In this document: positions 1 to 64,000 of the stretch, in pieces
Layout of the letters: each line of letters opens with the position of its first letter
How positions within the stretch are numbered: position 1 is the stretch's first letter
NCBI RefSeq assembly: GCF_018614975.1
Contig: NZ_JAGGNR010000005.1
Location: 124,001 to 188,000, forward strand
Source of the DNA: Paenibacillus polymyxa
GTDB lineage: Bacteria > Bacillota > Bacilli > Paenibacillales > Paenibacillaceae
DNA: 64,000 nt
Direction: 5' to 3'
Translations under genes and position numbers: made by a program
The notes under the pieces: generated by a model
Told to the model about the DNA's origin: nothing
Databases searched by the model: none
What the model saw: only the letters and a program-made list of their open reading frames with translations

Positions 1-456
1 AGAGTCAATGGACGTTCCTGTACCGATGACATGCTCACGCGGTAGGCCTGATAATTTCCATACCATATAAGTTACTATGTCAACCGGATTGGCAGCGACG
101 ACAAAAATCCCGTTAAATCCACTGTTCATGATCGGAACCACGATGTCTTTGGTAATCGACTCCGCTTCCTCCAGAATATCCAGCCTTGTCTGTCCTGGCT
201 TGGGATTCGCCCCGGCAGTTAAGATAATAACATCCATATTGCCGCATTCCGCGTACGTTCCTGCATATACTTTGGTACGGTTATGTGTGAAGTCCATACA
301 ATGAGAAAAATCCAGCGCCTGTGCTACAGCACGGTCATACGTCCGGTCCACCATCATAATTTCCCTGCATATCGATTGATTAATCATGGAATACGCACAA
401 CTCGAACCGACCAGACCTGCCCCGATCACCGCTACTTTACCTGATTTGCCTAACAC
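1..456 (-). CDS. ldh: L-lactate dehydrogenase, N-terminal part (runs off window start)
   Basis: Reduces pyruvate to L-lactate with NADH in the cytosol, regenerating NAD+ in fermentation. The reading frame enters from the left edge, so only about the first 152 residues are present. It shows the Rossmann nucleotide-binding motif [13 protein letters not shown] near residue 10, the [14 protein letters not shown] loop and NPVDIVTY, typical of the LDH/MDH family and closer to LDH. The GTG start is chosen because an in-frame stop lies three codons upstream and GGGGGC sits just before it. Malate dehydrogenase is the alternative, less likely from the NPVD motif and the overall wording of the conserved blocks. 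Confidence 0.85.
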
Positions 457-636
457 TGCTGTTCAGCCCCCATTTACTTTGATATTGATTCGTCACTTAC
501 GCATCCTATGTTAAGTATAGTCCTTTGTTTTATGCTTTAATGCACTTCTACGTTACATAAGATAACACATGGAAAAGCTGTGCAGCAATGATATCCGTTA
601 TCGCGGGAGCGTATTGGAGCAACGGAGTTAACAAAA

Positions 637-665
637 TTGACATGAATAATTTATGATCATATGAT
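637..665 (+). promoter_or_regulatory. Candidate sigma-A promoter
   Basis: TTGACA at 637-642 and TATGAT at 660-665 are separated by exactly 17 bases. It points toward a possible small ORF at 736 and the MerR-like gene at 1003. It lies in the 546-base gap between ldh and that gene; apart from this promoter, the small ORF and the inverted repeat at 932-972, I see nothing else there. Confidence 0.45.
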
Positions 666-735
666 TTGACGGCGTTTGCACTTGTATCATTCGACATGAC
701 AGCATTCATGCTCGTTGTCGGATTGAGGGTGATTT

Positions 736-846
736 ATGCGAATCGTATACCTGACAAAAGTTCTTAGGAATCCGCAGAAACAGAACAAAACCGCCAAAGG
801 GATATACCGAGAGGTTGACGAATACATACGAACAAGCAAAAGATAA
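736..846 (+). CDS. Possible 36-residue basic small protein
   Basis: A short ORF (MRIVYLTKVLRNPQKQ...) preceded by GAGGGTG with a five-base spacing and lying about 70 bases downstream of the promoter at 637-665. It is rich in Lys and Arg and has no membrane segment or recognisable motif. It could equally be leader RNA of the downstream regulator gene. The case rests only on the ribosome-binding site and position. Confidence 0.25.
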   Translation: MRIVYLTKVLRNPQKQNKTAKGIYREVDEYIRTSKR

Positions 847-931
847 AACAGACTTGATCCCTGAGACAGGTTGCCCCGATCCGATGACGGTTCCAAAAAG
901 GAACGCTGAAGCCATAATGTTTTTATCCAAG

Positions 932-972
932 AATCAATTTCATAACTCACTAAAGGTATTATGAAATTGATT
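932..972. repeat. Perfect 14-bp inverted repeat upstream of MerR-like gene
   Basis: AATCAATTTCATAA at 932-945 is repeated in reverse complement at 959-972, with a 13-base spacer. It sits 30 bases before the chosen start of the regulator. No U-tract follows, so it reads better as an operator for a dimeric regulator, or as an RNA hairpin in the leader, than as a terminator. Confidence 0.6.
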
Positions 973-1002
973 TCCAAAAGACTTCATTCCGGGAGGGAAT
1001 TA

Positions 1003-1689
1003 ATGATGATTGAAGAAGCAGGAGCAACGACGGAAACGGCCAAGAGCCTGGGCATAGGTGCCAGTACTCTTCGTAAATATGCGGCGGCACTGGAAGAGCA
1101 GGGATATCGGTTCGAACGTTCCGCCAACAAATCCAGACTATTCAAGTCCGACGACATCGAGTGCATTGAACGCCTGATGACTGAACTCAGAGAGCATAAT
1201 CTGCCCCTTGCTGATGCTGTGGTGACTGTATTGGCTCCAGAAGTACCTGTAGATGCAGTACAAGTGGATGTACCGGTGATGGGGATCGAAGGTCTGTCAG
1301 CGCCTGAATGTGCAGCGACATCGATGTCATCAACATATCCTGAGGGCGCGGAATCAATCGGGAACCTGAGATCCTATCAGGGTCTGGGACAACTGGTAAG
1401 TGAGGTGACTTATGGTGCTGTAGAACAACAGCAGGATGATCGGGTACAGCTACTGCAACAGCGAGTCGATGAACTGGAATTGACCCTTCAGCATCTGGCA
1501 GAGACATACATGGTTCTTCAGGAACAGATGGAGAAACAGCGTCTATGGATGAACGAGAAGCTGGAGGAAGAGCGGGATCGCGAACTCGTGACCAATCTGC
1601 GAAACTTTCAGGGAAGAAAACGCAAACCAAAAGGCGTATCGCTGCGCATGTTGTTTGGACTACTGCCCAAGAAGCATAAGGAAGCTTGA
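1003..1689 (+). CDS. MerR-type HTH protein with coiled coil and basic C-terminus (DUF3967-like)
   Basis: A 228-residue cytosolic protein. Residues about 8-60 form a winged-helix MerR-like DNA-binding head (TAKSLGIGASTLRKYAAALE, then YRFERSANKSRLFKSDDI). Residues about 145-195 are a heptad-like coiled coil (LLQQRVDELELTLQHL...). The C-terminus is short and strongly basic (GRKRKPKGVSLRMLFGLL). This build recalls RacA/DUF3967 proteins, in which a MerR head binds DNA and the coiled coil mediates multimerisation. ATG at 1003 is preferred over an in-frame ATG at 961, because GGGAGGGAA precedes it at good spacing and 961 lies inside the inverted repeat. The actual DNA target is unknown; autoregulation via that repeat is inference. 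Confidence 0.8.
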   Translation: MMIEEAGATTETAKSLGIGASTLRKYAAALEEQGYRFERSANKSRLFKSDDIECIERLMTELREHNLPLADAVVTVLAPEVPVDAVQVDVPVMGIEGLSAPECAATSMSSTYPEGAESIGNLRSYQGLGQLVSEVTYGAVEQQQDDRVQLLQQRVDELELTLQHLAETYMVLQEQMEKQRLWMNEKLEEERDRELVTNLRNFQGRKRKPKGVSLRMLFGLLPKKHKEA

Positions 1690-1824
1690 GCGACAGGCTC
1701 TTGCCCCTCGTGATTTTGCAGTAGCGGCCTGATATAATAAGCTCCATACAACATGAAGACTGGCAATGGATCGCTCGGTATAGAACCGGACCGGGTTGAT
1801 CGGGAAGCTGGCGTGGGAGGATCT

Positions 1825-2646
1825 GTGGAGCTGCGACGAAGCTTTCAAAGATTGCTCGGACTATGGACGGATCGTCCTCGGCGGGAAGGCACGACCATTG
1901 CCGAGCGTTATACAATACAGGAATTGCTGGGTATGGGGAGCTATGGGCTGACATACCTGTGTACAGATGACCAGAACGGCAGGGAAGTGGCGTTGAAGGA
2001 GTCCAAGCCTAGCAAGGGCAGACTCTCTGCGCACCTGTTGGAGCGGGAGGCGGACGTGATGAACCGTCTTCATCATCCGGCGATCCCTGATCTATTGGAT
2101 GTGTTCACATCCGGGAGACGAAGTTATATCGTTACCGAGTATATTCGTGGACAGACGCTGGAAGATTGCATATTTGAGCAAGGTCTTCGATATACGGAGC
2201 GGGAATGTCTGCAATTGGCAGGTCAACTGCTGGCTCCGGTGGCTCATGTGCATGAGCAGGGATATATTCATGGAGATGTGCGGATTCCCAATGTTATTTT
2301 ACGTGAAGGGATGGTGCATCTAATTGACTTTGGCCTGGCGAGACGCTTGGGGGAGCCGTTGTTGCCGGAGCTAAAGCGACGTATGCGTGAAATCCCTGAG
2401 CCTGAAGATGAACCGGCTACACCGGATCATGATCTGCAGGATATTGGCCACTTTCTTCTCTTTATGCTGTATTCGGCTTATGAGCCAGAGAAGGGCCGTG
2501 AACCCGCCAGCTGGCAGGAGGAACTGAAGCTTACACCGGAATTGCACCAGATGCTGGAGCGACTCCTGGGACTTCGTCCGGGTTATGAAGGCGGAGCAAT
2601 GGAGTTACGGGCAGAGATGGAACGTGTGTTGATGAAGGTGAGATGA
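1825..2646 (+). CDS. Serine/threonine protein kinase, compact cytosolic form
   Basis: A Hanks-type kinase domain without transmembrane or sensor domains. Visible landmarks are the glycine loop GMGSYGLTY, the ATP lysine in VALKESK, the catalytic loop HGDVRIPN (Asp and Asn present) and the DFG motif in LIDFGLARR. The domain ends near LLGLRPGYEG, so this is essentially a bare catalytic domain. GTG at 1825 is preferred because GGGAGG lies just upstream and the protein then starts VELRRSFQRLLGLWTDRP. An in-frame ATG at 1753 has no ribosome-binding site and lies only a few bases past a TATAAT. Substrates are unknown; the MerR-like protein immediately upstream on the same strand is a possible partner. 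Confidence 0.85.
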   Translation: MELRRSFQRLLGLWTDRPRREGTTIAERYTIQELLGMGSYGLTYLCTDDQNGREVALKESKPSKGRLSAHLLEREADVMNRLHHPAIPDLLDVFTSGRRSYIVTEYIRGQTLEDCIFEQGLRYTERECLQLAGQLLAPVAHVHEQGYIHGDVRIPNVILREGMVHLIDFGLARRLGEPLLPELKRRMREIPEPEDEPATPDHDLQDIGHFLLFMLYSAYEPEKGREPASWQEELKLTPELHQMLERLLGLRPGYEGGAMELRAEMERVLMKVR

Positions 2647-2742
2647 ATAAGTTCTATGGGCGGACCTGCATTTGTTATCCGTGACCTCTTCGTATGATAT
2701 CTGTAGGGGTCTTTTTCCTTTTTGCTATATAAAAACAGTAGA

Positions 2743-2786
2743 GGGGTGTTCTGTTAGCCGTGTGTATGGCTACCGGACACCCCTTT
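2743..2786 (+). terminator. Hairpin terminator after kinase gene
   Basis: GGGGTGT and TAGCC arms pair with GGCTA and ACACCCC across a short loop, followed by CTTTATAT. It lies between convergent genes and may serve both. Confidence 0.6.
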
Positions 2787-2860
2787 ATATATATTCATTT
2801 ATTGTAGCATCCAATAAGCTGGTGTGATCATTGCTCTTTGAAAGCAGTTGTGAAAGCAGC

Positions 2861-3070
2861 TTAGCTGGAGCTGTATTTTCTGTTTTTGTAATACCCGGAG
2901 CCACTGCGGTTATCCCGGTATTTCACATCCGAAGAAGAATAGCGCTTGTAGGAACGCTTGCCTGAGGAACTGCTGTGACGTTTATATGAGCGCCTGTCCG
3001 AGGAACTGTAACGTTTGCGGTGAGATGAAGATTTGGAATCGATAAGTTTGCCGATAATCTTTTTGAACAT
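2861..3070 (-). CDS. Small Ser/Arg/Lys/Tyr-rich low-complexity protein
   Basis: A 69-residue protein preceded by AAAGGGTG at correct spacing. After a short amphipathic start (MFKKIIGKLIDSK) it is made of imperfect repeats such as HRKRYSSSDRRSYKRHSSSS and KRSYKRYSSSD. It has a very high positive charge, no hydrophobic segment and no cysteine. The composition suggests a nucleic-acid- or polyanion-binding role, perhaps in the spore or cell envelope, but this is inference; I do not recognise a family. Transcription converges with the kinase gene and diverges from map. Confidence 0.65.
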   Translation of the reverse strand: MFKKIIGKLIDSKSSSHRKRYSSSDRRSYKRHSSSSGKRSYKRYSSSDVKYRDNRSGSGYYKNRKYSSS

Positions 3071-3277
3071 GAGCTTTCACCCTTTCGACTTCAACTGTTT
3101 TAAGCATATACGTGGCCAGATCTGTAGGGGTTTCGAGTTTTTTATGGAAAAGTATATTCATTGGACAGGAGCCAGGAGTATAATAGGATGTTGCTGATTG
3201 CACGGAATTTTTTATTTTGAGCGTTTAGCGTTACAATAGAGGACAGGATAAGATTTTAACGGACAGGAGTAGTTATT

Positions 3278-4024
3278 ATGATTACATTGAAGACCAAAGA
3301 ACAGATTGAATATATGAAAAAAGCCGGAGAAATTCTCGCCGCATGCCATAGAGAAATTGCAAAGATGATTCGTCCAGGCATTACGACACAGGAGATCGAC
3401 CAGTTTGCAGAAGCTTTTATGAAGAAAAATGGCGCTACGCCGGAACAAAAGGGATATAACGGATACCAATATGCGACATGTGCGTCGGTTAATGATGTGA
3501 TCTGTCACGGGTTTCCGGGAAAATATGCACTCAAAGACGGCGATATCGTCACAATCGACATGGTGGTTAATCTGAATGGCTGGCTGGCGGATTCGGCCTG
3601 GTCATATCCCGTAGGTGAAGTGACTCCGGAAGCACAACATCTGCTGGATGTAACCAAAAACTCTCTGTACAAAGGCATTGAACTTGCCGTTGTGGGCAAC
3701 CGGATCGGTGATATCTCCAATGCGATTCAAGTGTATGCAGAAGGTGAAGGCCTATCGGTTGTGCGTGAGTTTATCGGGCACGGCATTGGTGAGAAGATGC
3801 ATGAGGAACCACAAGTCCCTCACTACGGTCCGCCTCATCGGGGTCCGCGTCTGAAGGAAGGCATGGTTATTACGATCGAACCGATGCTGAATATTGGTAC
3901 GTTCCGAAGTAAGCTGGATTCAGATGGATGGACTGCTCGTACTATGGATGGAAGTCTGTCTGCCCAGTATGAACATACGATTGCGATTACGGCGGATGGT
4001 CCAGTGATTTTGACAGCACAATAA
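3278..4024 (+). CDS. map: Methionine aminopeptidase, type I
   Basis: Removes the initiator methionine from nascent proteins in the cytosol. At 248 residues it is the usual length. The dinuclear metal ligands are visible in order: Asp in VTIDMVV, Asp in WLADSAWSYPVGEV, His in GHGIGEKMHEEP, Glu in TIEPML and Glu in QYEHTIAI. The substrate His is in VICHGFPG. ATG at 3278 follows ACAGGAG. The segment WLADSAW differs from the usual WHGDSAR type, suggesting a secondary MAP paralogue of the MapB kind rather than the copy normally found in the ribosomal-protein operon. It stands alone here. Confidence 0.94.
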   Translation: MITLKTKEQIEYMKKAGEILAACHREIAKMIRPGITTQEIDQFAEAFMKKNGATPEQKGYNGYQYATCASVNDVICHGFPGKYALKDGDIVTIDMVVNLNGWLADSAWSYPVGEVTPEAQHLLDVTKNSLYKGIELAVVGNRIGDISNAIQVYAEGEGLSVVREFIGHGIGEKMHEEPQVPHYGPPHRGPRLKEGMVITIEPMLNIGTFRSKLDSDGWTARTMDGSLSAQYEHTIAITADGPVILTAQ

Positions 4025-4198
4025 TAGCCAAATGCAGCTACAATGTGACGATATTTGCATATTTCATGGCGGCCCACGTTTGTGATCCGCCTGTTTCGGT
4101 TTAAACTATTAAGAAGTGATAACACAGAGCCAGTGGTAAGTGATTTCAGCTGACAAGGGTTAACCTTGCGTCCACTTGGCAACAAGGAGGTAATTTTG

Positions 4199-5212
4199 GT
4201 GTCTTTAAATAAACAGATCGTACTTGCGTCTCGTCCCGAAGGTGCCCCTTCCAGAGAGAATTTCAACTTCATCGATGCACCCCTTCCTGAACCGGACGCT
4301 GGGCAGGTCCTGGTACGTACATTATATTTGTCGGTTGACCCGTACATGCGGGGCCGCATGAAAGATACAAAATCTTACGCTGCACCTTACGCGTTAAATG
4401 AAGTGATCAAGGGTGGAGCTATTGGACAGGTTGTGGAATCTTCGGAACCCAATCTGCGCAAAGGAGATCTCGTGTCCGGTATGTGGGGCTGGCAGCAATA
4501 TGCTGCAGTGAATACGACTGATCTTTCGCTGATCGATACGGAAGAAGCACCAATCACGGCTTACCTGGGTGCGCTGGGCCTGACGGGTCTAACGGCTTAT
4601 TTTGGTATGGAAGACATCGGTAAACCCAAAGACGGCGAGACGGTCGTTGTATCGGGAGCAGCCGGAGCGGTAGGCATGATTGCAGGTCAGATTGGTAAAA
4701 TTGTGGGAGCACGTGTGGTTGGTATTGCAGGCTCTGATGAGAAATGCGCTTATTTGAAAGAAAAGCTGGGCTTCGACGTGGTGTTGAACTACAAGAAGGA
4801 GCAGGATATGTCAGCGGCCATTGAACGGGCTTGCCCCGATGGCGTAGATGTCTACTTTGACAATGTGGGCGGCGACATCTCGGATGCAGTCTTGCGCCAC
4901 ATCAATCGGAATGCACGTATTCCGTTATGCGGTCAGATCTCGTCCTATAATCTGGAGAAACCGGATATCGGGATGCGGCCACAGACGTTGCTGTTAACGA
5001 ACACAGCATTAATGAAAGGTTTCCTGCTGGGTGACTACACCAAATCCTTCAAGGAAGGCCGCGCCAAGTTGGCGAAATGGATCAAGGAAGGTCATATCCA
5101 GTATGAAGAAAACATTGTGGACGGGTTCGAACAGACGCCGGAAGCATTCATGGGCCTCTTCTCGGGAGATAATCTGGGCAAGCAACTGGTTAAGGTTGCA
5201 GATCCTGAATAG
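4199..5212 (+). CDS. NADPH-dependent reductase of the MDR/leukotriene B4 dehydrogenase (CurA) family
   Basis: A zinc-free medium-chain dehydrogenase/reductase that reduces alpha,beta-unsaturated carbonyl compounds with NADPH. Evidence is the family start RPEGAPSRENF, the LYLSVDPYMRGRM block, the nucleotide-binding motif SGAAGAVGMIAGQIGK around residue 155, and VDVYFDNVGGDISDAVL. No structural or catalytic zinc cysteines are seen. At 337 residues it has full family length. GTG at 4199 is chosen because AAGGAGG lies eight bases upstream; the earlier TTG at 4166 has no such site. It is a single-gene unit closed by the strong terminator at 5252-5298. Confidence 0.9.
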   Translation: MSLNKQIVLASRPEGAPSRENFNFIDAPLPEPDAGQVLVRTLYLSVDPYMRGRMKDTKSYAAPYALNEVIKGGAIGQVVESSEPNLRKGDLVSGMWGWQQYAAVNTTDLSLIDTEEAPITAYLGALGLTGLTAYFGMEDIGKPKDGETVVVSGAAGAVGMIAGQIGKIVGARVVGIAGSDEKCAYLKEKLGFDVVLNYKKEQDMSAAIERACPDGVDVYFDNVGGDISDAVLRHINRNARIPLCGQISSYNLEKPDIGMRPQTLLLTNTALMKGFLLGDYTKSFKEGRAKLAKWIKEGHIQYEENIVDGFEQTPEAFMGLFSGDNLGKQLVKVADPE

Positions 5213-5251
5213 ATATCGAATGGTTTACATGTACAATTAGGTTGAAAATGA

Positions 5252-5298
5252 AAAGACACGTTCTGCACACCGATGGTGCAGCAGAACGTGTCTTTTTT
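5252..5298. terminator. Strong intrinsic terminator, probably bidirectional
   Basis: AAAGACACGTTCTGC pairs with GCAGAACGTGTCTTT, followed by a T-run; on the other strand the AAAA before the stem gives a short U-tract. It separates the convergent reductase and CcdC-like genes. Confidence 0.85.
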
Positions 5299-5332
5299 AT
5301 CTGTAAATCTGTGCGTGGTCTATGTAGGGTGA

Positions 5333-5818
5333 CTAGTGTTCGGCGACCAGCACTTCTTTGTAGTGTTTGTACATATATACACGCCAGCGTACAATCATGC
5401 CAAAAGCCAGCAGGAAGAACAATCCGCCTGTTTGCGGAATGCTTACATATCGCTGAATGACTTCATGCAGGATCAGGCGTACGGCCAGCAATCCAAGCAA
5501 GATAAAAGCAAAGCTGCGAGAACGTGTGGCAAAAATTTCTTCACCTACTCGTTCAAACTGTGTACTGCGAATGAGGGGATAGGAGAAGAGGAACCAGCCC
5601 ACCAGAAACGCAATGAATGCCCAGAGTAGAGGAACATGTGTCTCCGGTACAACAAACATAAGAAATCCTGTGCTCATGCCGAGCGGCGGAATAAGGATTT
5701 TACGAATGGTCACCGGTCTGTGACTGGCTTTCAAGCGGATGAAGATGGCAAGCAGTGCCATGACGAGCATGCCCACGGTTGCTCCGATTTGCAGGTAGTA
5801 CGGACTGATTTGAGCCAC
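5333..5818 (-). CDS. CcdC-like integral membrane protein
   Basis: A 161-residue protein with about four or five membrane segments (IGATVGMLVMALLAIFIR, ILIPPLGMSTGFLMF, LLWAFIAFLVGWFLF, AFILLGLLAVRLILHEVI, LFFLLAFGMIVRWRV). Size, order of segments and the FSYPLIRSTQFERVG linker fit the CcdC family found beside cytochrome c biogenesis genes in Bacillus, whose biochemical role is not well defined. GTG at 5818 is chosen because AGAAAGAGGGAG precedes it; the longer frame to 5962 would add an unrelated hydrophilic extension. No ccd or cytochrome genes are adjacent here. Confidence 0.78.
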   Translation of the reverse strand: MAQISPYYLQIGATVGMLVMALLAIFIRLKASHRPVTIRKILIPPLGMSTGFLMFVVPETHVPLLWAFIAFLVGWFLFSYPLIRSTQFERVGEEIFATRSRSFAFILLGLLAVRLILHEVIQRYVSIPQTGGLFFLLAFGMIVRWRVYMYKHYKEVLVAEH

Positions 5819-6035
5819 GTAGAACTCCCTCTTTCTGAAATAATATGTTATCCGGTGATCCGGAACCCAGTACGAATTGCCGGAATTTTCAGTTCCTATT
5901 ATATCACAAACGCAGAAAGCCGATAGAAAGCTTAGTGTATCATATACCCGATATGTATTCACAGGGTGTATTTGAAAATTTTGTATTATTGTGCCCGTTG
6001 TAAGGCTGTTTATTCGATTAAGGGGAAATCATGCA

Positions 6036-6248
6036 ATGATTGGACAACAATGGATGTATATCAAGCTTATCGGCTCACATCATACAGGAACCGAACTCGG
6101 GAACGTAGTGGTATTATATATTCCCGATCCGATCTGCAGGGGAGAAGTACCCGGTACATGGCGTCAGCTGCGCACACATCGTACCCGCTGGTATATGCAG
6201 CTTGCGAGCAGGCTATGGGATGCGGAAGGCAGAGGAAAAGGACAGTAG
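6036..6248 (+). CDS. Hypothetical 70-residue protein
   Basis: A small ORF in the 500-base space before the gene at 6319. AAGGGG lies about ten bases before the ATG. The product (MIGQQWMYIKLIGSHHTGTE...) alternates hydrophobic and basic residues and has no signal peptide or known motif. It would be co-directional with the next gene, 70 bases away. A GTG/TTG-started longer form is possible. Reality is uncertain. Confidence 0.4.
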   Translation: MIGQQWMYIKLIGSHHTGTELGNVVVLYIPDPICRGEVPGTWRQLRTHRTRWYMQLASRLWDAEGRGKGQ

Positions 6249-6318
6249 ACATGGATTAGGGTAACCCAACGACCGATCCTGACAATACCTTGGAACAGAG
6301 CAAGGAGGAATACGCTTC

Positions 6319-7449
6319 ATGAAAAAAAGTTACAGGCCAGCCACGATGTGGACGCTGGCTTGTTTTACCGTGGTATCGGTGGTGCTGGTTGTCCCCTGGA
6401 TTATGTGGCAATCTCAGGCCCCTGTTCCACTGAACATCATGATTATTGACAAGAGCAGACCGGACTTGTCCTATCAGGGGCACAAGGGGTTGGTCTGGCT
6501 TTTGAATCAGCAGAAGATCGTACAGCATACAGGGGAACACTATTCCTATGAAGAGGATTATTACGGCTATGATCTTCAGGACGGGCTTCCTCGGATGAAA
6601 CGAATGCTGCCTGATGAGGTGACGGACACGGACCTGATCTATCTGACGGCAAATCGGAGTAGTCTGTCTGCACACAAGAATGAACGGAAGCAAGACGAAA
6701 TCTATGAAGGATTAACAATATATGATGTGCAGAAGATTCGCGAGGCTGCGTATAAAGGCGTAACGATTGTTGCCGAATACAGTGCATTGGCGAATACGGC
6801 TTCCAAGATGACAAGAGAGCAACTATACCCCATCTTGGGTGTGGACAGCAGTGGATGGCAGGGGAAATCGGTATCTAATCTGCAAAGTATGGAAGAAGTC
6901 CCCCGGTGGGTTCGGGCGAATTATGAGCAGCGGGAGAAGAGGAAGTGGCCTTATTCCGGAGCTGGTATTCTGCTAGTTCATGTAGATGGGCAGGTCATAG
7001 TGCTGGAGAAAGGCCCGGATGTAAAGACAGGAAATGTACAGGTTGCATTCACACAGGAAGGCAGGGATTGGAGTGGCATAACCCAGGATATACATTACAG
7101 TGCCTGGTTCGATATCATTCTGCCGCAACAGCAGGATTCCATATTGGCTTGGTATAAGACGGATTTGACGGAAACAGGTGAGCAGAAACTGGTGGATGCA
7201 GGAATTCCCGCGGAATTTGCTGCACTTGTCCGATATGACGACTATAATCGGTCGTATTACATCGCAGGGTCCTTTGGAGAGATGAAGCATTATTCCTTCT
7301 GGCGCCGAATCCGGGGATGGGAGGTCGTCCGGTCCAAGCTTACGCCCGATCAGAAAGATATTCCGGACATGTTCTACTGGAAGGTGTACGTGCCTGTGAT
7401 GAAGCATATTTTGAATGAAGTGCAGGATGGACGGCAGCAATGGCCATAG
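6319..7449 (+). CDS. Membrane-anchored extracytoplasmic protein of unknown function
   Basis: A 376-residue protein with a single N-terminal membrane segment (MWTLACFTVVSVVLVVPWIMW) and a large outside domain. The start IMIIDKSRPDLSYQGHKGLV and the block YEGLTIYDVQKIREAAYKGV suggest an alpha/beta fold resembling glutamine-amidotransferase-like or Rossmann sheets, with the segment VTIVAEYSALAN as a further strand, but no catalytic motif can be identified. AAGGAGG precedes the ATG. It may form a unit with the small ORF at 6036. I do not recognise the family by name. Confidence 0.75.
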   Translation: MKKSYRPATMWTLACFTVVSVVLVVPWIMWQSQAPVPLNIMIIDKSRPDLSYQGHKGLVWLLNQQKIVQHTGEHYSYEEDYYGYDLQDGLPRMKRMLPDEVTDTDLIYLTANRSSLSAHKNERKQDEIYEGLTIYDVQKIREAAYKGVTIVAEYSALANTASKMTREQLYPILGVDSSGWQGKSVSNLQSMEEVPRWVRANYEQREKRKWPYSGAGILLVHVDGQVIVLEKGPDVKTGNVQVAFTQEGRDWSGITQDIHYSAWFDIILPQQQDSILAWYKTDLTETGEQKLVDAGIPAEFAALVRYDDYNRSYYIAGSFGEMKHYSFWRRIRGWEVVRSKLTPDQKDIPDMFYWKVYVPVMKHILNEVQDGRQQWP

Positions 7450-7619
7450 ACATGCTATCGAGAACCGACTCGATGGACCAGGGAGGATCAAGTAAGGAGC
7501 AGATTGCCAGGTGAAATGGGACTGGGTAGATTGAATACGTTTCAGACTCTTACCACCATGAACAATGGGAGTTGTAGCTAGATCCTCAACTTTAATCATC
7601 GCACTGCGGCGTACATGTG

Positions 7620-7831
7620 GTGTGATCTATAAAATGATTCGTATTAGAACACGTATTAAAAAAAGTACTAAAGTGTGCATCACTACCAAGGTAAGCTCCG
7701 TATCGAGAATCCCCAATGTGTGCACTTAACTGTAGCGTGATCTATACATGAATGGTAATAAAACATGTACTACCATGTGCATTACGATTAGAGTAAGCTA
7801 CATATCTAGATTTGTATCCGCATAATCATTG
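7620..7831. repeat. Two degenerate direct repeats in a 550-base non-coding stretch
   Basis: The stretch 7450-8001 has no credible gene. Within it, units starting GTGATCTATA at 7620 and 7737 share the order GTGATCTATA ... TGTGCAT(C/T)AC ... GTAAGCT ... TATC(G/T)AGA with a period of about 117 bases. A partial third echo (GCATCACTTTACGCTCGCTGCG, split across 7843-7864, then TATCTAGACTCC) follows. The copies have diverged and carry no frame. Confidence 0.4.
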
Positions 7832-8001
7832 CAAATGGCATCGCATCACTTTACGCTCGCTGCGTATCTAGACTCCATAACACAATGTGTGTCTGGACGT
7901 GTGGAGTTCGTTAGTTGTTGTAATTCGCTCTAATTGGCGTTATAGCGTGTCCTCGGTTCGTTAGATTTTGGTCAGAGGGCACCGATGTGGAGAGGTAACG
8001 T

Positions 8002-8035
8002 AAAAAGGACTGCAGATCCTATGCAGTCCTTTTTT
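8002..8035. terminator. Bidirectional intrinsic terminator
   Basis: AAAAAGGACTGCA pairs with TGCAGTCCTTTTT around a short loop. It gives a U-tract in both directions and closes the minus-strand MBL/TetR operon. Confidence 0.85.
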
Positions 8036-8056
8036 CATGATGCAATGCGTGCCTTA

Positions 8057-8629
8057 CTAGTCCTGCTGAAGATGCCGGAGTCCGTGGAGGAAGGCGGATA
8101 CGGTCAGACGCAGACTTTCGTCCGGATCAAAGTTCATGCCGAAGCCGCCTTGTGCCTCAATGGAGGCAAATCCATGGCAGAGACTGCGCAAACCACGAAC
8201 GGCATGCAATGCTTCCGCTTCGGTCAGCGGGTAGGGCTGCAAGCTGTGCAGCAGTAACTCCAGCGTAGCTGTGCTGGCCGCGGCGAGCTGTGGCTCCTCG
8301 GGGTCCGGGGCATGAAATGAGGCTTCGTACAGCCCGGGGTGCTCACGGACGAAGCCAATGTATGCTGCAGCGATGGCCTGAATGGCATCATCGCCTGTGC
8401 GGTCAGCTGTAGCCGTGGTTAATGCGCGGCTAAGCTGTTGTACGGACATCAGCGCCATTTCCTGGCGAAGCCCGGGAAGTCCGCTGATGTGGTTGTAGAG
8501 CGACGGTGAGCGCACATCCAGCCGCTGTGCCAACGCGGCCAGTGTCAGCGCCTGAAAGCCGTCGCTGTCAGCAAGCTGGGCGGCGGCGCTGAGCAGAGCG
8601 CCGCGATCCAGCCCTTGCCGGGGGCTCAT
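8057..8629 (-). CDS. TetR/AcrR-family transcriptional repressor
   Basis: A 190-residue regulator. The N-terminal HTH is plain (ALLSAAAQLADSDGFQALTL then ALAQRLDVRSPSLYNHISG). The C-terminal ligand domain with YIGFVREHPGLYEASFHAP matches the WHG/TetR_C_33 type. Its start overlaps the stop of the MBL-fold gene (ATGA), so the two are translationally coupled and transcribed from one promoter near 9391-9419 that carries two palindromes, the likely operators for autoregulation. The coding sequence is conspicuously GC-rich compared with genes either side. Confidence 0.88.
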   Translation of the reverse strand: MSPRQGLDRGALLSAAAQLADSDGFQALTLAALAQRLDVRSPSLYNHISGLPGLRQEMALMSVQQLSRALTTATADRTGDDAIQAIAAAYIGFVREHPGLYEASFHAPDPEEPQLAAASTATLELLLHSLQPYPLTEAEALHAVRGLRSLCHGFASIEAQGGFGMNFDPDESLRLTVSAFLHGLRHLQQD

Positions 8630-9357
8630 CGTTGCCCCCCGGCAAGATCAAACCGCTGCTGTGCATCAGCGGTTGCCGCGCGCATAGCGGCCGCGGGCTG
8701 GCGCAGCATCCGTCCGTGGCCTACAGCCAGCACGGACGCTTCCAGCTCGGCCAGGCGCTTCGCGCTGGCCAGAGCCGCTTCGCGGTTCCACGTCGCCAGC
8801 GCGGGGAACGGGAAGAGCGGGCGCATGCGGCCGGATACGGCAAGGCCGCCGTGCAGCTGGTACGCGTCGCCAGCGATGAGCACGCGGCTGCGCGTATCCA
8901 TGAAGGACATATGTCCCGGCGTATGTCCTGGTGAGGCAATGGCGACCAGTGAACCAATATGGTCACCGTCATCCAGCAAGTGGTTGGGCTGGGTGTGCAC
9001 CGCTTTGGGCTTGGGCACGCCGCCGCGTACCGGGGTTTGAGGCTCACCGGGAAGAAGGGAAGTATCACCCGCCAATAGCCGTGCATCTCGTCTGGAGATG
9101 AAAACCTCGGCTTGGGGCAGTGCCTCTTTGAGACGATCCAACGCACCAATATGGTCGCTATGAGCGTGAGTCAGAATGATTTTGGTAATGGGCTTCCCAA
9201 GGGACTGGGCAGCTGCCAAAATCCCCTTAAGACTGAATGGCATTCCGGCATCAATCAGGGTTAATCCATCTTCCTCTTCAACCAGGTATACGTTCACAGG
9301 GAAGAGTCTTGGGAAAAACGTAACTTGAACGACATCAAATTCTCGGGTAATACGCAT
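8626..9357 (-). CDS. Metallo-beta-lactamase-fold hydrolase
   Basis: A 243-residue cytosolic hydrolase of the MBL superfamily. Metal-binding motif THAHSDHIG (HxHxDH), second His in SPGHTPGHMSF, Asp in LIAGDAY and the last His in AVGHGRM are all present, giving a complete dinuclear site. The start is preceded by AAGGAGG. It is the first gene of a two-gene operon with the TetR regulator. Substrate is unknown; glyoxalase II-like or lactonase activity is plausible. Regulation by the co-transcribed TetR suggests detoxification or signal-molecule hydrolysis, which is inference. Confidence 0.88.
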   Translation of the reverse strand: MRITREFDVVQVTFFPRLFPVNVYLVEEEDGLTLIDAGMPFSLKGILAAAQSLGKPITKIILTHAHSDHIGALDRLKEALPQAEVFISRRDARLLAGDTSLLPGEPQTPVRGGVPKPKAVHTQPNHLLDDGDHIGSLVAIASPGHTPGHMSFMDTRSRVLIAGDAYQLHGGLAVSGRMRPLFPFPALATWNREAALASAKRLAELEASVLAVGHGRMLRQPAAAMRAATADAQQRFDLAGGQR

Positions 9358-9375
9358 TGTTAAACCCTCCTTAAA

Positions 9376-9419
9376 ACTAATGATATTAGTATAATAACTA
9401 ATGGGATTAGTTTTAGCAA
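9376..9419 (-). promoter_or_regulatory. Promoter with two TetR-type palindromic operators
   Basis: On the minus strand TTGCTA (9419-9414) and TATTAT (9396-9391) are 17 bases apart. ACTAAT-N3-ATTAGT occurs at 9376-9390, over the expected transcription start, and AACTAAT-N3-ATTAGTT at 9396-9412, filling the -35/-10 spacer. Centres are 21 bases apart, two helical turns, so two dimers could bind the same face. Confidence 0.75.
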
Positions 9420-9477
9420 TACCTGTTGTTCATTTTATTTAAATAAAAAAAAATTAAAATAATGATGCACTTTACAA

Positions 9478-9491
9478 AAAAAGCGTTTTCA
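9478..9491. promoter_or_regulatory. cre-like catabolite site
   Basis: On the minus strand the sequence TGAAAACGCTTTTT matches the Bacillus cre consensus except at the final CA. It overlaps the -35 region of the promoter at 9486-9514. Confidence 0.35.
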
Positions 9492-9519
9492 AATCGGAGA
9501 TTACCGATTATAATAATCA

Positions 9520-9590
9520 CGTAAGCCCTTTCATATGTCTATCTTATTGGAGCCCTTCGCGTAGCGGAAGGCTCACTTTTTTGTCTTTTT
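9520..9590 (+). ncRNA. Candidate small RNA (promoter 9486-9514, terminator 9550-9590)
   Basis: TTTTCA at 9486-9491 and TATAAT at 9509-9514 are 17 bases apart. A hairpin with GAGCC (9550-9554) paired to GGCTC (9570-9574) and further inner pairs is followed by a T-rich tail. No ORF fits in the roughly 70 bases between, so the unit could encode a short RNA. Alternatively the hairpin could simply be an isolated terminator with a chance -10 box. Two further promoter-like features are the only other content of the 430-base gap 9358-9788. Confidence 0.3.
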
Positions 9591-9697
9591 TAGATTAAAA
9601 TGAAGACGGGATGTTAATCCTAGCTTAATTGTGTTGATAAGCTGTAAGTATTGGTATAACAGGAAATATCACGTTTGATCTCCATGCTGGGTGAAAG

Positions 9698-9735
9698 TTG
9701 ACAAACATAACTGTTATTCATATAATGACAGTTAT
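9698..9735 (+). promoter_or_regulatory. Rrf2 gene promoter with long palindromic operator
   Basis: TTGACA (9698-9703) and TATAAT (9721-9726) are separated by 17 bases, a near-consensus promoter. ATAACTGT (9707-9714) and ACAGTTAT (9728-9735) form a perfect inverted repeat whose 13-base centre is also largely symmetric, giving a 29-base dyad covering the -10 box. This is the expected kind of site for an autoregulating Rrf2 dimer. Confidence 0.75.
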
Positions 9736-9788
9736 ACTTACCTTGAGTTGGAGTTCATCGGTGTTGTAAGCCGGGAAGGGAGTAAGTG

Positions 9789-10253
9789 ATGAACAGTGAA
9801 TTTACCATAGCGGTGCATTGTCTTGTTTTTCTGTCGATGAAAAATGAATGTATGGCCAATAGTGAAGATTTGTCCCAGAGTGTGGGTACACACCCGGCCA
9901 GAGTCCGTAAGGTACTTAGTGTTCTGCGCAAGCATGGTTACCTGACGACCAAGGAAGGTGCTCATGGTGGGTACTTGCTTAGCCGTCCAAGTGAAGAGAT
10001 CAAGCTCGGAGAATTATATAGACTGGTAGCTGGTGGTTCACTTGGTCCCAACTGGTGCTCAGGGGAATCCGGTTCATCGTGCGTGGTATCTTCCAATATG
10101 CAGGATGTGATGGGGAACATATATAATGGAGGCGAAGAGGCGCTCAGCGCTTATTTTGATCGTATCTCCATTCAGGATGTGAAAGAGCGCATAGGTCATG
10201 GGGAGGCGATAACCCTGTCGCTCAATGGATTGCCTGCAAAGGAGAAGTCCTGA
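9789..10253 (+). CDS. Rrf2-family transcriptional regulator
   Basis: A 154-residue winged-helix regulator. The start NSEFTIAVHCLVFLSMKN, the recognition region VGTHPARVRKVLSVLRKHGY and the wing GAHGGYLLSRP are diagnostic of Rrf2 proteins. It has Cys residues in NWCSGESGSSC but not the three-Cys spacing of IscR-type iron-sulfur members, so redox or small-molecule sensing is possible. ATG at 9789 follows GGGAAGGGA. It probably represses its own promoter through the 29-base dyad and may control the nitroreductase 260 bases downstream, as is common for YwnA/YwgB-like Rrf2 genes. Confidence 0.9.
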   Translation: MNSEFTIAVHCLVFLSMKNECMANSEDLSQSVGTHPARVRKVLSVLRKHGYLTTKEGAHGGYLLSRPSEEIKLGELYRLVAGGSLGPNWCSGESGSSCVVSSNMQDVMGNIYNGGEEALSAYFDRISIQDVKERIGHGEAITLSLNGLPAKEKS

Positions 10254-10514
10254 CGGAGTCCACAACGAATGGTCCTTCATGACATGGCCATGGTTTAGTC
10301 AGGCATGGTGGACAAATTATGGTACTGGCGTATGCTCCGGTGAAAGATCCATTAATGTTCTCAGGCGATTCCGGGCATAACGTGAACACAGATGGGGAGA
10401 GATCGTCTGCGCTGATGTTATTTTCGGAAGGCAAATCCTTGGTAGAGTATACATCAATTTCACCTTGCGAAAGTAAAGAAGTATAAACAAATTAGATTCT
10501 GGGGAGTGGAACAC

Positions 10515-11141
10515 ATGTCAGGCATTGAAAAAAATGAAACACTTCGTGTTATTAGCGAGCGCCATGCTGTCAAAAAGTACGAAAAAGGTTTTGAATTGCC
10601 TGAAGCGGACCTGAACGCGATCTTGACAGCGGCTGCAGAAGCACCATCTTCATGGAACCTGCAACACTGGAGATTCCTCGTGATTGAATCCGAAGCAGAC
10701 AAAGCGAAATTGCTGCCAGTTGCTTATGGTCAAAGTCAGATCGTCGAAAGTTCAGTTACGATTGCTGTTCTCGGAGATTTGGAAGCAAACCGTAACACCG
10801 TAATCTACGATCAAGCTGTTGAAGCAGGCGCACTGACTGCTGAGGTTCGTGACGCATTGGTTAAACAGATCAACGGTGCTTACCAAAGCCCGCAAATCGC
10901 TCGCGATGAAGCGATCCGTAATGCATCTTTTGCTTCCCAAAATATTATGCTTGCTGCACGCTCCCTGGGTTACGATACATGTCCAATCGGTGGATATAAT
11001 CCACAAAAACTGATCGAAACATTCAACATTCCTGCACGATTTGTGCCAACGTTGTTGATTACTGTAGGTAAAGCTGCACAGCCAGCTCGCCCGTCAGGAC
11101 GTTTACCGTTGTCTGAGGTCGTTGTTAAAGGTTCTTTCTAA
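10515..11141 (+). CDS. Nitroreductase-family FMN oxidoreductase
   Basis: A 208-residue NAD(P)H:FMN oxidoreductase. Motifs are SERHAVKKYEKGFELPEADL at the start (FMN phosphate contact Arg/His), AAEAPSSWNLQHWRF, and SFASQNIMLAARSLGYDTCPIGG toward the C-terminus. Full family length. ATG at 10515 is preferred, with GGGGAG eight bases upstream. Preceded by the Rrf2 regulator and closed by a strong hairpin, it is a likely Rrf2-regulated gene for reducing quinones, nitro compounds or electrophiles. The 260-base gap before it shows no other gene. Confidence 0.9.
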   Translation: MSGIEKNETLRVISERHAVKKYEKGFELPEADLNAILTAAAEAPSSWNLQHWRFLVIESEADKAKLLPVAYGQSQIVESSVTIAVLGDLEANRNTVIYDQAVEAGALTAEVRDALVKQINGAYQSPQIARDEAIRNASFASQNIMLAARSLGYDTCPIGGYNPQKLIETFNIPARFVPTLLITVGKAAQPARPSGRLPLSEVVVKGSF

Positions 11142-11189
11142 GTTAAAAAGGTAAATCTGATGATTGCATCAGTGATATAGGTATAATAC

Positions 11190-11230
11190 AAACGGCCGCA
11201 CTTTCCTGTTGAGGGAAGGTGCGGCTGTTT
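11190..11230 (+). terminator. Hairpin terminator after nitroreductase gene
   Basis: A long GC-rich stem, AAACGGCCGCACTTTCC against GGAAGGTGCGGCTGTTT, with a short loop. Lies between convergent genes. Confidence 0.8.
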
Positions 11231-11327
11231 GCCATATTGGAGTTTGTGTGTAAAAGGCCATTCATTGGGACTCCAATAGATCAGATTCAACACTAAAGTG
11301 AGTTCGTAGCTTCCACCAAGGAAATGA

Positions 11328-12011
11328 TTACTTTTCAGGTGTTTCCGGGATTTGTGGTGCATGGAACGATTCCATGTACTCGATTGCGTTATACATCATC
11401 ACTGCTGCTTCAGCGCGAGTAATCGTTTGTTTGGGATTGAAGTTTCCGTCGGCATCCAGTTCATTGATCTTGAGAACGAGTGAACGCTGAATGGCACCTT
11501 GATACTCTGGCGTAAGTTCCTGTTCGTCGGTAATGTCCACAGGTTTGATATTAATCATCGGCAGACCGCCTTTGGCTTCAATGCCCTGCATCAGGAACAG
11601 TGTGAATTGTTCACGAGTAAGCGGTTTGGACGGATCGATATCCGGTGGCATCTGAATGCCATTATATTGAGCGCGGATAAATGCATCACTGTACCATACG
11701 CCATCTTTTACATTGGCGAAGTGGTCACTTGGCACTGGCATTTTGATAAAACGAATGGTGTCCAGATTCAGATTCAGTCCGTCCGCAATCAGTTGAATGC
11801 CCTGAGCGGTATTTAACTCCAGTTCAGGCTTGAACAAGCTGTCGCTCACGCCTTTGATGAATCCATCCTGATGGAGAGATTCGATTTTGTCTGCTCCTGC
11901 GATACCTTGAATATCCGTAAATTGGGCCTGCGCTGCGTTAATCGGGCCTGCACTTAGAGACAGCGTGAGCAGAGCTCCCGCAGTTAATGTAGCAAGTATA
12001 TTTTTTTTCAT
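11328..12011 (-). CDS. Secreted SLH-domain protein
   Basis: A 227-residue exported protein with signal peptide MKKNILATLTAGALLTLSLS ending near INAAQA. The remainder consists of about three S-layer homology modules: FTDIQGIAGADKIESLHQDG, then FANVKDGVWYSDAFIRA with PLTREQFTLFLMQG, then a C-terminal unit with QTITRAEAAVMMYNAI. Such modules bind pyruvylated secondary cell-wall polymers. There is no other enzymatic domain, so it probably decorates or organises the cell wall. Start codon ATG is followed directly by a standard signal peptide. Confidence 0.85.
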   Translation of the reverse strand: MKKNILATLTAGALLTLSLSAGPINAAQAQFTDIQGIAGADKIESLHQDGFIKGVSDSLFKPELELNTAQGIQLIADGLNLNLDTIRFIKMPVPSDHFANVKDGVWYSDAFIRAQYNGIQMPPDIDPSKPLTREQFTLFLMQGIEAKGGLPMINIKPVDITDEQELTPEYQGAIQRSLVLKINELDADGNFNPKQTITRAEAAVMMYNAIEYMESFHAPQIPETPEK

Positions 12012-12156
12012 GATAGGTTCGCCTCACTTTTCCAGGGATGATCCCTTTATATAAAAGTTATTTGCCCCTATAGACGACCCTTCCGTTCAAAAGGTTGCTG
12101 CAATTTTCCAACTGAATTCATAATCATTCAGATAGGGCTAAGAGAGGGCACTGCCG

Positions 12157-13068
12157 TTAACCTTTGGATTTATTTCGATAATCCGTGGGTGAACGTCCCA
12201 TCATTTTGCTGAACAGACGGGAGAAGTAGTATGGGTCCTTGAATCCAAGCTCGGAACTGATCTGCTTCACGGTCCAATCGGTAAAATCCAGATAACGGCA
12301 GGAATGCTGAATCTTGAGCCGCAGGAAATAATCGATGGGCGAATGCCCCGTAGCTTGCTTGAATAACTGAGAGTAATGAGGGACAGACAGCCTCGCGTGT
12401 GCCGCCAGTTCCTTGAGGGTGATTCCATTCTCCAGGTGCTCCAGCATATATTGAACGGATTGTTCAGCCGCACGTTTGCTGCTCACGATCCCGCCATCTG
12501 TTCCTGTCGTTTCCGGTCCATAAGCGAGCATGCCAAGCATATAACCAATAATCTGGGAGGCATATGTCATCGTCTGCATGGAGTAACCCGTCTCTAACGC
12601 GCCGTAACATTCATGAAACAGCTCAAGCCATTTTTGCGCCTTGGCTGGTGGCATGGTAGTAATATGATGAGTTAACAAGGGTTCGATGTAGGATAAAGCG
12701 TGCTCCCCGCGCAGATGAATCCAGAAGATGCTCCATGGTTCAGTTGCGTTGGCACCATACACATGAGGGACATGAGCGGGTAATATGACGAGGTTTCCCG
12801 AGCTGACATCATATGGCTTACTGCCATCCATCGTATACCAGCCTGTGCCTTGGACACAGTACATCAGAATGTGTGATTCACAACCATCGGGGCGATCACG
12901 GTAATGATGTTCTGCTTCGTGAAAGTAACCGATATCCGTAACGTATAACCCGGACGTGACTGGATAAGCTGCGGCTTCTTGCAGCAGCGGGTCCGGAAGC
13001 ACAATGAGTTTTTGCATACGAAATCCGTCAGATTTACGAAGTAAGGGTGGTCTGTTGTTAGGTCTCAT
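12157..13068 (-). CDS. AraC-family transcriptional regulator with cupin sensor domain
   Basis: A regulator of about 303 residues. The N-terminal half is a cupin-type arabinose-binding-like domain (HILMYCVQGTGWYTMDG, LVILPAHVPHVYGANA). The C-terminal half has the double HTH (LKELAAHARLSVPHYSQLFK and VKQISSELGFKDPYYFSRLF, KMMGRSPTDYR). The start is uncertain: ATG at 13068 or ATG at 13017 both lack a good ribosome-binding site; the frame extends to 13128. It is divergent from the lactonase gene at 13251, a likely target. Carbohydrate sensing is inferred from the family. Confidence 0.85.
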   Translation of the reverse strand: MRPNNRPPLLRKSDGFRMQKLIVLPDPLLQEAAAYPVTSGLYVTDIGYFHEAEHHYRDRPDGCESHILMYCVQGTGWYTMDGSKPYDVSSGNLVILPAHVPHVYGANATEPWSIFWIHLRGEHALSYIEPLLTHHITTMPPAKAQKWLELFHECYGALETGYSMQTMTYASQIIGYMLGMLAYGPETTGTDGGIVSSKRAAEQSVQYMLEHLENGITLKELAAHARLSVPHYSQLFKQATGHSPIDYFLRLKIQHSCRYLDFTDWTVKQISSELGFKDPYYFSRLFSKMMGRSPTDYRNKSKG

Positions 13069-13250
13069 ACTCTGTATTATGGTGAGAGGGAATAAGGGAG
13101 TCAATGACAGAATGAGAGCGCTCACCAATTATGATCTAATTTAGAAAGCCACGTTACAGGAAGTGAAGCAGTTGCCCGTGAATTGGGTAAGTACATATCA
13201 GTGGGAAGAATCAGAACAGTGAATATACAGGATAAGGGAGAGATCTAGTT

Positions 13251-14306
13251 ATGGAACCAGTCACAACTCAGGAAACGCTTTTTTATACAGGTACGTATGC
13301 GTCAGCGGATGAACCTGGAATATTCCTATGTACGTTGAATGCGGATACAGGAGAGATGCGAATGGTCAATCACATGGATGGTGTGGATAATCCGTCTTAT
13401 CTGGCGCTAAGCCACGATGGAAACTGTCTGTATGTGGCGAGTGAGACAGACGAGGGAGAGGTGTTGGTCTATCGGAGAGATACGGCAACGAGTGAGCTGC
13501 ACCTGATGGATCGAAAACAGACCAGAGGGGCTTCTCCATGTTATGTGTCTGTCTCCACGGATGGTCAGTGGGTGTTCTCATCCAACTATAGCAGTGGCAG
13601 TGTCAATGTATTCCCGGTTGGCGATCAGGGGACGCTTGGTGAGATGAGTGCATGGGTGGAGCACACGGGAAGTGGAATCAACGAAGAACGCCAGGAAGGG
13701 CCGCATGCACACTCCATTCAACCTGATCCGTCCGGGCAGTATGCTGTCGTATGTGACCTCGGTCTGGATCAGATCATTGTGTATCGGTTGGAAGAGGGAC
13801 GTCTGGTTACCCATCGTGAGACGGATCAGCCACCGGGCGCAGGTCCAAGGCATCTTGTGTTCCATCCTAACTCGAAGTGGGCATATGTAATCAATGAATT
13901 GAACAATACGGTTACGGCATTCCTGTACGATGAGCGCAGAGGGGAGTTCACTACGGTGCAGCACATCTCGACACTTCCAGAAGGCCATAAAGGAGAGGGT
14001 ACGGCTGCGGACATCCGTGTATCTCCATGTGGACGTTTCCTGTATGCATCTAATCGGGGAGATGACAGCATCGTACTCTATCATATTGACCAGGAGAGCG
14101 GTGAGCTGGAAGCTGTAGAGTGGACATCCACGATTGGGCAGACACCGCGTAACTTTAATATTTTGCCAGGTGGGATTCTGGTCGTGGCGAATCAGGACAG
14201 CAATAACCTCGTAGGCTTCCAGATCAGTGAAGAAGACGGACGGCTGACGCATAACGGGTTCAAGCTGGAACTGCCTCGTCCGGTATGCATTGCTCCTGTG
14301 GTATAA
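13251..14306 (+). CDS. Lactonase-family seven-bladed beta-propeller protein (6-phosphogluconolactonase type)
   Basis: 351 residues, cytosolic (no signal). Repeated blade signatures such as NPSYLALSHDGNCLYVASE, ASPCYVSVSTDGQWVFSSNY, GPRHLVFHPNSKWAYVINEL and ADIRVSPCGRFLYASNRGDD, with HAHSIQPDPSG, are typical of the YbhE/YkgB Pgl-type lactonase family. It would hydrolyse 6-phosphogluconolactone or another sugar lactone. AAGGGAGA precedes the ATG. It is transcribed divergently from the AraC regulator and ends at a clear terminator. Confidence 0.9.
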   Translation: MEPVTTQETLFYTGTYASADEPGIFLCTLNADTGEMRMVNHMDGVDNPSYLALSHDGNCLYVASETDEGEVLVYRRDTATSELHLMDRKQTRGASPCYVSVSTDGQWVFSSNYSSGSVNVFPVGDQGTLGEMSAWVEHTGSGINEERQEGPHAHSIQPDPSGQYAVVCDLGLDQIIVYRLEEGRLVTHRETDQPPGAGPRHLVFHPNSKWAYVINELNNTVTAFLYDERRGEFTTVQHISTLPEGHKGEGTAADIRVSPCGRFLYASNRGDDSIVLYHIDQESGELEAVEWTSTIGQTPRNFNILPGGILVVANQDSNNLVGFQISEEDGRLTHNGFKLELPRPVCIAPVV

Positions 14307-14360
14307 AAGTTGTAATACGGTGAAGCGAAAGTGAAATATTACATCTGAAAAGTTGTCTAT

Positions 14361-14406
14361 AAGCTGTGAAATCATGTTGAAATACATGGTTTTACAGCTT
14401 TTTTAG
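14361..14406 (+). terminator. Terminator after lactonase gene
   Basis: AAGCTGTGAAATCATGT pairs with ACATGGTTTTACAGCTT (a few mismatches or wobble pairs), followed by TTTTTAG. Confidence 0.75.
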
Positions 14407-14450
14407 TGTTTTCATGTGATAAAAATGAGTCTGTCATCCTTTTTAGCAAG

Positions 14451-14499
14451 TTGACATGAGAGGAAGCGAACGTTATCATAATAACTGATCGAACAATCA
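14451..14499 (+). promoter_or_regulatory. Promoter and putative operator of TetR gene
   Basis: TTGACA (14451-14456) and TATCAT (14474-14479) with a 17-base spacer. CTGATCGAACAATCA at 14485-14499 covers the transcription start and shares AACAATCA, in opposite orientation, with the promoter at 15177-15212. Confidence 0.55.
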
Positions 14500-14542
14500 A
14501 AATAAAAAATAATCAATCAATTCCCTGAAGGTAGATGAAAAG

Positions 14543-15142
14543 ATGAAAAACAAGCAGTATTTAATAGCCGATGCCCGCAAAGAACAAATCATTCATGCTG
14601 CGATTGAGGTTCTCACAGAGATTGGATATTTTAGCACCAGCCTATCCAAAATAGCAAAAAGGGCGAATACGAGTACGGGACTCATCTCGTATCATTTTTC
14701 TGGCAAGGAAGATTTGATGAACAATACGTTGCTCTATTTGGTTGAACAAGAGAAAGCTTTTATGATAGAGAGAGTAGAAAAAAAATCTTCCAGTCTGGAA
14801 AAATTGATGGCCTATATAGAAGCGGGAATCACCTATCGCGCTATAAAACGTGGGAACACCACGGCATTATTGGAAATTGTGTTTAATGTTCGCACACCAG
14901 ATAATGTTCCTTATTTTCGGTTAGAAATCAATCCTGAAGATGAATTAATCGTCCTGGTAGAAGAGATTCTGAAAGAAGGACAAAAATCGAAAGAATTTCA
15001 AGATTTTGATCCCAAAGTCATTGCCATGATGATCAGAGGGGCTGTTTCGCTATCGATGTCCCTGCCTCAAAACGAGAGTATAATGAGCTTTAAAGATTAC
15101 ACAGAAAAGGTGACAAAGAACGTTTTAAAAATGATTCAATAA
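14543..15142 (+). CDS. TetR/AcrR-family transcriptional regulator
   Basis: A 199-residue regulator with HTH at residues about 12-58 (ARKEQIIHAAIEVLTEIGYF, LSKIAKRANTSTGLISYHF). The ligand domain ends with a long helical region typical of YfiR/BetI-like members. It begins an AT-rich block (to about 16900) that contrasts with surrounding genes and may have been acquired. The shared sequence element at its own promoter and that of the next gene suggests it controls both. Ligand unknown. Confidence 0.88.
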   Translation: MKNKQYLIADARKEQIIHAAIEVLTEIGYFSTSLSKIAKRANTSTGLISYHFSGKEDLMNNTLLYLVEQEKAFMIERVEKKSSSLEKLMAYIEAGITYRAIKRGNTTALLEIVFNVRTPDNVPYFRLEINPEDELIVLVEEILKEGQKSKEFQDFDPKVIAMMIRGAVSLSMSLPQNESIMSFKDYTEKVTKNVLKMIQ

Positions 15143-15176
15143 CACCTAGAGACAAGTAATTTTTTTTAACTTAAAT

Positions 15177-15212
15177 TTGACTGGTTGATCAGAATTAAAA
15201 ATGATTGTTCAG
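15177..15212 (+). promoter_or_regulatory. Promoter with putative TetR operator before membrane-protein gene
   Basis: TTGACT (15177-15182) and AATGAT (15200-15205) are 17 bases apart. TTGATCAG (15185-15192) lies in the spacer and TGATTGTTCAG (15202-15212), the reverse complement of part of the site at 14485-14499, overlaps the -10 box. Confidence 0.4.
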
Positions 15213-15243
15213 TATTAAATATAAAGGAGGTTCCGTTCATCCC

Positions 15244-15900
15244 ATGTTTCAGTTCATTCGTCAACGTAAACGTCGTAAGAAATTAGAACAAGTGAAAGCA
15301 GGCGATGGTCATCTTTTACAAAAGTATCAGTTGTGGAGTATATTTACTCACTCCTTATTTCACATCAAAATAACGAATCATACTAGTGGGAAAACCACTT
15401 CATATGCCATAAAATCTAAATATTTTGTAGAAAAGCCCCGTGTTGATTTATACCACGAAAATAAACATGTTGCCTATTCTAAGCTTCCAGCAGCTTTTCC
15501 AGTCGAGAATGGCGTGATCGAAATAACAAACAATTCGACCGGGATTAATGGTATTCATTATATCAGGGCTAGCGAAGACACCTTTACCGTATCTCCGGAT
15601 AGACGTTCCATACGAGGTTTTCGAATGTGGGTGCATCGACGATTTCCTACCCTCAGCGCATTCATCGGTATGATCGCAATTATCATCTTGTTAATCTCCA
15701 TCGCTTTAAGCATCTCCCAAGTCTTAGAGTCCATCTCTGCTATTCCATGGGTTTCCGAAAATGTAGGTGTATTTGAATCGCCGCTCGAACTGTCCGTTTG
15801 GACATATTTTGCGATTGGTATTGCCGCAGCAATTGCAGGAACAGAACGGGTTCTAATGCTCAAAAACCATTGGTTAATTGATATGGAAAGCACACATTAG
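15244..15900 (+). CDS. Hypothetical two-helix membrane protein
   Basis: A 218-residue protein with a basic start (QFIRQRKRRKKLEQVK), a beta-rich middle (FHIKITNHTSGKTTSYAIKS, YHENKHVAYSKL) and two membrane helices at the C-terminus (LSAFIGMIAIIILLISIAL and ELSVWTYFAIGIAAAIAG). The ATG at 15244 lies 13 bases after AAAGGAGG, a long spacing, but no nearer start codon exists. Likely regulated by the upstream TetR protein. Family not recognised. Confidence 0.7.
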   Translation: MFQFIRQRKRRKKLEQVKAGDGHLLQKYQLWSIFTHSLFHIKITNHTSGKTTSYAIKSKYFVEKPRVDLYHENKHVAYSKLPAAFPVENGVIEITNNSTGINGIHYIRASEDTFTVSPDRRSIRGFRMWVHRRFPTLSAFIGMIAIIILLISIALSISQVLESISAIPWVSENVGVFESPLELSVWTYFAIGIAAAIAGTERVLMLKNHWLIDMESTH

Positions 15901-15937
15901 GATGATCAATGAAAATGAAGAAAGGATGAACGTTACG

Positions 15938-16900
15938 ATGATGAAACGACTCATGGCGATATTCTTGTTGATCGTAGTACTTGTAGTAGCAGGTTGTTCA
16001 AGCCCCAATCATGAACTGATCGAGAGTGAAGGGGCTAAGGGACAAGATAACGAACAGCAAATAAGTGAACCGGCTCTTGATTATGAGGGAAATGGAGGAT
16101 TTCTGTGGAAGGTGCTTCACGGCAAAACAACCATGTATGTGTATGGAACGATTCATTTGGGTCATCCAGACTTTTATCCGCTTGCTTCGGGAATTGAAAA
16201 GGCATATGAGGACGCAGACGTCATTCTTCCAGAGATCAATATGTTTAAAGTAGATGTGAATGAAGAAAAAATAAAGGAGATGGCTTTATTTGAGGATGAT
16301 ACCACGCTGGATGACGTGTTATCGGAGGCGTCTTATGCCAAGCTTTCAGAAATATTTGAAGCGCATGAAATGACTTTAGCCGATTATAATCACTTCCAGC
16401 CTTGGTTTTTAGGAACCTTATTAAACCAAATTAGTAATGAAGAAAGTGAACTAGCGCCGGAGTATGGGGTTGATTTATATTTTCTTCAACGTGCGTTAGA
16501 AGACAATAAGGAAATAGTTGACTTAGAAACCGTTGAGATGCAATATGAAGTGCAATCTGGTTTTAGTATGGAAACCCAAGTACAAATGTTAGAAGGTTCT
16601 ATAGCAGATCATGAGGAGACAGCGAGTTTTTTAAACCAGCTGGGATATAATTGGGTTCATGGAAATGAAGATGCGTTTAAGAATCAGTTAACTGAAGGTT
16701 TTGAAAGTGTTGATGAAAAGTATCAACAGGCAATCAATGATACTCGGAATATTCATATGGCTCATAAGCTCGATGAAATTTTACAAACGGATGATGGACA
16801 GACTTATTTTGTCTTCATCGGCGCTGCTCATGTTTTGATTGAACCCAGTGTTCCAGGAGAGCTTGAGAAAAAGGGATATGAAATGGAGCGGATTTATTAA
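15938..16900 (+). CDS. TraB/GumN-family lipoprotein
   Basis: A roughly 320-residue lipoprotein: signal MMKRLMAIFLLIVVLVVAGC with lipobox VAGC. The domain starts GGFLWKVLHGKTTMYVYGTI followed by HLGHPDFYPL, and ends TYFVFIGAAHVLIEP, the two conserved GxxH blocks of the TraB/GumN (ChaN/Tiki-like) fold, which resembles metal-dependent proteases. The His/Glu residues in GTIHLGH, LPEIN and GAAHVL are present. The exact start among ATGs at 15902, 15926, 15938 and 15941 is uncertain; 15938 gives the neatest signal peptide. Substrate unknown. It shares the AT-rich composition of its two neighbours. Confidence 0.85.
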   Translation: MMKRLMAIFLLIVVLVVAGCSSPNHELIESEGAKGQDNEQQISEPALDYEGNGGFLWKVLHGKTTMYVYGTIHLGHPDFYPLASGIEKAYEDADVILPEINMFKVDVNEEKIKEMALFEDDTTLDDVLSEASYAKLSEIFEAHEMTLADYNHFQPWFLGTLLNQISNEESELAPEYGVDLYFLQRALEDNKEIVDLETVEMQYEVQSGFSMETQVQMLEGSIADHEETASFLNQLGYNWVHGNEDAFKNQLTEGFESVDEKYQQAINDTRNIHMAHKLDEILQTDDGQTYFVFIGAAHVLIEPSVPGELEKKGYEMERIY

Positions 16901-16917
16901 TCCATCCCTTTGTTGCG

Positions 16918-16947
16918 AAGTCGAAGGAGAAATCCTTTGGCTTTTTT
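16918..16947 (+). terminator. Terminator after TraB-family gene
   Basis: AAGTCGAAGGA pairs with TCCTTTGGCTT through G-U pairs around GAAA, followed by TTTTT. Confidence 0.7.
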
Positions 16948-17091
16948 CATGCACACCATTCAAATACTAAATTAGACCTATAGATGGAATTATATGTTTA
17001 ATTTAAAATGAATATATTAAAGAGCTTACATAAAAAGATGGCGCTACAAAGGGCATCGGGCTTACCAATACAATTGGGGGGGCAATTGTTT

Positions 17092-18969
17092 ATGGGGAAT
17101 CGATCATCATTGTGGAAGCGCACATTACGTACAGCGGGAATATCCCTGCTGAGTTCCGCGTTACTGGTCACTTCGCTTGGCCTTGGCAACACGCCTGTAA
17201 CACATGCAGCGGGTGCAAGACAGATGGAATATCTCGATCGCGGCGTGGTGGCTGTGAAGACCGGGACAGGTGTGTTTGTCAGTTGGCGGCTTCTGGGAAT
17301 GGAAGGATCGAATGTATCGTTTAACGTATATCGAGATGGAACCAAGGTGAACGCTACGCCCATAACAAACAGCACCAACCTTCAGGATGCAAGCGGGACA
17401 AGCAGTTCCAAATACACGGTTCGCGCTGTCGTCAGTGGGACGGAGCAGGCTGCTTCAGCGGCAGCAAGCGTATGGGGCAATAACTATCTATCTGTACCGC
17501 TCAGTATACCCGCTGGTGGGACAACGCCCGATGGAGTAGCCTACACTTACAGTGCCAACGATGCCAGTGCAGGTGACCTGGATGGTGACGGGGAGTATGA
17601 ATTGATCGTGAAGTGGGACCCTTCCAACGCCAAGGATAACTCCCAGAGTGGTTATACCGGGGAAGTGTTTATCGATGCCTACAAATTAAACGGAACACGC
17701 CTCTGGCGTATTAGTCTGGGCAAAAATATCCGTGCCGGCGCTCACTACACCCAGTTCATGGTGTATGATCTCGACGGTGACGGCAAAGCCGAGGTTGCCA
17801 TGAAAACAGCCGATGGCACCAAGGATGGTACTGGCGTGGTCATCGGGGATGCAAGCAAGGATTACCGCAATTCCAGCGGTTATGTGTTGTCTGGTCCCGA
17901 ATTCCTGACGGTCTTCAATGGACAGACTGGCAAAGCGCTCTCCACGGTGAACTACGAACCAGCACGTGGCAATGTATCCAGTTGGGGAGACAACTACGGC
18001 AACCGGGTGGACCGATTCCTTGCTGCCATTGCTTACCTTGATGGAGAGCGGCCAAGTCTGGTGATGGCTCGCGGGTATTATACGCGCAGTGTGCTTGTGG
18101 CCTATAACTGGCGGAATGGACAGCTGACCAAACAATGGACATTTGATTCCAATACCTCCGGTAATTCGGGTTATGCTGGGCAGGGCAATCACAATTTGAG
18201 CGTAGCGGACGTGGATGGGGATGGGAAAGACGAGATCGTCTATGGTGCCATGGCGGTGGATGACAACGGCAAAGGATTGTACACGACAGGACTTCATCAT
18301 GGCGATGCCATGCATTTGAGCGACCTCGACCCGGATCGCCCTGGACTTGAGGTATTTCAGGTTCATGAGACACCGTCCAATGCCGGAGTGGAATTCCGGG
18401 ATGCAGGTACAGGCCAGTTAATCTGGGGAGTTAAAACAACAAAGGATATTGGACGCGGCATGGCGGCAGATATTGATCCAAGATATAAAGGCGCCGAAGT
18501 CTGGGCAGACGGTAGTCTGTACACAGCCAAAGGGCAGAAACTCGGGACAACCCTGCCGTCCTCCACGAATTTTGGCATCTGGTGGGATGGGGATCTGCTC
18601 CGTGAACTGCTGGACAGCAACCGAATCGACAAGTGGAATTATGCCAACAGCACAACGATGAACCTGCTCACCGCTTCCGGCGTATCTTCCAATAACGGAA
18701 CCAAGTCTACGCCGAATCTGCAGGCCGACCTGTTCGGGGACTGGAGAGAGGAAGTGGTATGGCGGACCAATGACAGTTCAGCGCTGCGGATCTATACCAC
18801 AACAGCAGTTACGGACAAACGCATCTATACGCTGATGCATGATCCGGTGTACCGTCTTGGCGTCGCTTGGCAAAATGTAGCTTACAATCAACCGCCACAC
18901 ACCGGCTTTTATCTGGGAGAAGGCATGAACACACCAACGGTACCCAATATCCGGTATGCGGGCAGATGA
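17092..18969 (+). CDS. Rhamnogalacturonan endolyase, PL11 family (YesW-like), secreted
   Basis: Cleaves the rhamnose-galacturonate backbone of pectin rhamnogalacturonan I by beta-elimination outside the cell. About 625 residues, the length of YesW. A signal peptide (RTAGISLLSSALLVTSLGLG) ends near THAAGA. The PL11 catalytic propeller shows repeated calcium loops DLDGDGEYELIVKWD, DLDGDGKAEVAMKTADG and DVDGDGKDEIVYGAM, with GLHHGDAMHLSD and WWDGDLLRELLD. ATG at 17092 follows a GGGGGG run at good spacing; an upstream ATG at 17008 would give an awkward extension before the signal peptide. No other pectin genes are adjacent, but an AraC sensor and solute-binding protein lie downstream. Confidence 0.93.
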   Translation: MGNRSSLWKRTLRTAGISLLSSALLVTSLGLGNTPVTHAAGARQMEYLDRGVVAVKTGTGVFVSWRLLGMEGSNVSFNVYRDGTKVNATPITNSTNLQDASGTSSSKYTVRAVVSGTEQAASAAASVWGNNYLSVPLSIPAGGTTPDGVAYTYSANDASAGDLDGDGEYELIVKWDPSNAKDNSQSGYTGEVFIDAYKLNGTRLWRISLGKNIRAGAHYTQFMVYDLDGDGKAEVAMKTADGTKDGTGVVIGDASKDYRNSSGYVLSGPEFLTVFNGQTGKALSTVNYEPARGNVSSWGDNYGNRVDRFLAAIAYLDGERPSLVMARGYYTRSVLVAYNWRNGQLTKQWTFDSNTSGNSGYAGQGNHNLSVADVDGDGKDEIVYGAMAVDDNGKGLYTTGLHHGDAMHLSDLDPDRPGLEVFQVHETPSNAGVEFRDAGTGQLIWGVKTTKDIGRGMAADIDPRYKGAEVWADGSLYTAKGQKLGTTLPSSTNFGIWWDGDLLRELLDSNRIDKWNYANSTTMNLLTASGVSSNNGTKSTPNLQADLFGDWREEVVWRTNDSSALRIYTTTAVTDKRIYTLMHDPVYRLGVAWQNVAYNQPPHTGFYLGEGMNTPTVPNIRYAGR

Positions 18970-19003
18970 GGAATGGACAAGGTGTGGCCGTCCAATTCCG
19001 TTT

Positions 19004-19180
19004 ATGTTTACAGTAGCCAGCGAAGCATGGGATTCGCTGAAGGGAACAACGGACGCTCCATGGGTCAAATGGTTGTTGATTGGACTGGCAAGCCTGGTAC
19101 TTACATGGCTGCTTATTTTGCCACTGGCCATTGTGCTCATGGAAGCGTTGAAGCAAGGCTGGGGTGTGTACATCGCGGAT
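19004..19180 (+). pseudogene. cysW: Remnant of sulfate ABC permease gene (cysW N-terminus)
   Basis: The frame from ATG 19004 reads FTVASEAWDSLKGTTDAPWV then KWLLIGLASLVLTWLLILPL and AIVLMEALKQGWGVYIA, the N-terminal membrane segment of CysW-type sulfate permeases. Similarity ends abruptly after WGVYIA, leaving about 58 of roughly 280 residues, and the frame then runs into unrelated sequence (DQMRVQRDREC). There is no ribosome-binding site. It lies between the lyase stop and the end of the convergent lipoprotein gene, so it looks like a deletion scar. Confidence 0.65.
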
Positions 19181-19217
19181 CAAATGCGAGTACAAAGGGA
19201 TAGAGAGTGCCGTGGCG

Positions 19218-20831
19218 TCAGGGATTATACCAATGATTCGCTTCAAGCAGCACCTGCTGCCCACCTGCATCCATGAATTCTTCCACAAAGGTATCGAAAT
19301 ACCCCACAGGTTGATCGCCAGTAATGATGGAGATGTACGCTCTGTCTCTCATGCGAATCAGCTCAGATGAATAATGAATCAGGGCAGGGGTTGCAACCTC
19401 CAGACGATTATAGATCCCATTCTCCGTCAACCCTGCAGATGCAGCCCACTTTTCACGGTTATCCGAGATTGTACCTGGAACCGTCATGCCGATACTTGAG
19501 CCGATCATATTCATATAATTCTCCATTCTGTTGTATGGGTAAAGTAAATGGAACGAGTTTGAATCAGTGCTCCAATTCCAGTGTTTTCCTGGAAGGCCAT
19601 ACTCCATTTTGATCTGCTCCTCCGGATCGGGGTTGGCACTTACATAATCGAGAATCTCCAAAATTTTCTTCAGTTTTCCCGGCTCCTTCGCAGCCTCAGC
19701 GCCTATAGCAATAAAATTCATCAGCAGATTATTCCCTTTTGAACCGCTATGCCCATCAGGACCAATAACAGGAGAACCAAATACAACCTCTGCAGTTGCG
19801 TTCTTCTGTAGCAGCTCATTAACATTGAACGAGGCCCCTACAGGGGTTTCTTGGCCATTTTCATTAAGGACACTGTAGTCTCCCTCTTGATTCCAATGAT
19901 AGTAGTTGCCCATCGAGGTCATCCCAATTTTTCCATTAATAAAAGCATGGGATAGATGTTTATATCCACCTTTATTTTCGCCGGTTATGAACTCAGGGTC
20001 GATAATCCCGTCCCGATACCACTTTTGCATATAAGTCAGGGCTTTTTTCATCTCAGGCTCCAAAGCGCCGATCACGAGTTGCTTGTTTTTTTCATTAAAA
20101 TACAGTTGCTCGGTGAAAACGGACTGTCCAAAAGCGCCAAAAACCACATTTAAGCCCTCTCTGGATAGGCCATACGTATCCTGTTTACCATTTCCGTCCG
20201 GATCACCTTTGGCAAAGGCATACATGACCGTTTCAAATTCATCCAATGTCTTCGGAACGTCCAGACCAAGCTGCTTAAGCCAGTCCTCTCGGTATACAAC
20301 AGGAGTTCGATAGATGTTGGTCTGATTAATGGACGGAATTCCATATAAGTTACCGTTTATTTTTCCATACTCCAGATAACGTGAATCATAATCGCGAATT
20401 CGCTGTACGATATTTGGCGCATATTGTTCAAGTACTTCCGGAGAAATTTCTGCTAACACGCCTTGCATTTGATACTTAAGCAGATCATGCGGTTGTCTGA
20501 TCCGGAACAGATCAGGTATTTTCCCTTGAGCAAGCTCCAGATCGAGCAGTTCCTCGTACCGCTTGTTCTCAAGATTCCACACCTCCAGATCGACAACAAA
20601 CCGATCCTCAATATATGCAATCATCTCCGCGTCTTCAGGAACAGGGATATTCTGATGCATGGTCCAAGATATCGTATACTGCGGTGCTGTATCCTTCTCA
20701 GCGCTTGCCAAATGGTCCTGCTGCTGAACTTGTGCTGTTTCTCTCCCTAGATAGGTACACCCACTTGTAAATACGAGAAGGAGAAGCATTGCGGAATATA
20801 GACATAGCTTTCTTGAAAGGTTGAGGTTCAT
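19218..20831 (-). CDS. Extracellular solute-binding lipoprotein (carbohydrate ABC transporter, LplA-like)
   Basis: A 537-residue substrate-binding protein anchored by a lipidated Cys (signal ending LLLLVFTSGC). The family pattern includes LELAQGKIPDLFRI, LYGIPSINQTNIYRTPVVYR, DWLKQLGLDVPKTLDEF and FAKGDPDGNGKQDTYGLS, which marks large family-1 oligosaccharide-binding proteins of Paenibacillus and relatives. AGGAAAGGAG precedes the start. No permease genes accompany it. The gene upstream on the same strand is a membrane AraC sensor of the type that normally controls such transporters. Likely ligand is a plant-polysaccharide fragment, given the neighbouring pectin lyase; that is inference. Confidence 0.9.
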   Translation of the reverse strand: MNLNLSRKLCLYSAMLLLLVFTSGCTYLGRETAQVQQQDHLASAEKDTAPQYTISWTMHQNIPVPEDAEMIAYIEDRFVVDLEVWNLENKRYEELLDLELAQGKIPDLFRIRQPHDLLKYQMQGVLAEISPEVLEQYAPNIVQRIRDYDSRYLEYGKINGNLYGIPSINQTNIYRTPVVYREDWLKQLGLDVPKTLDEFETVMYAFAKGDPDGNGKQDTYGLSREGLNVVFGAFGQSVFTEQLYFNEKNKQLVIGALEPEMKKALTYMQKWYRDGIIDPEFITGENKGGYKHLSHAFINGKIGMTSMGNYYHWNQEGDYSVLNENGQETPVGASFNVNELLQKNATAEVVFGSPVIGPDGHSGSKGNNLLMNFIAIGAEAAKEPGKLKKILEILDYVSANPDPEEQIKMEYGLPGKHWNWSTDSNSFHLLYPYNRMENYMNMIGSSIGMTVPGTISDNREKWAASAGLTENGIYNRLEVATPALIHYSSELIRMRDRAYISIITGDQPVGYFDTFVEEFMDAGGQQVLLEANHWYNP

Positions 20832-20971
20832 AGCAGCTCCTTTCCTAATTTTAAATTCTATATAGCTTCAATTTAACATTTACACAAAAACGGAGAGGAC
20901 AGAAAGAACCTGAAGAAGCGAAGCTAAAAGCTTTCTGAAAGAAAGCTGCATCGTAAGCATATGCTGCGCCT

Positions 20972-21024
20972 TTATTCCCGGATTTCCCCTTTTTAAAAAG
21001 GGATTAAAAGAAATCTGGGAATAA
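20972..21024. repeat. Long inverted repeat between AraC sensor and lipoprotein genes
   Basis: TTATTCCCGGATTTC (20972-20986) pairs with GAAATCTGGGAATAA (21010-21024), 14 of 15 as Watson-Crick and one wobble. The interior (CCCCTTTTTAAAAAGGG) is itself palindromic. No U-tract follows on the minus strand, so it may act as a processing or stabilising stem in the 250-base intergenic region rather than a terminator. Confidence 0.6.
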
Positions 21025-21082
21025 CAGCGATCGGAAGGTTGTTCTGTCATCGGAGTGTCCGTGTAAATATTCCTATTTGACC

Positions 21083-23404
21083 CTATATAGATCTCTGTTC
21101 CATTAAACTGCGCATGAAGTTTTTTGGTGTACAGCCGTGAATTTCTTTGAACTTCTTAATGAAATAAGCAGGGGTACGGTAACCGACCGTACTTGCGACC
21201 TGCTCAACCGTGATTTCACGTTGTGTCATGAGTTCCCGTGCGCGTTCCATTCTCTGATTCGTAACATATTCGGAATAAACAATCCCGGTTTCTTCCTTGA
21301 AAAGTTTACTGAGATATTTAGGGCTGATGAATACTTGCTCTGAGATATGATCCAGTGTAAGATCGCCCGATAAGTGCTCGTGAATATAGGCTTTGACAGC
21401 CGAGATGGTATCCACACTTCGTACCTCACTTCGCTTCTCCATATGCATCACAAATTCGGTCACGAGATGAATCATCCATTCCGAATAGCGGTTGATATTG
21501 TAGAACAATGAAAATTGCTTGTACAAATTCAATGAACTCGCCTCGGCAGGTTGCAGTCGCATCTGATGAATACACTCAGCGTAAATAGATACCGTTTTTA
21601 ATAAGATGATACGACTGTATTCGGCTGAATAGGGGCCTTCCCTTATTGTCGCGACCAATTCCTGAATGGCCTGAACCGTGCCTTGCACATCCCGAGCCTG
21701 CAATTTCTTTTCAAAGTTTACGAGGTATGACTCCGGAACTTCCAAAGTGCTGGCTTCCCTGTTCAGAAGATTAAGATCCTGAATGGCAGACTTCTCGGGA
21801 AAGAAGTAGCTGTATCGAATCAGGGTATTCGCCTGATGATAGCTTGTGTGAATCTTCGTGAAGTGTTCTACCCATCCGCCTAACGATAGTACAAATTCCA
21901 GACCAAATCTGCTGCTCGCCTCAGCGTGAATAAAGTCTACAATGTGATCAGAGAGAGGTTCCTCAGGTTGATTGGTACAGATGATTACGGCTATTTTGTG
22001 ATCCTGCAATTCCTCTGCCAGCAGTTGAGTTCCATCCATTTCTGCGATCTCCAGTTGCCGGATCATCGTATACAACGTATGCTGCAAATGTCGTGGCTGC
22101 AGATCCTTCCACTGCTCATTGACGGGGTCAATGACGATGCAACGGAAGCGAGTGTAGGCCATCGAAATATGAATAGATTGCAGTTGCTCCGTAAGCTCCT
22201 CCGGTGTAAATCGATTATTTAACATATTAAGCATAATACTATGCTTAATCATTCTGTGATTGGCCTGTAAGGTTTCTTCAAGACTATCAACTTTGTTGGA
22301 CAGACTGTTAAACGTTGTATCGATGAACCGGTATTCGTCCTGCTTTAGGCTGGTTGGGCTATCCATCCGGCTCTTGATGTTATTCAGGATTCGCTTAAGA
22401 GGACTATAGTTGGCCGTGGTAAAAATGGACGACATCGCGATCCCAACTGCAACAGCCAGCAAGCCAAGAAGAATCGAAACTTCTTTCAAGCTATCCAACT
22501 TATAATAGAAGCTTTCATTAGGTGTGGTTGTGTAGATTCTCCATGCATTTCCTTTAAATTGATCTTGGGTAACGACATGCGAGTTATAGTTAAATACAGG
22601 CGTGAAGCTCTCATCTGATGAATGAAAGGTGAGCAGCGACTGTGTTAGATTCTCCTCCGTGGAGCTGCCTAGCAACGTTTTGTCCGCGGCAGATATGACG
22701 GTTCCGTCCTGATCGATGATTAATGTATTCGCATAGTCAGCAGGTAGCATATTTTTAATGATCTGACTGATCGCTGATTCTTTGATATCAATCGCAATCA
22801 TGGCCTTACTGTCTTGTCCAGACGATTGAAACGGGTAACTATGGACATAGGAAATTAGAGGACTCATGTTGCTCTGTTCCCGTGATTCGATATAAGCATC
22901 CTGAGGCACCATGCGAGTCTTCATCCATAAGGAGCTTTCTGGAGTCTCTTTCATCGCAGCAATCCAATCCGTCTTATGATCCATACTCGAAGGCGTGTCC
23001 TCATAGAGCATCAGTCCATATACAGATGAGACGATGAAGTGGTTCTTCGTATCGTACACATGAATAGCTTCAATGAGATCGGAATAATTTTGCACCATAT
23101 TTTTGAGGAACTGTTCGATGTCCAGGATTTTGCTATGGTTTCCTTTTAAGCTATCTAAATCGATACTTGCGGCGTTACCGAGTGCCAGGGACAGATAGAC
23201 CTGATTCACCTTCTGGATCACAGAGCTTTCAATATAATTGACAGTACTTTTCAGCGAAAGTTGATTATTGATTCGGATCTCTTTGCTGTATTGATGGGAG
23301 AAGAAGAGGTATAGAATGGAGCCGAAAAGAAGCGCAATGACAAGAACGACAGCAAGGTAGGAAAGAACCATCTTGGATCTCACAGACTGAAATGGCTTAA
23401 GCAT
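21083..23404 (-). CDS. Membrane-bound AraC-family sensor-regulator
   Basis: A 773-residue one-component regulator common in Paenibacillus. It has an N-terminal membrane helix (MVLSYLAVVLVIALLFGSIL), an extracytoplasmic Cache-like sensor to about residue 290, a second helix (VSILLGLLAVAVGIAMSSIF), a long cytoplasmic linker and a C-terminal double HTH (LTLDHISEQVFISPKYLSKL, VEQVASTVGYRTPAYFIKKF, CTPKNFMRSL). Preceded by AAGGGGG. It probably senses a sugar outside or a partner binding protein and controls the downstream solute-binding gene, possibly also the lyase at 17092. A cre-like site sits in its upstream region. Confidence 0.9.
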   Translation of the reverse strand: MLKPFQSVRSKMVLSYLAVVLVIALLFGSILYLFFSHQYSKEIRINNQLSLKSTVNYIESSVIQKVNQVYLSLALGNAASIDLDSLKGNHSKILDIEQFLKNMVQNYSDLIEAIHVYDTKNHFIVSSVYGLMLYEDTPSSMDHKTDWIAAMKETPESSLWMKTRMVPQDAYIESREQSNMSPLISYVHSYPFQSSGQDSKAMIAIDIKESAISQIIKNMLPADYANTLIIDQDGTVISAADKTLLGSSTEENLTQSLLTFHSSDESFTPVFNYNSHVVTQDQFKGNAWRIYTTTPNESFYYKLDSLKEVSILLGLLAVAVGIAMSSIFTTANYSPLKRILNNIKSRMDSPTSLKQDEYRFIDTTFNSLSNKVDSLEETLQANHRMIKHSIMLNMLNNRFTPEELTEQLQSIHISMAYTRFRCIVIDPVNEQWKDLQPRHLQHTLYTMIRQLEIAEMDGTQLLAEELQDHKIAVIICTNQPEEPLSDHIVDFIHAEASSRFGLEFVLSLGGWVEHFTKIHTSYHQANTLIRYSYFFPEKSAIQDLNLLNREASTLEVPESYLVNFEKKLQARDVQGTVQAIQELVATIREGPYSAEYSRIILLKTVSIYAECIHQMRLQPAEASSLNLYKQFSLFYNINRYSEWMIHLVTEFVMHMEKRSEVRSVDTISAVKAYIHEHLSGDLTLDHISEQVFISPKYLSKLFKEETGIVYSEYVTNQRMERARELMTQREITVEQVASTVGYRTPAYFIKKFKEIHGCTPKNFMRSLMEQRSI

Positions 23405-23524
23405 TCTTTTTCCCCCTTCGTTTCTCGTGTCTAAACAACTTCATCATTATATAGCAGGCCGAGGACTAGAAATCATGTTGATCGAAATTTAACAAACTCC
23501 ATCTCCACATTTTACACTATTTTA

Positions 23525-23538
23525 ATAAAGCGTTTACA
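23525..23538. promoter_or_regulatory. cre-like catabolite repression site
   Basis: On the minus strand TGTAAACGCTTTAT matches the Bacillus cre consensus except for the terminal CA. It lies in the 354-base divergent region between the AraC sensor and the SLH-phosphatase gene, about 120 bases before the sensor's start. Apart from AT-rich promoter-like sequence (TATAAT at 23550-23555) I see no gene in this gap. Confidence 0.4.
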
Positions 23539-23758
23539 TAAAAGGATATTATAATTAACGAAAGTAGTATCTCCTCTATTTTTTGAGGGCAGAAAATCAT
23601 CGGAACGTACGATTTTGATATAAAACGGAATTTGTTCTATAGATGCGAAATGCTCCCTAATGCTAAAGTAACGGCAGATCAGACATCTGTATAGAGACTT
23701 TCTTACTCATTTGCTGACGCAGAAGCAAAAAATAATTTACCATAATGGGAGCGTGTAT

Positions 23759-26479
23759 TTGCAAGCCATGAGAAAACCACTTAAAAAGTCACTGGCACTA
23801 CTTCTAATGTTGTCTATGGTAGGTCCGACGTTTGCAGAGAAGAGTTTTGCAGCCGATCAGAAGATTCAGTTCTCTGATATTAAGGGACACTGGGCGGAAG
23901 CAAACATTCAAGCTTGGGGCGATGAAGGATTGATTCGAGGCTATCTGGATCGTTCATTCAAACCGAACACGTATATTACCAGAGCAGAATTTATGAATTT
24001 GGTAAACGGTGCTTTTGGATATTCCGGACAAGCTAAAATTACCTTTAACGATGTGTCTGCGAGTGCATGGTATTACGAAGCAATTTCTATTGCAAATGCG
24101 AATGGATATATAGATGGATACACCGATGGCACCATGAAGCCACAAGATCCGATTACACGTCAGGAAGCAGCTAAAGTGATTGCCGGTATTCTAAATTTGG
24201 AATTGAATGAAACAGCAGCGAATGTCTTTAGCGATTCATCGTCTATTGCAGCTTGGAGCAAGGGAGCTGTAGGTGGAGCGGCAGCAGCGAAAATTATCGC
24301 TGGTTATGCAGATGGAAGCTTCAAACCGCTTAATTCAATTACTCGTGCCGAAGCCGTGTCTGCGCTCGTTAAGGCGGTGGAAACAGATGCTACTACAGCT
24401 GCCAAACCAGCTAAGCCAAAAGGAACCGCATCCGTACTGAATGTTAATCCCCCAGCAGATGAAGCTCGTTTATCTGCCGTGAAGCACGGAGCCAATGCCG
24501 GAGACGACACCTTGAAAAATATTGCGGAAACCAATCCGTTCATTGATATTTTGGACGGTTTTGATCAAGTATGGTCCATGAACCAAGCGGACTGGAGAGA
24601 TGGAACAGCGGCAACCAAAATTGGAGCTGACGGAAAAAATGCAAAGTATGGAGATGGACCGTCCCCATATTATGACGGCTTTAAGAATGATCCAACCGTA
24701 GCCGTCGCTGATCAGAAAACATATGCAAATGAAGAGATCCGAGACAAAGCGACTTGGGAAGCCAATATCCAATATGTAGAAAAGGTCACGCAAAACCGCA
24801 CGGCTGAAGAGGCTTTGGCAGCGTACTATGATGACCAAAGAGATAAGATCTATAGCGTGATGGAGGGCTTGGGTCCGTTGGCTAACACGTATGTAGATAT
24901 TATCAAGCCAAAGACAAACGTTGAACGAACGGTGGACGAGATGAATGTGGTATTGACCGAGGAAACAGTGGAAGATGAAAGCCAAGGTATTGGAGATTGG
25001 GAAGCAAAGACGGAACTTTCAGACTTGATCTCTTTAGTTGATCTGGTTCGATTCAAAATTCCTGCCTCATCTAATCCCTCTAAGTATTTCTACTCTTCCC
25101 CTAGACCGTGGAGAATGAATTCCAATGGAGAAGTGAAAGAGGTGGTTGACAGCAAAGGACTGCCTGTGTGGGCAACCTTGGGCGAAGGTGAGAAAAAAGA
25201 AGTACCTTTGGCTTCAGGCGGCACCAAATCAACTGGCGAAAAACATTACCAGCAATACGAAACCAACGTTAAGCTTATTCCTGCATTAAGTTATGTCAAA
25301 CGAATCGCTGAAGATGGAAGAGGAAAAGATGGCGGATTTCCGAGCGGACATACAAGCGCAGCCTACTTATCCGTATTTCCTTTGGCATACGCTACGCCAG
25401 AACGATTCGCTGAATTGTTAACGAGAGCAGCTCAGCTGGGTGAGAATCGCATCGTAGCAGGGATGCACTCACCACTTGATGTTATAGGAGGCAGAATACA
25501 ATCCACAGCCATGGCTGCATATGCACTTAATCAGGCTGATAACAGAGAAGTGTTAGAGAAGGGCTATGAGAATGCAGGAGAAGTATTTGGAGCTGCAGCC
25601 AAGGATAAAAAGTTGAGTCTGTATGAGTATGCACACACCGTAACAGAGGATTACACGTTCAAGAGTGCTTACGATGAACGCAAATGGGAAGATCATGATG
25701 CCAATAAAGCCTTCTATAGAGAAAAGATGACGTATGGTCTGCCACAAACGGGAACCAAAGGTTTGGCTCCAGTTGTACCGCAAGGAGCAGAAGCCCTGTT
25801 AGAAACACGTCAACCGTATTTAACAGATGAACAACGCAGACAAGTATTGTATACAACATCCATTGACTCTGGATATCCTGTACTGGATGAATCCAAGGGC
25901 TGGGGTAGAATTGATCTGGTGACGGCTGCGGATGGATACGGGGCATTCTTGAACAATGTAACTGTGGATATGGACGCTTCCAAAGGGCGCTTCAATGCAG
26001 AAGACTGGTGGAGAAATGATATCACCGGTAATGGAATGCTCACGAAAAAGGGAACAGGAACTCTTACATTGACGGGAAAAAATAGCTACACTGGCGGAAC
26101 CTTACTGCAAGCAGGAACGCTGGTAGCCGAATCTGCAACGGCTTTTGGTACAGGTGATCTGTATGTAGAAAATGGAACAGTTGTTGTGAATGTCGATGGA
26201 GCACTCAACTTAAATAGAAACTTTACCATGGATAATGGTACGTTGGAATTGGTCATGGATGATGACAGCAGTCAGCTGAATGTCGGCAGAAAGCTCTATA
26301 TTGATGGAGGAAGTCTCAATCTGGACTTGTCCAACTATAAAATCGAAGGTTCCAAAGATATTACGTTAATCACGGCGAATGGAATTACAGGTGAGTTCGA
26401 CAGTGTAACGGCAGATGGTTATGACGTGACTGTCACGTACGAAAAGGGCCGCGTCATTGCACATGTTGTAGCCAAATAA
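23759..26479 (+). CDS. SLH-anchored PAP2/class A acid phosphatase with autotransporter-type beta-strand repeat
   Basis: A cell-wall protein of about 906 residues. Domains in order: signal peptide (SLALLLMLSMVGPTFA); three SLH modules to about residue 200 (FSDIKGHWAEANIQAWGDEG, FNDVSASAWYYEAISIAN, third with NSITRAEAVSALV); a PAP2-type phosphatase (SSPRPWRM, GGFPSGHTSAAY, GENRIVAGMHSPLDVIGGR, matching the KxxxxxxRP/PSGH/SRxxxxxHxxxD order); and a C-terminal segment GTGTLTLTGKNSYTGGTLLQ typical of the passenger-associated transport repeat of Gram-negative autotransporters. TTG at 23759 has GGGAG seven bases upstream; ATG at 23768 is the alternative. Substrate unknown. Confidence 0.85.
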   Translation: MQAMRKPLKKSLALLLMLSMVGPTFAEKSFAADQKIQFSDIKGHWAEANIQAWGDEGLIRGYLDRSFKPNTYITRAEFMNLVNGAFGYSGQAKITFNDVSASAWYYEAISIANANGYIDGYTDGTMKPQDPITRQEAAKVIAGILNLELNETAANVFSDSSSIAAWSKGAVGGAAAAKIIAGYADGSFKPLNSITRAEAVSALVKAVETDATTAAKPAKPKGTASVLNVNPPADEARLSAVKHGANAGDDTLKNIAETNPFIDILDGFDQVWSMNQADWRDGTAATKIGADGKNAKYGDGPSPYYDGFKNDPTVAVADQKTYANEEIRDKATWEANIQYVEKVTQNRTAEEALAAYYDDQRDKIYSVMEGLGPLANTYVDIIKPKTNVERTVDEMNVVLTEETVEDESQGIGDWEAKTELSDLISLVDLVRFKIPASSNPSKYFYSSPRPWRMNSNGEVKEVVDSKGLPVWATLGEGEKKEVPLASGGTKSTGEKHYQQYETNVKLIPALSYVKRIAEDGRGKDGGFPSGHTSAAYLSVFPLAYATPERFAELLTRAAQLGENRIVAGMHSPLDVIGGRIQSTAMAAYALNQADNREVLEKGYENAGEVFGAAAKDKKLSLYEYAHTVTEDYTFKSAYDERKWEDHDANKAFYREKMTYGLPQTGTKGLAPVVPQGAEALLETRQPYLTDEQRRQVLYTTSIDSGYPVLDESKGWGRIDLVTAADGYGAFLNNVTVDMDASKGRFNAEDWWRNDITGNGMLTKKGTGTLTLTGKNSYTGGTLLQAGTLVAESATAFGTGDLYVENGTVVVNVDGALNLNRNFTMDNGTLELVMDDDSSQLNVGRKLYIDGGSLNLDLSNYKIEGSKDITLITANGITGEFDSVTADGYDVTVTYEKGRVIAHVVAK

Positions 26480-26587
26480 GTGACGCAATTATCCGTTATG
26501 TAAAGTGAACTGAAGAATGTTACACATGCAACTTCAATGACAGAATAACATTCCGATCATTCTTCGCAATACAAGAGTAGTATATAG

Positions 26588-26626
26588 AAAAGGGCCGAAA
26601 CTACAACGTAGTTTCAGCCCTTTTTT
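26588..26626. terminator. Bidirectional terminator
   Basis: AAAAGGGCCGAAACTAC pairs with GTAGTTTCAGCCCTTTT around AAC, with T-runs on both strands. It separates the SLH-phosphatase gene from the convergent gene at 26708. Confidence 0.88.
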
Positions 26627-26707
26627 ACGTGACTAAGAGACACGCAAGATATAGTTAATGAAAGTCCAGCCATCTAAGTTCAATAATATGGAGGGGCCAA
26701 GCATAAG

Positions 26708-27595
26708 TTATTCACCAGTATGGGTACCAGATGTACGACGTGTATTCCCTTCCATCTCCGTAGAGACTTGCTTCGTTGGTTCCAGATCCGTATGTCCTGC
26801 GTAGGGGCGATCACTGCGAGAGCGGGTTCCGGTAACTCCAAAACCTGTAGTGAATAGAATCAGCTGTAATCCAAGGGCATAGGGCGCAGCAACAAGTCCA
26901 ATCAGATGGAGCAAGCAGCATAGCGCGATCAGCAAGGAGAGCATTTTGGTTACTGTACCTGGTGTATCCCGGCGTGGGCTGGCCCAGAGCAGGTAACCAT
27001 ATATTATGGTGATCATTAGAGAAACTGCTCGAATCCATGGCAACATGCTCTCCCATGAGTCTACAGGCACATCCAACATCCGTTGACGAAATACCAGATC
27101 TGTAACCAGAAACCCTGTAGCCGCCAATGCGGCTGGTTCGGCTACGGGCCGAAGGATGGTCCAGACCGCTGTGCCCCAATGATCTGCATGCGTATCCCGG
27201 CTGAGTTCATCCGATAATACGGTGCATTCTCGTTCCAGTGCTCTGTGCATGAGTCCGAGTTTGGCAGGGTCATGTTCCTTGATACAGTCACGAATCTGAT
27301 CCTGCAGTTGAGTGGATAGGTAAGATGCGGCTTTGCAGGCTAACATTGCTGTGATCAGATCATTATGTTCGTGTTCCGACCGTTCATAATTCCGATTTTC
27401 CTGGATGCTAAGTTGTCCCAAGAGGGCTGTACTTATGTATAATGTATCTCGTATCCTTCTCATTCGCCTTTCGTGGCTACGGCGAACTTCAGTGGCAGAC
27501 CATATGTATATCCCCAGAAGCACAGCCATGACGCCAAACAGCACAGCCACAGCGCCTGGGCGCGATGTTAGATCTTCAATCCAGCGTTGAAACAC
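26708..27595 (-). CDS. Hypothetical multi-pass membrane protein
   Basis: A 295-residue protein. One N-terminal helix (AVAVLFGVMAVLLGIYIW) is followed by a Cys-containing helical cytoplasmic part (residues about 35-150) and then about four membrane helices (AALAATGFLVTDLVF, AVSLMITIIYGYLLW, MLSLLIALCCLLHLIGLVA, LGLQLILFTTGFGVTG). A hydrophilic tail closes it. GTG at 27595 follows AGGAGG at seven bases. No known motif; it could be a small signalling or envelope-stress protein, but this is a guess. Divergent from the GNAT gene. Confidence 0.7.
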   Translation of the reverse strand: MFQRWIEDLTSRPGAVAVLFGVMAVLLGIYIWSATEVRRSHERRMRRIRDTLYISTALLGQLSIQENRNYERSEHEHNDLITAMLACKAASYLSTQLQDQIRDCIKEHDPAKLGLMHRALERECTVLSDELSRDTHADHWGTAVWTILRPVAEPAALAATGFLVTDLVFRQRMLDVPVDSWESMLPWIRAVSLMITIIYGYLLWASPRRDTPGTVTKMLSLLIALCCLLHLIGLVAAPYALGLQLILFTTGFGVTGTRSRSDRPYAGHTDLEPTKQVSTEMEGNTRRTSGTHTGE

Positions 27596-27706
27596 ACTTG
27601 TTCCTCCTTTGCAGCAACTTCACGTATCATGAAACACGCTTCACGTAAGCTTTCTCTCACTATTACACAGGAATTAGATGAATTCAAGCAGAAAGGGGCA
27701 CAATTC

Positions 27707-28120
27707 ATGGATCATGTGAATATTGAACACACACCACCCGCAGCATTGGAGTATCTTGCCCTGCGGCAGATTGCCGGCCTTAGTCCAATGAGCAGGGAGG
27801 GGGCTGAGATTGGACTACCGAATAGCCTGTTTGCCGTATGTCTGCGTGAAGAGGATATGCTGATAGGCATGGGGCGAGTGATTGGAGATGGAGGTTGTTT
27901 CTTTCAGGTCGTCGATATTGCTGTACACCCGGATGTTCAGGGAATGGGGTATGGAAAACTGATCATGAGCGAGATTATGAATTATCTGCGTGAAGCAGTA
28001 CCTGCCCGTGGTTTGGTCAGTCTACTGGCGGATGTTCCCGCTGATCGGCTGTATGCTCAATTTGGATTTGAATACACCAGCCCAAAATCGGAGGGTATGT
28101 GGTGGAGGCAGGGAGACTAG
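27707..28120 (+). CDS. GNAT-family N-acetyltransferase
   Basis: A 137-residue acetyl-CoA-dependent acetyltransferase. The acetyl-CoA loop is VHPDVQGMGYGKLIMSEIM (Q-x-x-G-x-G pattern), preceded by the strand FFQVVDIAV and followed by the C-terminal YAQFGFEYTSPKSEGM. ATG at 27707 with GAAAGGGG upstream is preferred over the longer frame from 27587, which would overlap the divergent gene. Substrate unknown. Confidence 0.88.
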   Translation: MDHVNIEHTPPAALEYLALRQIAGLSPMSREGAEIGLPNSLFAVCLREEDMLIGMGRVIGDGGCFFQVVDIAVHPDVQGMGYGKLIMSEIMNYLREAVPARGLVSLLADVPADRLYAQFGFEYTSPKSEGMWWRQGD

Positions 28121-28147
28121 TGAACTAGTTAAATAACATATTCGGCG

Positions 28148-28176
28148 AACCTTTGGATAAATCCAAAGGTTTTTTG
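28148..28176 (+). terminator. Terminator after GNAT gene
   Basis: AACCTTTGGAT pairs perfectly with ATCCAAAGGTT around AA, followed by TTTTT. Confidence 0.85.
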
Positions 28177-28278
28177 CTTTACAACCATTTATTTACAGGT
28201 ATAATGTGAATTAAAACCAATTTACGATTTACAAATTACGATATACGGTTGCACTCGTGAAGAATGGAGGAAATGAAT

Positions 28279-28656
28279 ATGTACAATGACCAGAAAGCTC
28301 AGTTTAACCAGATGGTGGAACGATCTGTGGAGCAGGCGAACAAAAATCTTTCGGGAGCGAAGGGAGTTGTTTCCGTTCGATTAAGTCAGGAAGAGATTGA
28401 TATCATTGATCAGCTTGTATTTCTTGAACTTGCCAAAAACCGTTCTGATGCGACTGCAATGTTGATTAGGGAAGGTATACGAACCCATCAGACCTTATTG
28501 AACGAGATACGCGAGTATACGGCTGAACTGGAACGGGTAAAAGCCAAGATACAACAGACCATTCGAGATTCAGGTTTGGTTACGCGTCTGCATCGTACGA
28601 GTGATGATGAATCTGTTACGTACGAGGGAGAGGTGCGTGAAAAAGATGAAAAATGA
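28279..28656 (+). CDS. Small ribbon-helix-helix-like regulator with coiled-coil tail
   Basis: A 125-residue protein. The middle segment VVSVRLSQEEIDIIDQLVFL then ELAKNRSDATAMLIREGI resembles a ribbon-helix-helix fold (a strand, then two helices). The C-terminal part (IREYTAELERVKAKIQQTI) is likely coiled coil. ATG at 28279 has GGAGG eight bases upstream. Its 3-prime end overlaps the MFS exporter start by 20 bases, so the pair is translationally coupled, suggesting it regulates the exporter. No ligand is indicated. Confidence 0.7.
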   Translation: MYNDQKAQFNQMVERSVEQANKNLSGAKGVVSVRLSQEEIDIIDQLVFLELAKNRSDATAMLIREGIRTHQTLLNEIREYTAELERVKAKIQQTIRDSGLVTRLHRTSDDESVTYEGEVREKDEK

Positions 28657-29917
28657 AGTTCGCAGCGACAGCTATCGAGCGGTTTTGCGCCTTCCTTCTT
28701 TTGTTGTGCTTCTTGTTGGCAGATTGGTTTCGGGTGCAGGACAGATTTTATTTTCTATGGCGACGATGTGGTATATCCTTCAATTAACAGAGTCGGCACT
28801 TGCTGCCGCACTGATTCCGATGTTGCCGTACTTGATCTATGCATTTTTGGGCATTCCCCTGGCTACGATCAGTGATCGCCTGCCGAAAAAGCAGCTTTTG
28901 ATCTGGACAGATATATTGCGTGCAGGCATAGCTTGCATATTGGCGCTTTTGTTCATGACAGGATCCATGCTTCCGTGGCATATTTACGCAGCCAATCTGC
29001 TCATTGCAATCCTTGGTTTTTTGTTCAATCCGGCAACCCAAACAGTCATCCCCGCTATTTTGCCAGAGCCTACCAAACAATTAGCTCCAGCATATGCACT
29101 ACTGAACTCTTCCTCCAAAACGATTGAATTACTTGGATACGCCATGGGGGGGATATTGATCGCGCTCATCTCCGTTCAGTCCATCCTGTTCATCTATGCC
29201 GTTACATTTCTGCTGTCCGCCATATCCATTTTCTTTATCCGCATCCCTGTAACCAAAGTAGTGAAACAAAAAGGAGTCTCCGGTTTTGTTAAAGATAGCA
29301 TGCAGGGGATTACATTCCTGTTTTCCCGTAAAATTTTGGCCTGCTGCATTATCTTTGGAGCTATTATCAATTTTGCGGGTGCGCCACTGCACATTTTCAC
29401 GCCGATTTTTGCCAATATGGTGCTGCAAGCCGGACCACAAGGCTACGGTCTGCTTCAGTCAGCCTTTGCCGCTGGCAGTATTGCAGGCTCTCTGCTCAGT
29501 GGCAAATATGCCAAACGACTCTCACTCGCTCACTGGTTTTTGATCAGTTATCTCATCTCAGGCACAAGTTTGCTGCTCATGCCGATGTTTCCTAACCTGT
29601 ATATCGCGATTGCGTGTTCATTTTTGTTGATGATGGGACTTGCTCTGGTGAATGTGCCATTGGTTACCTCCATTCTTCTATCCACTCCGGAAGAAAAAAG
29701 AGGACGTGTTATGAACAGTATGGGTGTCTTGATGAGTGGCATTAGTAATCCGCTTGGGTTGTTACTGGGAGGGTGGTTCATTGAAACCTACAACCCTTCA
29801 TGGGTGTACATGGGGATTGGTACATTTGTTATTTGTATGGGCATGGCAAGCCTGTTTGTCCGACCTTTCCGTGAGGAACGTAGCAAGCGTACCCAGCAAC
29901 AAACGACCTCGATGTAG
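28637..29917 (+). CDS. MFS transporter, MDR-type exporter
   Basis: A 426-residue membrane protein with about twelve helices. Family marks are VVLLVGRLVSGAGQILFSMA, IPLATISDRLPKKQLLIW (the MFS loop 2-3 motif), FLFNPATQTVIPAILPE and VMNSMGVLMSGISNPLGLLL, typical of the macrolide-efflux-like (MefA/enterobactin-exporter) subgroup. GTG at 28637 is chosen on position relative to GAGGGAG; ATG at 28646 is possible. It lies 188 bases upstream of the lanthipeptide precursor and could export its product, but it appears to be a separate unit with the regulator. Confidence 0.88.
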   Translation: MKKMKNEVRSDSYRAVLRLPSFVVLLVGRLVSGAGQILFSMATMWYILQLTESALAAALIPMLPYLIYAFLGIPLATISDRLPKKQLLIWTDILRAGIACILALLFMTGSMLPWHIYAANLLIAILGFLFNPATQTVIPAILPEPTKQLAPAYALLNSSSKTIELLGYAMGGILIALISVQSILFIYAVTFLLSAISIFFIRIPVTKVVKQKGVSGFVKDSMQGITFLFSRKILACCIIFGAIINFAGAPLHIFTPIFANMVLQAGPQGYGLLQSAFAAGSIAGSLLSGKYAKRLSLAHWFLISYLISGTSLLLMPMFPNLYIAIACSFLLMMGLALVNVPLVTSILLSTPEEKRGRVMNSMGVLMSGISNPLGLLLGGWFIETYNPSWVYMGIGTFVICMGMASLFVRPFREERSKRTQQQTTSM

Positions 29918-30071
29918 TTTGGAATTTGGTGTCATATTGCGCCTCTTTTTAGTCCAAAGAAACATATCATTTGACATGATCAGGTGAGATAAATGGATTT
30001 GATAAATAATTTATGTAAAATAATTCAATTAAAAAGAAGGAATATCAAAATTTATGTAGAATTTGGTTTAT

Positions 30072-30334
30072 TAAGAGGGGGAGACAAATGGGAGGTAATA
30101 TATCATGGAAAACAAGGAAATTTTATCTGTACAGGATTTGATGGCGCTAGAGGTTGAAGAAGATAACAACATGTTTGAAGAAACAAGCTTGTGTACAGTG
30201 TGCAGCTGGACTAGCTCACAAACAATCGTTGTTGAGAGCTAGGAACTTCTTTACACGCTCTATTCACTGAATCATTTGAAAGATAAGTCTTTGATTTTCG
30301 CGCATTACTAAAATAATTGTACCTCCCCCTCTTA
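30072..30334. repeat. 12-bp inverted repeat bracketing lanthipeptide precursor gene
   Basis: TAAGAGGGGGAG at 30072-30083 and its exact reverse complement CTCCCCCTCTTA at 30323-30334 flank the precursor ORF. In the transcript they could pair and enclose the precursor in a 240-base loop; the 3-prime arm lies just upstream of the synthetase ribosome-binding site. Confidence 0.55.
30105..30242 (+). CDS. lanA: Class III lanthipeptide precursor peptide
   Basis: A 45-residue peptide preceded by GGGAGGT at correct spacing. The leader MENKEILSVQDLMALEVEED carries the ILxxQ-type motif that class III synthetases recognise. The putative core after NNMFEE is Ser/Thr/Cys-rich: TSLCTVCSWTSSQTIVVES, with two Cys, four Ser beyond position 27 and several Thr, enough for two lanthionine or labionin-type rings (Ser27/Ser34-Cys patterns to be determined). 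The synthetase gene follows after 118 bases with no terminator seen. The transcript upstream contains two copies of a TTTATGTA(A/G)AAT element at about 30011 and 30049. Confidence 0.85.
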   Translation: MENKEILSVQDLMALEVEEDNNMFEETSLCTVCSWTSSQTIVVES

Positions 30335-30360
30335 CTTTATCCAAAAAGGAGTGATTCTCA

Positions 30361-33105
30361 TTGAAATTCGCAAGCGTAACGCCCAAGAAGGACGCCTTTG
30401 AGAACGCTTTGGAACATATAATCCGGGAACTTCCCCAATCCATCCAATGGTCGAATGACGGCCATTGGATTTGTTTTAGACCGGAGGAATTAAGGCTTCC
30501 CGCACAAGGCTGGAAAATCCATTTATCGGTTATTCCTGTGGAAGGAGCTGAATTGCTGCGACGCATTGCACCTGTTCTCACAGAAAATGATGTGCAATGG
30601 AAAGTAGTGAGCAGTGGGCTGAAACTGATTGAAACATCTAACGGTTCGATACCTCTCCCTCAGACTGGGAAGTGTGTTACCATCTACGCACGAGACGAAG
30701 AGCAATTCCTTAAGTTACTTGAGCTAATGCATTCATATACAAGCGATCTGAAAGGACCAGCTATTCCGACAGATCGGGCATACCTCGGTAGCCAGTGTGT
30801 ATTTTATCGTTATGGTGCATTCACTGATCGTTTCTATTACGACCGTTATTCGGGTGCAAAAGTGTATGCCATCCAGAATCCAGAAGGTAAGCTGGAGGAG
30901 GATCGAAGAACACCTGGCAGGTATAAACCGGAGTGGGTGAATGAACCTGAGGAGTTACTGCGGATTCAGGCGATGGAGAAGAATCGGGCTGCTTCTCGTT
31001 ATTCCGATTCCAATAACAATGAATTTGGTATACGAAATATTCGTGTGAGACGTGTGCTCAAGAAGTCCGGTAAGGGAGGAGTATTTCTCATCTCTGGCAC
31101 ATCCTATGAACAGGCTGTCATGAAAGAAGCGGTCTACCGCATGCGTGTAGACGGTGGCGGGCGCTCTGCTCATAACTATTTGGATAATGAATATCGCGTG
31201 CTTGATCTGATGAAGGATACGGGGGTTACCCCAAGGCCGCTTGATCTGTTTAGTACTGAAAATAACCGCTATCTGATCCTGGAGTATTTTGAAAGCATCA
31301 GCTTGCGTGAATATATCCATCGCAGACATGTAGCCGCAGATTACAACCGGGCGGATATGCATCGGATGGGTATACATATTCTCGATATGGTGCAGCAATG
31401 TCACGATAAAGGAATTGTGATCAATGATCTGACGCCCAACAATATTGTTGTGCTGACGGACGGAAGTGTACGCCTGATTGATCTTGAACTGGCTTATGTC
31501 AGAAGTGATGAGAGTCAGGCCGATCCATTGACCGGTCATACTCCGGGCTATGTACCACGGGGACGTGAGCACAGCAGGCGATCCAGTTATGCGGATGATC
31601 TGTATGCGCTGGGAGGCGTCTTCTATTACATGGCTTCATCCATCGACCCCTATCTGAAATATCGCCAATCCCACCTGGAAGCTGCACAGGCTTATCTGGA
31701 TCATCAGAGTAATACACAGCTTCGTGGCTTGGGAAGTCTGGGCATCGAGATCATGTCTGGCGGATATGGGGAGTTATCAGAAATTCGTGAAACACTGGTT
31801 GCATTGCTGGAGCAGCAAGAGGTCAATTCAGGAGGAAGCAGGGATGTAATAGAGAAGGACACATCAGGCATGGAGGCAAAGGAAGTACTCCGTCAGGCCG
31901 AGTGTATGGTAAACACACTGTATACTTCTCTTGATTTTAATAACCCTTTGCAGCTGTTCCCGGAAAACAGCATGAGCAAGATGTTTCATCCGGCGAATTT
32001 CAACTTTGGCTGGACAGGGATGATCTTTGGTTTTAATCAGCTTGGTCAGATTACACAAAACAGACAATACCATCAATATGCACGTGAAGTATTGGAATGG
32101 ATTTTGACGAATCACCGTTACGTTCCAGATGAGACACCTGTAGCATTATACTTTGGATATGGTGCTGTTCCCTGGGCAATGGCAGAGACGGCTGAACGAA
32201 TAAATGATCCATCGTTGCTTCGACGTGCAGAGGATCTGGCATTGGAAATCACCCGACATGAGCCAGTGCAGACCAATATTAGCCATGGAGCGGCGGGGTT
32301 GGGATTGATGCTGCTTGAGATATACCGTATTGGAGGCCGCCCTGAACTTCTGGCAAGAGCAGAGGAACTGGGTGTTTATATTTTGGAACAAGAAGAGCAG
32401 ACAGATGAATCATTGAGTTTGTGGAGAGTGAAAGATAAATCGGACAAAAAAGGCCATCATTCCCTTGGATTTTCTCATGGCATCGCAGGTATCGGATATT
32501 ATCTGCTTGCCTTGGCGGAGCGTACAGGAAAGGAAGCGTACTATTCTGCTGTGAAGCGAATTGTAGATACACTTGATCGTACGAGTCATGGAGGACAGAA
32601 TGGCGTGAGTCTGTGGCCTGCATCGCCGGAAAAACCGGATACACTTTGGGTGCATTGGTGTAATGGATCGGCGGGTATTGGTCGATTTCTAATGGCAGCG
32701 GCTGATATTTTGCAAGATCCCCTCTGTACCAGACTTGGACTTCAAGCAGCGGATGCAGTGGCACAGGCAACGGTATTTGCTTCTTTTGGGCAGTGTCACG
32801 GAATTGCAGGCAATGGAGATTTTCTACTTTTGGCCAACCGCAGGTTCCCAGGCAGGTATGAAACCAAACTAGCGGAGTACACGCGGAGCTTGCATGTATT
32901 GCGAAGTGATCAACAGAAAGACATATGGATGTGGCCTCTGGAGGACATGGAGTCCTTCTCCCCGGATTATATGACCGGTTATATGGGGATCTATACATTC
33001 CTGCTACGCCGGTTTTATCCGTCTGTTGCATCCGAACCACTGGTTTATTCAGGTTTCGATTATAACAGGGAGGGGAGAGCGTATGATGCTAACGTCCATA
33101 TCTGA
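30361..33105 (+). CDS. lanKC: Class III-type lanthionine synthetase LanKC, with intact cyclase zinc ligands
   Basis: A 914-residue trifunctional enzyme that phosphorylates Ser/Thr of the precursor, eliminates phosphate and cyclises Cys onto the dehydro-residues. Domains: N-terminal lyase region (residues 1 to about 220), Ser/Thr kinase (about 225-480; VINDLTPNNIVV catalytic loop, LIDLELAY in the DFG position) and LanC-like cyclase (about 520-914). The cyclase keeps His706 (GFSHGIAG), Cys767 (HWCNGSAG) and Cys812-His813 (GQCHGIAG), the zinc set of LanC/LanL proteins that classical class III enzymes lack. TTG start follows AAAAGGAGTG. This makes it class III by leader and architecture but class IV-like by metal site. 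Confidence 0.93.
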   Translation: MKFASVTPKKDAFENALEHIIRELPQSIQWSNDGHWICFRPEELRLPAQGWKIHLSVIPVEGAELLRRIAPVLTENDVQWKVVSSGLKLIETSNGSIPLPQTGKCVTIYARDEEQFLKLLELMHSYTSDLKGPAIPTDRAYLGSQCVFYRYGAFTDRFYYDRYSGAKVYAIQNPEGKLEEDRRTPGRYKPEWVNEPEELLRIQAMEKNRAASRYSDSNNNEFGIRNIRVRRVLKKSGKGGVFLISGTSYEQAVMKEAVYRMRVDGGGRSAHNYLDNEYRVLDLMKDTGVTPRPLDLFSTENNRYLILEYFESISLREYIHRRHVAADYNRADMHRMGIHILDMVQQCHDKGIVINDLTPNNIVVLTDGSVRLIDLELAYVRSDESQADPLTGHTPGYVPRGREHSRRSSYADDLYALGGVFYYMASSIDPYLKYRQSHLEAAQAYLDHQSNTQLRGLGSLGIEIMSGGYGELSEIRETLVALLEQQEVNSGGSRDVIEKDTSGMEAKEVLRQAECMVNTLYTSLDFNNPLQLFPENSMSKMFHPANFNFGWTGMIFGFNQLGQITQNRQYHQYAREVLEWILTNHRYVPDETPVALYFGYGAVPWAMAETAERINDPSLLRRAEDLALEITRHEPVQTNISHGAAGLGLMLLEIYRIGGRPELLARAEELGVYILEQEEQTDESLSLWRVKDKSDKKGHHSLGFSHGIAGIGYYLLALAERTGKEAYYSAVKRIVDTLDRTSHGGQNGVSLWPASPEKPDTLWVHWCNGSAGIGRFLMAAADILQDPLCTRLGLQAADAVAQATVFASFGQCHGIAGNGDFLLLANRRFPGRYETKLAEYTRSLHVLRSDQQKDIWMWPLEDMESFSPDYMTGYMGIYTFLLRRFYPSVASEPLVYSGFDYNREGRAYDANVHI

Positions 33106-33883
33106 TATCCTGCCACAATGCCAGCACGAATCGGGGAAGACGGGGGATCGCTATTATGCAGTTGGACCTGGAAACGACGAAACCCTATCTTCATTCATGC
33201 TAATTGATCAGGGTGAAGGGCAGTATACATTGGATTTATGGAGTGAAGCACATTCCAATCCTTATTGGGAAGATCGGATGTCATCCGTTTTGGATACAAT
33301 CACATGGTCCTCTCTATATGCAACTGCTCCTGCTTCATTTCCGTGGGAGAAGCTTGGATACCGGGTAGATGTTCTTGCCCATCGGTATCGGTTTTTCGGC
33401 AAGTTGAAGGACGTTCCCGTGCCGGCTATGCCTAATGAAGACGCGGTTTGGATGTCTGCGGAGGGGCAGGAGGATTCCCTTGCACACTTGCTTCAGGCCA
33501 GTGATCCTACCTGTCCAGGTTGGGAAGCTGCTCGTCAAGCTATCGGAGATATATATCAGGGTGTATATGGCGAGTTGCTGAAAGGTTCCGGGCTTGTGAA
33601 ACTGGAGGCAAGGAAGATCGGGGGCTGCCTGTTAAGCGATGAATTTGGCAGTGTACTCCTTGCTCATATATTCACAATACCAGAAGCGAAACGTCAAGGA
33701 TGGGCCCGATGGCTTGCTGCATATGGTCTCCATCGGTGCAGTTCCGATCCGAATCAGCGGATTAAAGCTTCACTGGATGCAAACAACCGGGGCAGTTATC
33801 AATTGATGACGGCACTGAATTTACAACAGGTACCTGAACTTATACACGTATGCCACATCACGAAAGAGAGTGAGCTTTCATGA
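33083..33883 (+). CDS. GNAT-like protein of the lanthipeptide locus
   Basis: A 266-residue protein overlapping the synthetase end by 23 bases; AGGGGAG precedes ATG 33083. The C-terminal third has the GNAT pattern: strand VLLAHIFTI, the acyl-CoA loop EAKRQGWARWLAAYGL, and the late motif SLDANNRGSYQLMTALNL. The N-terminal part has no clear motif. Placement between the synthetase and the peptidase suggests it may acylate the released peptide N-terminus or a side chain; direct evidence is lacking. Confidence 0.75.
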   Translation: MMLTSISDILPQCQHESGKTGDRYYAVGPGNDETLSSFMLIDQGEGQYTLDLWSEAHSNPYWEDRMSSVLDTITWSSLYATAPASFPWEKLGYRVDVLAHRYRFFGKLKDVPVPAMPNEDAVWMSAEGQEDSLAHLLQASDPTCPGWEAARQAIGDIYQGVYGELLKGSGLVKLEARKIGGCLLSDEFGSVLLAHIFTIPEAKRQGWARWLAAYGLHRCSSDPNQRIKASLDANNRGSYQLMTALNLQQVPELIHVCHITKESELS

Positions 33884-35346
33884 TACCTGTCTCACTGGAA
33901 AGTACGGATTATCATGATCTGAGAAGTAAATGGTTTCGTGTGAGTCATGAACCTGGATTGTTTGTTGTTGAAGGGACATCAGATGCGGTGAAGCATGAAA
34001 TTCACAAACTGAAAACGCATTGGCAGGATATGGTTATACAAATCGCGGTTGGTGATCCGTATGCTACTCTCCCGCTGATCTATCAACTAAGTCCAGTTCA
34101 GCCAATAGATGATCTTGTGGCATGTAAAAATGCGTTATTGAGATTCCAAAGATCAGGATGGACGCCTGGCAATAGGAAATGGGTTCTGATTGAAGTATCT
34201 TCCTACCTTCACCCTGCAGATCTGGGAGCCATCCACTATATCCTGTATCGACAGAAGCTAAGGGGAGTAAGTGTAGTGCTTTTTTTTCATCGCTATCCAA
34301 CCATGGCGAGTCATCCTGAGGACATACCCAAACTTCCGGTATCCCTTGTCAGGGATACGCCCGATCAGACCCGACGTTTGTTGGAAGAACAGCTACAAAT
34401 GGTAAGCAAGGATAAAGGGAAGGAAAAAGAGGCAGCATTGGCGCTCTACAATAGGCTGGCCTGGGTTTTGTTGTCCAAATCGGCTGATTCGGCCCGCTAC
34501 AGGTCCTGTTTTCATTTTTTTGACCATAATTCGTTATTTCAACGTCTGTCAGTGACACAGCAGGCAGTACTCTGGTTTGAGCTGGGGCAGCTGTTGACCA
34601 AAAACGGGAAGCAGTATGCCGAAGCGCGACACTGTTATTCGAAAGCTCGGGAAATCCTTGTCGATGAAGAACTAACGGAAACGTATCGTACTGGGAAATG
34701 GGCTGCGCTTGATAATGGTGAAGCATTAATTGAGATGCAGGAGGGCAATGTAGAACGTGCAATTACGTTGGAGCAACAGGCGGGCCAGCGTATACACCAG
34801 CTTCCTGATGGACCTGATAAGCAAGTTTTTCAGATTCAGACGTTACTAAACATTGCGGGCTTGCAGCTCCGGGCGGATCACTATGAAGAGGCAGGTAAGA
34901 CGTTGCTGGCTGCGGAGAAGTTATGTGTTGATGCGTATGGTGATTGGCTGGGGCATGTACTGCAATTAAAAATGGTATTACATCAACAGCTTGGTGAGCA
35001 GGAGCAGGAATATGAACTGTTGATTCAATTATTACGTATGAAGACAAACACTATCCATTCGAAACTGCTTGGTCGTGCGGTGGAAATCGCTGGAGCGCTG
35101 ATTACTCAAGGATCAGAGGAACGGGCATCCCGGGTGTACCGTCTATTGATGATGGGGCTGCCGGCTGCCAGTCTGCCACAGATCAGATTGATACGGGAAA
35201 CATTAGGCAGACTGGGGACCGTTATGCCCCTAGATGCATACACGCAGGACCAGTATATTGATAAACTGAAATCGCAATTGGAGGGATGGGAGCAGTTAAA
35301 GTACTGGAATGAGAGGAGGAAATCCGGTTGGGCTATCCATTCCTGA
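33880..35346 (+). CDS. TPR-repeat protein of the lanthipeptide locus
   Basis: A 488-residue cytosolic protein, start overlapping the previous stop by four bases (ATGA). Residues 1 to about 170 form an alpha/beta region (WVLIEVSSYLHPADLGAIHY then VSVVLFFHRYP) resembling a degenerate ATPase without Walker motifs. Residues from about 185 on contain helical TPR-like repeats (WFELGQLLTKNGKQYAEARH, IQTLLNIAGLQLRADHYEEA). Possibly a scaffold for the modification enzymes or a peptide-binding regulator. Not recognised by name. Confidence 0.75.
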   Translation: MIPVSLESTDYHDLRSKWFRVSHEPGLFVVEGTSDAVKHEIHKLKTHWQDMVIQIAVGDPYATLPLIYQLSPVQPIDDLVACKNALLRFQRSGWTPGNRKWVLIEVSSYLHPADLGAIHYILYRQKLRGVSVVLFFHRYPTMASHPEDIPKLPVSLVRDTPDQTRRLLEEQLQMVSKDKGKEKEAALALYNRLAWVLLSKSADSARYRSCFHFFDHNSLFQRLSVTQQAVLWFELGQLLTKNGKQYAEARHCYSKAREILVDEELTETYRTGKWAALDNGEALIEMQEGNVERAITLEQQAGQRIHQLPDGPDKQVFQIQTLLNIAGLQLRADHYEEAGKTLLAAEKLCVDAYGDWLGHVLQLKMVLHQQLGEQEQEYELLIQLLRMKTNTIHSKLLGRAVEIAGALITQGSEERASRVYRLLMMGLPAASLPQIRLIRETLGRLGTVMPLDAYTQDQYIDKLKSQLEGWEQLKYWNERRKSGWAIHS

Positions 35347-37085
35347 CACGAATGAGTGTGAGTAAGGAACGAACAAGTATGCTCTTGGGCTATGATGACA
35401 ATACATGTGAATGGTGCACTCTTGATGATACAGGCCGCATGGATAGCCGTCAGAGCCTTTCTGAACATGGGACAGAGTCAGATCAGCACACGCAGCATAT
35501 TCAGTTTATGGGCAGGAACCGTGTTCTGGTGATCACACAGAACAAGTCGGGGAAATGGCTTCATATATACGAGAATGAGAAGCAAGTAATTCTGGTCCAA
35601 AGCCTATTTGTGAAGTTTCCATTTCCTGTGATGAAGGCCGCTTGGCAAGAGGAGAAATTACTCCTGCTATTTTCCATTAGACATCGTTCAGGAACTGTCC
35701 GTATAGGTCTTTATGATCCAGAAAAGGATGAGGCACGATGGGTTACTCCTGATCTGGATAATCCGCAATTTGTATTATGGTCTGCGTCAACACGAGAGGT
35801 TGGCGTAAACGTTGGTGGATTTGGAAGAGTGTATTCGTATTCCGAAGATATCCTTCCATCATCCGAAATCCCCTATACGGAATATGTCTACCCTGTGATG
35901 GATAAGCAGGGTGATCTGGTAGCGGTATCGATTCCTGTGGAAGGTGGCTTCCAGCCTGGATGGATCAGGCAAGGAGAGGAGCTGGTACATGTATGTTCAA
36001 GGGATAGCGAACCCTTCTCTGAACTGATTAGAATGCAACTCGATCCACATCAGCAGCTCGTCCTCTGTGAAGGGATCACCTCTGGCAGATGGCAATATGT
36101 TCAATATACATTGGACAGAGAGAAGAGGTATGAGCTGTATGATTATCCTGGAATCTTGACACAGGCGGTGCTCAGCAGGGACAGGCAGGGATTGATCGGA
36201 AAATATGAATCTATCATACGTCCTCCAGTGCCGGGGATATATCGGTTTTCGGAACAAACGCGTACGATTACCCGTTTCCCGGTTGAGCGAGATGAGAGAA
36301 TTGGCAAGCATCCTGACGAGGAACCCGATGTAATCTATGGATGGGTTCCTTATGGGCATGACATGATTCCGTACATGGACATACATCCGGAGGGTGCAGA
36401 ACAGGTGGTCATCTATCTTCATGGCGGGCCTCATAATTGCCTGTTTGACAGCTTTAGTCCGGTCATCAGCGGATTATATCAGGCAGGAGTGCGGGTTATC
36501 GGGCTGAACTATCCTGGTAGTTCAGGGTTCGGCACGGATTACAGGATGCGCATTCAGAATGATTGGGGCGGCGTGGATGCAGATGTCATCCAATTCATGC
36601 GGGAGCAGATGTTATCTTCCTATTCAAACGTATCTCTCTATGGAGTGAGTTATGGGGCTTATCTTGCATTGCTGGTAGCGGGTAAAAGTCCGGCGCTATG
36701 GAGTACTGTGGTTGCCTGTGCACCGTTTACGGATCTGGAAGGACTGTACGCAGGCGGAGGAGCGAAGCTGAGATCATTCTTGCAAACGGAAATTGGTGAG
36801 CTTTTGCATGATCAATCTGCCCTGCGGGATAGAAGCCCAACAGCTCATGTATCCGGGCTTAGTGAGGTGGATATTCAACTCATTCACGGACAGGCTGATC
36901 AATTGTGTCCTGTAGAGCAGACAGAGAGGTTATATCGGGACATTATGGAAAACAAGCGATTGTCTGGAGCTGTAAGCAGGATTGAGCTTCATATTGTACA
37001 GGATATGGCGCATGAGGCTTATTCGGAGCGAATCTGGGCGCAGAAGGCTGTTGATTTTCTAACCAGCAGTAGCGTATCCACGTAA
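35328..37085 (+). CDS. lanP: S9 prolyl-oligopeptidase-family protease, likely leader peptidase
   Basis: A 585-residue serine peptidase: an N-terminal beta-propeller of about 330 residues and a C-terminal alpha/beta-hydrolase domain. The catalytic triad is visible: Ser441 in YGVSYGAYLA, Asp524 in IHGQADQLCP and His562 in QDMAHEAYSE, with the oxyanion motif YLHGGPHNC. Prolyl-oligopeptidase homologues (such as FlaP) remove leaders in class III lanthipeptide pathways, so the same job is expected here. TTG start follows GGAGG, overlapping the TPR gene by 19 bases. A terminator ends the operon at 37104. Confidence 0.9.
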   Translation: MGYPFLTRMSVSKERTSMLLGYDDNTCEWCTLDDTGRMDSRQSLSEHGTESDQHTQHIQFMGRNRVLVITQNKSGKWLHIYENEKQVILVQSLFVKFPFPVMKAAWQEEKLLLLFSIRHRSGTVRIGLYDPEKDEARWVTPDLDNPQFVLWSASTREVGVNVGGFGRVYSYSEDILPSSEIPYTEYVYPVMDKQGDLVAVSIPVEGGFQPGWIRQGEELVHVCSRDSEPFSELIRMQLDPHQQLVLCEGITSGRWQYVQYTLDREKRYELYDYPGILTQAVLSRDRQGLIGKYESIIRPPVPGIYRFSEQTRTITRFPVERDERIGKHPDEEPDVIYGWVPYGHDMIPYMDIHPEGAEQVVIYLHGGPHNCLFDSFSPVISGLYQAGVRVIGLNYPGSSGFGTDYRMRIQNDWGGVDADVIQFMREQMLSSYSNVSLYGVSYGAYLALLVAGKSPALWSTVVACAPFTDLEGLYAGGGAKLRSFLQTEIGELLHDQSALRDRSPTAHVSGLSEVDIQLIHGQADQLCPVEQTERLYRDIMENKRLSGAVSRIELHIVQDMAHEAYSERIWAQKAVDFLTSSSVST

Positions 37086-37103
37086 GATAAATACGTGATG
37101 TTG

Positions 37104-37125
37104 AAGCCGCAAATGCGGCTTTTTT
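37104..37125 (+). terminator. Terminator of lanthipeptide operon
   Basis: AAGCCGCA pairs perfectly with TGCGGCTT around AA, followed by TTTT. Confidence 0.88.
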
Positions 37126-37348
37126 GGCGATGGTTAAGGTAATGATATGGAAAGGAAAAGCGATTGGGGAAGTGTTGTTCGTGGTCTGGTGCATAGTTGG
37201 AGAGGTTAAGCGAATGAACATTAACGTTTACAAGATGTCACATCCGGTTTAAGATGGCGTGAGCCGTTTAAGGTATATAACAATAGGATTAAGTATTAAA
37301 ATAACGGTAAGTTGATGAGATGATATCTACAGAAAAGAGGGAATTCAT

Positions 37349-37981
37349 ATGAAAGTAGCCATTTTTGGAGCAACCGGAGCGATTGGTAAGATGATACTGT
37401 GGGAGCTGATGGATCGTGGGCATGAAGTGACAGCGGTGGTGCGTGACCCTTCGAAGGTTGAGATGGTTCATGAGCGTTTGCGTGTAGAACAGGGAGATCT
37501 GCTTAACCCGGATCAGGTTGCTGATTTTGCAGCGGGTCAGGAAGCGGTTGTGAGTGCATATGGACCGAAGTTCGGTGGAGAAGAAGAGATGCTGGAAGTG
37601 ACACGTTCGTTAATCGAGGGTGTGCGCCGGGCAAAAGCAGGACGTCTGGTTGTAGTTGGTGGAGCGGGAAGTTTGCTAACCGATTCCGGTGAGATGCTGA
37701 TGGATACGCCAGGATTCCCGGAAGAAGTCAAACCACTGGCGAAAGCCCATGCAGATGCATATGACCTGATTGAAGCATCGGGTATTCACTGGACCTACAT
37801 GAGCCCTGCTGCGACAATCACAACAGGACGTCGTACAGGCCAGTTCCGGGTTGGCATGAACCGTGTGATTACGGATGATATCGGAGAAAGCTCGATTTCG
37901 GTTGGTGATTTTGCAGCGGCATTGGTGGACGAACTGGACGATCCGCAATTTATCCAAGCGCGGTTTACGGTAGGTTATTAA
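37349..37981 (+). CDS. NAD(P)-binding oxidoreductase, atypical SDR (YwnB/BVR-B-like)
   Basis: A 210-residue Rossmann protein with GATGAIGKMILWEL at the N-terminus, RLVVVGGAGSLL, and IHWTYMSPAATI before the C-terminal substrate region. This combination is typical of the NmrA/BVR-B atypical SDR subgroup, often annotated NAD(P)H-binding and frequently induced by electrophile stress. No catalytic Tyr-x-x-x-Lys of classical SDRs is evident. AGAGGGAA precedes the ATG. It stands alone between the lanthipeptide terminator and the repair gene. Confidence 0.87.
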   Translation: MKVAIFGATGAIGKMILWELMDRGHEVTAVVRDPSKVEMVHERLRVEQGDLLNPDQVADFAAGQEAVVSAYGPKFGGEEEMLEVTRSLIEGVRRAKAGRLVVVGGAGSLLTDSGEMLMDTPGFPEEVKPLAKAHADAYDLIEASGIHWTYMSPAATITTGRRTGQFRVGMNRVITDDIGESSISVGDFAAALVDELDDPQFIQARFTVGY

Positions 37982-38178
37982 GCGTAGACAGGTTTTGGAA
38001 GGCTGAATTTTAAGATTTCGTAAACGTGATCGATAGAGCTTCCAATGATGCATGGAGCGCATCGTGGTAACTATATGAGGTAAAGGGAAGATATAGATAG
38101 ACATATAGGATACAGCGTTTAGGTGCGAAGTTGTTGCTTTTGGGTATGAGAAGAGCTTGTCACGGGGAGGGATGAACG

Positions 38179-39857
38179 TTGTTTATCGTAACCGCTGAAC
38201 AGATGAGAGCTGTGGATGAACATACCATTCATCAGCTCGGTATTCCTGCTGCGAGTCTGATGGAGAATGCAGGCCGCGCCATAGCTGAGGAAGTCATCAA
38301 GCTGTGCCGGGAAGTGCAGGCAGAAGGCTGCTTGTGGATTCGGGGCAGCTTGGCTATTGCAGCAAGACAGAAGCGAGGCGGGCACACACCGGGCCCGGTG
38401 ATCGGCAAGGTTATGGTGGCGACATCATCGCCGATCCGGCGCTGGTGATGGAGCGCCCGGGAGATCAGCAGTGGTACATGCTGATCGGCAAGGGCAATAA
38501 TGGCGGCGATGGGCTGGTGGCCGCGCGCCATTTGGTTGAAGCAGGGCTTGGCGTGACATTGGTCTACGCCGATGGCCCAGGTGCACTGCGGGGCGAAGCC
38601 GCAGTGCAACGGGATGCCGCCGCGCAGCTTGGCATCCCCGCTCTTGTCCACGGGCGCGAAGCCGTGGACTTCAGCCGGTGCACAGGCATCGTGGATGCGC
38701 TGCTGGGCACCGGGTCACGGGGGGCGCCGCGCGGAGCTTACGCGGCGCTGATTAAGGCGGCGAACGACAGCGGCAAGCCGATCGTGTCCGCCGATGTGCC
38801 AAGCGGGCTGGACGCCGACACGGGAGAGGTGTACGAGCCCTGCATTCAAGCCCGGGTGACCGTATGCCTCGCGCTGCTCAAGCGCGGGCTGGTGCAGTAC
38901 CCGGGCGCTTCTGCCGCGGGGCGCATTGTGGTGCGCGCCATCGGCATTCCCGCGCGGCTTGCGCCAGAGCATGGCCCCTCGGTCCGTCTGCTGACGGACG
39001 AGGTGCTGCGCGGTGCGCTGCGCGTGGATACAGGCCGCCTCCGGGCACCGGACGGCCACAAGGGCACCTACGGCCACGTGTTACTGGCCGCAGGAAGTCT
39101 GCCGATGAGCGGCGCTGGCCTGCTCTCGGCCAAAGCCGCGCTGCGCGCAGGCTGCGGGCTCGCCACATGGGCGCTGCCCGCGGCACTGCTGCCGTATGTC
39201 ATCGGCACCGTGCCCGAGCTCATGCTTGCTGCCGCCTCCGATGGCGACAGCGGCGAATGGAACGCGGCTTCCGCCGACGCCGTGCTGCGTCTCGCGGAGA
39301 GCCGCGACGTGCTCGCGACCGGCCCGGGCCTCGGCCGCTTCCAGGGCGACACAGACTGGCTGCGCCGTCTGTGGCAACAATCGGATCGTCCGCTCGTCAT
39401 CGACGCGGACGCCCTTAACATGCTGGCAGACGCTGGCCCACATGGGCCTCGCGACTGGGGCCAGCGAAGTGCGGCGACAATCCTGACGCCGCACCCTGGC
39501 GAGATGGGTCGACTGCTGGGCATGTCGACCCAAGAGGTGCAGCGTGACCGCATTGGACACGCTGCAAAATACGCCCGCGAGCAGGGCGTGACCCTTGTGC
39601 TCAAGGGAGCACGAACGGTCATCGCAACGCTAACCGGCGAGGCGTACATCAACACCACCGGGCACGCCGGTATGGCAACTGGCGGTGCCGGAGACGTATT
39701 GACCGGCATCATCGCCGGTCTGCTTGCCCAAGGGCTCAGCGCGGAGCAAGCCGCCGCGTTCGGCGTATATCTCCATGGACAGGCCGCCGAACGAGCAGCC
39801 CTGCTGCGTGGTGACCCCTCGTCCCTGCTGGCCGGAGACATCATCGATGCACTGTGA
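38179..39857 (+). pseudogene. nnr: Bifunctional NAD(P)HX epimerase/dehydratase, frameshifted
   Basis: Normally repairs hydrated NAD(P)H: an N-terminal epimerase (YjeF_N) and a C-terminal ADP/ATP-dependent dehydratase (carbohydrate-kinase fold). The first frame (38179-38448) encodes the start FIVTAEQMRAVDEHTIHQLG then ASLMENAGRA; the rest lies in a different frame and contains GGDIIADPALVM, GKGNNGGDGLVAARH, DALLGTGSRG, DVPSGLDADTG, GTYGHVLLAAGS, IDADALNML, LTPHPGEMGRLLG and GGAGDVLTG. The two match one protein only if a frameshift occurs around 38400-38420. A sequencing error, pseudogenisation, or a programmed event cannot be told apart. The region is markedly GC-rich. Confidence 0.7.
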
Positions 39858-40013
39858 GGACGGGACAATTAGTGGTCCAATAAGGTTTGCTCAGTTCGTT
39901 AAACGTTTGGATCTGAAACGCTAATGCCTTGTTATCAACTTTCGTGTCTGGTTACCGACTTGCGCGTGTTTTGGGAACAATGATTAGATGAAATAACGAG
40001 GATTAGCTATTGA

Positions 40014-40058
40014 AAAGGGGAGCCCTGTCATGATTCATGACGGAGGCTCCCCTTTATT
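40014..40058. terminator. Terminator between nnr and chemoreceptor genes
   Basis: AAAGGGGAGCC pairs with GGCTCCCCTTT, with an inner GTCATGA/TCATGAC stem. It suits both converging genes. Confidence 0.8.
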
Positions 40059-40111
40059 TGCTTGGTTGTTCATCCTGCCTGCTTCGGGTCTGAATTATCC
40101 CTGCATCCTGC

Positions 40112-41764
40112 CTACAGCCGGAAACGAAGCAGTTCCTGATGCATCTCTGTACTGATATCACGCAATGACTTCACCTTAATACTTGCATCAGCGAAGGAAC
40201 GTTGTTGTTCCGACGTGGAGGCGGTAATCTCTTCACTGCTGGCAGCCGACTGCTCGGTGATGGCACTGATATTTTCGATGGCCTGTTGCACCTGTGTACT
40301 GAGTTCATTGGAGTGTTGCATGTCCTCAGCAAGCTGATGGATGCCGGTACTAATGCGCTCCACACTTTCTCGAATGGCGGAGAAGGATTCACGAGTCTGG
40401 CTGGTGGCTTGTTCCTGTTCGCCGAATAACTGCATGCTTTGCGCTACAGAGTTCTTCACCTTGTCCATGGAGGTTGTGATCTCGCCCACAGCCGCATAGA
40501 TATGTTTGACCGATTTTGCAGATTGTTCGGCGAGTTTATTCACCTCGCCCGCAACAACAGCGAAGCCACGTCCGGCTTCTCCAGCGCGAGCAGCCTCTAT
40601 GGAGGCATTTAACGAGAGCATGGTTGTTTGTTTGGCAATCTCCGATACATATGCCGTCATCGTCGTGATTCGAACCGCACTTTCTTCCAGTTCTCGCACC
40701 GTTTGTTCCACCTCGGACATCGCCATGCGATTCACTTCGGCCAGACGGAGTTGCTCTGCTACAGCCTTATTGCCTTCCTCAACGGTAGTTAATACTTCAC
40801 GACCATCGATTACCGATTGGGAAGTGGCCTCCAGATTGCTATTGAAGGTAGACTGCATCTTGTCCACAACCATTACTGTTTCACTCAGATCCTCGGCAAT
40901 CTTTTGACTGCCAATCGAGAGTTCCTCCGTGGTGCGGGATACTTGCTGCACAATCGCTTGGGCCGTATCATTGCCGCGGTCAATATCTTGCGCCATTAGA
41001 TCAACACGATGACCCGCCGCACCAATCGATTGAATAATACCGCGGATATTATGAGTCATGATCCCGAAGGAGCGACTCAGGTCATCGAGTTCATCTTTGC
41101 CCCGAGCTTCCGGTAATTGTCCGGTCAGGTCACCGTCCGCAATTTGTCCCGCGGCGTCTTTGAGTGTACGAATACGCCGGGCAATTTGGCGTGAAGTATA
41201 CATATTAAACAGCATCACGGCGACGAGCAATACGATGGCTCCACCGAGAGCGACTTGCCACGTTTGCTGGATATCCTGTTCCAAATCGACGGTGTATTGA
41301 TCATAACGATCCCGAGTTATCTCATCTAACGAATAGATATCATTCTGTATGCCCCGAACCCGAGTGCTGTAACGTTTCGCTTCCGCACTTTTCATCGCGC
41401 TCATCGCTTCGGTGGCTCCCTCGTTGAGAGCTTGTAATTTAGTATCGATGGACTGTATAAGTTGCAACTGCTGATCCGTTTCCAGTAATCCGTCCGTAAG
41501 CTCCTGAATCATCGTTTGACCTTCATCCAGCAAGCGAAGCACGGCGTCCTGGTTTCCTGCTGTCATGGAGAACGAATAGACGTCCAGTGCCTGCTGGGTC
41601 TGAATCTGATTGGCATTCAGTTCACTCACCTTGAGCATGGCAGGTACCAGATTTTGATTTTTGGCATTCATACCGAGCAATTGCATGATGATATAAGCTA
41701 CCAGCGCAAGACATAGTAGTAGTGAAATTAGAGCATTAAGTATCAGTTTTCCCTGTAGTTTCAT
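40112..41764 (-). CDS. Methyl-accepting chemotaxis protein
   Basis: A 550-residue transmembrane chemoreceptor. Two helices ([20 protein letters not shown] and [19 protein letters not shown]) bound an extracytoplasmic helical sensor of about 140 residues, a four-helix-bundle type. They are followed by HAMP ([20 protein letters not shown]) and the signalling domain, with the hairpin motif [20 protein letters not shown] intact. It lies 26 bases downstream of a BMP-type binding lipoprotein in the same operon, so it may sense a ligand through that lipoprotein. Confidence 0.92.
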
Positions 41765-41790
41765 GTGCGTACCTCCTCGTATCCGATGGG

Positions 41791-42798
41791 TTATTGATCA
41801 AGCGTAATTTTGATTTGACCGGAAGAGATCTTTGCCTTCAGATCTTCGAAGGTTTGCTGTTGTTCATCACTGAGCGTGATATTATGTAGAGCAGTCAGAC
41901 CCACGGCGTTCTCCGCCAGCCCCTCCACGATTTCCTTTTGAGGGAAGGTATGATTGTTTTGAATAAACGTGTTAACGGCATTATAGATAGAGACATCCAC
42001 ATTTTTTAGCATGGACGTAAGAATGGCTTTCTCTGCCAAAAAGAATTGATCGGTATCTACACCGATGGCGTATTTCCCTAATTTCTGAATCTCCGTCAGT
42101 GCGCCTACGCCTGTGAGACCGGCAGCTACGTAGATCACGTCAGCGCCCTTTTCCTGAATCATCTGTGCAGCCAGTTGTTCACCGAGCTTGGCATTACCGA
42201 AGTCCCCTGCGTAGACAGCATCAACGGTTGCGTCCGGCTTGACAGCCAGAACACCTTGTTTAAAGCCCTGTTCGAAATTACGAAGGACAGCTATCTCCAT
42301 TCCACCAAGAAAGCCCACATGATCTTCCGTTGAAGCCATAGCGGCAATAACACCTGCCAGATAACTTCCTTCTTCCGCCCGGAATGAAATGGAGGCAATG
42401 TTAGGCAGTTCGGACTGACTGTCAATCATGAGGAACTGCTGGTCAGGATACTTGGTTGCAACTTTCTCCATATCCGCTTGGACCGTATCGCTCAGGCCGA
42501 TAATCAGATCGAATTTGGCTTCCGCAAATTCCTCAAATGCAGCTTCAGTAGATCCATTTTCGCCCGGTTCACGATAGTCAAAGACAATGCTTTTCTCATT
42601 TCTGGCCTGAACCAGTCCATCAAAAGCAGCATCATTAAAAGAGCGATCACCCAGACCCACTTCCGTAAGCACGATTCCGACCTTTGTTCTTGTGTCTGTT
42701 CCCGTTGTTGTATTATTGGCTGAACATGCCCCCAGGATCAGTACCGTCAGCATCATCATTAGTGTGAGACCCGCGCGTCTGTTCTTGTTTGTTTTCAT
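41791..42798 (-). CDS. BMP-family substrate-binding lipoprotein
   Basis: A 335-residue lipoprotein of the BMP/Med/TmpC family that binds purine nucleosides or related ligands. Signal ends [12 protein letters not shown] (lipobox LGAC). Conserved parts are [20 protein letters not shown], the YREPGENG region, [19 protein letters not shown] and [19 protein letters not shown] at 42798 has GAGGGT upstream; the longer frame to 42813 is less likely. No ABC permease or ATPase genes adjoin it; a chemoreceptor does. Confidence 0.88.
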
Positions 42799-43003
42799 GT
42801 GTGGTACCCTCATTTCTATAGTCGCTTTTTACTGATTTCCCTTTATCTATATCGGTCAGAAAGGCACTGTGATTTATGGTATGTAGTGAGAATTTACGAA
42901 AAAATAAGTATTTTTCATGAATTACACATTAGTTTTACATTTATCTGGTTAAAAGGATGCGTGAATAACAACAGTATGTTGTTTACTGACGTTAAAAGTC
43001 GAA

Positions 43004-43046
43004 AAAACACAACAGCGATGACATGAATCATCTCTGTTGTGTCTTT
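43004..43046 (-). terminator. Terminator, minus-strand U-tract
   Basis: ACACAACAGCGATGA pairs with TCATCTCTGTTGTGT; on the minus strand TTTTTT follows. It lies downstream of the broken gamma-glutamyltransferase gene. Confidence 0.75.
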
Positions 43047-43103
43047 GAATAAGATCCTATACGGATCATAGGAGGATTATGGCTGTATAGAAATTACGCG
43101 AGT

Positions 43104-43695
43104 TTACCAAGCCGCGATCGAGCCGTCGGCTCGCGTTTCCGTACCCCGCATAATACGCCATTGTCCGGGTTGCACCAGATGATCTGACCGCCTCCAAACT
43201 GGGATGGATCAAGCGCCACTTGAATATCATGCCCTTAGCGGGCGAGTGCCTGTGCAATGTGCTGTGCTCAGCTCAGCCCGCCGGTGAGCCAGGCACCGTC
43301 ACCGGAACAACTCCAAGCTTCGGCATCTCCGTATGGCCTGCCGCTTGAAGCGCCTCAATGGATATGCCCTGAGGCGCAGGGCCGCTGGCATTCAGGCCAT
43401 GCAGTTTGCCCTCGGTCCACACGAGGGCAAAAGCATTGCCTCCAATGCCATTGGACGTTGGCTCCAGCACCGTGAGTGCTGCCGCAGTTGCAATGGCGGC
43501 ATCGATGGCATTGCCGCCTCTTTTCAAAACATCCAGCCCGGCTTGTGCAGCCAGTGGCTGTGACGTGGCGACCATGCCTTGCTTGGCATACACAGGCACG
43601 CGGTAAGAGGGGTACGGTTGGTAGAGTGGATCGAAGTTTATCAGGTTGTTCAGCTCCTTGTCGCTAGATGTCAGCTTCCGGCATAACCGGATCAT
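43104..43695 (-). pseudogene. ggt: Gamma-glutamyltransferase gene with large internal deletion and frameshift
   Basis: The 5-prime part (43695-43273) encodes the family start VYAKQGMVATSQPLAAQAGL, VLKRGGNAIDAAIATAAALT and LEPTSNGIGGNAFALVW. It is joined to a 3-prime end reading GHDIQVALDPSQFGGGQII then WCNPDNGVLCGG, normally the last part of the protein. About 350 residues between, including the autoprocessing Thr, are missing. A one-base deletion in a G-run near 43140 also breaks the final TETRADGSIAAW segment before its stop. It cannot make an active enzyme. Confidence 0.8.
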
Positions 43696-43765
43696 ACTCC
43701 TACCCCTCTTCGCAACCGGACAACCGATATCCTGTCACACCTGCCAAATCCAACCTGACATCAAC

Positions 43766-44665
43766 CTAAGTCGTTACCATATCGCCGCCATTGACATGAA
43801 TGCATTCACCTGTGACGTAGGATGAATCGCGGGAAGCGAGATAAACGTAGGCTGCCGCCAATTCGTAAGGCTGACCAGCCCGACCCATGGGCGTATCTGT
43901 TCCAAATACCTGTACATCCTCCGCGGAGAAACTGGCAGGGATGAGCGGTGTCCAGATGGGTCCCGGGGCGACGGAATTCACACGGATTCCCTGTGCAGCG
44001 AGCGATTGGGCGAGTACACGAGTCAGCGATATGACGGCTCCTTTGGTAGAAGAGTAATCGATCAGTTGGGTATTGCCTTTATATGCCGTAATGGAAGCTG
44101 TATTGATGATGGAGGCACCTCTGCACAGATGGGGGAGAGCGGCCTGAATCAGAAAGAAATAGGCGAACACATTTGTCTGAAAGGTGTGATACAGCTGTTC
44201 TTCTGTAATATCAACGATGCTTGGCTGCACATACTGTACGCCATGATTGTTGACCAGAATATCAATCTTCCCATAGGTTTCCATGGTTGTGCGAATGACA
44301 GCTTCACAGTTTTTCTTTAAGCGGAGATCAATCTCAATTAAGAGACAGCGCTGTCCCAGTTCTTCGATCCGTTCACGAGTCCTTTCGGCATCTGTCCGTT
44401 CATATAGATAAGCAATGACGATATCCGCACCTTCCTTGGCAAAAGCGATGGCGGCCGCCCGGCCGATTCCACTGTCACCACCCGTAATAATGGCAACTTT
44501 ACCTTGGAGTTTGCAGCTGCCGATATAGGCAGGATCTTCACTGATCGGTTCAGGCACCATCAGGGTTTCCAGACCGGGTTGCTGGTCCTGATGCTGGGGT
44601 GGAAATGCCAACTTCTGCTCCTTGCATACCGTTCTCTCACCATAAAAAGGATAAACAGGATTCAT
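43766..44665 (-). CDS. Short-chain dehydrogenase/reductase (YdaD/YhxD stress type)
   Basis: A 299-residue classical SDR with an N-terminal extension. The cofactor motif is GGDSGIGRAAAIAF, the catalytic Tyr and Lys are in YSSTKGAVISLT, and VNSVAPGPIWTPL and YVTGECIHVNGGD follow. The extension QHQDQQPGLETLMVPEP is diagnostic of the YdaD/YhxC/YhxD general-stress group of Bacillus. The start follows GAGGAGGA. Substrate unknown. Confidence 0.92.
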   Translation of the reverse strand: MNPVYPFYGERTVCKEQKLAFPPQHQDQQPGLETLMVPEPISEDPAYIGSCKLQGKVAIITGGDSGIGRAAAIAFAKEGADIVIAYLYERTDAERTRERIEELGQRCLLIEIDLRLKKNCEAVIRTTMETYGKIDILVNNHGVQYVQPSIVDITEEQLYHTFQTNVFAYFFLIQAALPHLCRGASIINTASITAYKGNTQLIDYSSTKGAVISLTRVLAQSLAAQGIRVNSVAPGPIWTPLIPASFSAEDVQVFGTDTPMGRAGQPYELAAAYVYLASRDSSYVTGECIHVNGGDMVTT

Positions 44666-44820
44666 TCGCTTTACATCCTCCTCGAACGTTCATTGATACG
44701 GATAACCTATGCATTCGCCCAGAAGAAGGTGCGGGAGGAAGCAGCAGAGCGGTTGTTTTTTGCACAGAATATACCATAATAAGGATAGGTCCTTAAATCG
44801 ATGGAGGTGTCAGGAGCCAC

Positions 44821-45240
44821 ATGAATATTCAAGGAATTAATCATTTGTGCTTTTCCGTATCCAATCTGGAGCGGGCCATTACCTTTTATGAGCAGGCTCT
44901 CGGTGCCCGAATTCAGGTGAAAGGACGCAAACTGGCTTATTTTGAGCTGGCCGGTCTGTGGATTGCCCTGAATCAGGAGGATGTTATTCGCAACTATACG
45001 GAACGAACCTATACCCATATTGCATTTACCGTTACAGAAGAGGAGTTCGACGAGTCTGTGCAGCAGCTGCGAGCAGCCGGGGCTGACATTCTTCCCGGAA
45101 GGCCAAGAGATCCGCGGGATGCATTATCTGTTTATTTTACCGATCCGGATGGTCATCTGTTCGAACTGCATACAGGTACGATGAAGCAAAGGCTGAATTA
45201 TTATCGCGAAGACAAAGCTCATATGACCTTTTATACGTGA
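44821..45240 (+). CDS. fosB: Metallothiol transferase FosB (fosfomycin resistance)
   Basis: Opens the epoxide of fosfomycin by adding a thiol (bacillithiol in Bacillales), in the cytosol. At 139 residues it has the exact family length. The glyoxalase/VOC fold is clear: start NIQGINHLCFSVSNLERAI (metal His8), YTHIAFTV (second His) and PDGHLFELHTG (metal Glu). KGRKLAYFELAGLWIALN and ILPGRPRDPRD also match FosB. AGGTGTC-type spacing upstream is weak, but the ATG and length fit. Confidence 0.93.
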   Translation: MNIQGINHLCFSVSNLERAITFYEQALGARIQVKGRKLAYFELAGLWIALNQEDVIRNYTERTYTHIAFTVTEEEFDESVQQLRAAGADILPGRPRDPRDALSVYFTDPDGHLFELHTGTMKQRLNYYREDKAHMTFYT

Positions 45241-45278
45241 GTTTCATGTGCAAGTGGAGGTAAATGGTAATTAACGTA

Positions 45279-45307
45279 TTTAAAGTCATTGCAATTATCC
45301 GTACAAT
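45279..45307 (+). promoter_or_regulatory. Candidate promoter of small propeptide gene
   Basis: TTTAAA (45279-45284) and TACAAT (45302-45307), spacer 17 bases, about 70 bases upstream of the ORF at 45378. Confidence 0.4.
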
Positions 45308-45377
45308 ACATCTTAGGTTCGCTGAAGTGTACACGGTATGTTCGGCTGCCAAACCATATGCACAAGGAGAGATGGAC

Positions 45378-45572
45378 GTGGATAATAAAAGATTCAAGCC
45401 TCGGATTGTTGCGAGCGGGTTGTCTATGGCCATTGTCATGTTGTTTTCATTGTACAATGGACATCTTCAAAATTCAGGGGAAGCTCTTCAGTCCCGTATA
45501 TCCTTGGGCCACTCGTCATATAAGCAAATAACGGTGCACCCGCTTGATCTGAATGATCCTATTCCTGAATAG
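45378..45572 (+). CDS. Candidate secreted signalling propeptide
   Basis: A 64-residue protein: basic start (DNKRFKPR), one hydrophobic export segment (IVASGLSMAIVMLFSLY) and a hydrophilic C-terminal tail ending ITVHPLDLNDPIPE. GTG at 45378 lies eight bases after AAGGAG; the ATG at 45372 is only two bases after it. The layout resembles PapR/Phr-type pre-propeptides that are exported, trimmed and re-imported. The gene converges, 25 bases apart, on an HTH-TPR regulator. Function is inferred from size, layout and neighbour only. Confidence 0.6.
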   Translation: MDNKRFKPRIVASGLSMAIVMLFSLYNGHLQNSGEALQSRISLGHSSYKQITVHPLDLNDPIPE

Positions 45573-45597
45573 TTGTTAGGAGAAGATGGGGGCCGTT

Positions 45598-46854
45598 TTA
45601 TTTGATATAGGCTTTATATTCGTCATAGCTCATCTTCTGTTCTTGTCCGCTAAGCAATAGAAGTTTGTGGCTAATGTCAGCCTCACGATCTGCATGAATG
45701 CGTTTAAGCAGATCGTAACTCATTCGAAGGAAGTAATAGCCTTCATTGGTGTTGTCTTTCTCATGAAATACAATGCCGAGAAGACGATATAGTTTTGCAC
45801 GGAGCATGCCTTCATCTCGTTGATCCAGCAGTTGAAGAGCTTCTTTGATGGCTGTTTCGGCCAGTAAAAGTTGCCGTTCTTCGAGATAAATTTTGCTGAT
45901 TTCCTCTAATATAGAAGCCTTCTTGTGAGGCAGATTGCGTGTGTCGTAGATATCGGCGCATTCTGCCAGCAAGGGAAGGGCTTCTTTTTTTTGTCCCATA
46001 TGAAGTTGAATGACAGCCAGATTGTGAAGAGCAAGTACATAGGATTTACTATTGGCCTGTTTATATGAATCTACCGATTTCTTGGTCCAGTCATAACTTA
46101 AGAGTAAGTGTCCGTCCTGTTCGGACATATAATAGGCCTTGCCCAAACCTAGCGTAATCTCGCCATATAACTCCGGTTGCCCGGTCAATTGGGCTTCTTT
46201 TTCGGCCTTGAGATAATAATCCAGTCCCTTATCCACGTTACCGAGCCGCAAATGGGTTGTTCCGAGAAAGGTTAACGAACGGATATGTTTATCTTGCAGA
46301 TGTTTGAGTTTGCTGCTGTACGTATAGGACTGTTCGTAGTATTTTCGGGCAGCGTGAAACAGTTCTGCATGAAATGCAGCTCTTCCCATTTCCAGGTAAT
46401 AGTCGACAATGCGCTCCCGGTCTCCTGTTCGGGTGACTGTAAAAGCGGCAGTTTCCCCATCATCCAGAGCTTGGCGGTAATCGCCAAGCCTATTGTGGCT
46501 TCGCATGATGAGCAGATAGGCTTCCGTTTGATCCAGTGCATCTTCCGTCAGAGTCAGAACTTTGTGAGCCATACGAATACAGGCAGGATCATTCTGCTCA
46601 GCATAGTAGGCTTTGGCTTTGTCCAGGACAGCTTCACCAATATCGGTGTCTGTTGTCGCACTTCCTCCCAAGAAGTACTCCATTGGTGTATTGAGTCTTC
46701 TAGCAATGATTTTCAACATACGCTGAGAGGGAACGGCTCTGCCTTTTTCGATGAGGCTGATGTAAGAGCGTGTCATGTCCTCACCTGCCAGTTGTTTCTG
46801 AGACAGTCCAAGTTGCTCCCGGATTTCCCGAATTTTGGGTCCGATCATGATCAT
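45598..46854 (-). CDS. HTH-TPR transcriptional regulator (RRNPP-like)
   Basis: A 418-residue regulator. Residues 1-62 are a Cro/C1-type HTH (IREIREQLGLSQKQLAGEDM, YISLIEKGRAVPSQRMLKII). The rest is a superhelix of TPR-like repeats (FLGTTHLRLGNVDKGLDYYL, ALHNLAVIQLHMGQKKEALP). This is the architecture of PlcR/Rgg/PrgX receptors that respond to imported peptides. The divergent promoter region shared with the VSARA precursor at 47038 makes that operon its likely target; the convergent small ORF is the candidate cognate peptide. ATG at 46848 is an alternative start. Confidence 0.88.
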   Translation of the reverse strand: MIMIGPKIREIREQLGLSQKQLAGEDMTRSYISLIEKGRAVPSQRMLKIIARRLNTPMEYFLGGSATTDTDIGEAVLDKAKAYYAEQNDPACIRMAHKVLTLTEDALDQTEAYLLIMRSHNRLGDYRQALDDGETAAFTVTRTGDRERIVDYYLEMGRAAFHAELFHAARKYYEQSYTYSSKLKHLQDKHIRSLTFLGTTHLRLGNVDKGLDYYLKAEKEAQLTGQPELYGEITLGLGKAYYMSEQDGHLLLSYDWTKKSVDSYKQANSKSYVLALHNLAVIQLHMGQKKEALPLLAECADIYDTRNLPHKKASILEEISKIYLEERQLLLAETAIKEALQLLDQRDEGMLRAKLYRLLGIVFHEKDNTNEGYYFLRMSYDLLKRIHADREADISHKLLLLSGQEQKMSYDEYKAYIK

Positions 46855-47037
46855 TCACCGTCCCTTGATTTAGTTTGTAATTACGTTGTGAAATTGTGAG
46901 TTGTATATTGAATGCTTGGAGTTGGCATCAGTAAGGGGTAAGGCATGCGAGAAATCCATTTACCTCCTTTTACAGTTTCATTCCAAATTGGGAGATTATA
47001 GAATGATAGTATCCAAGACGAAAGGAGGAATAAATCA

Positions 47038-47274
47038 ATGGTCATTAAAGCGACTCCCATTACATTGGAACAATTGAAGAACAAAGAGTTGGAAGCAGTA
47101 CAATCGGAAGTGAACGTGCTGGGCGAAACACGTGAAGTTAGTGCTCGTGCAGTATCGGCTCGCGCAGTATCGGCTCGCGCAGTATCGGCTCGCGCAGTAT
47201 CGGCTCGTGCGGTATCGGCTCGTGCAGTATCGGCTCGTGCAGTATCGGCTCGTGCAGTATCGGCTCGTGCATAA
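47038..47274 (+). CDS. Repetitive RiPP precursor: leader plus nine VSARA repeats
   Basis: A 78-residue peptide with a textbook AAAGGAGG site. Residues 1-33 form a charged leader (VIKATPITLEQLKNKELEAV, SEVNVLGETRE). Residues 34-78 are nine perfect copies of Val-Ser-Ala-Arg-Ala and nothing else. No signal peptide, Cys or aromatic residue is present in the repeats. It is the first gene of a large operon that includes an arginase-family enzyme, a leader-peptidase-like M16 pair and a MATE exporter. I infer a ribosomal peptide whose arginines are the modification sites. The minus strand over this region also lacks stops, but has no ribosome-binding site. Confidence 0.88.
   Translation: MVIKATPITLEQLKNKELEAVQSEVNVLGETREVSARAVSARAVSARAVSARAVSARAVSARAVSARAVSARAVSARA
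47137..47271 (+). repeat. Nine tandem 15-bp repeats encoding VSARA
   Basis: The unit GTATCGGCTCGYGCA repeats nine times; the first copy uses GTTAGTGCTCGTGCA. Differences are all synonymous (CGC or CGT for Arg, one GCG), so selection keeps the peptide while the DNA varies slightly. Such an array can change copy number by slippage. Confidence 0.95.
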
Positions 47275-47315
47275 TCCCTTGTATCTACTATGGCATTATG
47301 GTTAGTCCAATAGAT

Positions 47316-47337
47316 GAGAGCTTCGGATGAAGCTCTC
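47316..47337 (+). promoter_or_regulatory. Stem-loop between precursor and biosynthetic genes
   Basis: GAGAGCTTC and GAAGCTCTC form a perfect nine-base stem around GGAT, with no following U-tract. It lies after the precursor stop, where RiPP operons often carry a partial attenuator or mRNA-stabilising hairpin that gives more precursor than enzyme. Confidence 0.6.
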
Positions 47338-47390
47338 TCCCTATATTGAGAGTGCTCCGTATGATGGGTATAACGAGGTGTCCTGAACCG

Positions 47391-48398
47391 ATGCATATCA
47401 AGCAAATATGGTCATACATTCCCAAGTTCGTCGTTCCTGTCCGGGAGTTGAACGAACATCTGGGACTCAAACAAGCCCAGACCAAAGTGTTAGAGAAAAT
47501 TCACGGTCTGAAACAGGTTCCGCAAGACAAAGACGGTGATCTGACTAAGCTGTTAGGACGTGTGCTCGCCCAGGTGGTAAACAGTCCGACGGTTGTTCCA
47601 TCTTCCATCAAGTATATCATTTATTGCCACACAATTCAGGAAAATTTCCCCTTTCCAATGAAGGTATTGCAAGGTCTGAAGCAGGCTTACGATATGCATC
47701 ATGCCATAGCGTTTTCACTGACACAGCAGAACTGTGCCTCGGGTCTGATTGCGCTGGATGTTGCTGCAACATTGCTGCCCTCTTTGGAAGAGGATGATCA
47801 TATTTTAATCGTAACAGGCGAAAAAACATTCAGTCCCATTGTACAGCTCATCCCCAATACAACCGTTATGGGCGAAGCTGCGGCCGCCATACTGGTTGGT
47901 AAATCCGGGCCGGGAAGCAGGATGATGGGGCTTACGAACGTAACCCTTGGAAAATTCTGCAACGTGCTGACAGGTGATCCCGAGACGCTCAAGGAATTTC
48001 AGGAAATCTATACACCCCAGCTCTGTGATGTCATTCACGAGGCAATCGATGGGGCGGGCCTGACGTTGGAGGATATCCGTTATATTGTCCCGCACAATGT
48101 GAATCTGTCTTCCTGGAAAAAGGTTGCTGCACGATTGTCCTATCCATTGGACCGTGTGTACACATCCAATGTGGGAGAAATCGGGCACTGCTTCTGTTCC
48201 GATCCCTATATCAATCTGAAAGAGATTTCAGATCAGGGGCTTTTGCAGAAGGACGACTACTATTTGCTTGTCACGGTTGGGCTGGGAGCAACATTCAGCG
48301 TGGCGGTGATGCAGTTCGCAGAAGAACGAGGTGATGAGATTGACCGCACTGTTGACCGGATTTTCGAGAAAGCTGAAGCAGGCGCTTACAGGTCATGA
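47391..48398 (+). CDS. KAS III-family protein with Cys/His and His in place of Asn
   Basis: A 335-residue thiolase-fold protein. Active-site Cys115 is in TQQNCASGLI and His235 in VPHNVNLSSW. The third position, normally Asn in a GNTSAAS block, reads EIGHCFCSDPYINL (His266). The change suggests acyl transfer rather than decarboxylative condensation, as in CerJ-like KAS III relatives, which also depart from the usual triad. ATG at 47391 follows GAGGTG. It opens the biosynthetic part of the operon. Substrate probably an acyl-ACP made by the adjacent ATP-grasp/decarboxylase/ACP module (inference). Confidence 0.85.
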   Translation: MHIKQIWSYIPKFVVPVRELNEHLGLKQAQTKVLEKIHGLKQVPQDKDGDLTKLLGRVLAQVVNSPTVVPSSIKYIIYCHTIQENFPFPMKVLQGLKQAYDMHHAIAFSLTQQNCASGLIALDVAATLLPSLEEDDHILIVTGEKTFSPIVQLIPNTTVMGEAAAAILVGKSGPGSRMMGLTNVTLGKFCNVLTGDPETLKEFQEIYTPQLCDVIHEAIDGAGLTLEDIRYIVPHNVNLSSWKKVAARLSYPLDRVYTSNVGEIGHCFCSDPYINLKEISDQGLLQKDDYYLLVTVGLGATFSVAVMQFAEERGDEIDRTVDRIFEKAEAGAYRS

Positions 48399-49728
48399 TG
48401 AAGCTGTTTTTATTTATATAAACAATTTTGAAGTCGAAGAATACTGGAATGAGCAGGGGGTACTGAAGTTGCCTTCCCTGAGTGTTGGTTCGGGTGCTGA
48501 CGTTGTAAACCGGATGGAGGAGCTGGGGATTTTTCTGGCAGGTGAACAGGATGTCGTATTGCTCAAGGAGCTGCCGGATTCCGGGTTTATAGCAGATGCA
48601 CAGGCCATCGGTTTTGGTCAATCACGTTTAATTGCTACTGAATATAATGAACCGGGCTTGAACATTACAGCTAACATCCTGCATTGTCAGCGTACGCTGG
48701 ACAGGCTGCGTGAACTTGCAGACAGACAGGATATACAGGCTTATCTGGTTCCCTTCGGAGCCTCGGATCATGAAGAAGAACTAGCCCAACGCACGGGTAT
48801 TCCTCTTGCCGTACCTCCGGCTGACATTTTCCGCAAAGTCAATGATAAGGGCTATTCCCGAAGGCTTAATGCCGAACTGGGTATCCGTCAGATTCCTGGC
48901 TGTGAGTGTTACTCTCTGGAGGAACTTACGTCCGGATTTGAACGTATGAAATCCGTGCTGGAACAGGGCGGGCGTATTGTCATGAAGGATTCGATGGGCG
49001 TCTCGGGCAAGGGAATCACCGTTATTGCAGATGAAGCCCGTTTCCACAAATGCATGAAATTACTGGAGAAACAGGCAAGCAAGAATGGGACAAGAGTCGT
49101 TAATTATGTGCTGGAGCAGTGGATGAACAAGACATGTGATCTGAATTACCAGATTTTAGTTTATCGAAGTGGTGAGGTTGAATTTCTTGGTGTGAAGGAA
49201 TCCCTGGTCGAACAGGGTGTTCATCAGGGGCATCTCATGCCACCACATCTTGGTGATTCGCAGATCGCGGTAATCCGGGATGCTGCGTTGCAAATAGGTG
49301 CTGCGCTCCATCGGGACGGATACTACGGTGTAGCCGGTATCGATGCCATTCTGGATGAGGACGGAAGTGTGTGGCCTAATCTGGAGATCAATGCACGGTT
49401 TAACATGTCGACGTATCAGACTGAGATCCAGAACCAGTGGATTCCTGAGGGGATGTTAGCTTTGGCCAAAAAATATACACTTCGTTTGAATCACCGCCTG
49501 GATTATGGAAAGTTAAGGTCAACACTTGGTCCGCTGTTATTTGATCCACTGAAGGGCGAGGGGATACTTATCAACAATTTTGCAACGGTCAATGCGGCCT
49601 TCAAAGGTGAAGATCGTGTGTTCTCTGGTCGTCTCTATGGTGTCATTATTGCTCATTCGGCTGAGCAGCTACGGGCGACGGATGCTGCGGTTGAAGCCAA
49701 GCTATCATTCATAAACGAGGTGAAGTAG
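48334..49728 (+). CDS. ATP-grasp amino acid ligase (BtrJ-like)
   Basis: A 464-residue enzyme. The ATP-grasp core contains VNDKGYSRRLNAELGIRQIP, IVMKDSMGVSGKGITVIAD (ATP-binding lysine and glycine loop), YVLEQWMNKTCDLNYQI and the metal-binding LEINARFNMSTYQ. It has a pre-ATP-grasp N-terminal domain. In butirosin biosynthesis BtrJ uses ATP to load an amino acid onto the ACP BtrI. The next two genes here are a BtrK-like decarboxylase and an ACP, so the same reaction is likely. The start overlaps the KAS gene by 65 bases; GTG at 48331 is an alternative. Confidence 0.87.
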   Translation: MRLTALLTGFSRKLKQALTGHDEAVFIYINNFEVEEYWNEQGVLKLPSLSVGSGADVVNRMEELGIFLAGEQDVVLLKELPDSGFIADAQAIGFGQSRLIATEYNEPGLNITANILHCQRTLDRLRELADRQDIQAYLVPFGASDHEEELAQRTGIPLAVPPADIFRKVNDKGYSRRLNAELGIRQIPGCECYSLEELTSGFERMKSVLEQGGRIVMKDSMGVSGKGITVIADEARFHKCMKLLEKQASKNGTRVVNYVLEQWMNKTCDLNYQILVYRSGEVEFLGVKESLVEQGVHQGHLMPPHLGDSQIAVIRDAALQIGAALHRDGYYGVAGIDAILDEDGSVWPNLEINARFNMSTYQTEIQNQWIPEGMLALAKKYTLRLNHRLDYGKLRSTLGPLLFDPLKGEGILINNFATVNAAFKGEDRVFSGRLYGVIIAHSAEQLRATDAAVEAKLSFINEVK

Positions 49729-51018
49729 ATGTCTGGAGATTATCAGATTCAAGGGCTTGCGATTTCGGCCATCGCTGCACGATTCGGCACACCATTATAC
49801 GTCTATGACGCTGAGGTATTAGAGCGAGTATATGAAGAACTTCGCAGTCTGCTGACTCCAAAGGTGGAACTGTTCTACTCATTAAAGGCGAATCCCAATA
49901 TTTCAATTGTTCACCTGCTTCAGGGGCTTGGAGCTCAGGCAGAGGTCTGTTCCATGGCCGAATTACATACCGCACTACAGGCGGGTACGAAGCCGGATCG
50001 TATAATCTTCCTCGGACCAGGCAAGACCGACGCGGAGATAACCGCATGCATTCGTCATGGCATCTACGCAATCGTCTGTGAATCGTTTCAGGAGCTTAAC
50101 CGCATTGAAGCCATTGCAGCTGAAGAGGGACGGATTGTCCCCGTGGCACTGAGAATCAATCCTTCTTTTGCTGTGAAGGGATCACGGCTCACGATGGGTG
50201 GCAAACCACGCCAGTTTGGCATGGATGAGGATACTGTGATGCAGGGGCGACAGCAATTGGAACGATGCTCACATGTGGATATTATCGGTCTGCATGTATA
50301 CATGGGGACCCGTATGCTTGACGTGGAACCTATTGTGGAGAACACACGTCACATTCTGGAGCTTGCCGAACGGCTGGAGGAGCAACTGGGTATTCGGCTG
50401 CAGATGGTAGATGTGGGCGGTGGTCTCGGAGTTCCGTATTACGAGGGAGAACAGCCACTGTCTGTGAGCGTCCTGTCTGCACAATTGAACCCTTTGTTCG
50501 AACAATTCAAGGAAAAGCATCCTGACATCAGACTGTTCATGGAACTGGGAAGGTATCTGGTGGGAACCAGTGGGATGCTGGTTAGCCGAGCCTTATATGT
50601 CAAGGAGTCGTATGGAGAGACGTTTGTCGTGACTGATGGTGGTACCAATTGTCATATGGCTGCGGTCGGAATCGGCTCGTATGTAAAGCGTAATTTCCCG
50701 ATTGCATCTTTGTCACGTTACGGAGAATCCCCGGTTGCAGAGTTTAATATTACTGGCCCTTTGTGTACCCCGAATGATGTTATTGGCAAAAAAGTAAACC
50801 TGCCTCCCGTTGCACAAGGGGATTTAATTGGTGTATTTCATTCCGGTGCCTACGGCCCTACTGCTTCACCGACCCATTTTCTCAGTCATGGAAGTCCGGC
50901 TGAAGTGATGATTAGTGGTGGAGAAGCCCATCTGATTCGGGAAAGGGATACTCCCGAAGATCTACTGGGCAAACAGCGTTTGATCCCTGTTTCACATTCC
51001 GCAGTAACCAACAGATGA
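49729..51018 (+). CDS. PLP-dependent decarboxylase, BtrK-like (fold type III)
   Basis: A 429-residue alanine-racemase-fold decarboxylase. PLP lysine in FYSLKANPN (Lys53), GPGKTDAEI, HVYMGTR, DVGGGLGVPYY for phosphate binding, FMELGRYLVG and the catalytic Cys region GPLCTPNDVIG, followed by HSGAYG. GPGK, MGGKPRQFGMDE and GPLCTP are closer to BtrK of butirosin, which decarboxylates glutamyl-ACP to 4-aminobutyryl-ACP, than to LysA. Starts directly after the ATP-grasp stop and precedes the ACP by six bases. The amino acid actually used is not shown by sequence. Confidence 0.9.
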   Translation: MSGDYQIQGLAISAIAARFGTPLYVYDAEVLERVYEELRSLLTPKVELFYSLKANPNISIVHLLQGLGAQAEVCSMAELHTALQAGTKPDRIIFLGPGKTDAEITACIRHGIYAIVCESFQELNRIEAIAAEEGRIVPVALRINPSFAVKGSRLTMGGKPRQFGMDEDTVMQGRQQLERCSHVDIIGLHVYMGTRMLDVEPIVENTRHILELAERLEEQLGIRLQMVDVGGGLGVPYYEGEQPLSVSVLSAQLNPLFEQFKEKHPDIRLFMELGRYLVGTSGMLVSRALYVKESYGETFVVTDGGTNCHMAAVGIGSYVKRNFPIASLSRYGESPVAEFNITGPLCTPNDVIGKKVNLPPVAQGDLIGVFHSGAYGPTASPTHFLSHGSPAEVMISGGEAHLIRERDTPEDLLGKQRLIPVSHSAVTNR

Positions 51019-51024
51019 GGAGAG

Positions 51025-51294
51025 ATGATGATCATGACAACCGCAGTATTGCTTGAAGAAATCAAAGGTGCCCTTGCTGAAGTGTTGAATATGGAAGAGA
51101 ACCAGGCTGTTACATGGGACACATCCTTATTTGATGAGCTTCATCTGGATTCAACGTCTGTTCTGGAACTATTGATGACGTTGGAAGACCGTATTGACGG
51201 GCTGGAGATCGACCCGGATGAACTGGAGCCAGATGTATTTAACACAGTGGGTTCGCTAGCTGTATATATCGAAAAGCAACTCGTTGCTGCCTGA
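51025..51294 (+). CDS. Acyl carrier protein
   Basis: An 89-residue ACP with the phosphopantetheine Ser43 in ELHLDSTSVLELLMTLED and the usual acidic four-helix pattern. Three ATGs (51025, 51028, 51034) are possible starts. It is tightly packed between the decarboxylase and a degenerate thiolase-fold gene (one-base overlap). The Sfp-type PPTase at the operon end would activate it. It most likely carries the amino-acyl group produced by the two preceding enzymes. Confidence 0.92.
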   Translation: MMIMTTAVLLEEIKGALAEVLNMEENQAVTWDTSLFDELHLDSTSVLELLMTLEDRIDGLEIDPDELEPDVFNTVGSLAVYIEKQLVAA

Positions 51295-52166
51295 TGGCGG
51301 CGCCTGTTACCATCCGGGACATGAAGGTCAGGCTGTTTACGGACAAGCAGCCTCCGTTTGAACATCCGGAGTTGTTAAGATTTCACAGTGATTTGTTGGC
51401 GGGGTCCCCCGTGGTACCCCGGTTTCATCTGCTGGAGGGTCGTTATAACAATGCCTATCATGATATGAGTGTACTACTGCTCGAAGAGTCGGGGCTGGAT
51501 CAGATCATGGGAGACGTGGATGTTCTCCTGCTGGCCTACCATTTTCCCAATATTCGTCCAGATATCTCCATCGTCAACTATCTGATGGACCGTTATCAGG
51601 CACAGTTCCTGAGCTTTGCCGTGAACGATATGGGATTCGGGGCACCGTTCGCGGCACTCCATATGCTCCAGCATTATCTGAACAGTGGCAACTACGATCG
51701 GGGAATGCTGCTTGTGCTTGATCAGACGTCTCTTCCCTACGAGACGGAAGATGTGGGCGAGATTGTAGAACCTGACACGGGAGCTGTTCTGTTCCTGGAT
51801 CGGTTGGCAGAAGGCGGTTCATCCCTTGTCGGTGTGGAGATACAATATGCCGAGAGTTCGATAGCCGAGACAGCAGAACTGCTGCTGGACAGGCTTTGTG
51901 TTCAGGTGTCCGTCAATCTGGCTCAGATCAGGCTTCTTGTCCATCCGCTGTTGGAGCAGGAAGTGTCCGGTACTGAATGGTTTCATGCTACAGGCTGGCA
52001 AGGGAGTTACGATCCTGCCCACTGGAGCGCTGCACCATTCTTTGGTCTGAAGCAACTTCTTGAAGATCGGTGCACAGGTGAATACATATGTCTGATGCAC
52101 CTGGAGCCAGATGACAAGTTTATCTATGCACTTCTCATTCATACAGGCGGATACGAAGAGCTGTAA
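51294..52166 (+). CDS. Degenerate KAS III/thiolase-fold protein lacking the Cys
   Basis: A 290-residue protein that aligns by pattern with the neighbouring KAS III genes: VDVLLLAYHFPNIRPD corresponds to the first core strand, and FAVNDMGFGAPFAALHMLQ sits where the active-site Cys loop (MNCASS) should be. Cys and His of the triad are not found there. Comparable to chain-length-factor partners of ketosynthases, it could be a structural partner or substrate gate for the KAS at 47391 or 52186. Assignment rests on pattern and context. Confidence 0.65.
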   Translation: MAAPVTIRDMKVRLFTDKQPPFEHPELLRFHSDLLAGSPVVPRFHLLEGRYNNAYHDMSVLLLEESGLDQIMGDVDVLLLAYHFPNIRPDISIVNYLMDRYQAQFLSFAVNDMGFGAPFAALHMLQHYLNSGNYDRGMLLVLDQTSLPYETEDVGEIVEPDTGAVLFLDRLAEGGSSLVGVEIQYAESSIAETAELLLDRLCVQVSVNLAQIRLLVHPLLEQEVSGTEWFHATGWQGSYDPAHWSAAPFFGLKQLLEDRCTGEYICLMHLEPDDKFIYALLIHTGGYEEL

Positions 52167-52185
52167 TCAGGAGGAGGGAAACGTG

Positions 52186-53133
52186 ATGGGGCTGGGTATA
52201 GTGGATATCGGTGTATATTTGCCTGATCAGATCGAAGAGCCTGAGGTTATCCTCGAATCCTTGGGACTGGGTAAAGGTGAGCTTCAATTGCTGCGCAGAT
52301 ATCATCGTCTGAACGGTGTTCCCGTTACCCCTCCGGGTCAGCATCTGGATAATTCTATCGTTCGCGCGATCGGACAGCTTGTTGACAGACAACCCTTGCC
52401 TGCCATTGACCTTGTGCTCTATGCCCATTCTGCACATGTACAAGCACCAGGGGATTATAGGCCCTTGCAGCGGGCTCTGAGTGAATATGGGCTTGAGCAT
52501 ATCCCCTTCTATAGTATTTCACAGATGAACTGTGCGTCCTCGATAGCCGCTCTTCAATGGCTTGAACGAATCTCCCGTACACAGCCTGATATTCGTAATG
52601 TTTTATTGGTATGTGCCGATCAGTTTAATTTCATGCCACCCGACTGGAGATATATTCGAAAGTCTACGATTCTGGGTGACTCGGCTGTTGCCATGCTTCT
52701 ATCCAGAAACCATGGTCAGCACGTCTTACAGGCTGCTCATGTTCTTCGGGATACGAGGTTCCATACTGGATATTATGCGGAAGTGGAGGAGATGACGTCA
52801 TTTAACAAGCTGTATGTGGATCATATCATTCGAGGCATGGAAGAGCTGCTGTCAGCAGAGGGCCTGACACTTCATGATGTAGATCATATCTTTCCCCACA
52901 ACGTCAATTGGACTACATGGAAGGAGTTTTCAAAGCGTACAGGCGTGGATCAAAAACAAATTTACCTGGATAATATCCCGCGGATTGGACATACCTTCTC
53001 CACGGATGCGTTCATCAATCTAAGCTCCGGGCTAGAGAATGAATGGGTGCATAAGGGGGAGAGGTCCGTACTGGTCAGCATTGGGCTGGGCAGTTTTTTT
53101 GGTTTTGCGTTAATTGAGCATGGAGATTGTTGA
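52186..53133 (+). CDS. KAS III-family protein with Cys/His and His in place of Asn
   Basis: A 315-residue paralogue of the protein at 47391. Cys116 in SQMNCASSIAALQW, His238 in FPHNVNWTTW, and the third position again His269 in IGHTFSTDAFINL, followed by the shared Asp. Its start (VDIGVYLPDQIEEPEVIL) is the usual KAS III one. AGGAGGAGGG precedes ATG 52186. The two share the same non-standard triad, so they probably do related acyl transfers, possibly with one Cys-less partner each (51294 and 55043). Confidence 0.85.
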   Translation: MGLGIVDIGVYLPDQIEEPEVILESLGLGKGELQLLRRYHRLNGVPVTPPGQHLDNSIVRAIGQLVDRQPLPAIDLVLYAHSAHVQAPGDYRPLQRALSEYGLEHIPFYSISQMNCASSIAALQWLERISRTQPDIRNVLLVCADQFNFMPPDWRYIRKSTILGDSAVAMLLSRNHGQHVLQAAHVLRDTRFHTGYYAEVEEMTSFNKLYVDHIIRGMEELLSAEGLTLHDVDHIFPHNVNWTTWKEFSKRTGVDQKQIYLDNIPRIGHTFSTDAFINLSSGLENEWVHKGERSVLVSIGLGSFFGFALIEHGDC

Positions 53134-53158
53134 TCATGAGTCAAGAGGAGGAGTGCAT

Positions 53159-53893
53159 ATGTCAGTCTTGAATGCTGATGAGGTAGGCACTGTGCCGGTT
53201 GGTGCAGAGGCCGCAGGTCGTCCGGTACCAACTGTAACAGATCTGCTGGAAGCAGCAATGTTGCGTTTGGATACCCGTCCCGTGTTGCTATGCCAAGGGG
53301 GGATAATACTGGCGACACCTGAACTCGTGAAAAGTGGGCCATGGATATGTCATGCAGAGACAGGCCGTATCTACGAATGGAAACAGGTACGTGCGGATCG
53401 GGTGGAAGATCGGATGATGGAGCCTTCAGGTCTTTTACTCTACCGAATATCGGAACTTCGGAATGAAGATGTGGCATTTTTTGAAAGACAAGATGATGTA
53501 ACAGGTAATATAGCTGATCTCCGAAATCGGTTGCTTTATTTCCGTACTGAACTGTGTAGCGCAGGATTGGAGCAAGTGCGTAATCATCTATCCAGTCGCA
53601 ACTCAGGGGGGCAATCCACACTTCAGCATCAACTGGTCAAGGGCATGATTGCTGATATTTTGACTGTACTATATATGGCTGAAACTATTCAGTCGGATGA
53701 ATTCGTATTAGAGCAATCAGGCATTTCGGAGGCTCGTACAAGCACATGGGTTCATCAAGAACTGGATGAGGCCTTCCGTCAATTGCAGCGTCTTGGAGGA
53801 GGATTTGGCTATTTGCGACATGCGATCTCGGCTTACGTGTATGTAGGTCAAATGGTCAAAAATATGCTGCTCATTCCGAAGGAGGCCTTCTGA
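53159..53893 (+). CDS. Acyl-CoA dehydrogenase C-terminal-like partner protein
   Basis: A 244-residue protein. From about residue 130 it follows the four-helix C-terminal domain of acyl-CoA dehydrogenases: LQHQLVKGMIADILTVLYMA and LQRLGGGFGYLRH, like the DAMQxLGGYGY signature. The N-terminal FAD-binding parts are absent. AGGAGGAG precedes the ATG. It abuts a complete acyl-CoA dehydrogenase gene, so it may be a non-catalytic subunit of a heteromeric enzyme. Assignment is tentative. Confidence 0.6.
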   Translation: MSVLNADEVGTVPVGAEAAGRPVPTVTDLLEAAMLRLDTRPVLLCQGGIILATPELVKSGPWICHAETGRIYEWKQVRADRVEDRMMEPSGLLLYRISELRNEDVAFFERQDDVTGNIADLRNRLLYFRTELCSAGLEQVRNHLSSRNSGGQSTLQHQLVKGMIADILTVLYMAETIQSDEFVLEQSGISEARTSTWVHQELDEAFRQLQRLGGGFGYLRHAISAYVYVGQMVKNMLLIPKEAF

Positions 53894-55050
53894 TGATTAC
53901 ACGATCTACCATTGCTGTTTTTGAGCAGGAAATGAAACAATATGCCACGGATTTACGTGATATTGGCCTGGTTATTGACCGTGAACCTGAGCGTATAGCT
54001 GATTTTACACATCTGGCATCTATGCGAACCATCAATCGCATGATGATCCCGCCGGAATATGGCGGTGAACCGATCGTCACTGTAGGTCAGGAACGATATT
54101 ATGGTCTTTCCTGTCTGGAAAGAGTTATCGCGATTGAGGAGCTGTCAGCAGGAGATGCCGGTGTATTTCTCGGGAGCCCGGGTCCATCGATGTCCAGTGT
54201 AATCATATCAGCACTGGCTGACTCACAACAGAAGGAGCGGTACTATTCTCATTTTCTCAAGGGACCCGCGTGGTCATTCTTCGCTCTTACTGAACCGGAA
54301 AAAGGCTCGGATGCTACTGGTATTGGCACACGAATTTCGCGGAACAAGGAAGGTGAACTGAACCTTGACGGACAGAAGTTCTATATCGGTAATGGTAGTC
54401 GTGCCAGCATCGGACTGGTATTTGCCCAGACCAATCGTACGCCTCTCGGCATACAGATCGCGCTGGTAGACACGTCTGTGCAGGGATTTAGTGCCATACC
54501 TCTGGATACGATGGGGGTTAGAGGTGTGCAATTGAGTCATCTCACGTTGGATGGTTTTCCGCTGGCTGAGGAAGATATCATTGGGCGTCATCTCAGTCCA
54601 ACCAAGCGCGGATTATGGGGCGCGCTTCAGACCTTTCATCGTATGCGGCCTGGTGTCGCTGCACTTGCGCTTGGAGTCGCACGGGCAGCATATGATTATG
54701 TGAAGGAGCATAGGTCCGTTTTCTCGGAGAGGGAGAAGGTGGAGTTAGAGCGACTGGAGATGCGTCTGCATTCACTCCGTAGTATGATTCGCAGCGCAGC
54801 GGCGGAGATTGATGCGGATGTGCAAAAAGGGTATCTGGCTTCCCTGAGCAAAATTCGTGCTGGAGCACTGGCTGAGGAGGCCACGGAACTGGCGCTTGAC
54901 CTGATGGGACCTGGTTCCATGATTGACCATCCTTTATTGAATAAATGGTATCGGGATGCGCGTGCTTTCGAATTCATGGAAGGAACTACCTCCATTCAGA
55001 AGATCAACGTTTTCCAAGCCTATGCCAATGGAAAAATGAAGCATGCCTGA
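53893..55050 (+). CDS. Acyl-CoA/acyl-ACP dehydrogenase
   Basis: A 385-residue flavoprotein that oxidises an acyl thioester at alpha-beta. Visible motifs are FALTEPEKGSDATGIGT (FAD and substrate binding), DGQKFYIGNGSRA, the R-rich helix start GALQTFHRMRPGVAALALG, and FEFMEGTTSIQKINVFQ toward the C-terminus with the catalytic Glu. Its ATG overlaps the previous stop by one base. In a pathway with an ACP, the substrate is probably the ACP-bound amino-acyl or fatty acyl chain, giving an enoyl thioester; this is inference. Confidence 0.9.
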   Translation: MITRSTIAVFEQEMKQYATDLRDIGLVIDREPERIADFTHLASMRTINRMMIPPEYGGEPIVTVGQERYYGLSCLERVIAIEELSAGDAGVFLGSPGPSMSSVIISALADSQQKERYYSHFLKGPAWSFFALTEPEKGSDATGIGTRISRNKEGELNLDGQKFYIGNGSRASIGLVFAQTNRTPLGIQIALVDTSVQGFSAIPLDTMGVRGVQLSHLTLDGFPLAEEDIIGRHLSPTKRGLWGALQTFHRMRPGVAALALGVARAAYDYVKEHRSVFSEREKVELERLEMRLHSLRSMIRSAAAEIDADVQKGYLASLSKIRAGALAEEATELALDLMGPGSMIDHPLLNKWYRDARAFEFMEGTTSIQKINVFQAYANGKMKHA

Positions 55051-55996
55051 TACGCTGAATAACCCTCGTGAGATATCTGTCTATGTTAATCATATCTGTT
55101 GGGTTACGGCCGAAGATCACTTGTATACCACGGACATGCTCGATGTGGAAGATTACTATTACTTATCTCCGCACATATATATGGAAGAGAACTATTATGA
55201 CAGATCTACTGTACGAACCCGCTCTTTGCGATCTGATGATCAACGGGTAACTGCTGGTGATCTTGCGCTAGTTGTCATGGAACCTTTGGCTTCTGGTACA
55301 AGTGAGCGCTGGGATCTGCTGATTCTGGCTCAGACCTATCCTGAACGTTACGCCATGAATCCACCTTTGGCCCGAATTCTGGAGTCTACCTCCTGGAAGG
55401 TGGACTATCCACTGGCACTTTCCCATATGGGACCACTCGCTGCTACGGAAGGAATGCAGGCTGCAGCATGGACACTAGGGAGAGAGGAACGGGGGATGTT
55501 TGTTCTGACGGAACAACGTGTGATTGAAGAGCACGAATCTCCCGGAGTTCTGTCTGATATGGCTGTTGCCCTGGAGTTAAACAGTCAGTCCGGTGCGCTT
55601 GCCGTGAATTATATAGGAAAGAGAACGGTTGACGATATCGAAGGGAGTGTTATGGCTTCAGAGATTATATCCATTATAGATGAGTTCATGGATGCTGGTC
55701 AGACGGAGACTATTCTTCTTCAATCCCGTTTACGTAGACACATAATCCCTTATTTTAAGCCAGGCATGTCCTTGATCAAGTCAGTCTACCACGTGCCTGA
55801 AACCATCGATTACCAGAGTGGCGACGTGTGGATACAGCTTGCTGAACAATTACAGAACGGAAACATAAAGGTAGATGATCGTGTTCTATTGATATCCTGG
55901 GATGGCGAACGGCTGTTATCAGCCTGCTGTGTACATGTAGTACATATGCCTGTCCTGAGTCGTCTCACACTACATCAGGAAGTGAAGACATCATGA
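55043..55996 (+). CDS. Second degenerate thiolase/KAS III-fold protein lacking Cys
   Basis: A 317-residue protein overlapping the dehydrogenase stop. LALVVMEPLASGTSERWDL and ILAQTYPERYAMNP resemble the first KAS III half. The segment ALSHMGPLAATEGMQAAAW stands where the Cys loop is expected and has no Cys; RRHIIPYFKPGMSLIKSVYH and DDRVLLISWDGERLLSACC resemble the end of the fold. As with 51294, a partner role for one of the Cys-bearing KAS III proteins is likely. Tentative. Confidence 0.6.
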   Translation: MPDTLNNPREISVYVNHICWVTAEDHLYTTDMLDVEDYYYLSPHIYMEENYYDRSTVRTRSLRSDDQRVTAGDLALVVMEPLASGTSERWDLLILAQTYPERYAMNPPLARILESTSWKVDYPLALSHMGPLAATEGMQAAAWTLGREERGMFVLTEQRVIEEHESPGVLSDMAVALELNSQSGALAVNYIGKRTVDDIEGSVMASEIISIIDEFMDAGQTETILLQSRLRRHIIPYFKPGMSLIKSVYHVPETIDYQSGDVWIQLAEQLQNGNIKVDDRVLLISWDGERLLSACCVHVVHMPVLSRLTLHQEVKTS

Positions 55997-56015
55997 ATGG
56001 AGGAGGGGATTGAAT

Positions 56016-57395
56016 TTGAAAGGTCTGGATTACACTTCGGGATCGGTGAACCGGCTGTTAATCCGCACTGCAATACCGATGCTGCTTGCTTCTTTGGTTA
56101 ACGTAACAACGCAGCTGGTCAATGTTTTTTTTATGGGTCATACCAGTCAGACCGTGTTATATGTGCTATCACTGTATATTCCCATTTCCTTTATCATGAT
56201 TGCACTTGTGGAAGCCATGCAATTGTCGGTTCAGGTTGCTGTCTCACGGAGCAGAGCGGAGGGTTCGCGGGCTTTTACTTCGCTACTTGGGCATATGCTG
56301 GGCAGCGCAGCTATTTTTTCAATTGTTGCTGGCGGTGTGGTTATGCTGGTGTCGCCACTTCTCTCCTGGTTTTATGCCGTCCCTATGGATGTAAGGCCCT
56401 TGTTTACCGTTTATGTGGCGGGCATGATGGCAGCAGGTGTGCCCGCTGTGCTCGCAGCGGTGGGTGGTGCTGCACTACGTGGGTTGGGCCGGGCTCAAGC
56501 GGCAGCGTGGAATTCCGTAGGTACGGCATCGCTCAACATTATGCTGGTGTACTGGTTCGTTTCGGTGGCTGGAATGGAATTGAAGGGAATTGTATACGCC
56601 AATCTTATTTCTTCAACACTCTCTTTGCTCATAAGCCTCCTGATTCTGATATTGAGGAAGGAGTTCGTGTATGAACGGATAACATTTGTGTGGAAACATC
56701 TCATTGCACTTCAGCAGGTAGGTATTCCCGTATTTATTTCGTACTGTCTTATCTTTTTGAGTACTTTCTTTTTCAACAAAATCGTCAGTCGATTTGGGGA
56801 AGGGGTAGTTGCTGGATTCGGAGTTGGATACCGAATACAGACGATGGCTATACTGCCTGGAATCGTTATTGGATCGGCTATCGGGATCATGATTAATCAT
56901 AATCTCAAAGAGGCTCATCGACCGCGTGCATACGAGAGCTATCGCAGAGGCCTGGTACAGTCATTCATTCTTTATGCCGTAATTGCCGTATCCATCTGGG
57001 CATGGCGGGAACCGTTGACAGCTTTCCTGATTGCGGACCCCGTATCCCGTGCAGAAGCGGCCCGATATCTGGCAGTGGTTTCCCTTTCCTATCTGACCAT
57101 GGGTCCTATGATGACGACGCTGCTTACCATGGAACAGAGCGGACGCGGCTATCAGGCCCTGCTTATGAATGCTGCATATTTTCTGCTTATTATTGTTGCA
57201 GGGTGGGGGCTGACACGAATCTTTGATCATGTGGGATACTTCTATGGCGTCATTGCTTTTGTTAATGCAGCGAGTTTATTATGCATCTTACCCGTGATCA
57301 GGCTGTTCAAAAAGGACTATACAGATTCATCCGGGCATAAACCAACTGACGTGGATGAGCAGGAGGGTCTAGCTGCTCAGAGTTATTCGACATAG
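56016..57395 (+). CDS. MATE-family efflux transporter
   Basis: A 459-residue membrane protein with twelve helices. Family marks are LLASLVNVTTQLVNVFFMGH, the pseudo-duplicated half start YCLIFLSTFFFNKIVSRFGE, GFGVGYRIQTMAILPGIVI and LAVVSLSYLTMGPM. TTG at 56016 follows GGAGGAGGGG at seven bases; TTG at 56010 is too close. Position inside the operon makes it the probable exporter of the finished product, using Na+ or H+ exchange. Confidence 0.93.
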   Translation: MKGLDYTSGSVNRLLIRTAIPMLLASLVNVTTQLVNVFFMGHTSQTVLYVLSLYIPISFIMIALVEAMQLSVQVAVSRSRAEGSRAFTSLLGHMLGSAAIFSIVAGGVVMLVSPLLSWFYAVPMDVRPLFTVYVAGMMAAGVPAVLAAVGGAALRGLGRAQAAAWNSVGTASLNIMLVYWFVSVAGMELKGIVYANLISSTLSLLISLLILILRKEFVYERITFVWKHLIALQQVGIPVFISYCLIFLSTFFFNKIVSRFGEGVVAGFGVGYRIQTMAILPGIVIGSAIGIMINHNLKEAHRPRAYESYRRGLVQSFILYAVIAVSIWAWREPLTAFLIADPVSRAEAARYLAVVSLSYLTMGPMMTTLLTMEQSGRGYQALLMNAAYFLLIIVAGWGLTRIFDHVGYFYGVIAFVNAASLLCILPVIRLFKKDYTDSSGHKPTDVDEQEGLAAQSYST

Positions 57396-57428
57396 ATATA
57401 ACCAATATCAAATAGAGGAGGTCTCTTT

Positions 57429-58562
57429 ATGAAAGCTCCGGAACCTGCATACCTGGTACGCCGCATCGGTGATACGTTGATTGCAGCCGATGAGACGTTC
57501 AGCCAGTTCTATCAGATTGAACCCGCTGAAGAACTGGAGCCTCGTCCCATTCCACGGTTGGATGGCGTCGCTCCTCCAGTTGTCCCTTTTTTTTCACTGG
57601 AACCCCTGGTTAGTCACGATTCACCGCATCTCTATATGCTGGGTATTCCCTATTCGGGAGGTTCAGGTATGGAGGGATCAAATGTTGCCGGATTTGAGCA
57701 ATCTCTTCGGGCCGAATCATGGAAAAAGGTAATGTATCCAGCTCTGACGCAATCCCGCATATCAGGACTATATGACATTGGCAGTGGCCAGAGATTACTT
57801 GAATCAGTAATGATGCAGGATTTGGGTACTTGCCAAACAGATGAGTCGGATTTTTCCTACTCGAAGGGTCTTAACTCAGCTCTGGTACATACCGAAAGGG
57901 AAGAGGCACTACTGTGCTGCATTGGTGGAGATCATTCCATTACGTATTCCATCCTGAAATCCATATTGAGTCGAACAAGCGCAAGAATCATACTCGTCCA
58001 GTTTGATGCCCACCATGATTGCGGGGTGGATGCTATTCATCAGAATGAGATGCATCATGCCAATTTTGTGAGGCATCTACTGACGGAGGACGGTATCGCC
58101 GCAGTCGTGCAGATTGGTCTGCGCGGCCTTCGTTCTGTAGATCAGATGTACAAACATCCCAAATTGGTTCAGATTCCTGCAGAACAGATGACCCCGGAAC
58201 GAGTGCGGACAACCCTGCTTGATATACAGCACAAGTTTCAGGCGGAAGCGGCCTATTTATCGTTTGACTTAGATTGTCTTGATCCTGGGAGTTTTCCTTA
58301 TGTTGATTTTCCTATCAGTGGAGGCCCCTCATGGTTTAACACCCGAAACTGTGTGGTCGCAGCGCTGGAATCCTCCTTGTCCTACGTGGGCTTTGATATG
58401 GTGGAAGGGCAGGAAGCAGAATCGGATGAACGCATTCCGGGGCAATATGAGATGGCCCTCAGAATGCTTACGTATATGATGGATGGCATGCACCGAAATT
58501 ACCTTCGACACCGAAAAGGTGCTCTTAGAGTTTCTCAAGCCTTGGAGGGGACACATAGATGA
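57429..58562 (+). CDS. Arginase/agmatinase-family enzyme, candidate peptide arginase
   Basis: A 377-residue ureohydrolase. All manganese ligands are present: His in IGGDHSITY (about residue 169), FDAHHDCGVD, HHANFVRHL and SFDLDCLDPG. Free-arginine arginases are shorter (about 300); this one has an N-terminal extension (RRIGDTLIAADETFSQFYQI). In the landornamide pathway the related OspR hydrolyses Arg to ornithine within a precursor peptide. Here every repeat of the precursor contains one Arg, so the same role is likely. GGAGG precedes the ATG. Polyamine metabolism is the alternative. Confidence 0.88.
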   Translation: MKAPEPAYLVRRIGDTLIAADETFSQFYQIEPAEELEPRPIPRLDGVAPPVVPFFSLEPLVSHDSPHLYMLGIPYSGGSGMEGSNVAGFEQSLRAESWKKVMYPALTQSRISGLYDIGSGQRLLESVMMQDLGTCQTDESDFSYSKGLNSALVHTEREEALLCCIGGDHSITYSILKSILSRTSARIILVQFDAHHDCGVDAIHQNEMHHANFVRHLLTEDGIAAVVQIGLRGLRSVDQMYKHPKLVQIPAEQMTPERVRTTLLDIQHKFQAEAAYLSFDLDCLDPGSFPYVDFPISGGPSWFNTRNCVVAALESSLSYVGFDMVEGQEAESDERIPGQYEMALRMLTYMMDGMHRNYLRHRKGALRVSQALEGTHR

Positions 58563-59536
58563 TGAACTTTAGATCTTTGTATCATATGTACCGTGAACAG
58601 GTCAGAGATGAACTTCATAGGGAGCGGCAGGATGGCATTCATTTGGGGTCCTTTTATGCACTGATGAACATTATCAAGGAGATGGCTCCGCTTAAGCCGA
58701 AGCAGTCTCCCGAGTCTATCTGGATGGACTATCTCGCATTTCTTCGTACGATTAATGAGCACAAGAAAAGCCCCTACTCGTTTATGGAGTGGGATGAGGT
58801 AGAGGGGCGGGAACATCTGCAGGCAACGTTGCGTGAAGGTGGTGCATTATTAACCTGGCATTACGGGTTCGTGAGGCACAATATGATTACAATCGGTCAG
58901 GAAATACGTGCAGGCCACATGCCTGTCAAGCTCCCGTTTTATCTGATCGCCGAGCAGGAAACAGTCGAACAAGAGAAAAAGCTGTCCGGCTGGGAGGCCA
59001 TCCGCAAGTATGCAGGTGCGGAACTGCTCAATGCGGAGGATGAGATGATTGGCATCAGGCTGTATTCCCATTTGCGGAAAGGTGGATCATTCAGTCTTTT
59101 TGTAGATGGACAGACCGGATTCAATACGGATAACCATGCTGTTGAACTACCTTTTCTAAGTTCGAAAATTCGCACGCGAAGTGGTATTTTTCGTATTTTG
59201 GCCAAAACACAAAAGCCAGTATGTGTATACTTTATGACCCTTACAGAGGACTTTCGTTCCAAGATCGTTTTTCTGCCACCGGTTGTATTGGATCAGGATA
59301 TTCAGGATTCTGCTGATAGGATATACGAGCCATTTCGCGAGCAACTGTTAAGCCAGCCAGCATTGTGGCGTTTCTGGGACAGGCATCACCAGCAGGTCAT
59401 TCACTGGCAAGATGATGAAACGTCAATTACTGATGAAGCAGTCGGCCGTGTGGACTGGATTTCCAAGCCACTTGATGGTTTTGGACAGCTCGGTCTGAAC
59501 ACGGACAGTGGGGTAATCTATAATATCAGTTCGTAG
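58559..59536 (+). CDS. LpxL/HtrB-like lysophospholipid acyltransferase-family protein
   Basis: A 325-residue protein, start overlapping the arginase stop (ATGATG). The central segment EGGALLTWHYGFVRHNM contains the His-bearing motif of the LpxL/HtrB acyltransferase fold, followed by GIRLYSHLRKGGSFSLFVDG and KTQKPVCVYFMTLT. Family members move acyl groups from ACP or CoA to an acceptor. In this operon the acceptor could be the modified peptide, for example the ornithine amines. There is no N-terminal membrane helix. The HxxxxE spacing is not clearly conserved, so activity is uncertain. Confidence 0.75.
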   Translation: MMNFRSLYHMYREQVRDELHRERQDGIHLGSFYALMNIIKEMAPLKPKQSPESIWMDYLAFLRTINEHKKSPYSFMEWDEVEGREHLQATLREGGALLTWHYGFVRHNMITIGQEIRAGHMPVKLPFYLIAEQETVEQEKKLSGWEAIRKYAGAELLNAEDEMIGIRLYSHLRKGGSFSLFVDGQTGFNTDNHAVELPFLSSKIRTRSGIFRILAKTQKPVCVYFMTLTEDFRSKIVFLPPVVLDQDIQDSADRIYEPFREQLLSQPALWRFWDRHHQQVIHWQDDETSITDEAVGRVDWISKPLDGFGQLGLNTDSGVIYNISS

Positions 59537-59561
59537 ATGGAAATGAGAGGAGGGGCGTAAG

Positions 59562-60920
59562 ATGCAGTCTTTTATTACTGAGAGGCGTAACAATATGTCG
59601 GTGCATGTGCTGCCAACAAACCAATATGCCAATGATTACGTGCAGATTAATCTGATTAATGCACAGCAAAACATACCCTCAGCAATATTTATCATGATCG
59701 TCCGTTTGTTAATAAACAGTTGTCGTCGCTTTCCATCGAACAGGCTGCTCCAGCAACAGTTATGGTCCCTGTATGGTGCAGAACTGACCTGTCGTTTTGA
59801 TTACAAAGGCGATACTCAGATTGCCTCGATCACGATGCGCATACCTCGTATAACAGAAGATAAGTTAATAACTGGAACACAGATGGAAACCATACATAGC
59901 GCTTTGCAATTACTCGCAGGTTTGTTGTATGACCCAGCGGTTGATGATCATGGCATGTTCGAAGAGATGCAAGTAAAGGATGAAATGGCTTGGACTGAAC
60001 ATCATATCGCGCATGCGGGAACGGATTGGGACAAGGTGGTGCAGAGCCGTTGTCTGGAATGGATGGGATATGAAGGGCAGAACCGCCAATTGGCTCTGGA
60101 TGAACTACGGAATTGTGTCATGTCTCATGAGTTGTGTCGGCACTATCAGGCATTGATTCACATTCCGATCCATGTTCATGTTCTTGGCGATATTCATCCT
60201 GGACGAATTATGGATCTGATCTGGGAACAATTTGGATATGGGAACAGGGACGTGTTCAAACGCTGTTGTTCGGAGAGAGAATTAGAACTACACCCAATCA
60301 ACACACAATATCCAGGAGAGGAAGAAGTAGAGGGACGACAAGGTAATCCTGCCAAGCAGCGGGAGGCTGAAGCCATGATGATGGAACTGTTGGACATTCA
60401 CCAGTGCAAGATCAATGTTACTTATCGTACAGGTATTCGATATGGCTCTGCTTTATATCCGGCTTTGTTTGTATTCCATACCTTATTTGGAGCGACACCC
60501 GCATCCCGGTTGCAGGTTGAATTACGTGAACGATCCCAGTTGGTATATCAAGTTACCAGCACACTGGATGATTTTCGGGAAACGCTTCACATTACAACGG
60601 GCACCAGCAGTGCTAACGTGACGGATGTTCTCGAAGGAATCGATATGGAATGGAAAAGAATCTGTGACGGAGATGTATCCGAGAGGGAGTTATATACCGC
60701 TGTACAGAATGTGATGCATTATGTTCAGGTCGGATTCGATCTGCCACATCAGGTCATTACCAATCATATGGATCGGGTGTTGAGCGAAAGTCAGATGACG
60801 ACTGTACAATTCCTTAAAGAAATAGCAGAAGTAACTCCTGAAAGGGTGGCTTTCGTTGCTACCGAGTTGAGGAAAGAAGTCACATGGATTCTGTACCCTG
60901 AGAGTGAATATTCCGCATAG
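59562..60920 (+). CDS. M16-family peptidase, subunit lacking HXXEH
   Basis: A 452-residue M16B-fold protein. It shows the family frame (FIMIVRLLINSCRRFP, LLYDPAVDDHGMFEEMQV, FHTLFGATPASRLQVELRER, RSQLVYQVTSTLDDFRE) but no zinc motif HXXEH. The C-terminal R and Y residues of the substrate-binding half are retained. GAGAGGAGGGG precedes ATG 59562. Paired with the catalytic subunit next door, it should form a heterodimer as in mitochondrial and paenithopeptin-type (PttP1/PttP2) M16 enzymes, where one partner supplies the active site and the other the binding surface. Confidence 0.88.
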   Translation: MQSFITERRNNMSVHVLPTNQYANDYVQINLINAQQNIPSAIFIMIVRLLINSCRRFPSNRLLQQQLWSLYGAELTCRFDYKGDTQIASITMRIPRITEDKLITGTQMETIHSALQLLAGLLYDPAVDDHGMFEEMQVKDEMAWTEHHIAHAGTDWDKVVQSRCLEWMGYEGQNRQLALDELRNCVMSHELCRHYQALIHIPIHVHVLGDIHPGRIMDLIWEQFGYGNRDVFKRCCSERELELHPINTQYPGEEEVEGRQGNPAKQREAEAMMMELLDIHQCKINVTYRTGIRYGSALYPALFVFHTLFGATPASRLQVELRERSQLVYQVTSTLDDFRETLHITTGTSSANVTDVLEGIDMEWKRICDGDVSERELYTAVQNVMHYVQVGFDLPHQVITNHMDRVLSESQMTTVQFLKEIAEVTPERVAFVATELRKEVTWILYPESEYSA

Positions 60921-60935
60921 TACAGGAGGGGAATT

Positions 60936-62153
60936 ATGAATAGTACCACATTAAATTCATGTGTCTGCAAGCGTTTATCCAACGGCCTGAACGTGAGCAT
61001 ACTGCCACAACCCAAATATAGTCATGCATTTGTATCCTGTTCTGTACCCTATGGGTCCATTCACGATATTACGCTTGCGGGTACGGCACATTTTCTCGAA
61101 CACATGATGTTTTACAATCCCGATGGTCAGTCCGTCAAATCACTTCTTCATGCCGAAGGGGCCTCAACGTCGGCGCTGACGCGTTATGATGTAACGACGT
61201 ACCAACTTGCTTGTACAGGTAATCTAAGGAACAGCCTTCAACTTTTTATGAACATGATTGCAACCCCCTATTTCACGAAAAAAAACATTGAGCGTGAGCG
61301 GGCGGCGATTCATCAGGAACTGGAAATGTACAAGGATCAACCCTCCTGGCTGGCTCTTCAGCAATTGTTGCAAATGATGTATGGTAACGACCATCCAATC
61401 ACACTGGATGTTGCGGGCACACCGGAGAGTATAGCCGACATTACCGTAGAATGGCTAAGCAATGCCTATGCAAGTCATTATGCGGCTTCTCGATTGTCTG
61501 TGGCAGTAGTGGGTCCTGTTGAACCGACGGAGATATTCGAATGGTTAGAGAACTTTTCGATGGATCAACCCAAGATCATGTCCCATACTCCAATCATTCA
61601 GCCGTTGCAGGAGCAGGACGAGACTTATAAGGAAATGAATGGTGGATCTTCAATACCTCTTGTCCGGTTTGGCTTTCAGGAAGAGAGACCGATTACGCGA
61701 ATGGAGACTCAGGTTGCAACCATGATTGGTATCGAAGCCCTTCTGGGAGAGACTTCAACCTTCTTCACAGAGAGTGTGAAGTCAGGTTTGCTCGGGAAAG
61801 GGAGTCATTGGGATCACTATTACAGGCAGGAATTTGCTTTCTCCAATGTCTGTGGGTATTCCGTTAATCCCGTTGAATTACATCAACGAGTTAAGGAAGA
61901 ATGCAGTCGTATTCAGGACCGTATGCTCTCTTCCGAAGATATACATTATGCTCGGATGAAGTGGATCAGTAATCACTATGCAGATATGGATTCATTGAAA
62001 AAACGTTGCATGCACATCTCTGAATATGGCGTTATCGGGCTGGATTACATGCAAATGAGCGAATGTGCTATGAAACTGACGGAGGAAGAGATTGGACTTC
62101 ACCTAAAACGTATAGCGAAACCGGGTCATCTGAGGATGTCCGTTGTTCGTTGA
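60936..62153 (+). CDS. M16-family zinc peptidase, catalytic subunit
   Basis: A 405-residue peptidase with the inverse zinc motif His52-Phe-Leu-Glu55-His56 (GTAHFLEHMMF) and the distal Glu in AAIHQELEMYKDQPSW. GASTSALTRYDVTTYQLACT also fits the M16B core. AGGAGGGG precedes ATG 60936, 15 bases after the partner gene. Such heterodimers are known from unclustered proteases that mature class III lanthipeptides in Paenibacillus; here the pair is inside the cluster and would remove the leader and perhaps cut the VSARA array into units. The C-terminus is close to the next gene, with no overlap. Confidence 0.92.
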   Translation: MNSTTLNSCVCKRLSNGLNVSILPQPKYSHAFVSCSVPYGSIHDITLAGTAHFLEHMMFYNPDGQSVKSLLHAEGASTSALTRYDVTTYQLACTGNLRNSLQLFMNMIATPYFTKKNIERERAAIHQELEMYKDQPSWLALQQLLQMMYGNDHPITLDVAGTPESIADITVEWLSNAYASHYAASRLSVAVVGPVEPTEIFEWLENFSMDQPKIMSHTPIIQPLQEQDETYKEMNGGSSIPLVRFGFQEERPITRMETQVATMIGIEALLGETSTFFTESVKSGLLGKGSHWDHYYRQEFAFSNVCGYSVNPVELHQRVKEECSRIQDRMLSSEDIHYARMKWISNHYADMDSLKKRCMHISEYGVIGLDYMQMSECAMKLTEEEIGLHLKRIAKPGHLRMSVVR

Positions 62154-62182
62154 GCAAGAAGAGTAGGAAGAGGAGTGACCTT

Positions 62183-62980
62183 ATGAAACCTGCAGTTACA
62201 GGGTGGAAGGAATCTGCTGCGGTTCAGTTTGCGGCAAATGAAGTACATATCTGGATACAGCCTCTTCCGCACAAGGGAGAGGGCTTTTTGTCAAGGTTGG
62301 ATATAGACACCTGTGTACTGAGCCAGGATGAAATTAAACGTGTACAGAGAAAACAGAAACAATCCATGTATGATGCTCAGAAGCTGGTTATATCGCGTAC
62401 ATTTCTGAGAGAAGTACTAGCGATGTACACGGGTCAATCAGCGTCAGATATTCATATTGAATATGGGGATTCAGGCAAACCCTATGTTCAGAGCGGACCA
62501 CAGTTTAACCTTTCTCATACCGAAGGGTGTTGTGTACTGGCATTAGCGGCTCATACAGAGCTGGGAATTGATCTTGAGCATGTACGTCCGTTGCTGCGGA
62601 TGAGCGCGGTAATCAGGCGATTTTTGACGGAAGATGAGAAGTGTTATGTACTGGATCACAGGGAGGAGGAACAGGTAACGATCCAGCGTGTTTGGCAAGT
62701 TCTCACACAAAAAGAGGCTTGGATTAAGGCGTGTGGTCAATCTCTGTCCGGACAGTGGCGAAAACTGAATACGATGGGAGAAGGGTTAGATGGGCATCAC
62801 GTTGTGGAACGGGAAGGGCAACATTATAATTTGCAGTCTTTGAACGTAGGTCCGAATTATTCCGCCACCTTATGCACTACAGGGAAGACAAGACCACTTG
62901 TACGCTGGATGAATGTTGCTGATGATAAACAAAGCAAAGAGGAAATTAAAAAAAATATAACTCACATATCTATTGTCTAA
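62183..62980 (+). CDS. 4'-phosphopantetheinyl transferase, Sfp type
   Basis: A 265-residue enzyme that transfers phosphopantetheine from CoA to the Ser of carrier proteins. Magnesium and CoA motifs are present: LGIDLEHVRP and WQVLTQKEAWIKACG, with FNLSHTEGCCVLAL. AAGAGGAGTG precedes ATG 62183. As the last gene of the operon it most likely activates the ACP at 51025. Confidence 0.93.
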   Translation: MKPAVTGWKESAAVQFAANEVHIWIQPLPHKGEGFLSRLDIDTCVLSQDEIKRVQRKQKQSMYDAQKLVISRTFLREVLAMYTGQSASDIHIEYGDSGKPYVQSGPQFNLSHTEGCCVLALAAHTELGIDLEHVRPLLRMSAVIRRFLTEDEKCYVLDHREEEQVTIQRVWQVLTQKEAWIKACGQSLSGQWRKLNTMGEGLDGHHVVEREGQHYNLQSLNVGPNYSATLCTTGKTRPLVRWMNVADDKQSKEEIKKNITHISIV

Positions 62981-63032
62981 ACATTGGCATTACCTATAAT
63001 ATGGACAAATGGTACCTTAATTTACCAATGTT
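62973..63032 (+). promoter_or_regulatory. Promoter inside an inverted repeat before S9 peptidase gene
   Basis: TTGTCT (62973-62978) and TATAAT (62995-63000), spacer 16 bases. AACATTGG (62980-62987) and CCAATGTT (63025-63032) are perfect inverted repeats flanking the -10 box, an operator-like layout. It overlaps the PPTase stop. Confidence 0.4.
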
Positions 63033-63065
63033 AAATTCGTTGGTTCAATTCCAAGGAGGTTTGTC

Positions 63066-64000
63066 ATGATTCAGTTTCCCAAACCGGATGTCGAGCAATA
63101 TTTTCAGACGTACCGTATTTCACATTTTGCCGTATCGGCAGACGAGAAACGTTTGTTCATGGACAGTAATCTGAACGGTCAGCCGAATATTTGGGCGATG
63201 GATTTGCCTGGAGGATACCCATATCCTTTAACGTACTTGAATCAGAGCAGTCAATTTATCAAAGCAGACCCGCAAGGACGTCATCTTCTTACCGCGTTTG
63301 ATCAGGATGGGGATGAGAACTATCATCTGTATGCACTTCCACCTGAGGGTGGTGTTCCACTGCCTGTGGTTCCTGCGGAACCCAATGATCGCTGTTATTT
63401 CGCTGAGTTGTCCGAGGATGGACAACGTCTCTATTATGTCACCAGCGCGGGTAATCCGAATTATCTGAATTCACGCCGCATTGATCTGGAGACAGGGGAA
63501 GATGAGCTGTTATACAGTGGAGAAGAGGTTACGAGCAGCCTGGTGGCTGTAAGTCCTGACGAGAAGAGTTGTGTTATTTTAAAAATGTACTCCAATACCT
63601 ATCAGACCGCGCATCTGTATCGGAACAATGAAGAAATGGTGATTCTGCCAGCTTCAGAACGTCATAGTCAGGTTTCCGATCTGATTTTTGCAGATGACAA
63701 TCGTCTTCTGTTCATTACCAATGATGACTCCGCATACGCCTATGTGGCTGAGTACCGTATCGATACCCGCGAATTCCGTTCATTGTGCAGAATCGAAGGG
63801 GAAGATGTGGAGTTTATCCGCTGGCATCAGGCTTCTGAGACCTTATATTTCTGGACACTTACAGGGCCGGAGAATCGTATGTACGTATTGGGCAAATATA
63901 CCGATGAGCCTCGGCGCATAGAGATGCCACTGGATACGATAGAGCAGGTGAATGTTACGAAGGCTGGCAATGTGTATATTCTCGGACGTGGAGCGATCCA
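63066..64000 (+). CDS. S9-family prolyl oligopeptidase, N-terminal part (runs off window end)
   Basis: The first 311 residues of an S9 peptidase; AAGGAGG lies before the ATG. Only the beta-propeller is present (FAVSADEKRLFMDSNLNGQP, LTYLNQSSQFIKADPQGRHL, YFAELSEDGQRLYYVT), and the catalytic domain lies beyond the window, so activity cannot be judged. Its own promoter separates it from the PPTase, but a role in the adjacent peptide pathway is possible. A housekeeping dipeptidyl or acylaminoacyl peptidase is the alternative. Confidence 0.85.
   Translation, partial: MIQFPKPDVEQYFQTYRISHFAVSADEKRLFMDSNLNGQPNIWAMDLPGGYPYPLTYLNQSSQFIKADPQGRHLLTAFDQDGDENYHLYALPPEGGVPLPVVPAEPNDRCYFAELSEDGQRLYYVTSAGNPNYLNSRRIDLETGEDELLYSGEEVTSSLVAVSPDEKSCVILKMYSNTYQTAHLYRNNEEMVILPASERHSQVSDLIFADDNRLLFITNDDSAYAYVAEYRIDTREFRSLCRIEGEDVEFIRWHQASETLYFWTLTGPENRMYVLGKYTDEPRRIEMPLDTIEQVNVTKAGNVYILGRGAI

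Follow-up and report, generated by a model that had tools for sequence, protein, structure and literature searches.

What would be made by an operon in which a tiny repeat-bearing ORF precedes genes for an arginase-superfamily enzyme, an LpxL-like acyltransferase and an acyl-building module? The locus lies in the window, a 64,000-nucleotide stretch of Paenibacillus polymyxa DNA. The reading we hold to be probable, from comparison of related loci, is a RiPP cluster in which the Arg residues of a multicore precursor would be converted to ornithine by the arginase and then N-acylated by the LpxL-fold enzyme with an ACP-built acyl group.

The precursor ORF (47038-47274, plus strand; 78 amino acids), directly preceded by the ribosome-site-like AAAGGAGG, encodes a 33-residue leader followed by nine VSARA units; the initial annotation had called the precursor pure VSARA repeats, and it is right on the nine repeats but not on the purity, since the leader comes first. 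Tandem Repeats Finder placed the array at 47143-47271 (score 230; 15-nt period, 96% matches); in the whole 64 kb, just one further array scored at least 50. Over the 14 codons of the leader motif KATPITLEQLKxKE, loci L024-L042 exhibited 3-7 synonymous versus 0-1 amino-acid changes, the close relative L023 none of either kind, and the Mechercharimyces locus L168 5 synonymous versus 7 amino-acid changes. Across the 22 long-type precursors (window, 20 genus relatives and Mechercharimyces), Ala follows 201 of 222 regularly spaced Arg residues, each of the remaining 21 being the first Arg of its series. Long-type cores contain no Lys, Cys, His, Tyr, Trp, Asn or Gln, and of the 191 five-residue units, 69 (AAARA, VAARA, AIARA) offer no reactive side chain other than that of Arg, a count that omits L042, whose units have six residues.

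Features of the locus, with positions in the window and the basis of each assignment
Feature	Position	Strand	Basis
HTH + TPR regulator, divergent from operon	45598..46854	-	HTH_3 E 3.8e-14, TPR_12 E 4.6e-14 (Pfam)
Precursor leader, MVIKATPITLEQLKNKELEAVQSEVNVLGETRE	47038..47136	+	sequence; KATPITLEQLKxKE kept, codon changes mostly synonymous
Precursor core, nine VSARA repeats	47137..47271, stop 47272-47274	+	sequence, repeat finding
9-bp stem-loop between precursor gene and rest of operon	47316..47337	+	best hairpin -16.5 kcal/mol
KAS III-like synthase KAS1, Cys130-His250-His281	47346..48398 (true start maybe further in)	+	PF08541 E 3.3e-15
ATP-grasp ligase with PreAtp-grasp domain	48331..49728	+	PF18604 E 1.8e-10, PF02222 E 1.6e-7
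BtrK-like PLP decarboxylase	49729..51018	+	best solved relatives are BtrK
Free-standing acyl carrier protein	51025..51294	+	PF00550 E 1.1e-9
KAS III-fold protein without active-site Cys, KSL2	51294..52166	+	predicted fold
KAS III-like synthase KAS3, Cys141-His263-His294	52111..53133	+	PF08541 E 9.1e-14
Small dehydrogenase partner, 259 aa	53114..53893	+	weak Acyl-CoA_dh_1 match
Acyl-CoA dehydrogenase-type flavoenzyme	53893..55050	+	PF00441 E 2.8e-20
KAS III-like protein without active-site Cys, KSL4	55043..55996	+	profile match to KAS3
MATE exporter	56010..57395	+	PF01554 E 9.1e-22
Arginase-superfamily enzyme, predicted peptide arginase	57429..58562	+	PF00491 E 3.4e-32
LpxL/LpxM-fold acyltransferase, predicted ornithine acylation	58559..59536	+	LpxM/PatA fold
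M16 peptidase, inactive-type subunit, no HxxEH	59562..60920	+	PF05193; YfmF-like
M16 peptidase, active-type subunit, HFLEH	60936..62153	+	PF00675 E 3.9e-18
Sfp/HetI-type phosphopantetheinyl transferase (PPT)	62063..62980	+	PF01648 E 1.8e-9; HetI model under cut-off

The arginase carries all six metal ligands expected of a PF00491 ureohydrolase (H169, D193, H195, D197, D280 and D282), at the positions that form the binuclear Mn site in this family, and they are invariant in 13/13 and 8/8 aligned rows. It matched PF00491 only and not PF12640, and its last metal motif, YLSFDLDCLDPG, is unlike that of the OspR-type pfam12640 enzymes; the motifs given for pfam12640 peptide arginases in the cited section are EEH(N/H)EAF and LDIDLDYFSC (PMC12703449). 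Among proteins of solved structure it is closest to guanidinobutyrase, agmatinase and proclavaminate amidinohydrolase. The LpxL-like protein has the predicted LpxM/PatA fold, that of LpxL/LpxM-type enzymes. In LpxL and LpxM the catalytic dyad is HX4(D/E), E127 being the residue named as catalytic in LpxM; the dyad was not found here, where HX4R is read in 8/8 aligned rows and in 20/20 genus loci, so that the catalytic machinery differs from that of LpxM. A match to this protein was present in 26/26 arginase-chosen cluster loci and in 0/74 control arginase loci, the profile containing rows from 7 of the 26 and all 26 having first been found beside an arginase by BLAST. Database names of the precursor or the LpxL-like protein, where given, are 'LpxL/LpxP family acyltransferase', 'lauroyl/myristoyl acyltransferase' and 'hypothetical protein'.

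Arginase matches occurred in 21 of 75 Paenibacillus genomes, source genome counted, and the 20 genus relatives fetched all have the same gene set in the same order with a repeat precursor; Mechercharimyces, of another family, has the gene set minus a PPTase match, plus the precursor. Five distant, short-type loci share a tiny Arg-bearing precursor, a metallopeptidase, an arginase, an LpxL-like protein and an exporter, and the window and 26 further loci each combine the precursor, arginase and LpxL-like gene. A leader-core precursor encoded beside the maturases, the mark of a RiPP, was found in 22/22 long and 5/5 short loci. In the minimal loci L050/L164, L166 and L145, the arginase and the LpxL-like protein are the sole matches to the window, apart from the regulator in L145; these loci add their own precursor, an M50-like peptidase (matches under the Pfam cut-off) and an MFS exporter, so the arginase-LpxL pair does not depend on a KAS module. 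In L049, ACP, dehydratase, KS, CLF, KR and AcpS genes stand where the window has ATP-grasp, BtrK-like, ACP, KAS III and dehydrogenase genes; acyl supply therefore looks swappable. Leader similarity between the long and short types is modest, the observed score being reached by 38 (L049), 29 (L050), 156 (L166) and 572 (L145) of 5000 shuffles. Every short-type core contains Arg-Cys, and Cys could accordingly be an acyl acceptor there. Homologous loci without a repetitive precursor, named in the initial annotation as counter-evidence, appeared in a weak form only: all loci have a precursor, but Alkalihalobacillus (with three gene copies) and Lysinibacillus have single-core, non-repetitive ones. 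Its proposal of a precursor that would undergo Arg-to-ornithine conversion, ACP-borne acylation, proteolysis and export gains comparative support from the linked loci, the Arg-Ala core and the exchangeable acyl modules.

The decarboxylase aligned over residues 10-416 to two BtrK structures (E 9e-92 and 1e-91) and adjoins the free ACP, with LDSTS at the expected attachment site, and the ATP-grasp ligase, placed by its Pfam domains; this BtrI/BtrK-type arrangement agrees with the aminoacyl-ACP module previously proposed. These three genes adjoin in 20/20 relatives; in the five short loci, none of the three was matched. The ligase would load an amino acid onto the ACP, possibly Asp, Glu or another; the PreAtp-grasp family (PF18604) also includes peptide ligases such as pheganomycin PGM1, and the enzyme might therefore act on the peptide. 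The KAS III-like proteins reported earlier number four, two with Cys-His-His and two without the Cys. The triad is invariant in 6/6 aligned members for KAS1, whose His281 aligns with an Asn of FabH, and in 7/7 for KAS3. The window's KSL2 had no Pfam match; its predicted fold resembles KAS III, PqsBC and ChlB3 (E about 1e-10 to 1e-11; middling TM-scores, 0.55-0.66), with Phe (Met in L165) at the KAS3 Cys position. KSL4 matched the KAS3 profile (E 1.3e-6, 90%) and has Pro in place of the Cys; an ACP_syn_III_C domain was detected in 2/7 members, the window's giving no match. What had been described as an acyl-CoA dehydrogenase pair comprises one clear dehydrogenase, with an invariant Glu363-Gly-Thr (6/6 members; Glu363 is presumably the catalytic-Glu position), and the 259-residue protein, which weakly matches Acyl-CoA_dh_1, the C-terminal domain of the dehydrogenase, in 6/7 members (best E 0.019; 14.7 bits in the window versus 22.4 needed) and has no match to the large subunit by profile comparison.

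The operon lies on one strand, from the precursor gene to position 62980. Overlaps or short gaps, as first described, run from KAS1 to PPT (-91 to +33 nt with ORFs at their longest starts) but not from the precursor to KAS1, where a 71-nt gap contains the stem-loop. In 21/21 genus loci this gap holds a hairpin of -13.6 kcal/mol or lower, in every case lower in energy than the best hairpin among 20 shuffles of that locus; the test favours the real sequence because the shuffles were single-base and scanned more coarsely, in 28-base windows placed three bases apart. An S9-type gene at 63066 was rejected as a member, being present in 13/13 arginase-less genus genomes tested and absent from 2/3 cluster-bearing ones, which places it outside the cluster. 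The calls of arginase, LpxL-like protein, M16 pair, MATE exporter and PPTase were borne out by domain or fold matches; in the M16 pair, HxxEH is missing from the inactive-type subunit, and present in the active-type subunit, in the window and 20/20 relatives. The divergent regulator belongs, judging by gene order, with the cluster: a match, incomplete in L033 and L039, lies upstream of the precursor in 20/20 genus loci. The window's protein has neither RNPP_C nor Rgg_C at E 0.01, the Mechercharimyces locus has a TPR protein without an HTH match, and RNPP_C was found in the distant loci L049 (E 1.1e-27) and L145 (1.7e-17) and Rgg_C in L050 (3.3e-34).

Because its nearest solved relatives use small substrates, the arginase might instead act on a small acyl product and hydrolyse its guanidino group, in the manner of the late amidinohydrolases of guanidino polyketides, with the repeat peptide serving separately. 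We judge this very improbable: four short loci combine arginase, LpxL-like protein and Arg-bearing precursor yet gave no match to any acyl-building gene of the window, every long and short locus has the precursor, and Arg-Ala is the constant feature of the core. Still harder to credit is the idea that the peptide stays unmodified, as a cationic helix or a signal, and that the operon makes something unrelated; a composition of Ala, Arg, Val and Glu would suit a helix and peptide-sensor-type regulators adjoin, but the precursor co-occurs with arginase and LpxL-like protein even across very different cores. An unlikely reading, though one with more in its favour, retains the Arg-to-ornithine step and sends the acyl or aminoacyl group to the N terminus or to Cys (short type), or has the ATP-grasp enzyme ligate an amino acid onto the peptide. 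The PreAtp-grasp domain, the Arg-Cys of each short core and the N-terminal acylation described for lipidated class III lanthipeptides in the cited section (PMC13060382) speak for it; the lack of Cys and Lys in long-type cores, the linkage of the ATP-grasp gene to its BtrK-like and ACP neighbours and the tracking of the LpxL-like gene with the arginase rather than the ACP module speak against it.

In butirosin biosynthesis, BtrI, BtrJ and BtrK are likewise an ACP, an ATP-grasp ligase and a PLP decarboxylase; butirosin is an aminoglycoside, whereas here KAS III pairs and a dehydrogenase follow within a peptide cluster. The enteropeptin arginase KgrD needs a thiomorpholine, made by a radical SAM enzyme, in its substrate, and no radical SAM domain was found among the window's cluster proteins. 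Like the present enzyme, KgrD belongs to PF00491, acting on a ribosomal peptide; the enteropeptin pathway, in the portions cited, involves N-methylation, whereas acylation is predicted here (PMC12703449, PMC10028609). The predicted logic is that of the selidamides phaeornamide and kamptornamide, fatty-acylated ornithine/lysine RiPPs in which, as far as the cited sections go, Arg becomes ornithine before side-chain acylation, an order suggested for phaeornamide (PMC9505594), and the leaders named are NHLP or Nif11, in contrast to the short-leader multicore precursor here (PMC9505594, PMC13060382). Their acyltransferase is a GNAT and their arginase pfam12640; no GNAT match was obtained among the cluster proteins scanned (E 0.01), and unlike the selidamides the present loci have no lanthionine synthetase but a dedicated ACP module, and an M16 or M50-like peptidase with a MATE or MFS exporter. 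Goadvionins and lipolanthines also join polyketide or fatty acyl chemistry to ribosomal peptides, but by GNAT N-terminal acylation on class III lanthipeptides in the sections cited (PMC9505594, PMC13060382). We read the present loci as a putative RiPP family convergent with selidamides, reaching acyl-ornithine via an LpxM/PatA-fold enzyme.

For the acyl group, the closest likeness is bolagladin, with BtrK-like BolN, free ACP BolC, two KAS III homologues and the acyl-CoA dehydrogenase BolQ; in the parts of that report cited, the proposed product is an N-acyl-dehydro-beta-alanyl thioester, and deletion of bolQ gave the saturated residue, the timing being left open by its authors (PMC7756342). 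There an AMP ligase was proposed to load Asp, both KAS III proteins lack the Cys and the product passes to an NRPS, whereas here an ATP-grasp enzyme is present, two KAS III proteins keep the Cys and a ribosomal peptide would be the recipient (PMC7756342, same sections). On the favoured reading, the leader motif would recruit the modifying enzymes and the arginase would convert Arg in each repeat. The ATP-grasp enzyme would put Asp or Glu on the ACP, and the BtrK-like enzyme would decarboxylate it, giving a beta- or gamma-aminoacyl-ACP; the aminoacyl group would then be N-acylated or extended by one KAS III/KAS III-like pair and desaturated by the flavoenzyme, as proposed for bolagladin. The LpxL-fold enzyme would then transfer the acyl group to the ornithine delta-nitrogen, the M16 pair would cleave off the leader and perhaps also separate the repeats, the MATE protein would export the product and the neighbouring HTH-TPR protein may sense it. 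The VSA(Orn)A multiples expected earlier would be one outcome; the M16 pair could instead cut every repeat.

RNPP/Rgg-type regulators beside three minimal loci suggest an acylated pheromone. Tentatively, the loci may represent an undescribed RiPP class of Bacilli in which the altered-site LpxM-fold enzyme places an ACP-built N-acyl (dehydro)aminoacyl group on every ornithine and the M16 pair dices the chain into many small lipo-amino-acid peptides, which would serve as pheromones for the neighbouring TPR/RNPP/Rgg-type regulator, with genera swapping the acyl module (none, KS/CLF polyketide or aminoacyl/KAS III) around a constant arginase-acyltransferase heart. The minimal form is compact enough for reconstruction in E. 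coli, which opens the arginase-acyltransferase step to a direct test. If the favoured reading is true, bacteria would have a second enzymatic route, convergent with the first, to ribosomal peptides that carry acylated ornithine, the lipid A/PIM acyltransferase superfamily would be used on peptides with an exchangeable acyl-building module, and each precursor chain would be a ready-made template for many acyl-ornithine units.

Directly downstream of a ribosome-site-like AAAGGAGG, the precursor gene encodes a peptide of 78 residues, consisting of a 33-residue leader and nine VSARA units. Tandem Repeats Finder scored its 15-base array at 230 and reported a single further array in the window, with a 19-base unit in 2.5 copies. 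From KAS1, a KAS III-like synthase, through the PPTase, every gene lies on the plus strand, with intergenic gaps of -91 to +33 nt. The precursor gene is separated from KAS1 by 71 nt containing a stem-loop, and all 21 genus loci, counting the window's own, have a hairpin of -13.6 kcal/mol or lower there, against a shuffle control that was laxer than the real-sequence scan. Such a layout could permit production of the precursor in excess over the rest of the operon. Scans of 44000-64000 gave no Rfam family, and 46700-47400 contained neither a sigma-70 nor a terminator consensus.

Positions of features in the window and in related loci
Feature	Record	Position	Remark
HTH-TPR regulator	window	45598-46854	minus strand
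Precursor gene	window	47038-47274	
Stem-loop	window	47316-47337	between precursor gene and KAS1
Small partner	window	53114-53893	beside dehydrogenase
Arginase	window	57429-58562	PF00491 type
LpxL-like acyltransferase	window	58559-59536	
S9-type gene	window	63066-63998	adjoins cluster
Second tandem array	window	8737-8784	
YfmH	G000 (window's genome), C67	617692-618951	650 bits; distinct from cluster M16 pair
Three precursor genes	L049	8856-9223	
Regulator with RNPP_C	L049	7478-8464	
Regulator with RNPP_C	L145	755-1633	
Regulator with Rgg_C	L050	13664-14530	

An arginase match at E <= 1e-20 was present in 21 of 75 genus genomes, including the window's own, and at 1e-30 in 22 of 394 family genomes. 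All 20 genus relatives had matches, in identical order, to the regulator, KAS1, ATP-grasp protein, decarboxylase, ACP, KSL2, KAS3, small partner, dehydrogenase, KSL4, MATE protein, arginase, LpxL-like protein, both M16 proteins and PPTase; the precursors of L040 and L041 were BLAST-negative and were found by reading frames. Loci L043-L048 belong to the same genomes as L031, L032, L038, L040, L041 and L042 and were counted once. Some cluster genes have shortened frames in L033, L039 and L041, which were kept uncorrected in the counts; these may be assembly errors or decay. Named carriers among the matches listed are P. xylanexedens and Paenibacillus sp. OK003, 453mf, TCA20 and An7. The long cluster was also found, at 22-65% identity and without a PPTase match, in a genome taken as Mechercharimyces sp. 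CAU 1602 (G771), whose precursor carries the leader KATPISAEEL followed by IDLRA repeats.

Across the 22 long-type precursors, 222 arginines are spaced 5 or 6 residues from another arginine, and the following residue is Ala in 201, Glu in 20 and His in one. Each of the 21 arginines not followed by Ala opens its series, where leader and core meet; in L040 there is no such arginine. Each peptide contains 5 to 20 Arg-Ala units, and the cores are composed of Ala, Arg, Val, Glu, Ser, Asp, Leu, Ile and Thr, with one Phe and nothing else. In the 21 precursors with five-residue units (L042, with six-residue units, being excluded), 191 units end in Arg-Ala: VEARA (56), VSARA (41), AAARA (38), VAARA (30), AEARA (10), IDLRA (9), ASARA (4), and AIARA, AEERA and IDIRA (1 each). 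In 69 of these 191, arginine is the sole reactive side chain, so that a side-chain modification, if there is one, is to be expected on arginine. In the leader, amino acids are kept while codons drift.

The single arginase sequence gave no match in the wider genome contigs, but a search with an arginase alignment did, the matches listed including Alkalihalobacillus pseudalcaliphilus (L049) and Lysinibacillus mangiferihumi (L050); G381 (L145), G876 (L164) and G520 (L166) complete the arginase-found distant loci. Compared with all 18 window proteins, these five minimal loci matched the arginase and LpxL-like protein alone, plus the regulator in L145. Their additional genes encode a tiny precursor, an MFS exporter and a membrane peptidase, which had HExxH in 4 of 4 examined and was assigned to M50 by Pfam, below cut-off, in 2 of 2 scanned. 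L049 additionally encodes AcpS, ACP, a FabA-like dehydratase, KS, CLF and KR. It has three precursor gene copies, of which the two readable ones end in IIRCAR and the first is partly masked in the record; these near-identical tandem genes represent an alternative to repeats inside one gene. L050 and L164 have one precursor, ending in VIRC, and those of L145 and L166 are built of ASGRC and GDVVRC units, respectively. Arg-Cys is present in every short-type core (L049, L050, L145, L166), the cysteine being a candidate acyl acceptor, ring former or metal ligand. Likeness between short and long leaders was modest; of 5000 shuffles, 38 (L049), 29 (L050), 156 (L166) and 572 (L145) reached the observed score.

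An LpxL-like profile match was obtained in 26 of 26 arginase-selected loci, seven of which are rows of the profile itself (the same seven were also found by BLAST with the window's LpxL-like protein), versus 0 of 74 control loci. The controls comprised 72 next-ranked arginase-superfamily loci among the matches listed, plus two paralogues from the window's own genome; five of these 74 loci span under 8 kb. With L050 and L164 so closely related (95-97% identity), independent lineages number fewer than 26. The arginase and LpxL-like genes overlap or lie no more than 25 nt apart in 19 of 20 relatives, the exception being L039, with its shortened frames. Comparison of the LpxL-like protein and KSL2 with solved sequences gave no real match, which is the reason for turning to structure predictions of both.

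The strongest argument for a division of labor is that short loci retain the arginase/LpxL-like pair while the module is missing or replaced; we therefore assign acyl supply to the module, and attachment to the peptide to the pair. The bolagladin pathway is proposed to yield an N-acyl-dehydro-beta-alanyl thioester by means of a BtrK-like enzyme and a free ACP, together with an acyl-CoA dehydrogenase and a pair of KAS III homologues; bolN deletion mutants made no product, and deleting bolQ left a saturated residue (PMC7756342). The window has the same enzyme kinds, with an ATP-grasp protein as loader. By analogy, the module would build an N-acyl (dehydro)aminoacyl-ACP; whether the acyl group is of this aminoacyl type we regard as evenly balanced. 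Much as the initial annotation had proposed, the precursor is very probably the substrate, and the arginase likely converts arginine to ornithine, as it would in every repeat. The LpxL-fold enzyme would then join the acyl group to ornithine, a step we favor with some reserve. Final processing and export would fall to the M16 pair and MATE protein, with cleavage between repeats an even chance.

The window's cluster would work much as selidamide clusters do, yet is not one of them, because their defining GNAT is absent from the cluster proteins scanned; enteropeptins share the PF00491 arginase but not, in the window's cluster, their thiomorpholine chemistry. No description of the gene set was found among the titles and abstracts listed, in which most subscription journals are not covered, so a published one may exist elsewhere.

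That the M16 pair is housekeeping YfmF/YfmH was considered and dropped: the genome has a separate YfmH, scoring 650 bits and above the curated cut-off, whereas the cluster copy reached 229.7 of the 250 needed. The S9-type gene was likewise dropped as a cluster member, since all 13 arginase-free genus genomes tested carry it; it could mark an insertion site. The small partner did not match the dehydrogenase large subunit, and at a lax threshold gave a weak match to a dehydrogenase domain; KSL2 and KSL4 had no real match to each other. Relatives of the ATP-grasp protein form a broad family that extends to actinomycetes, with 249 proteins at E 1e-20; none of the names given for the best 120 of the 249 decided its role.

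RNPP_C and Rgg_C are domains of peptide-sensing regulators, the receptors of peptide pheromones. RNPP_C is present in the regulators adjoining L049 and L145, and Rgg_C in that adjoining L050; the window regulator has HTH and TPR domains only. To judge from these domains, regulators of this kind at minimal loci would fit an acylated peptide signal. Their presence slightly raises the weight of a broader reading, which we still consider rather unlikely: that these loci represent an undescribed RiPP class of the Bacilli, in which ornithines acylated by an LpxM-fold enzyme, with a swappable acyl module, would be diced by M16 peptidases and act as pheromones.
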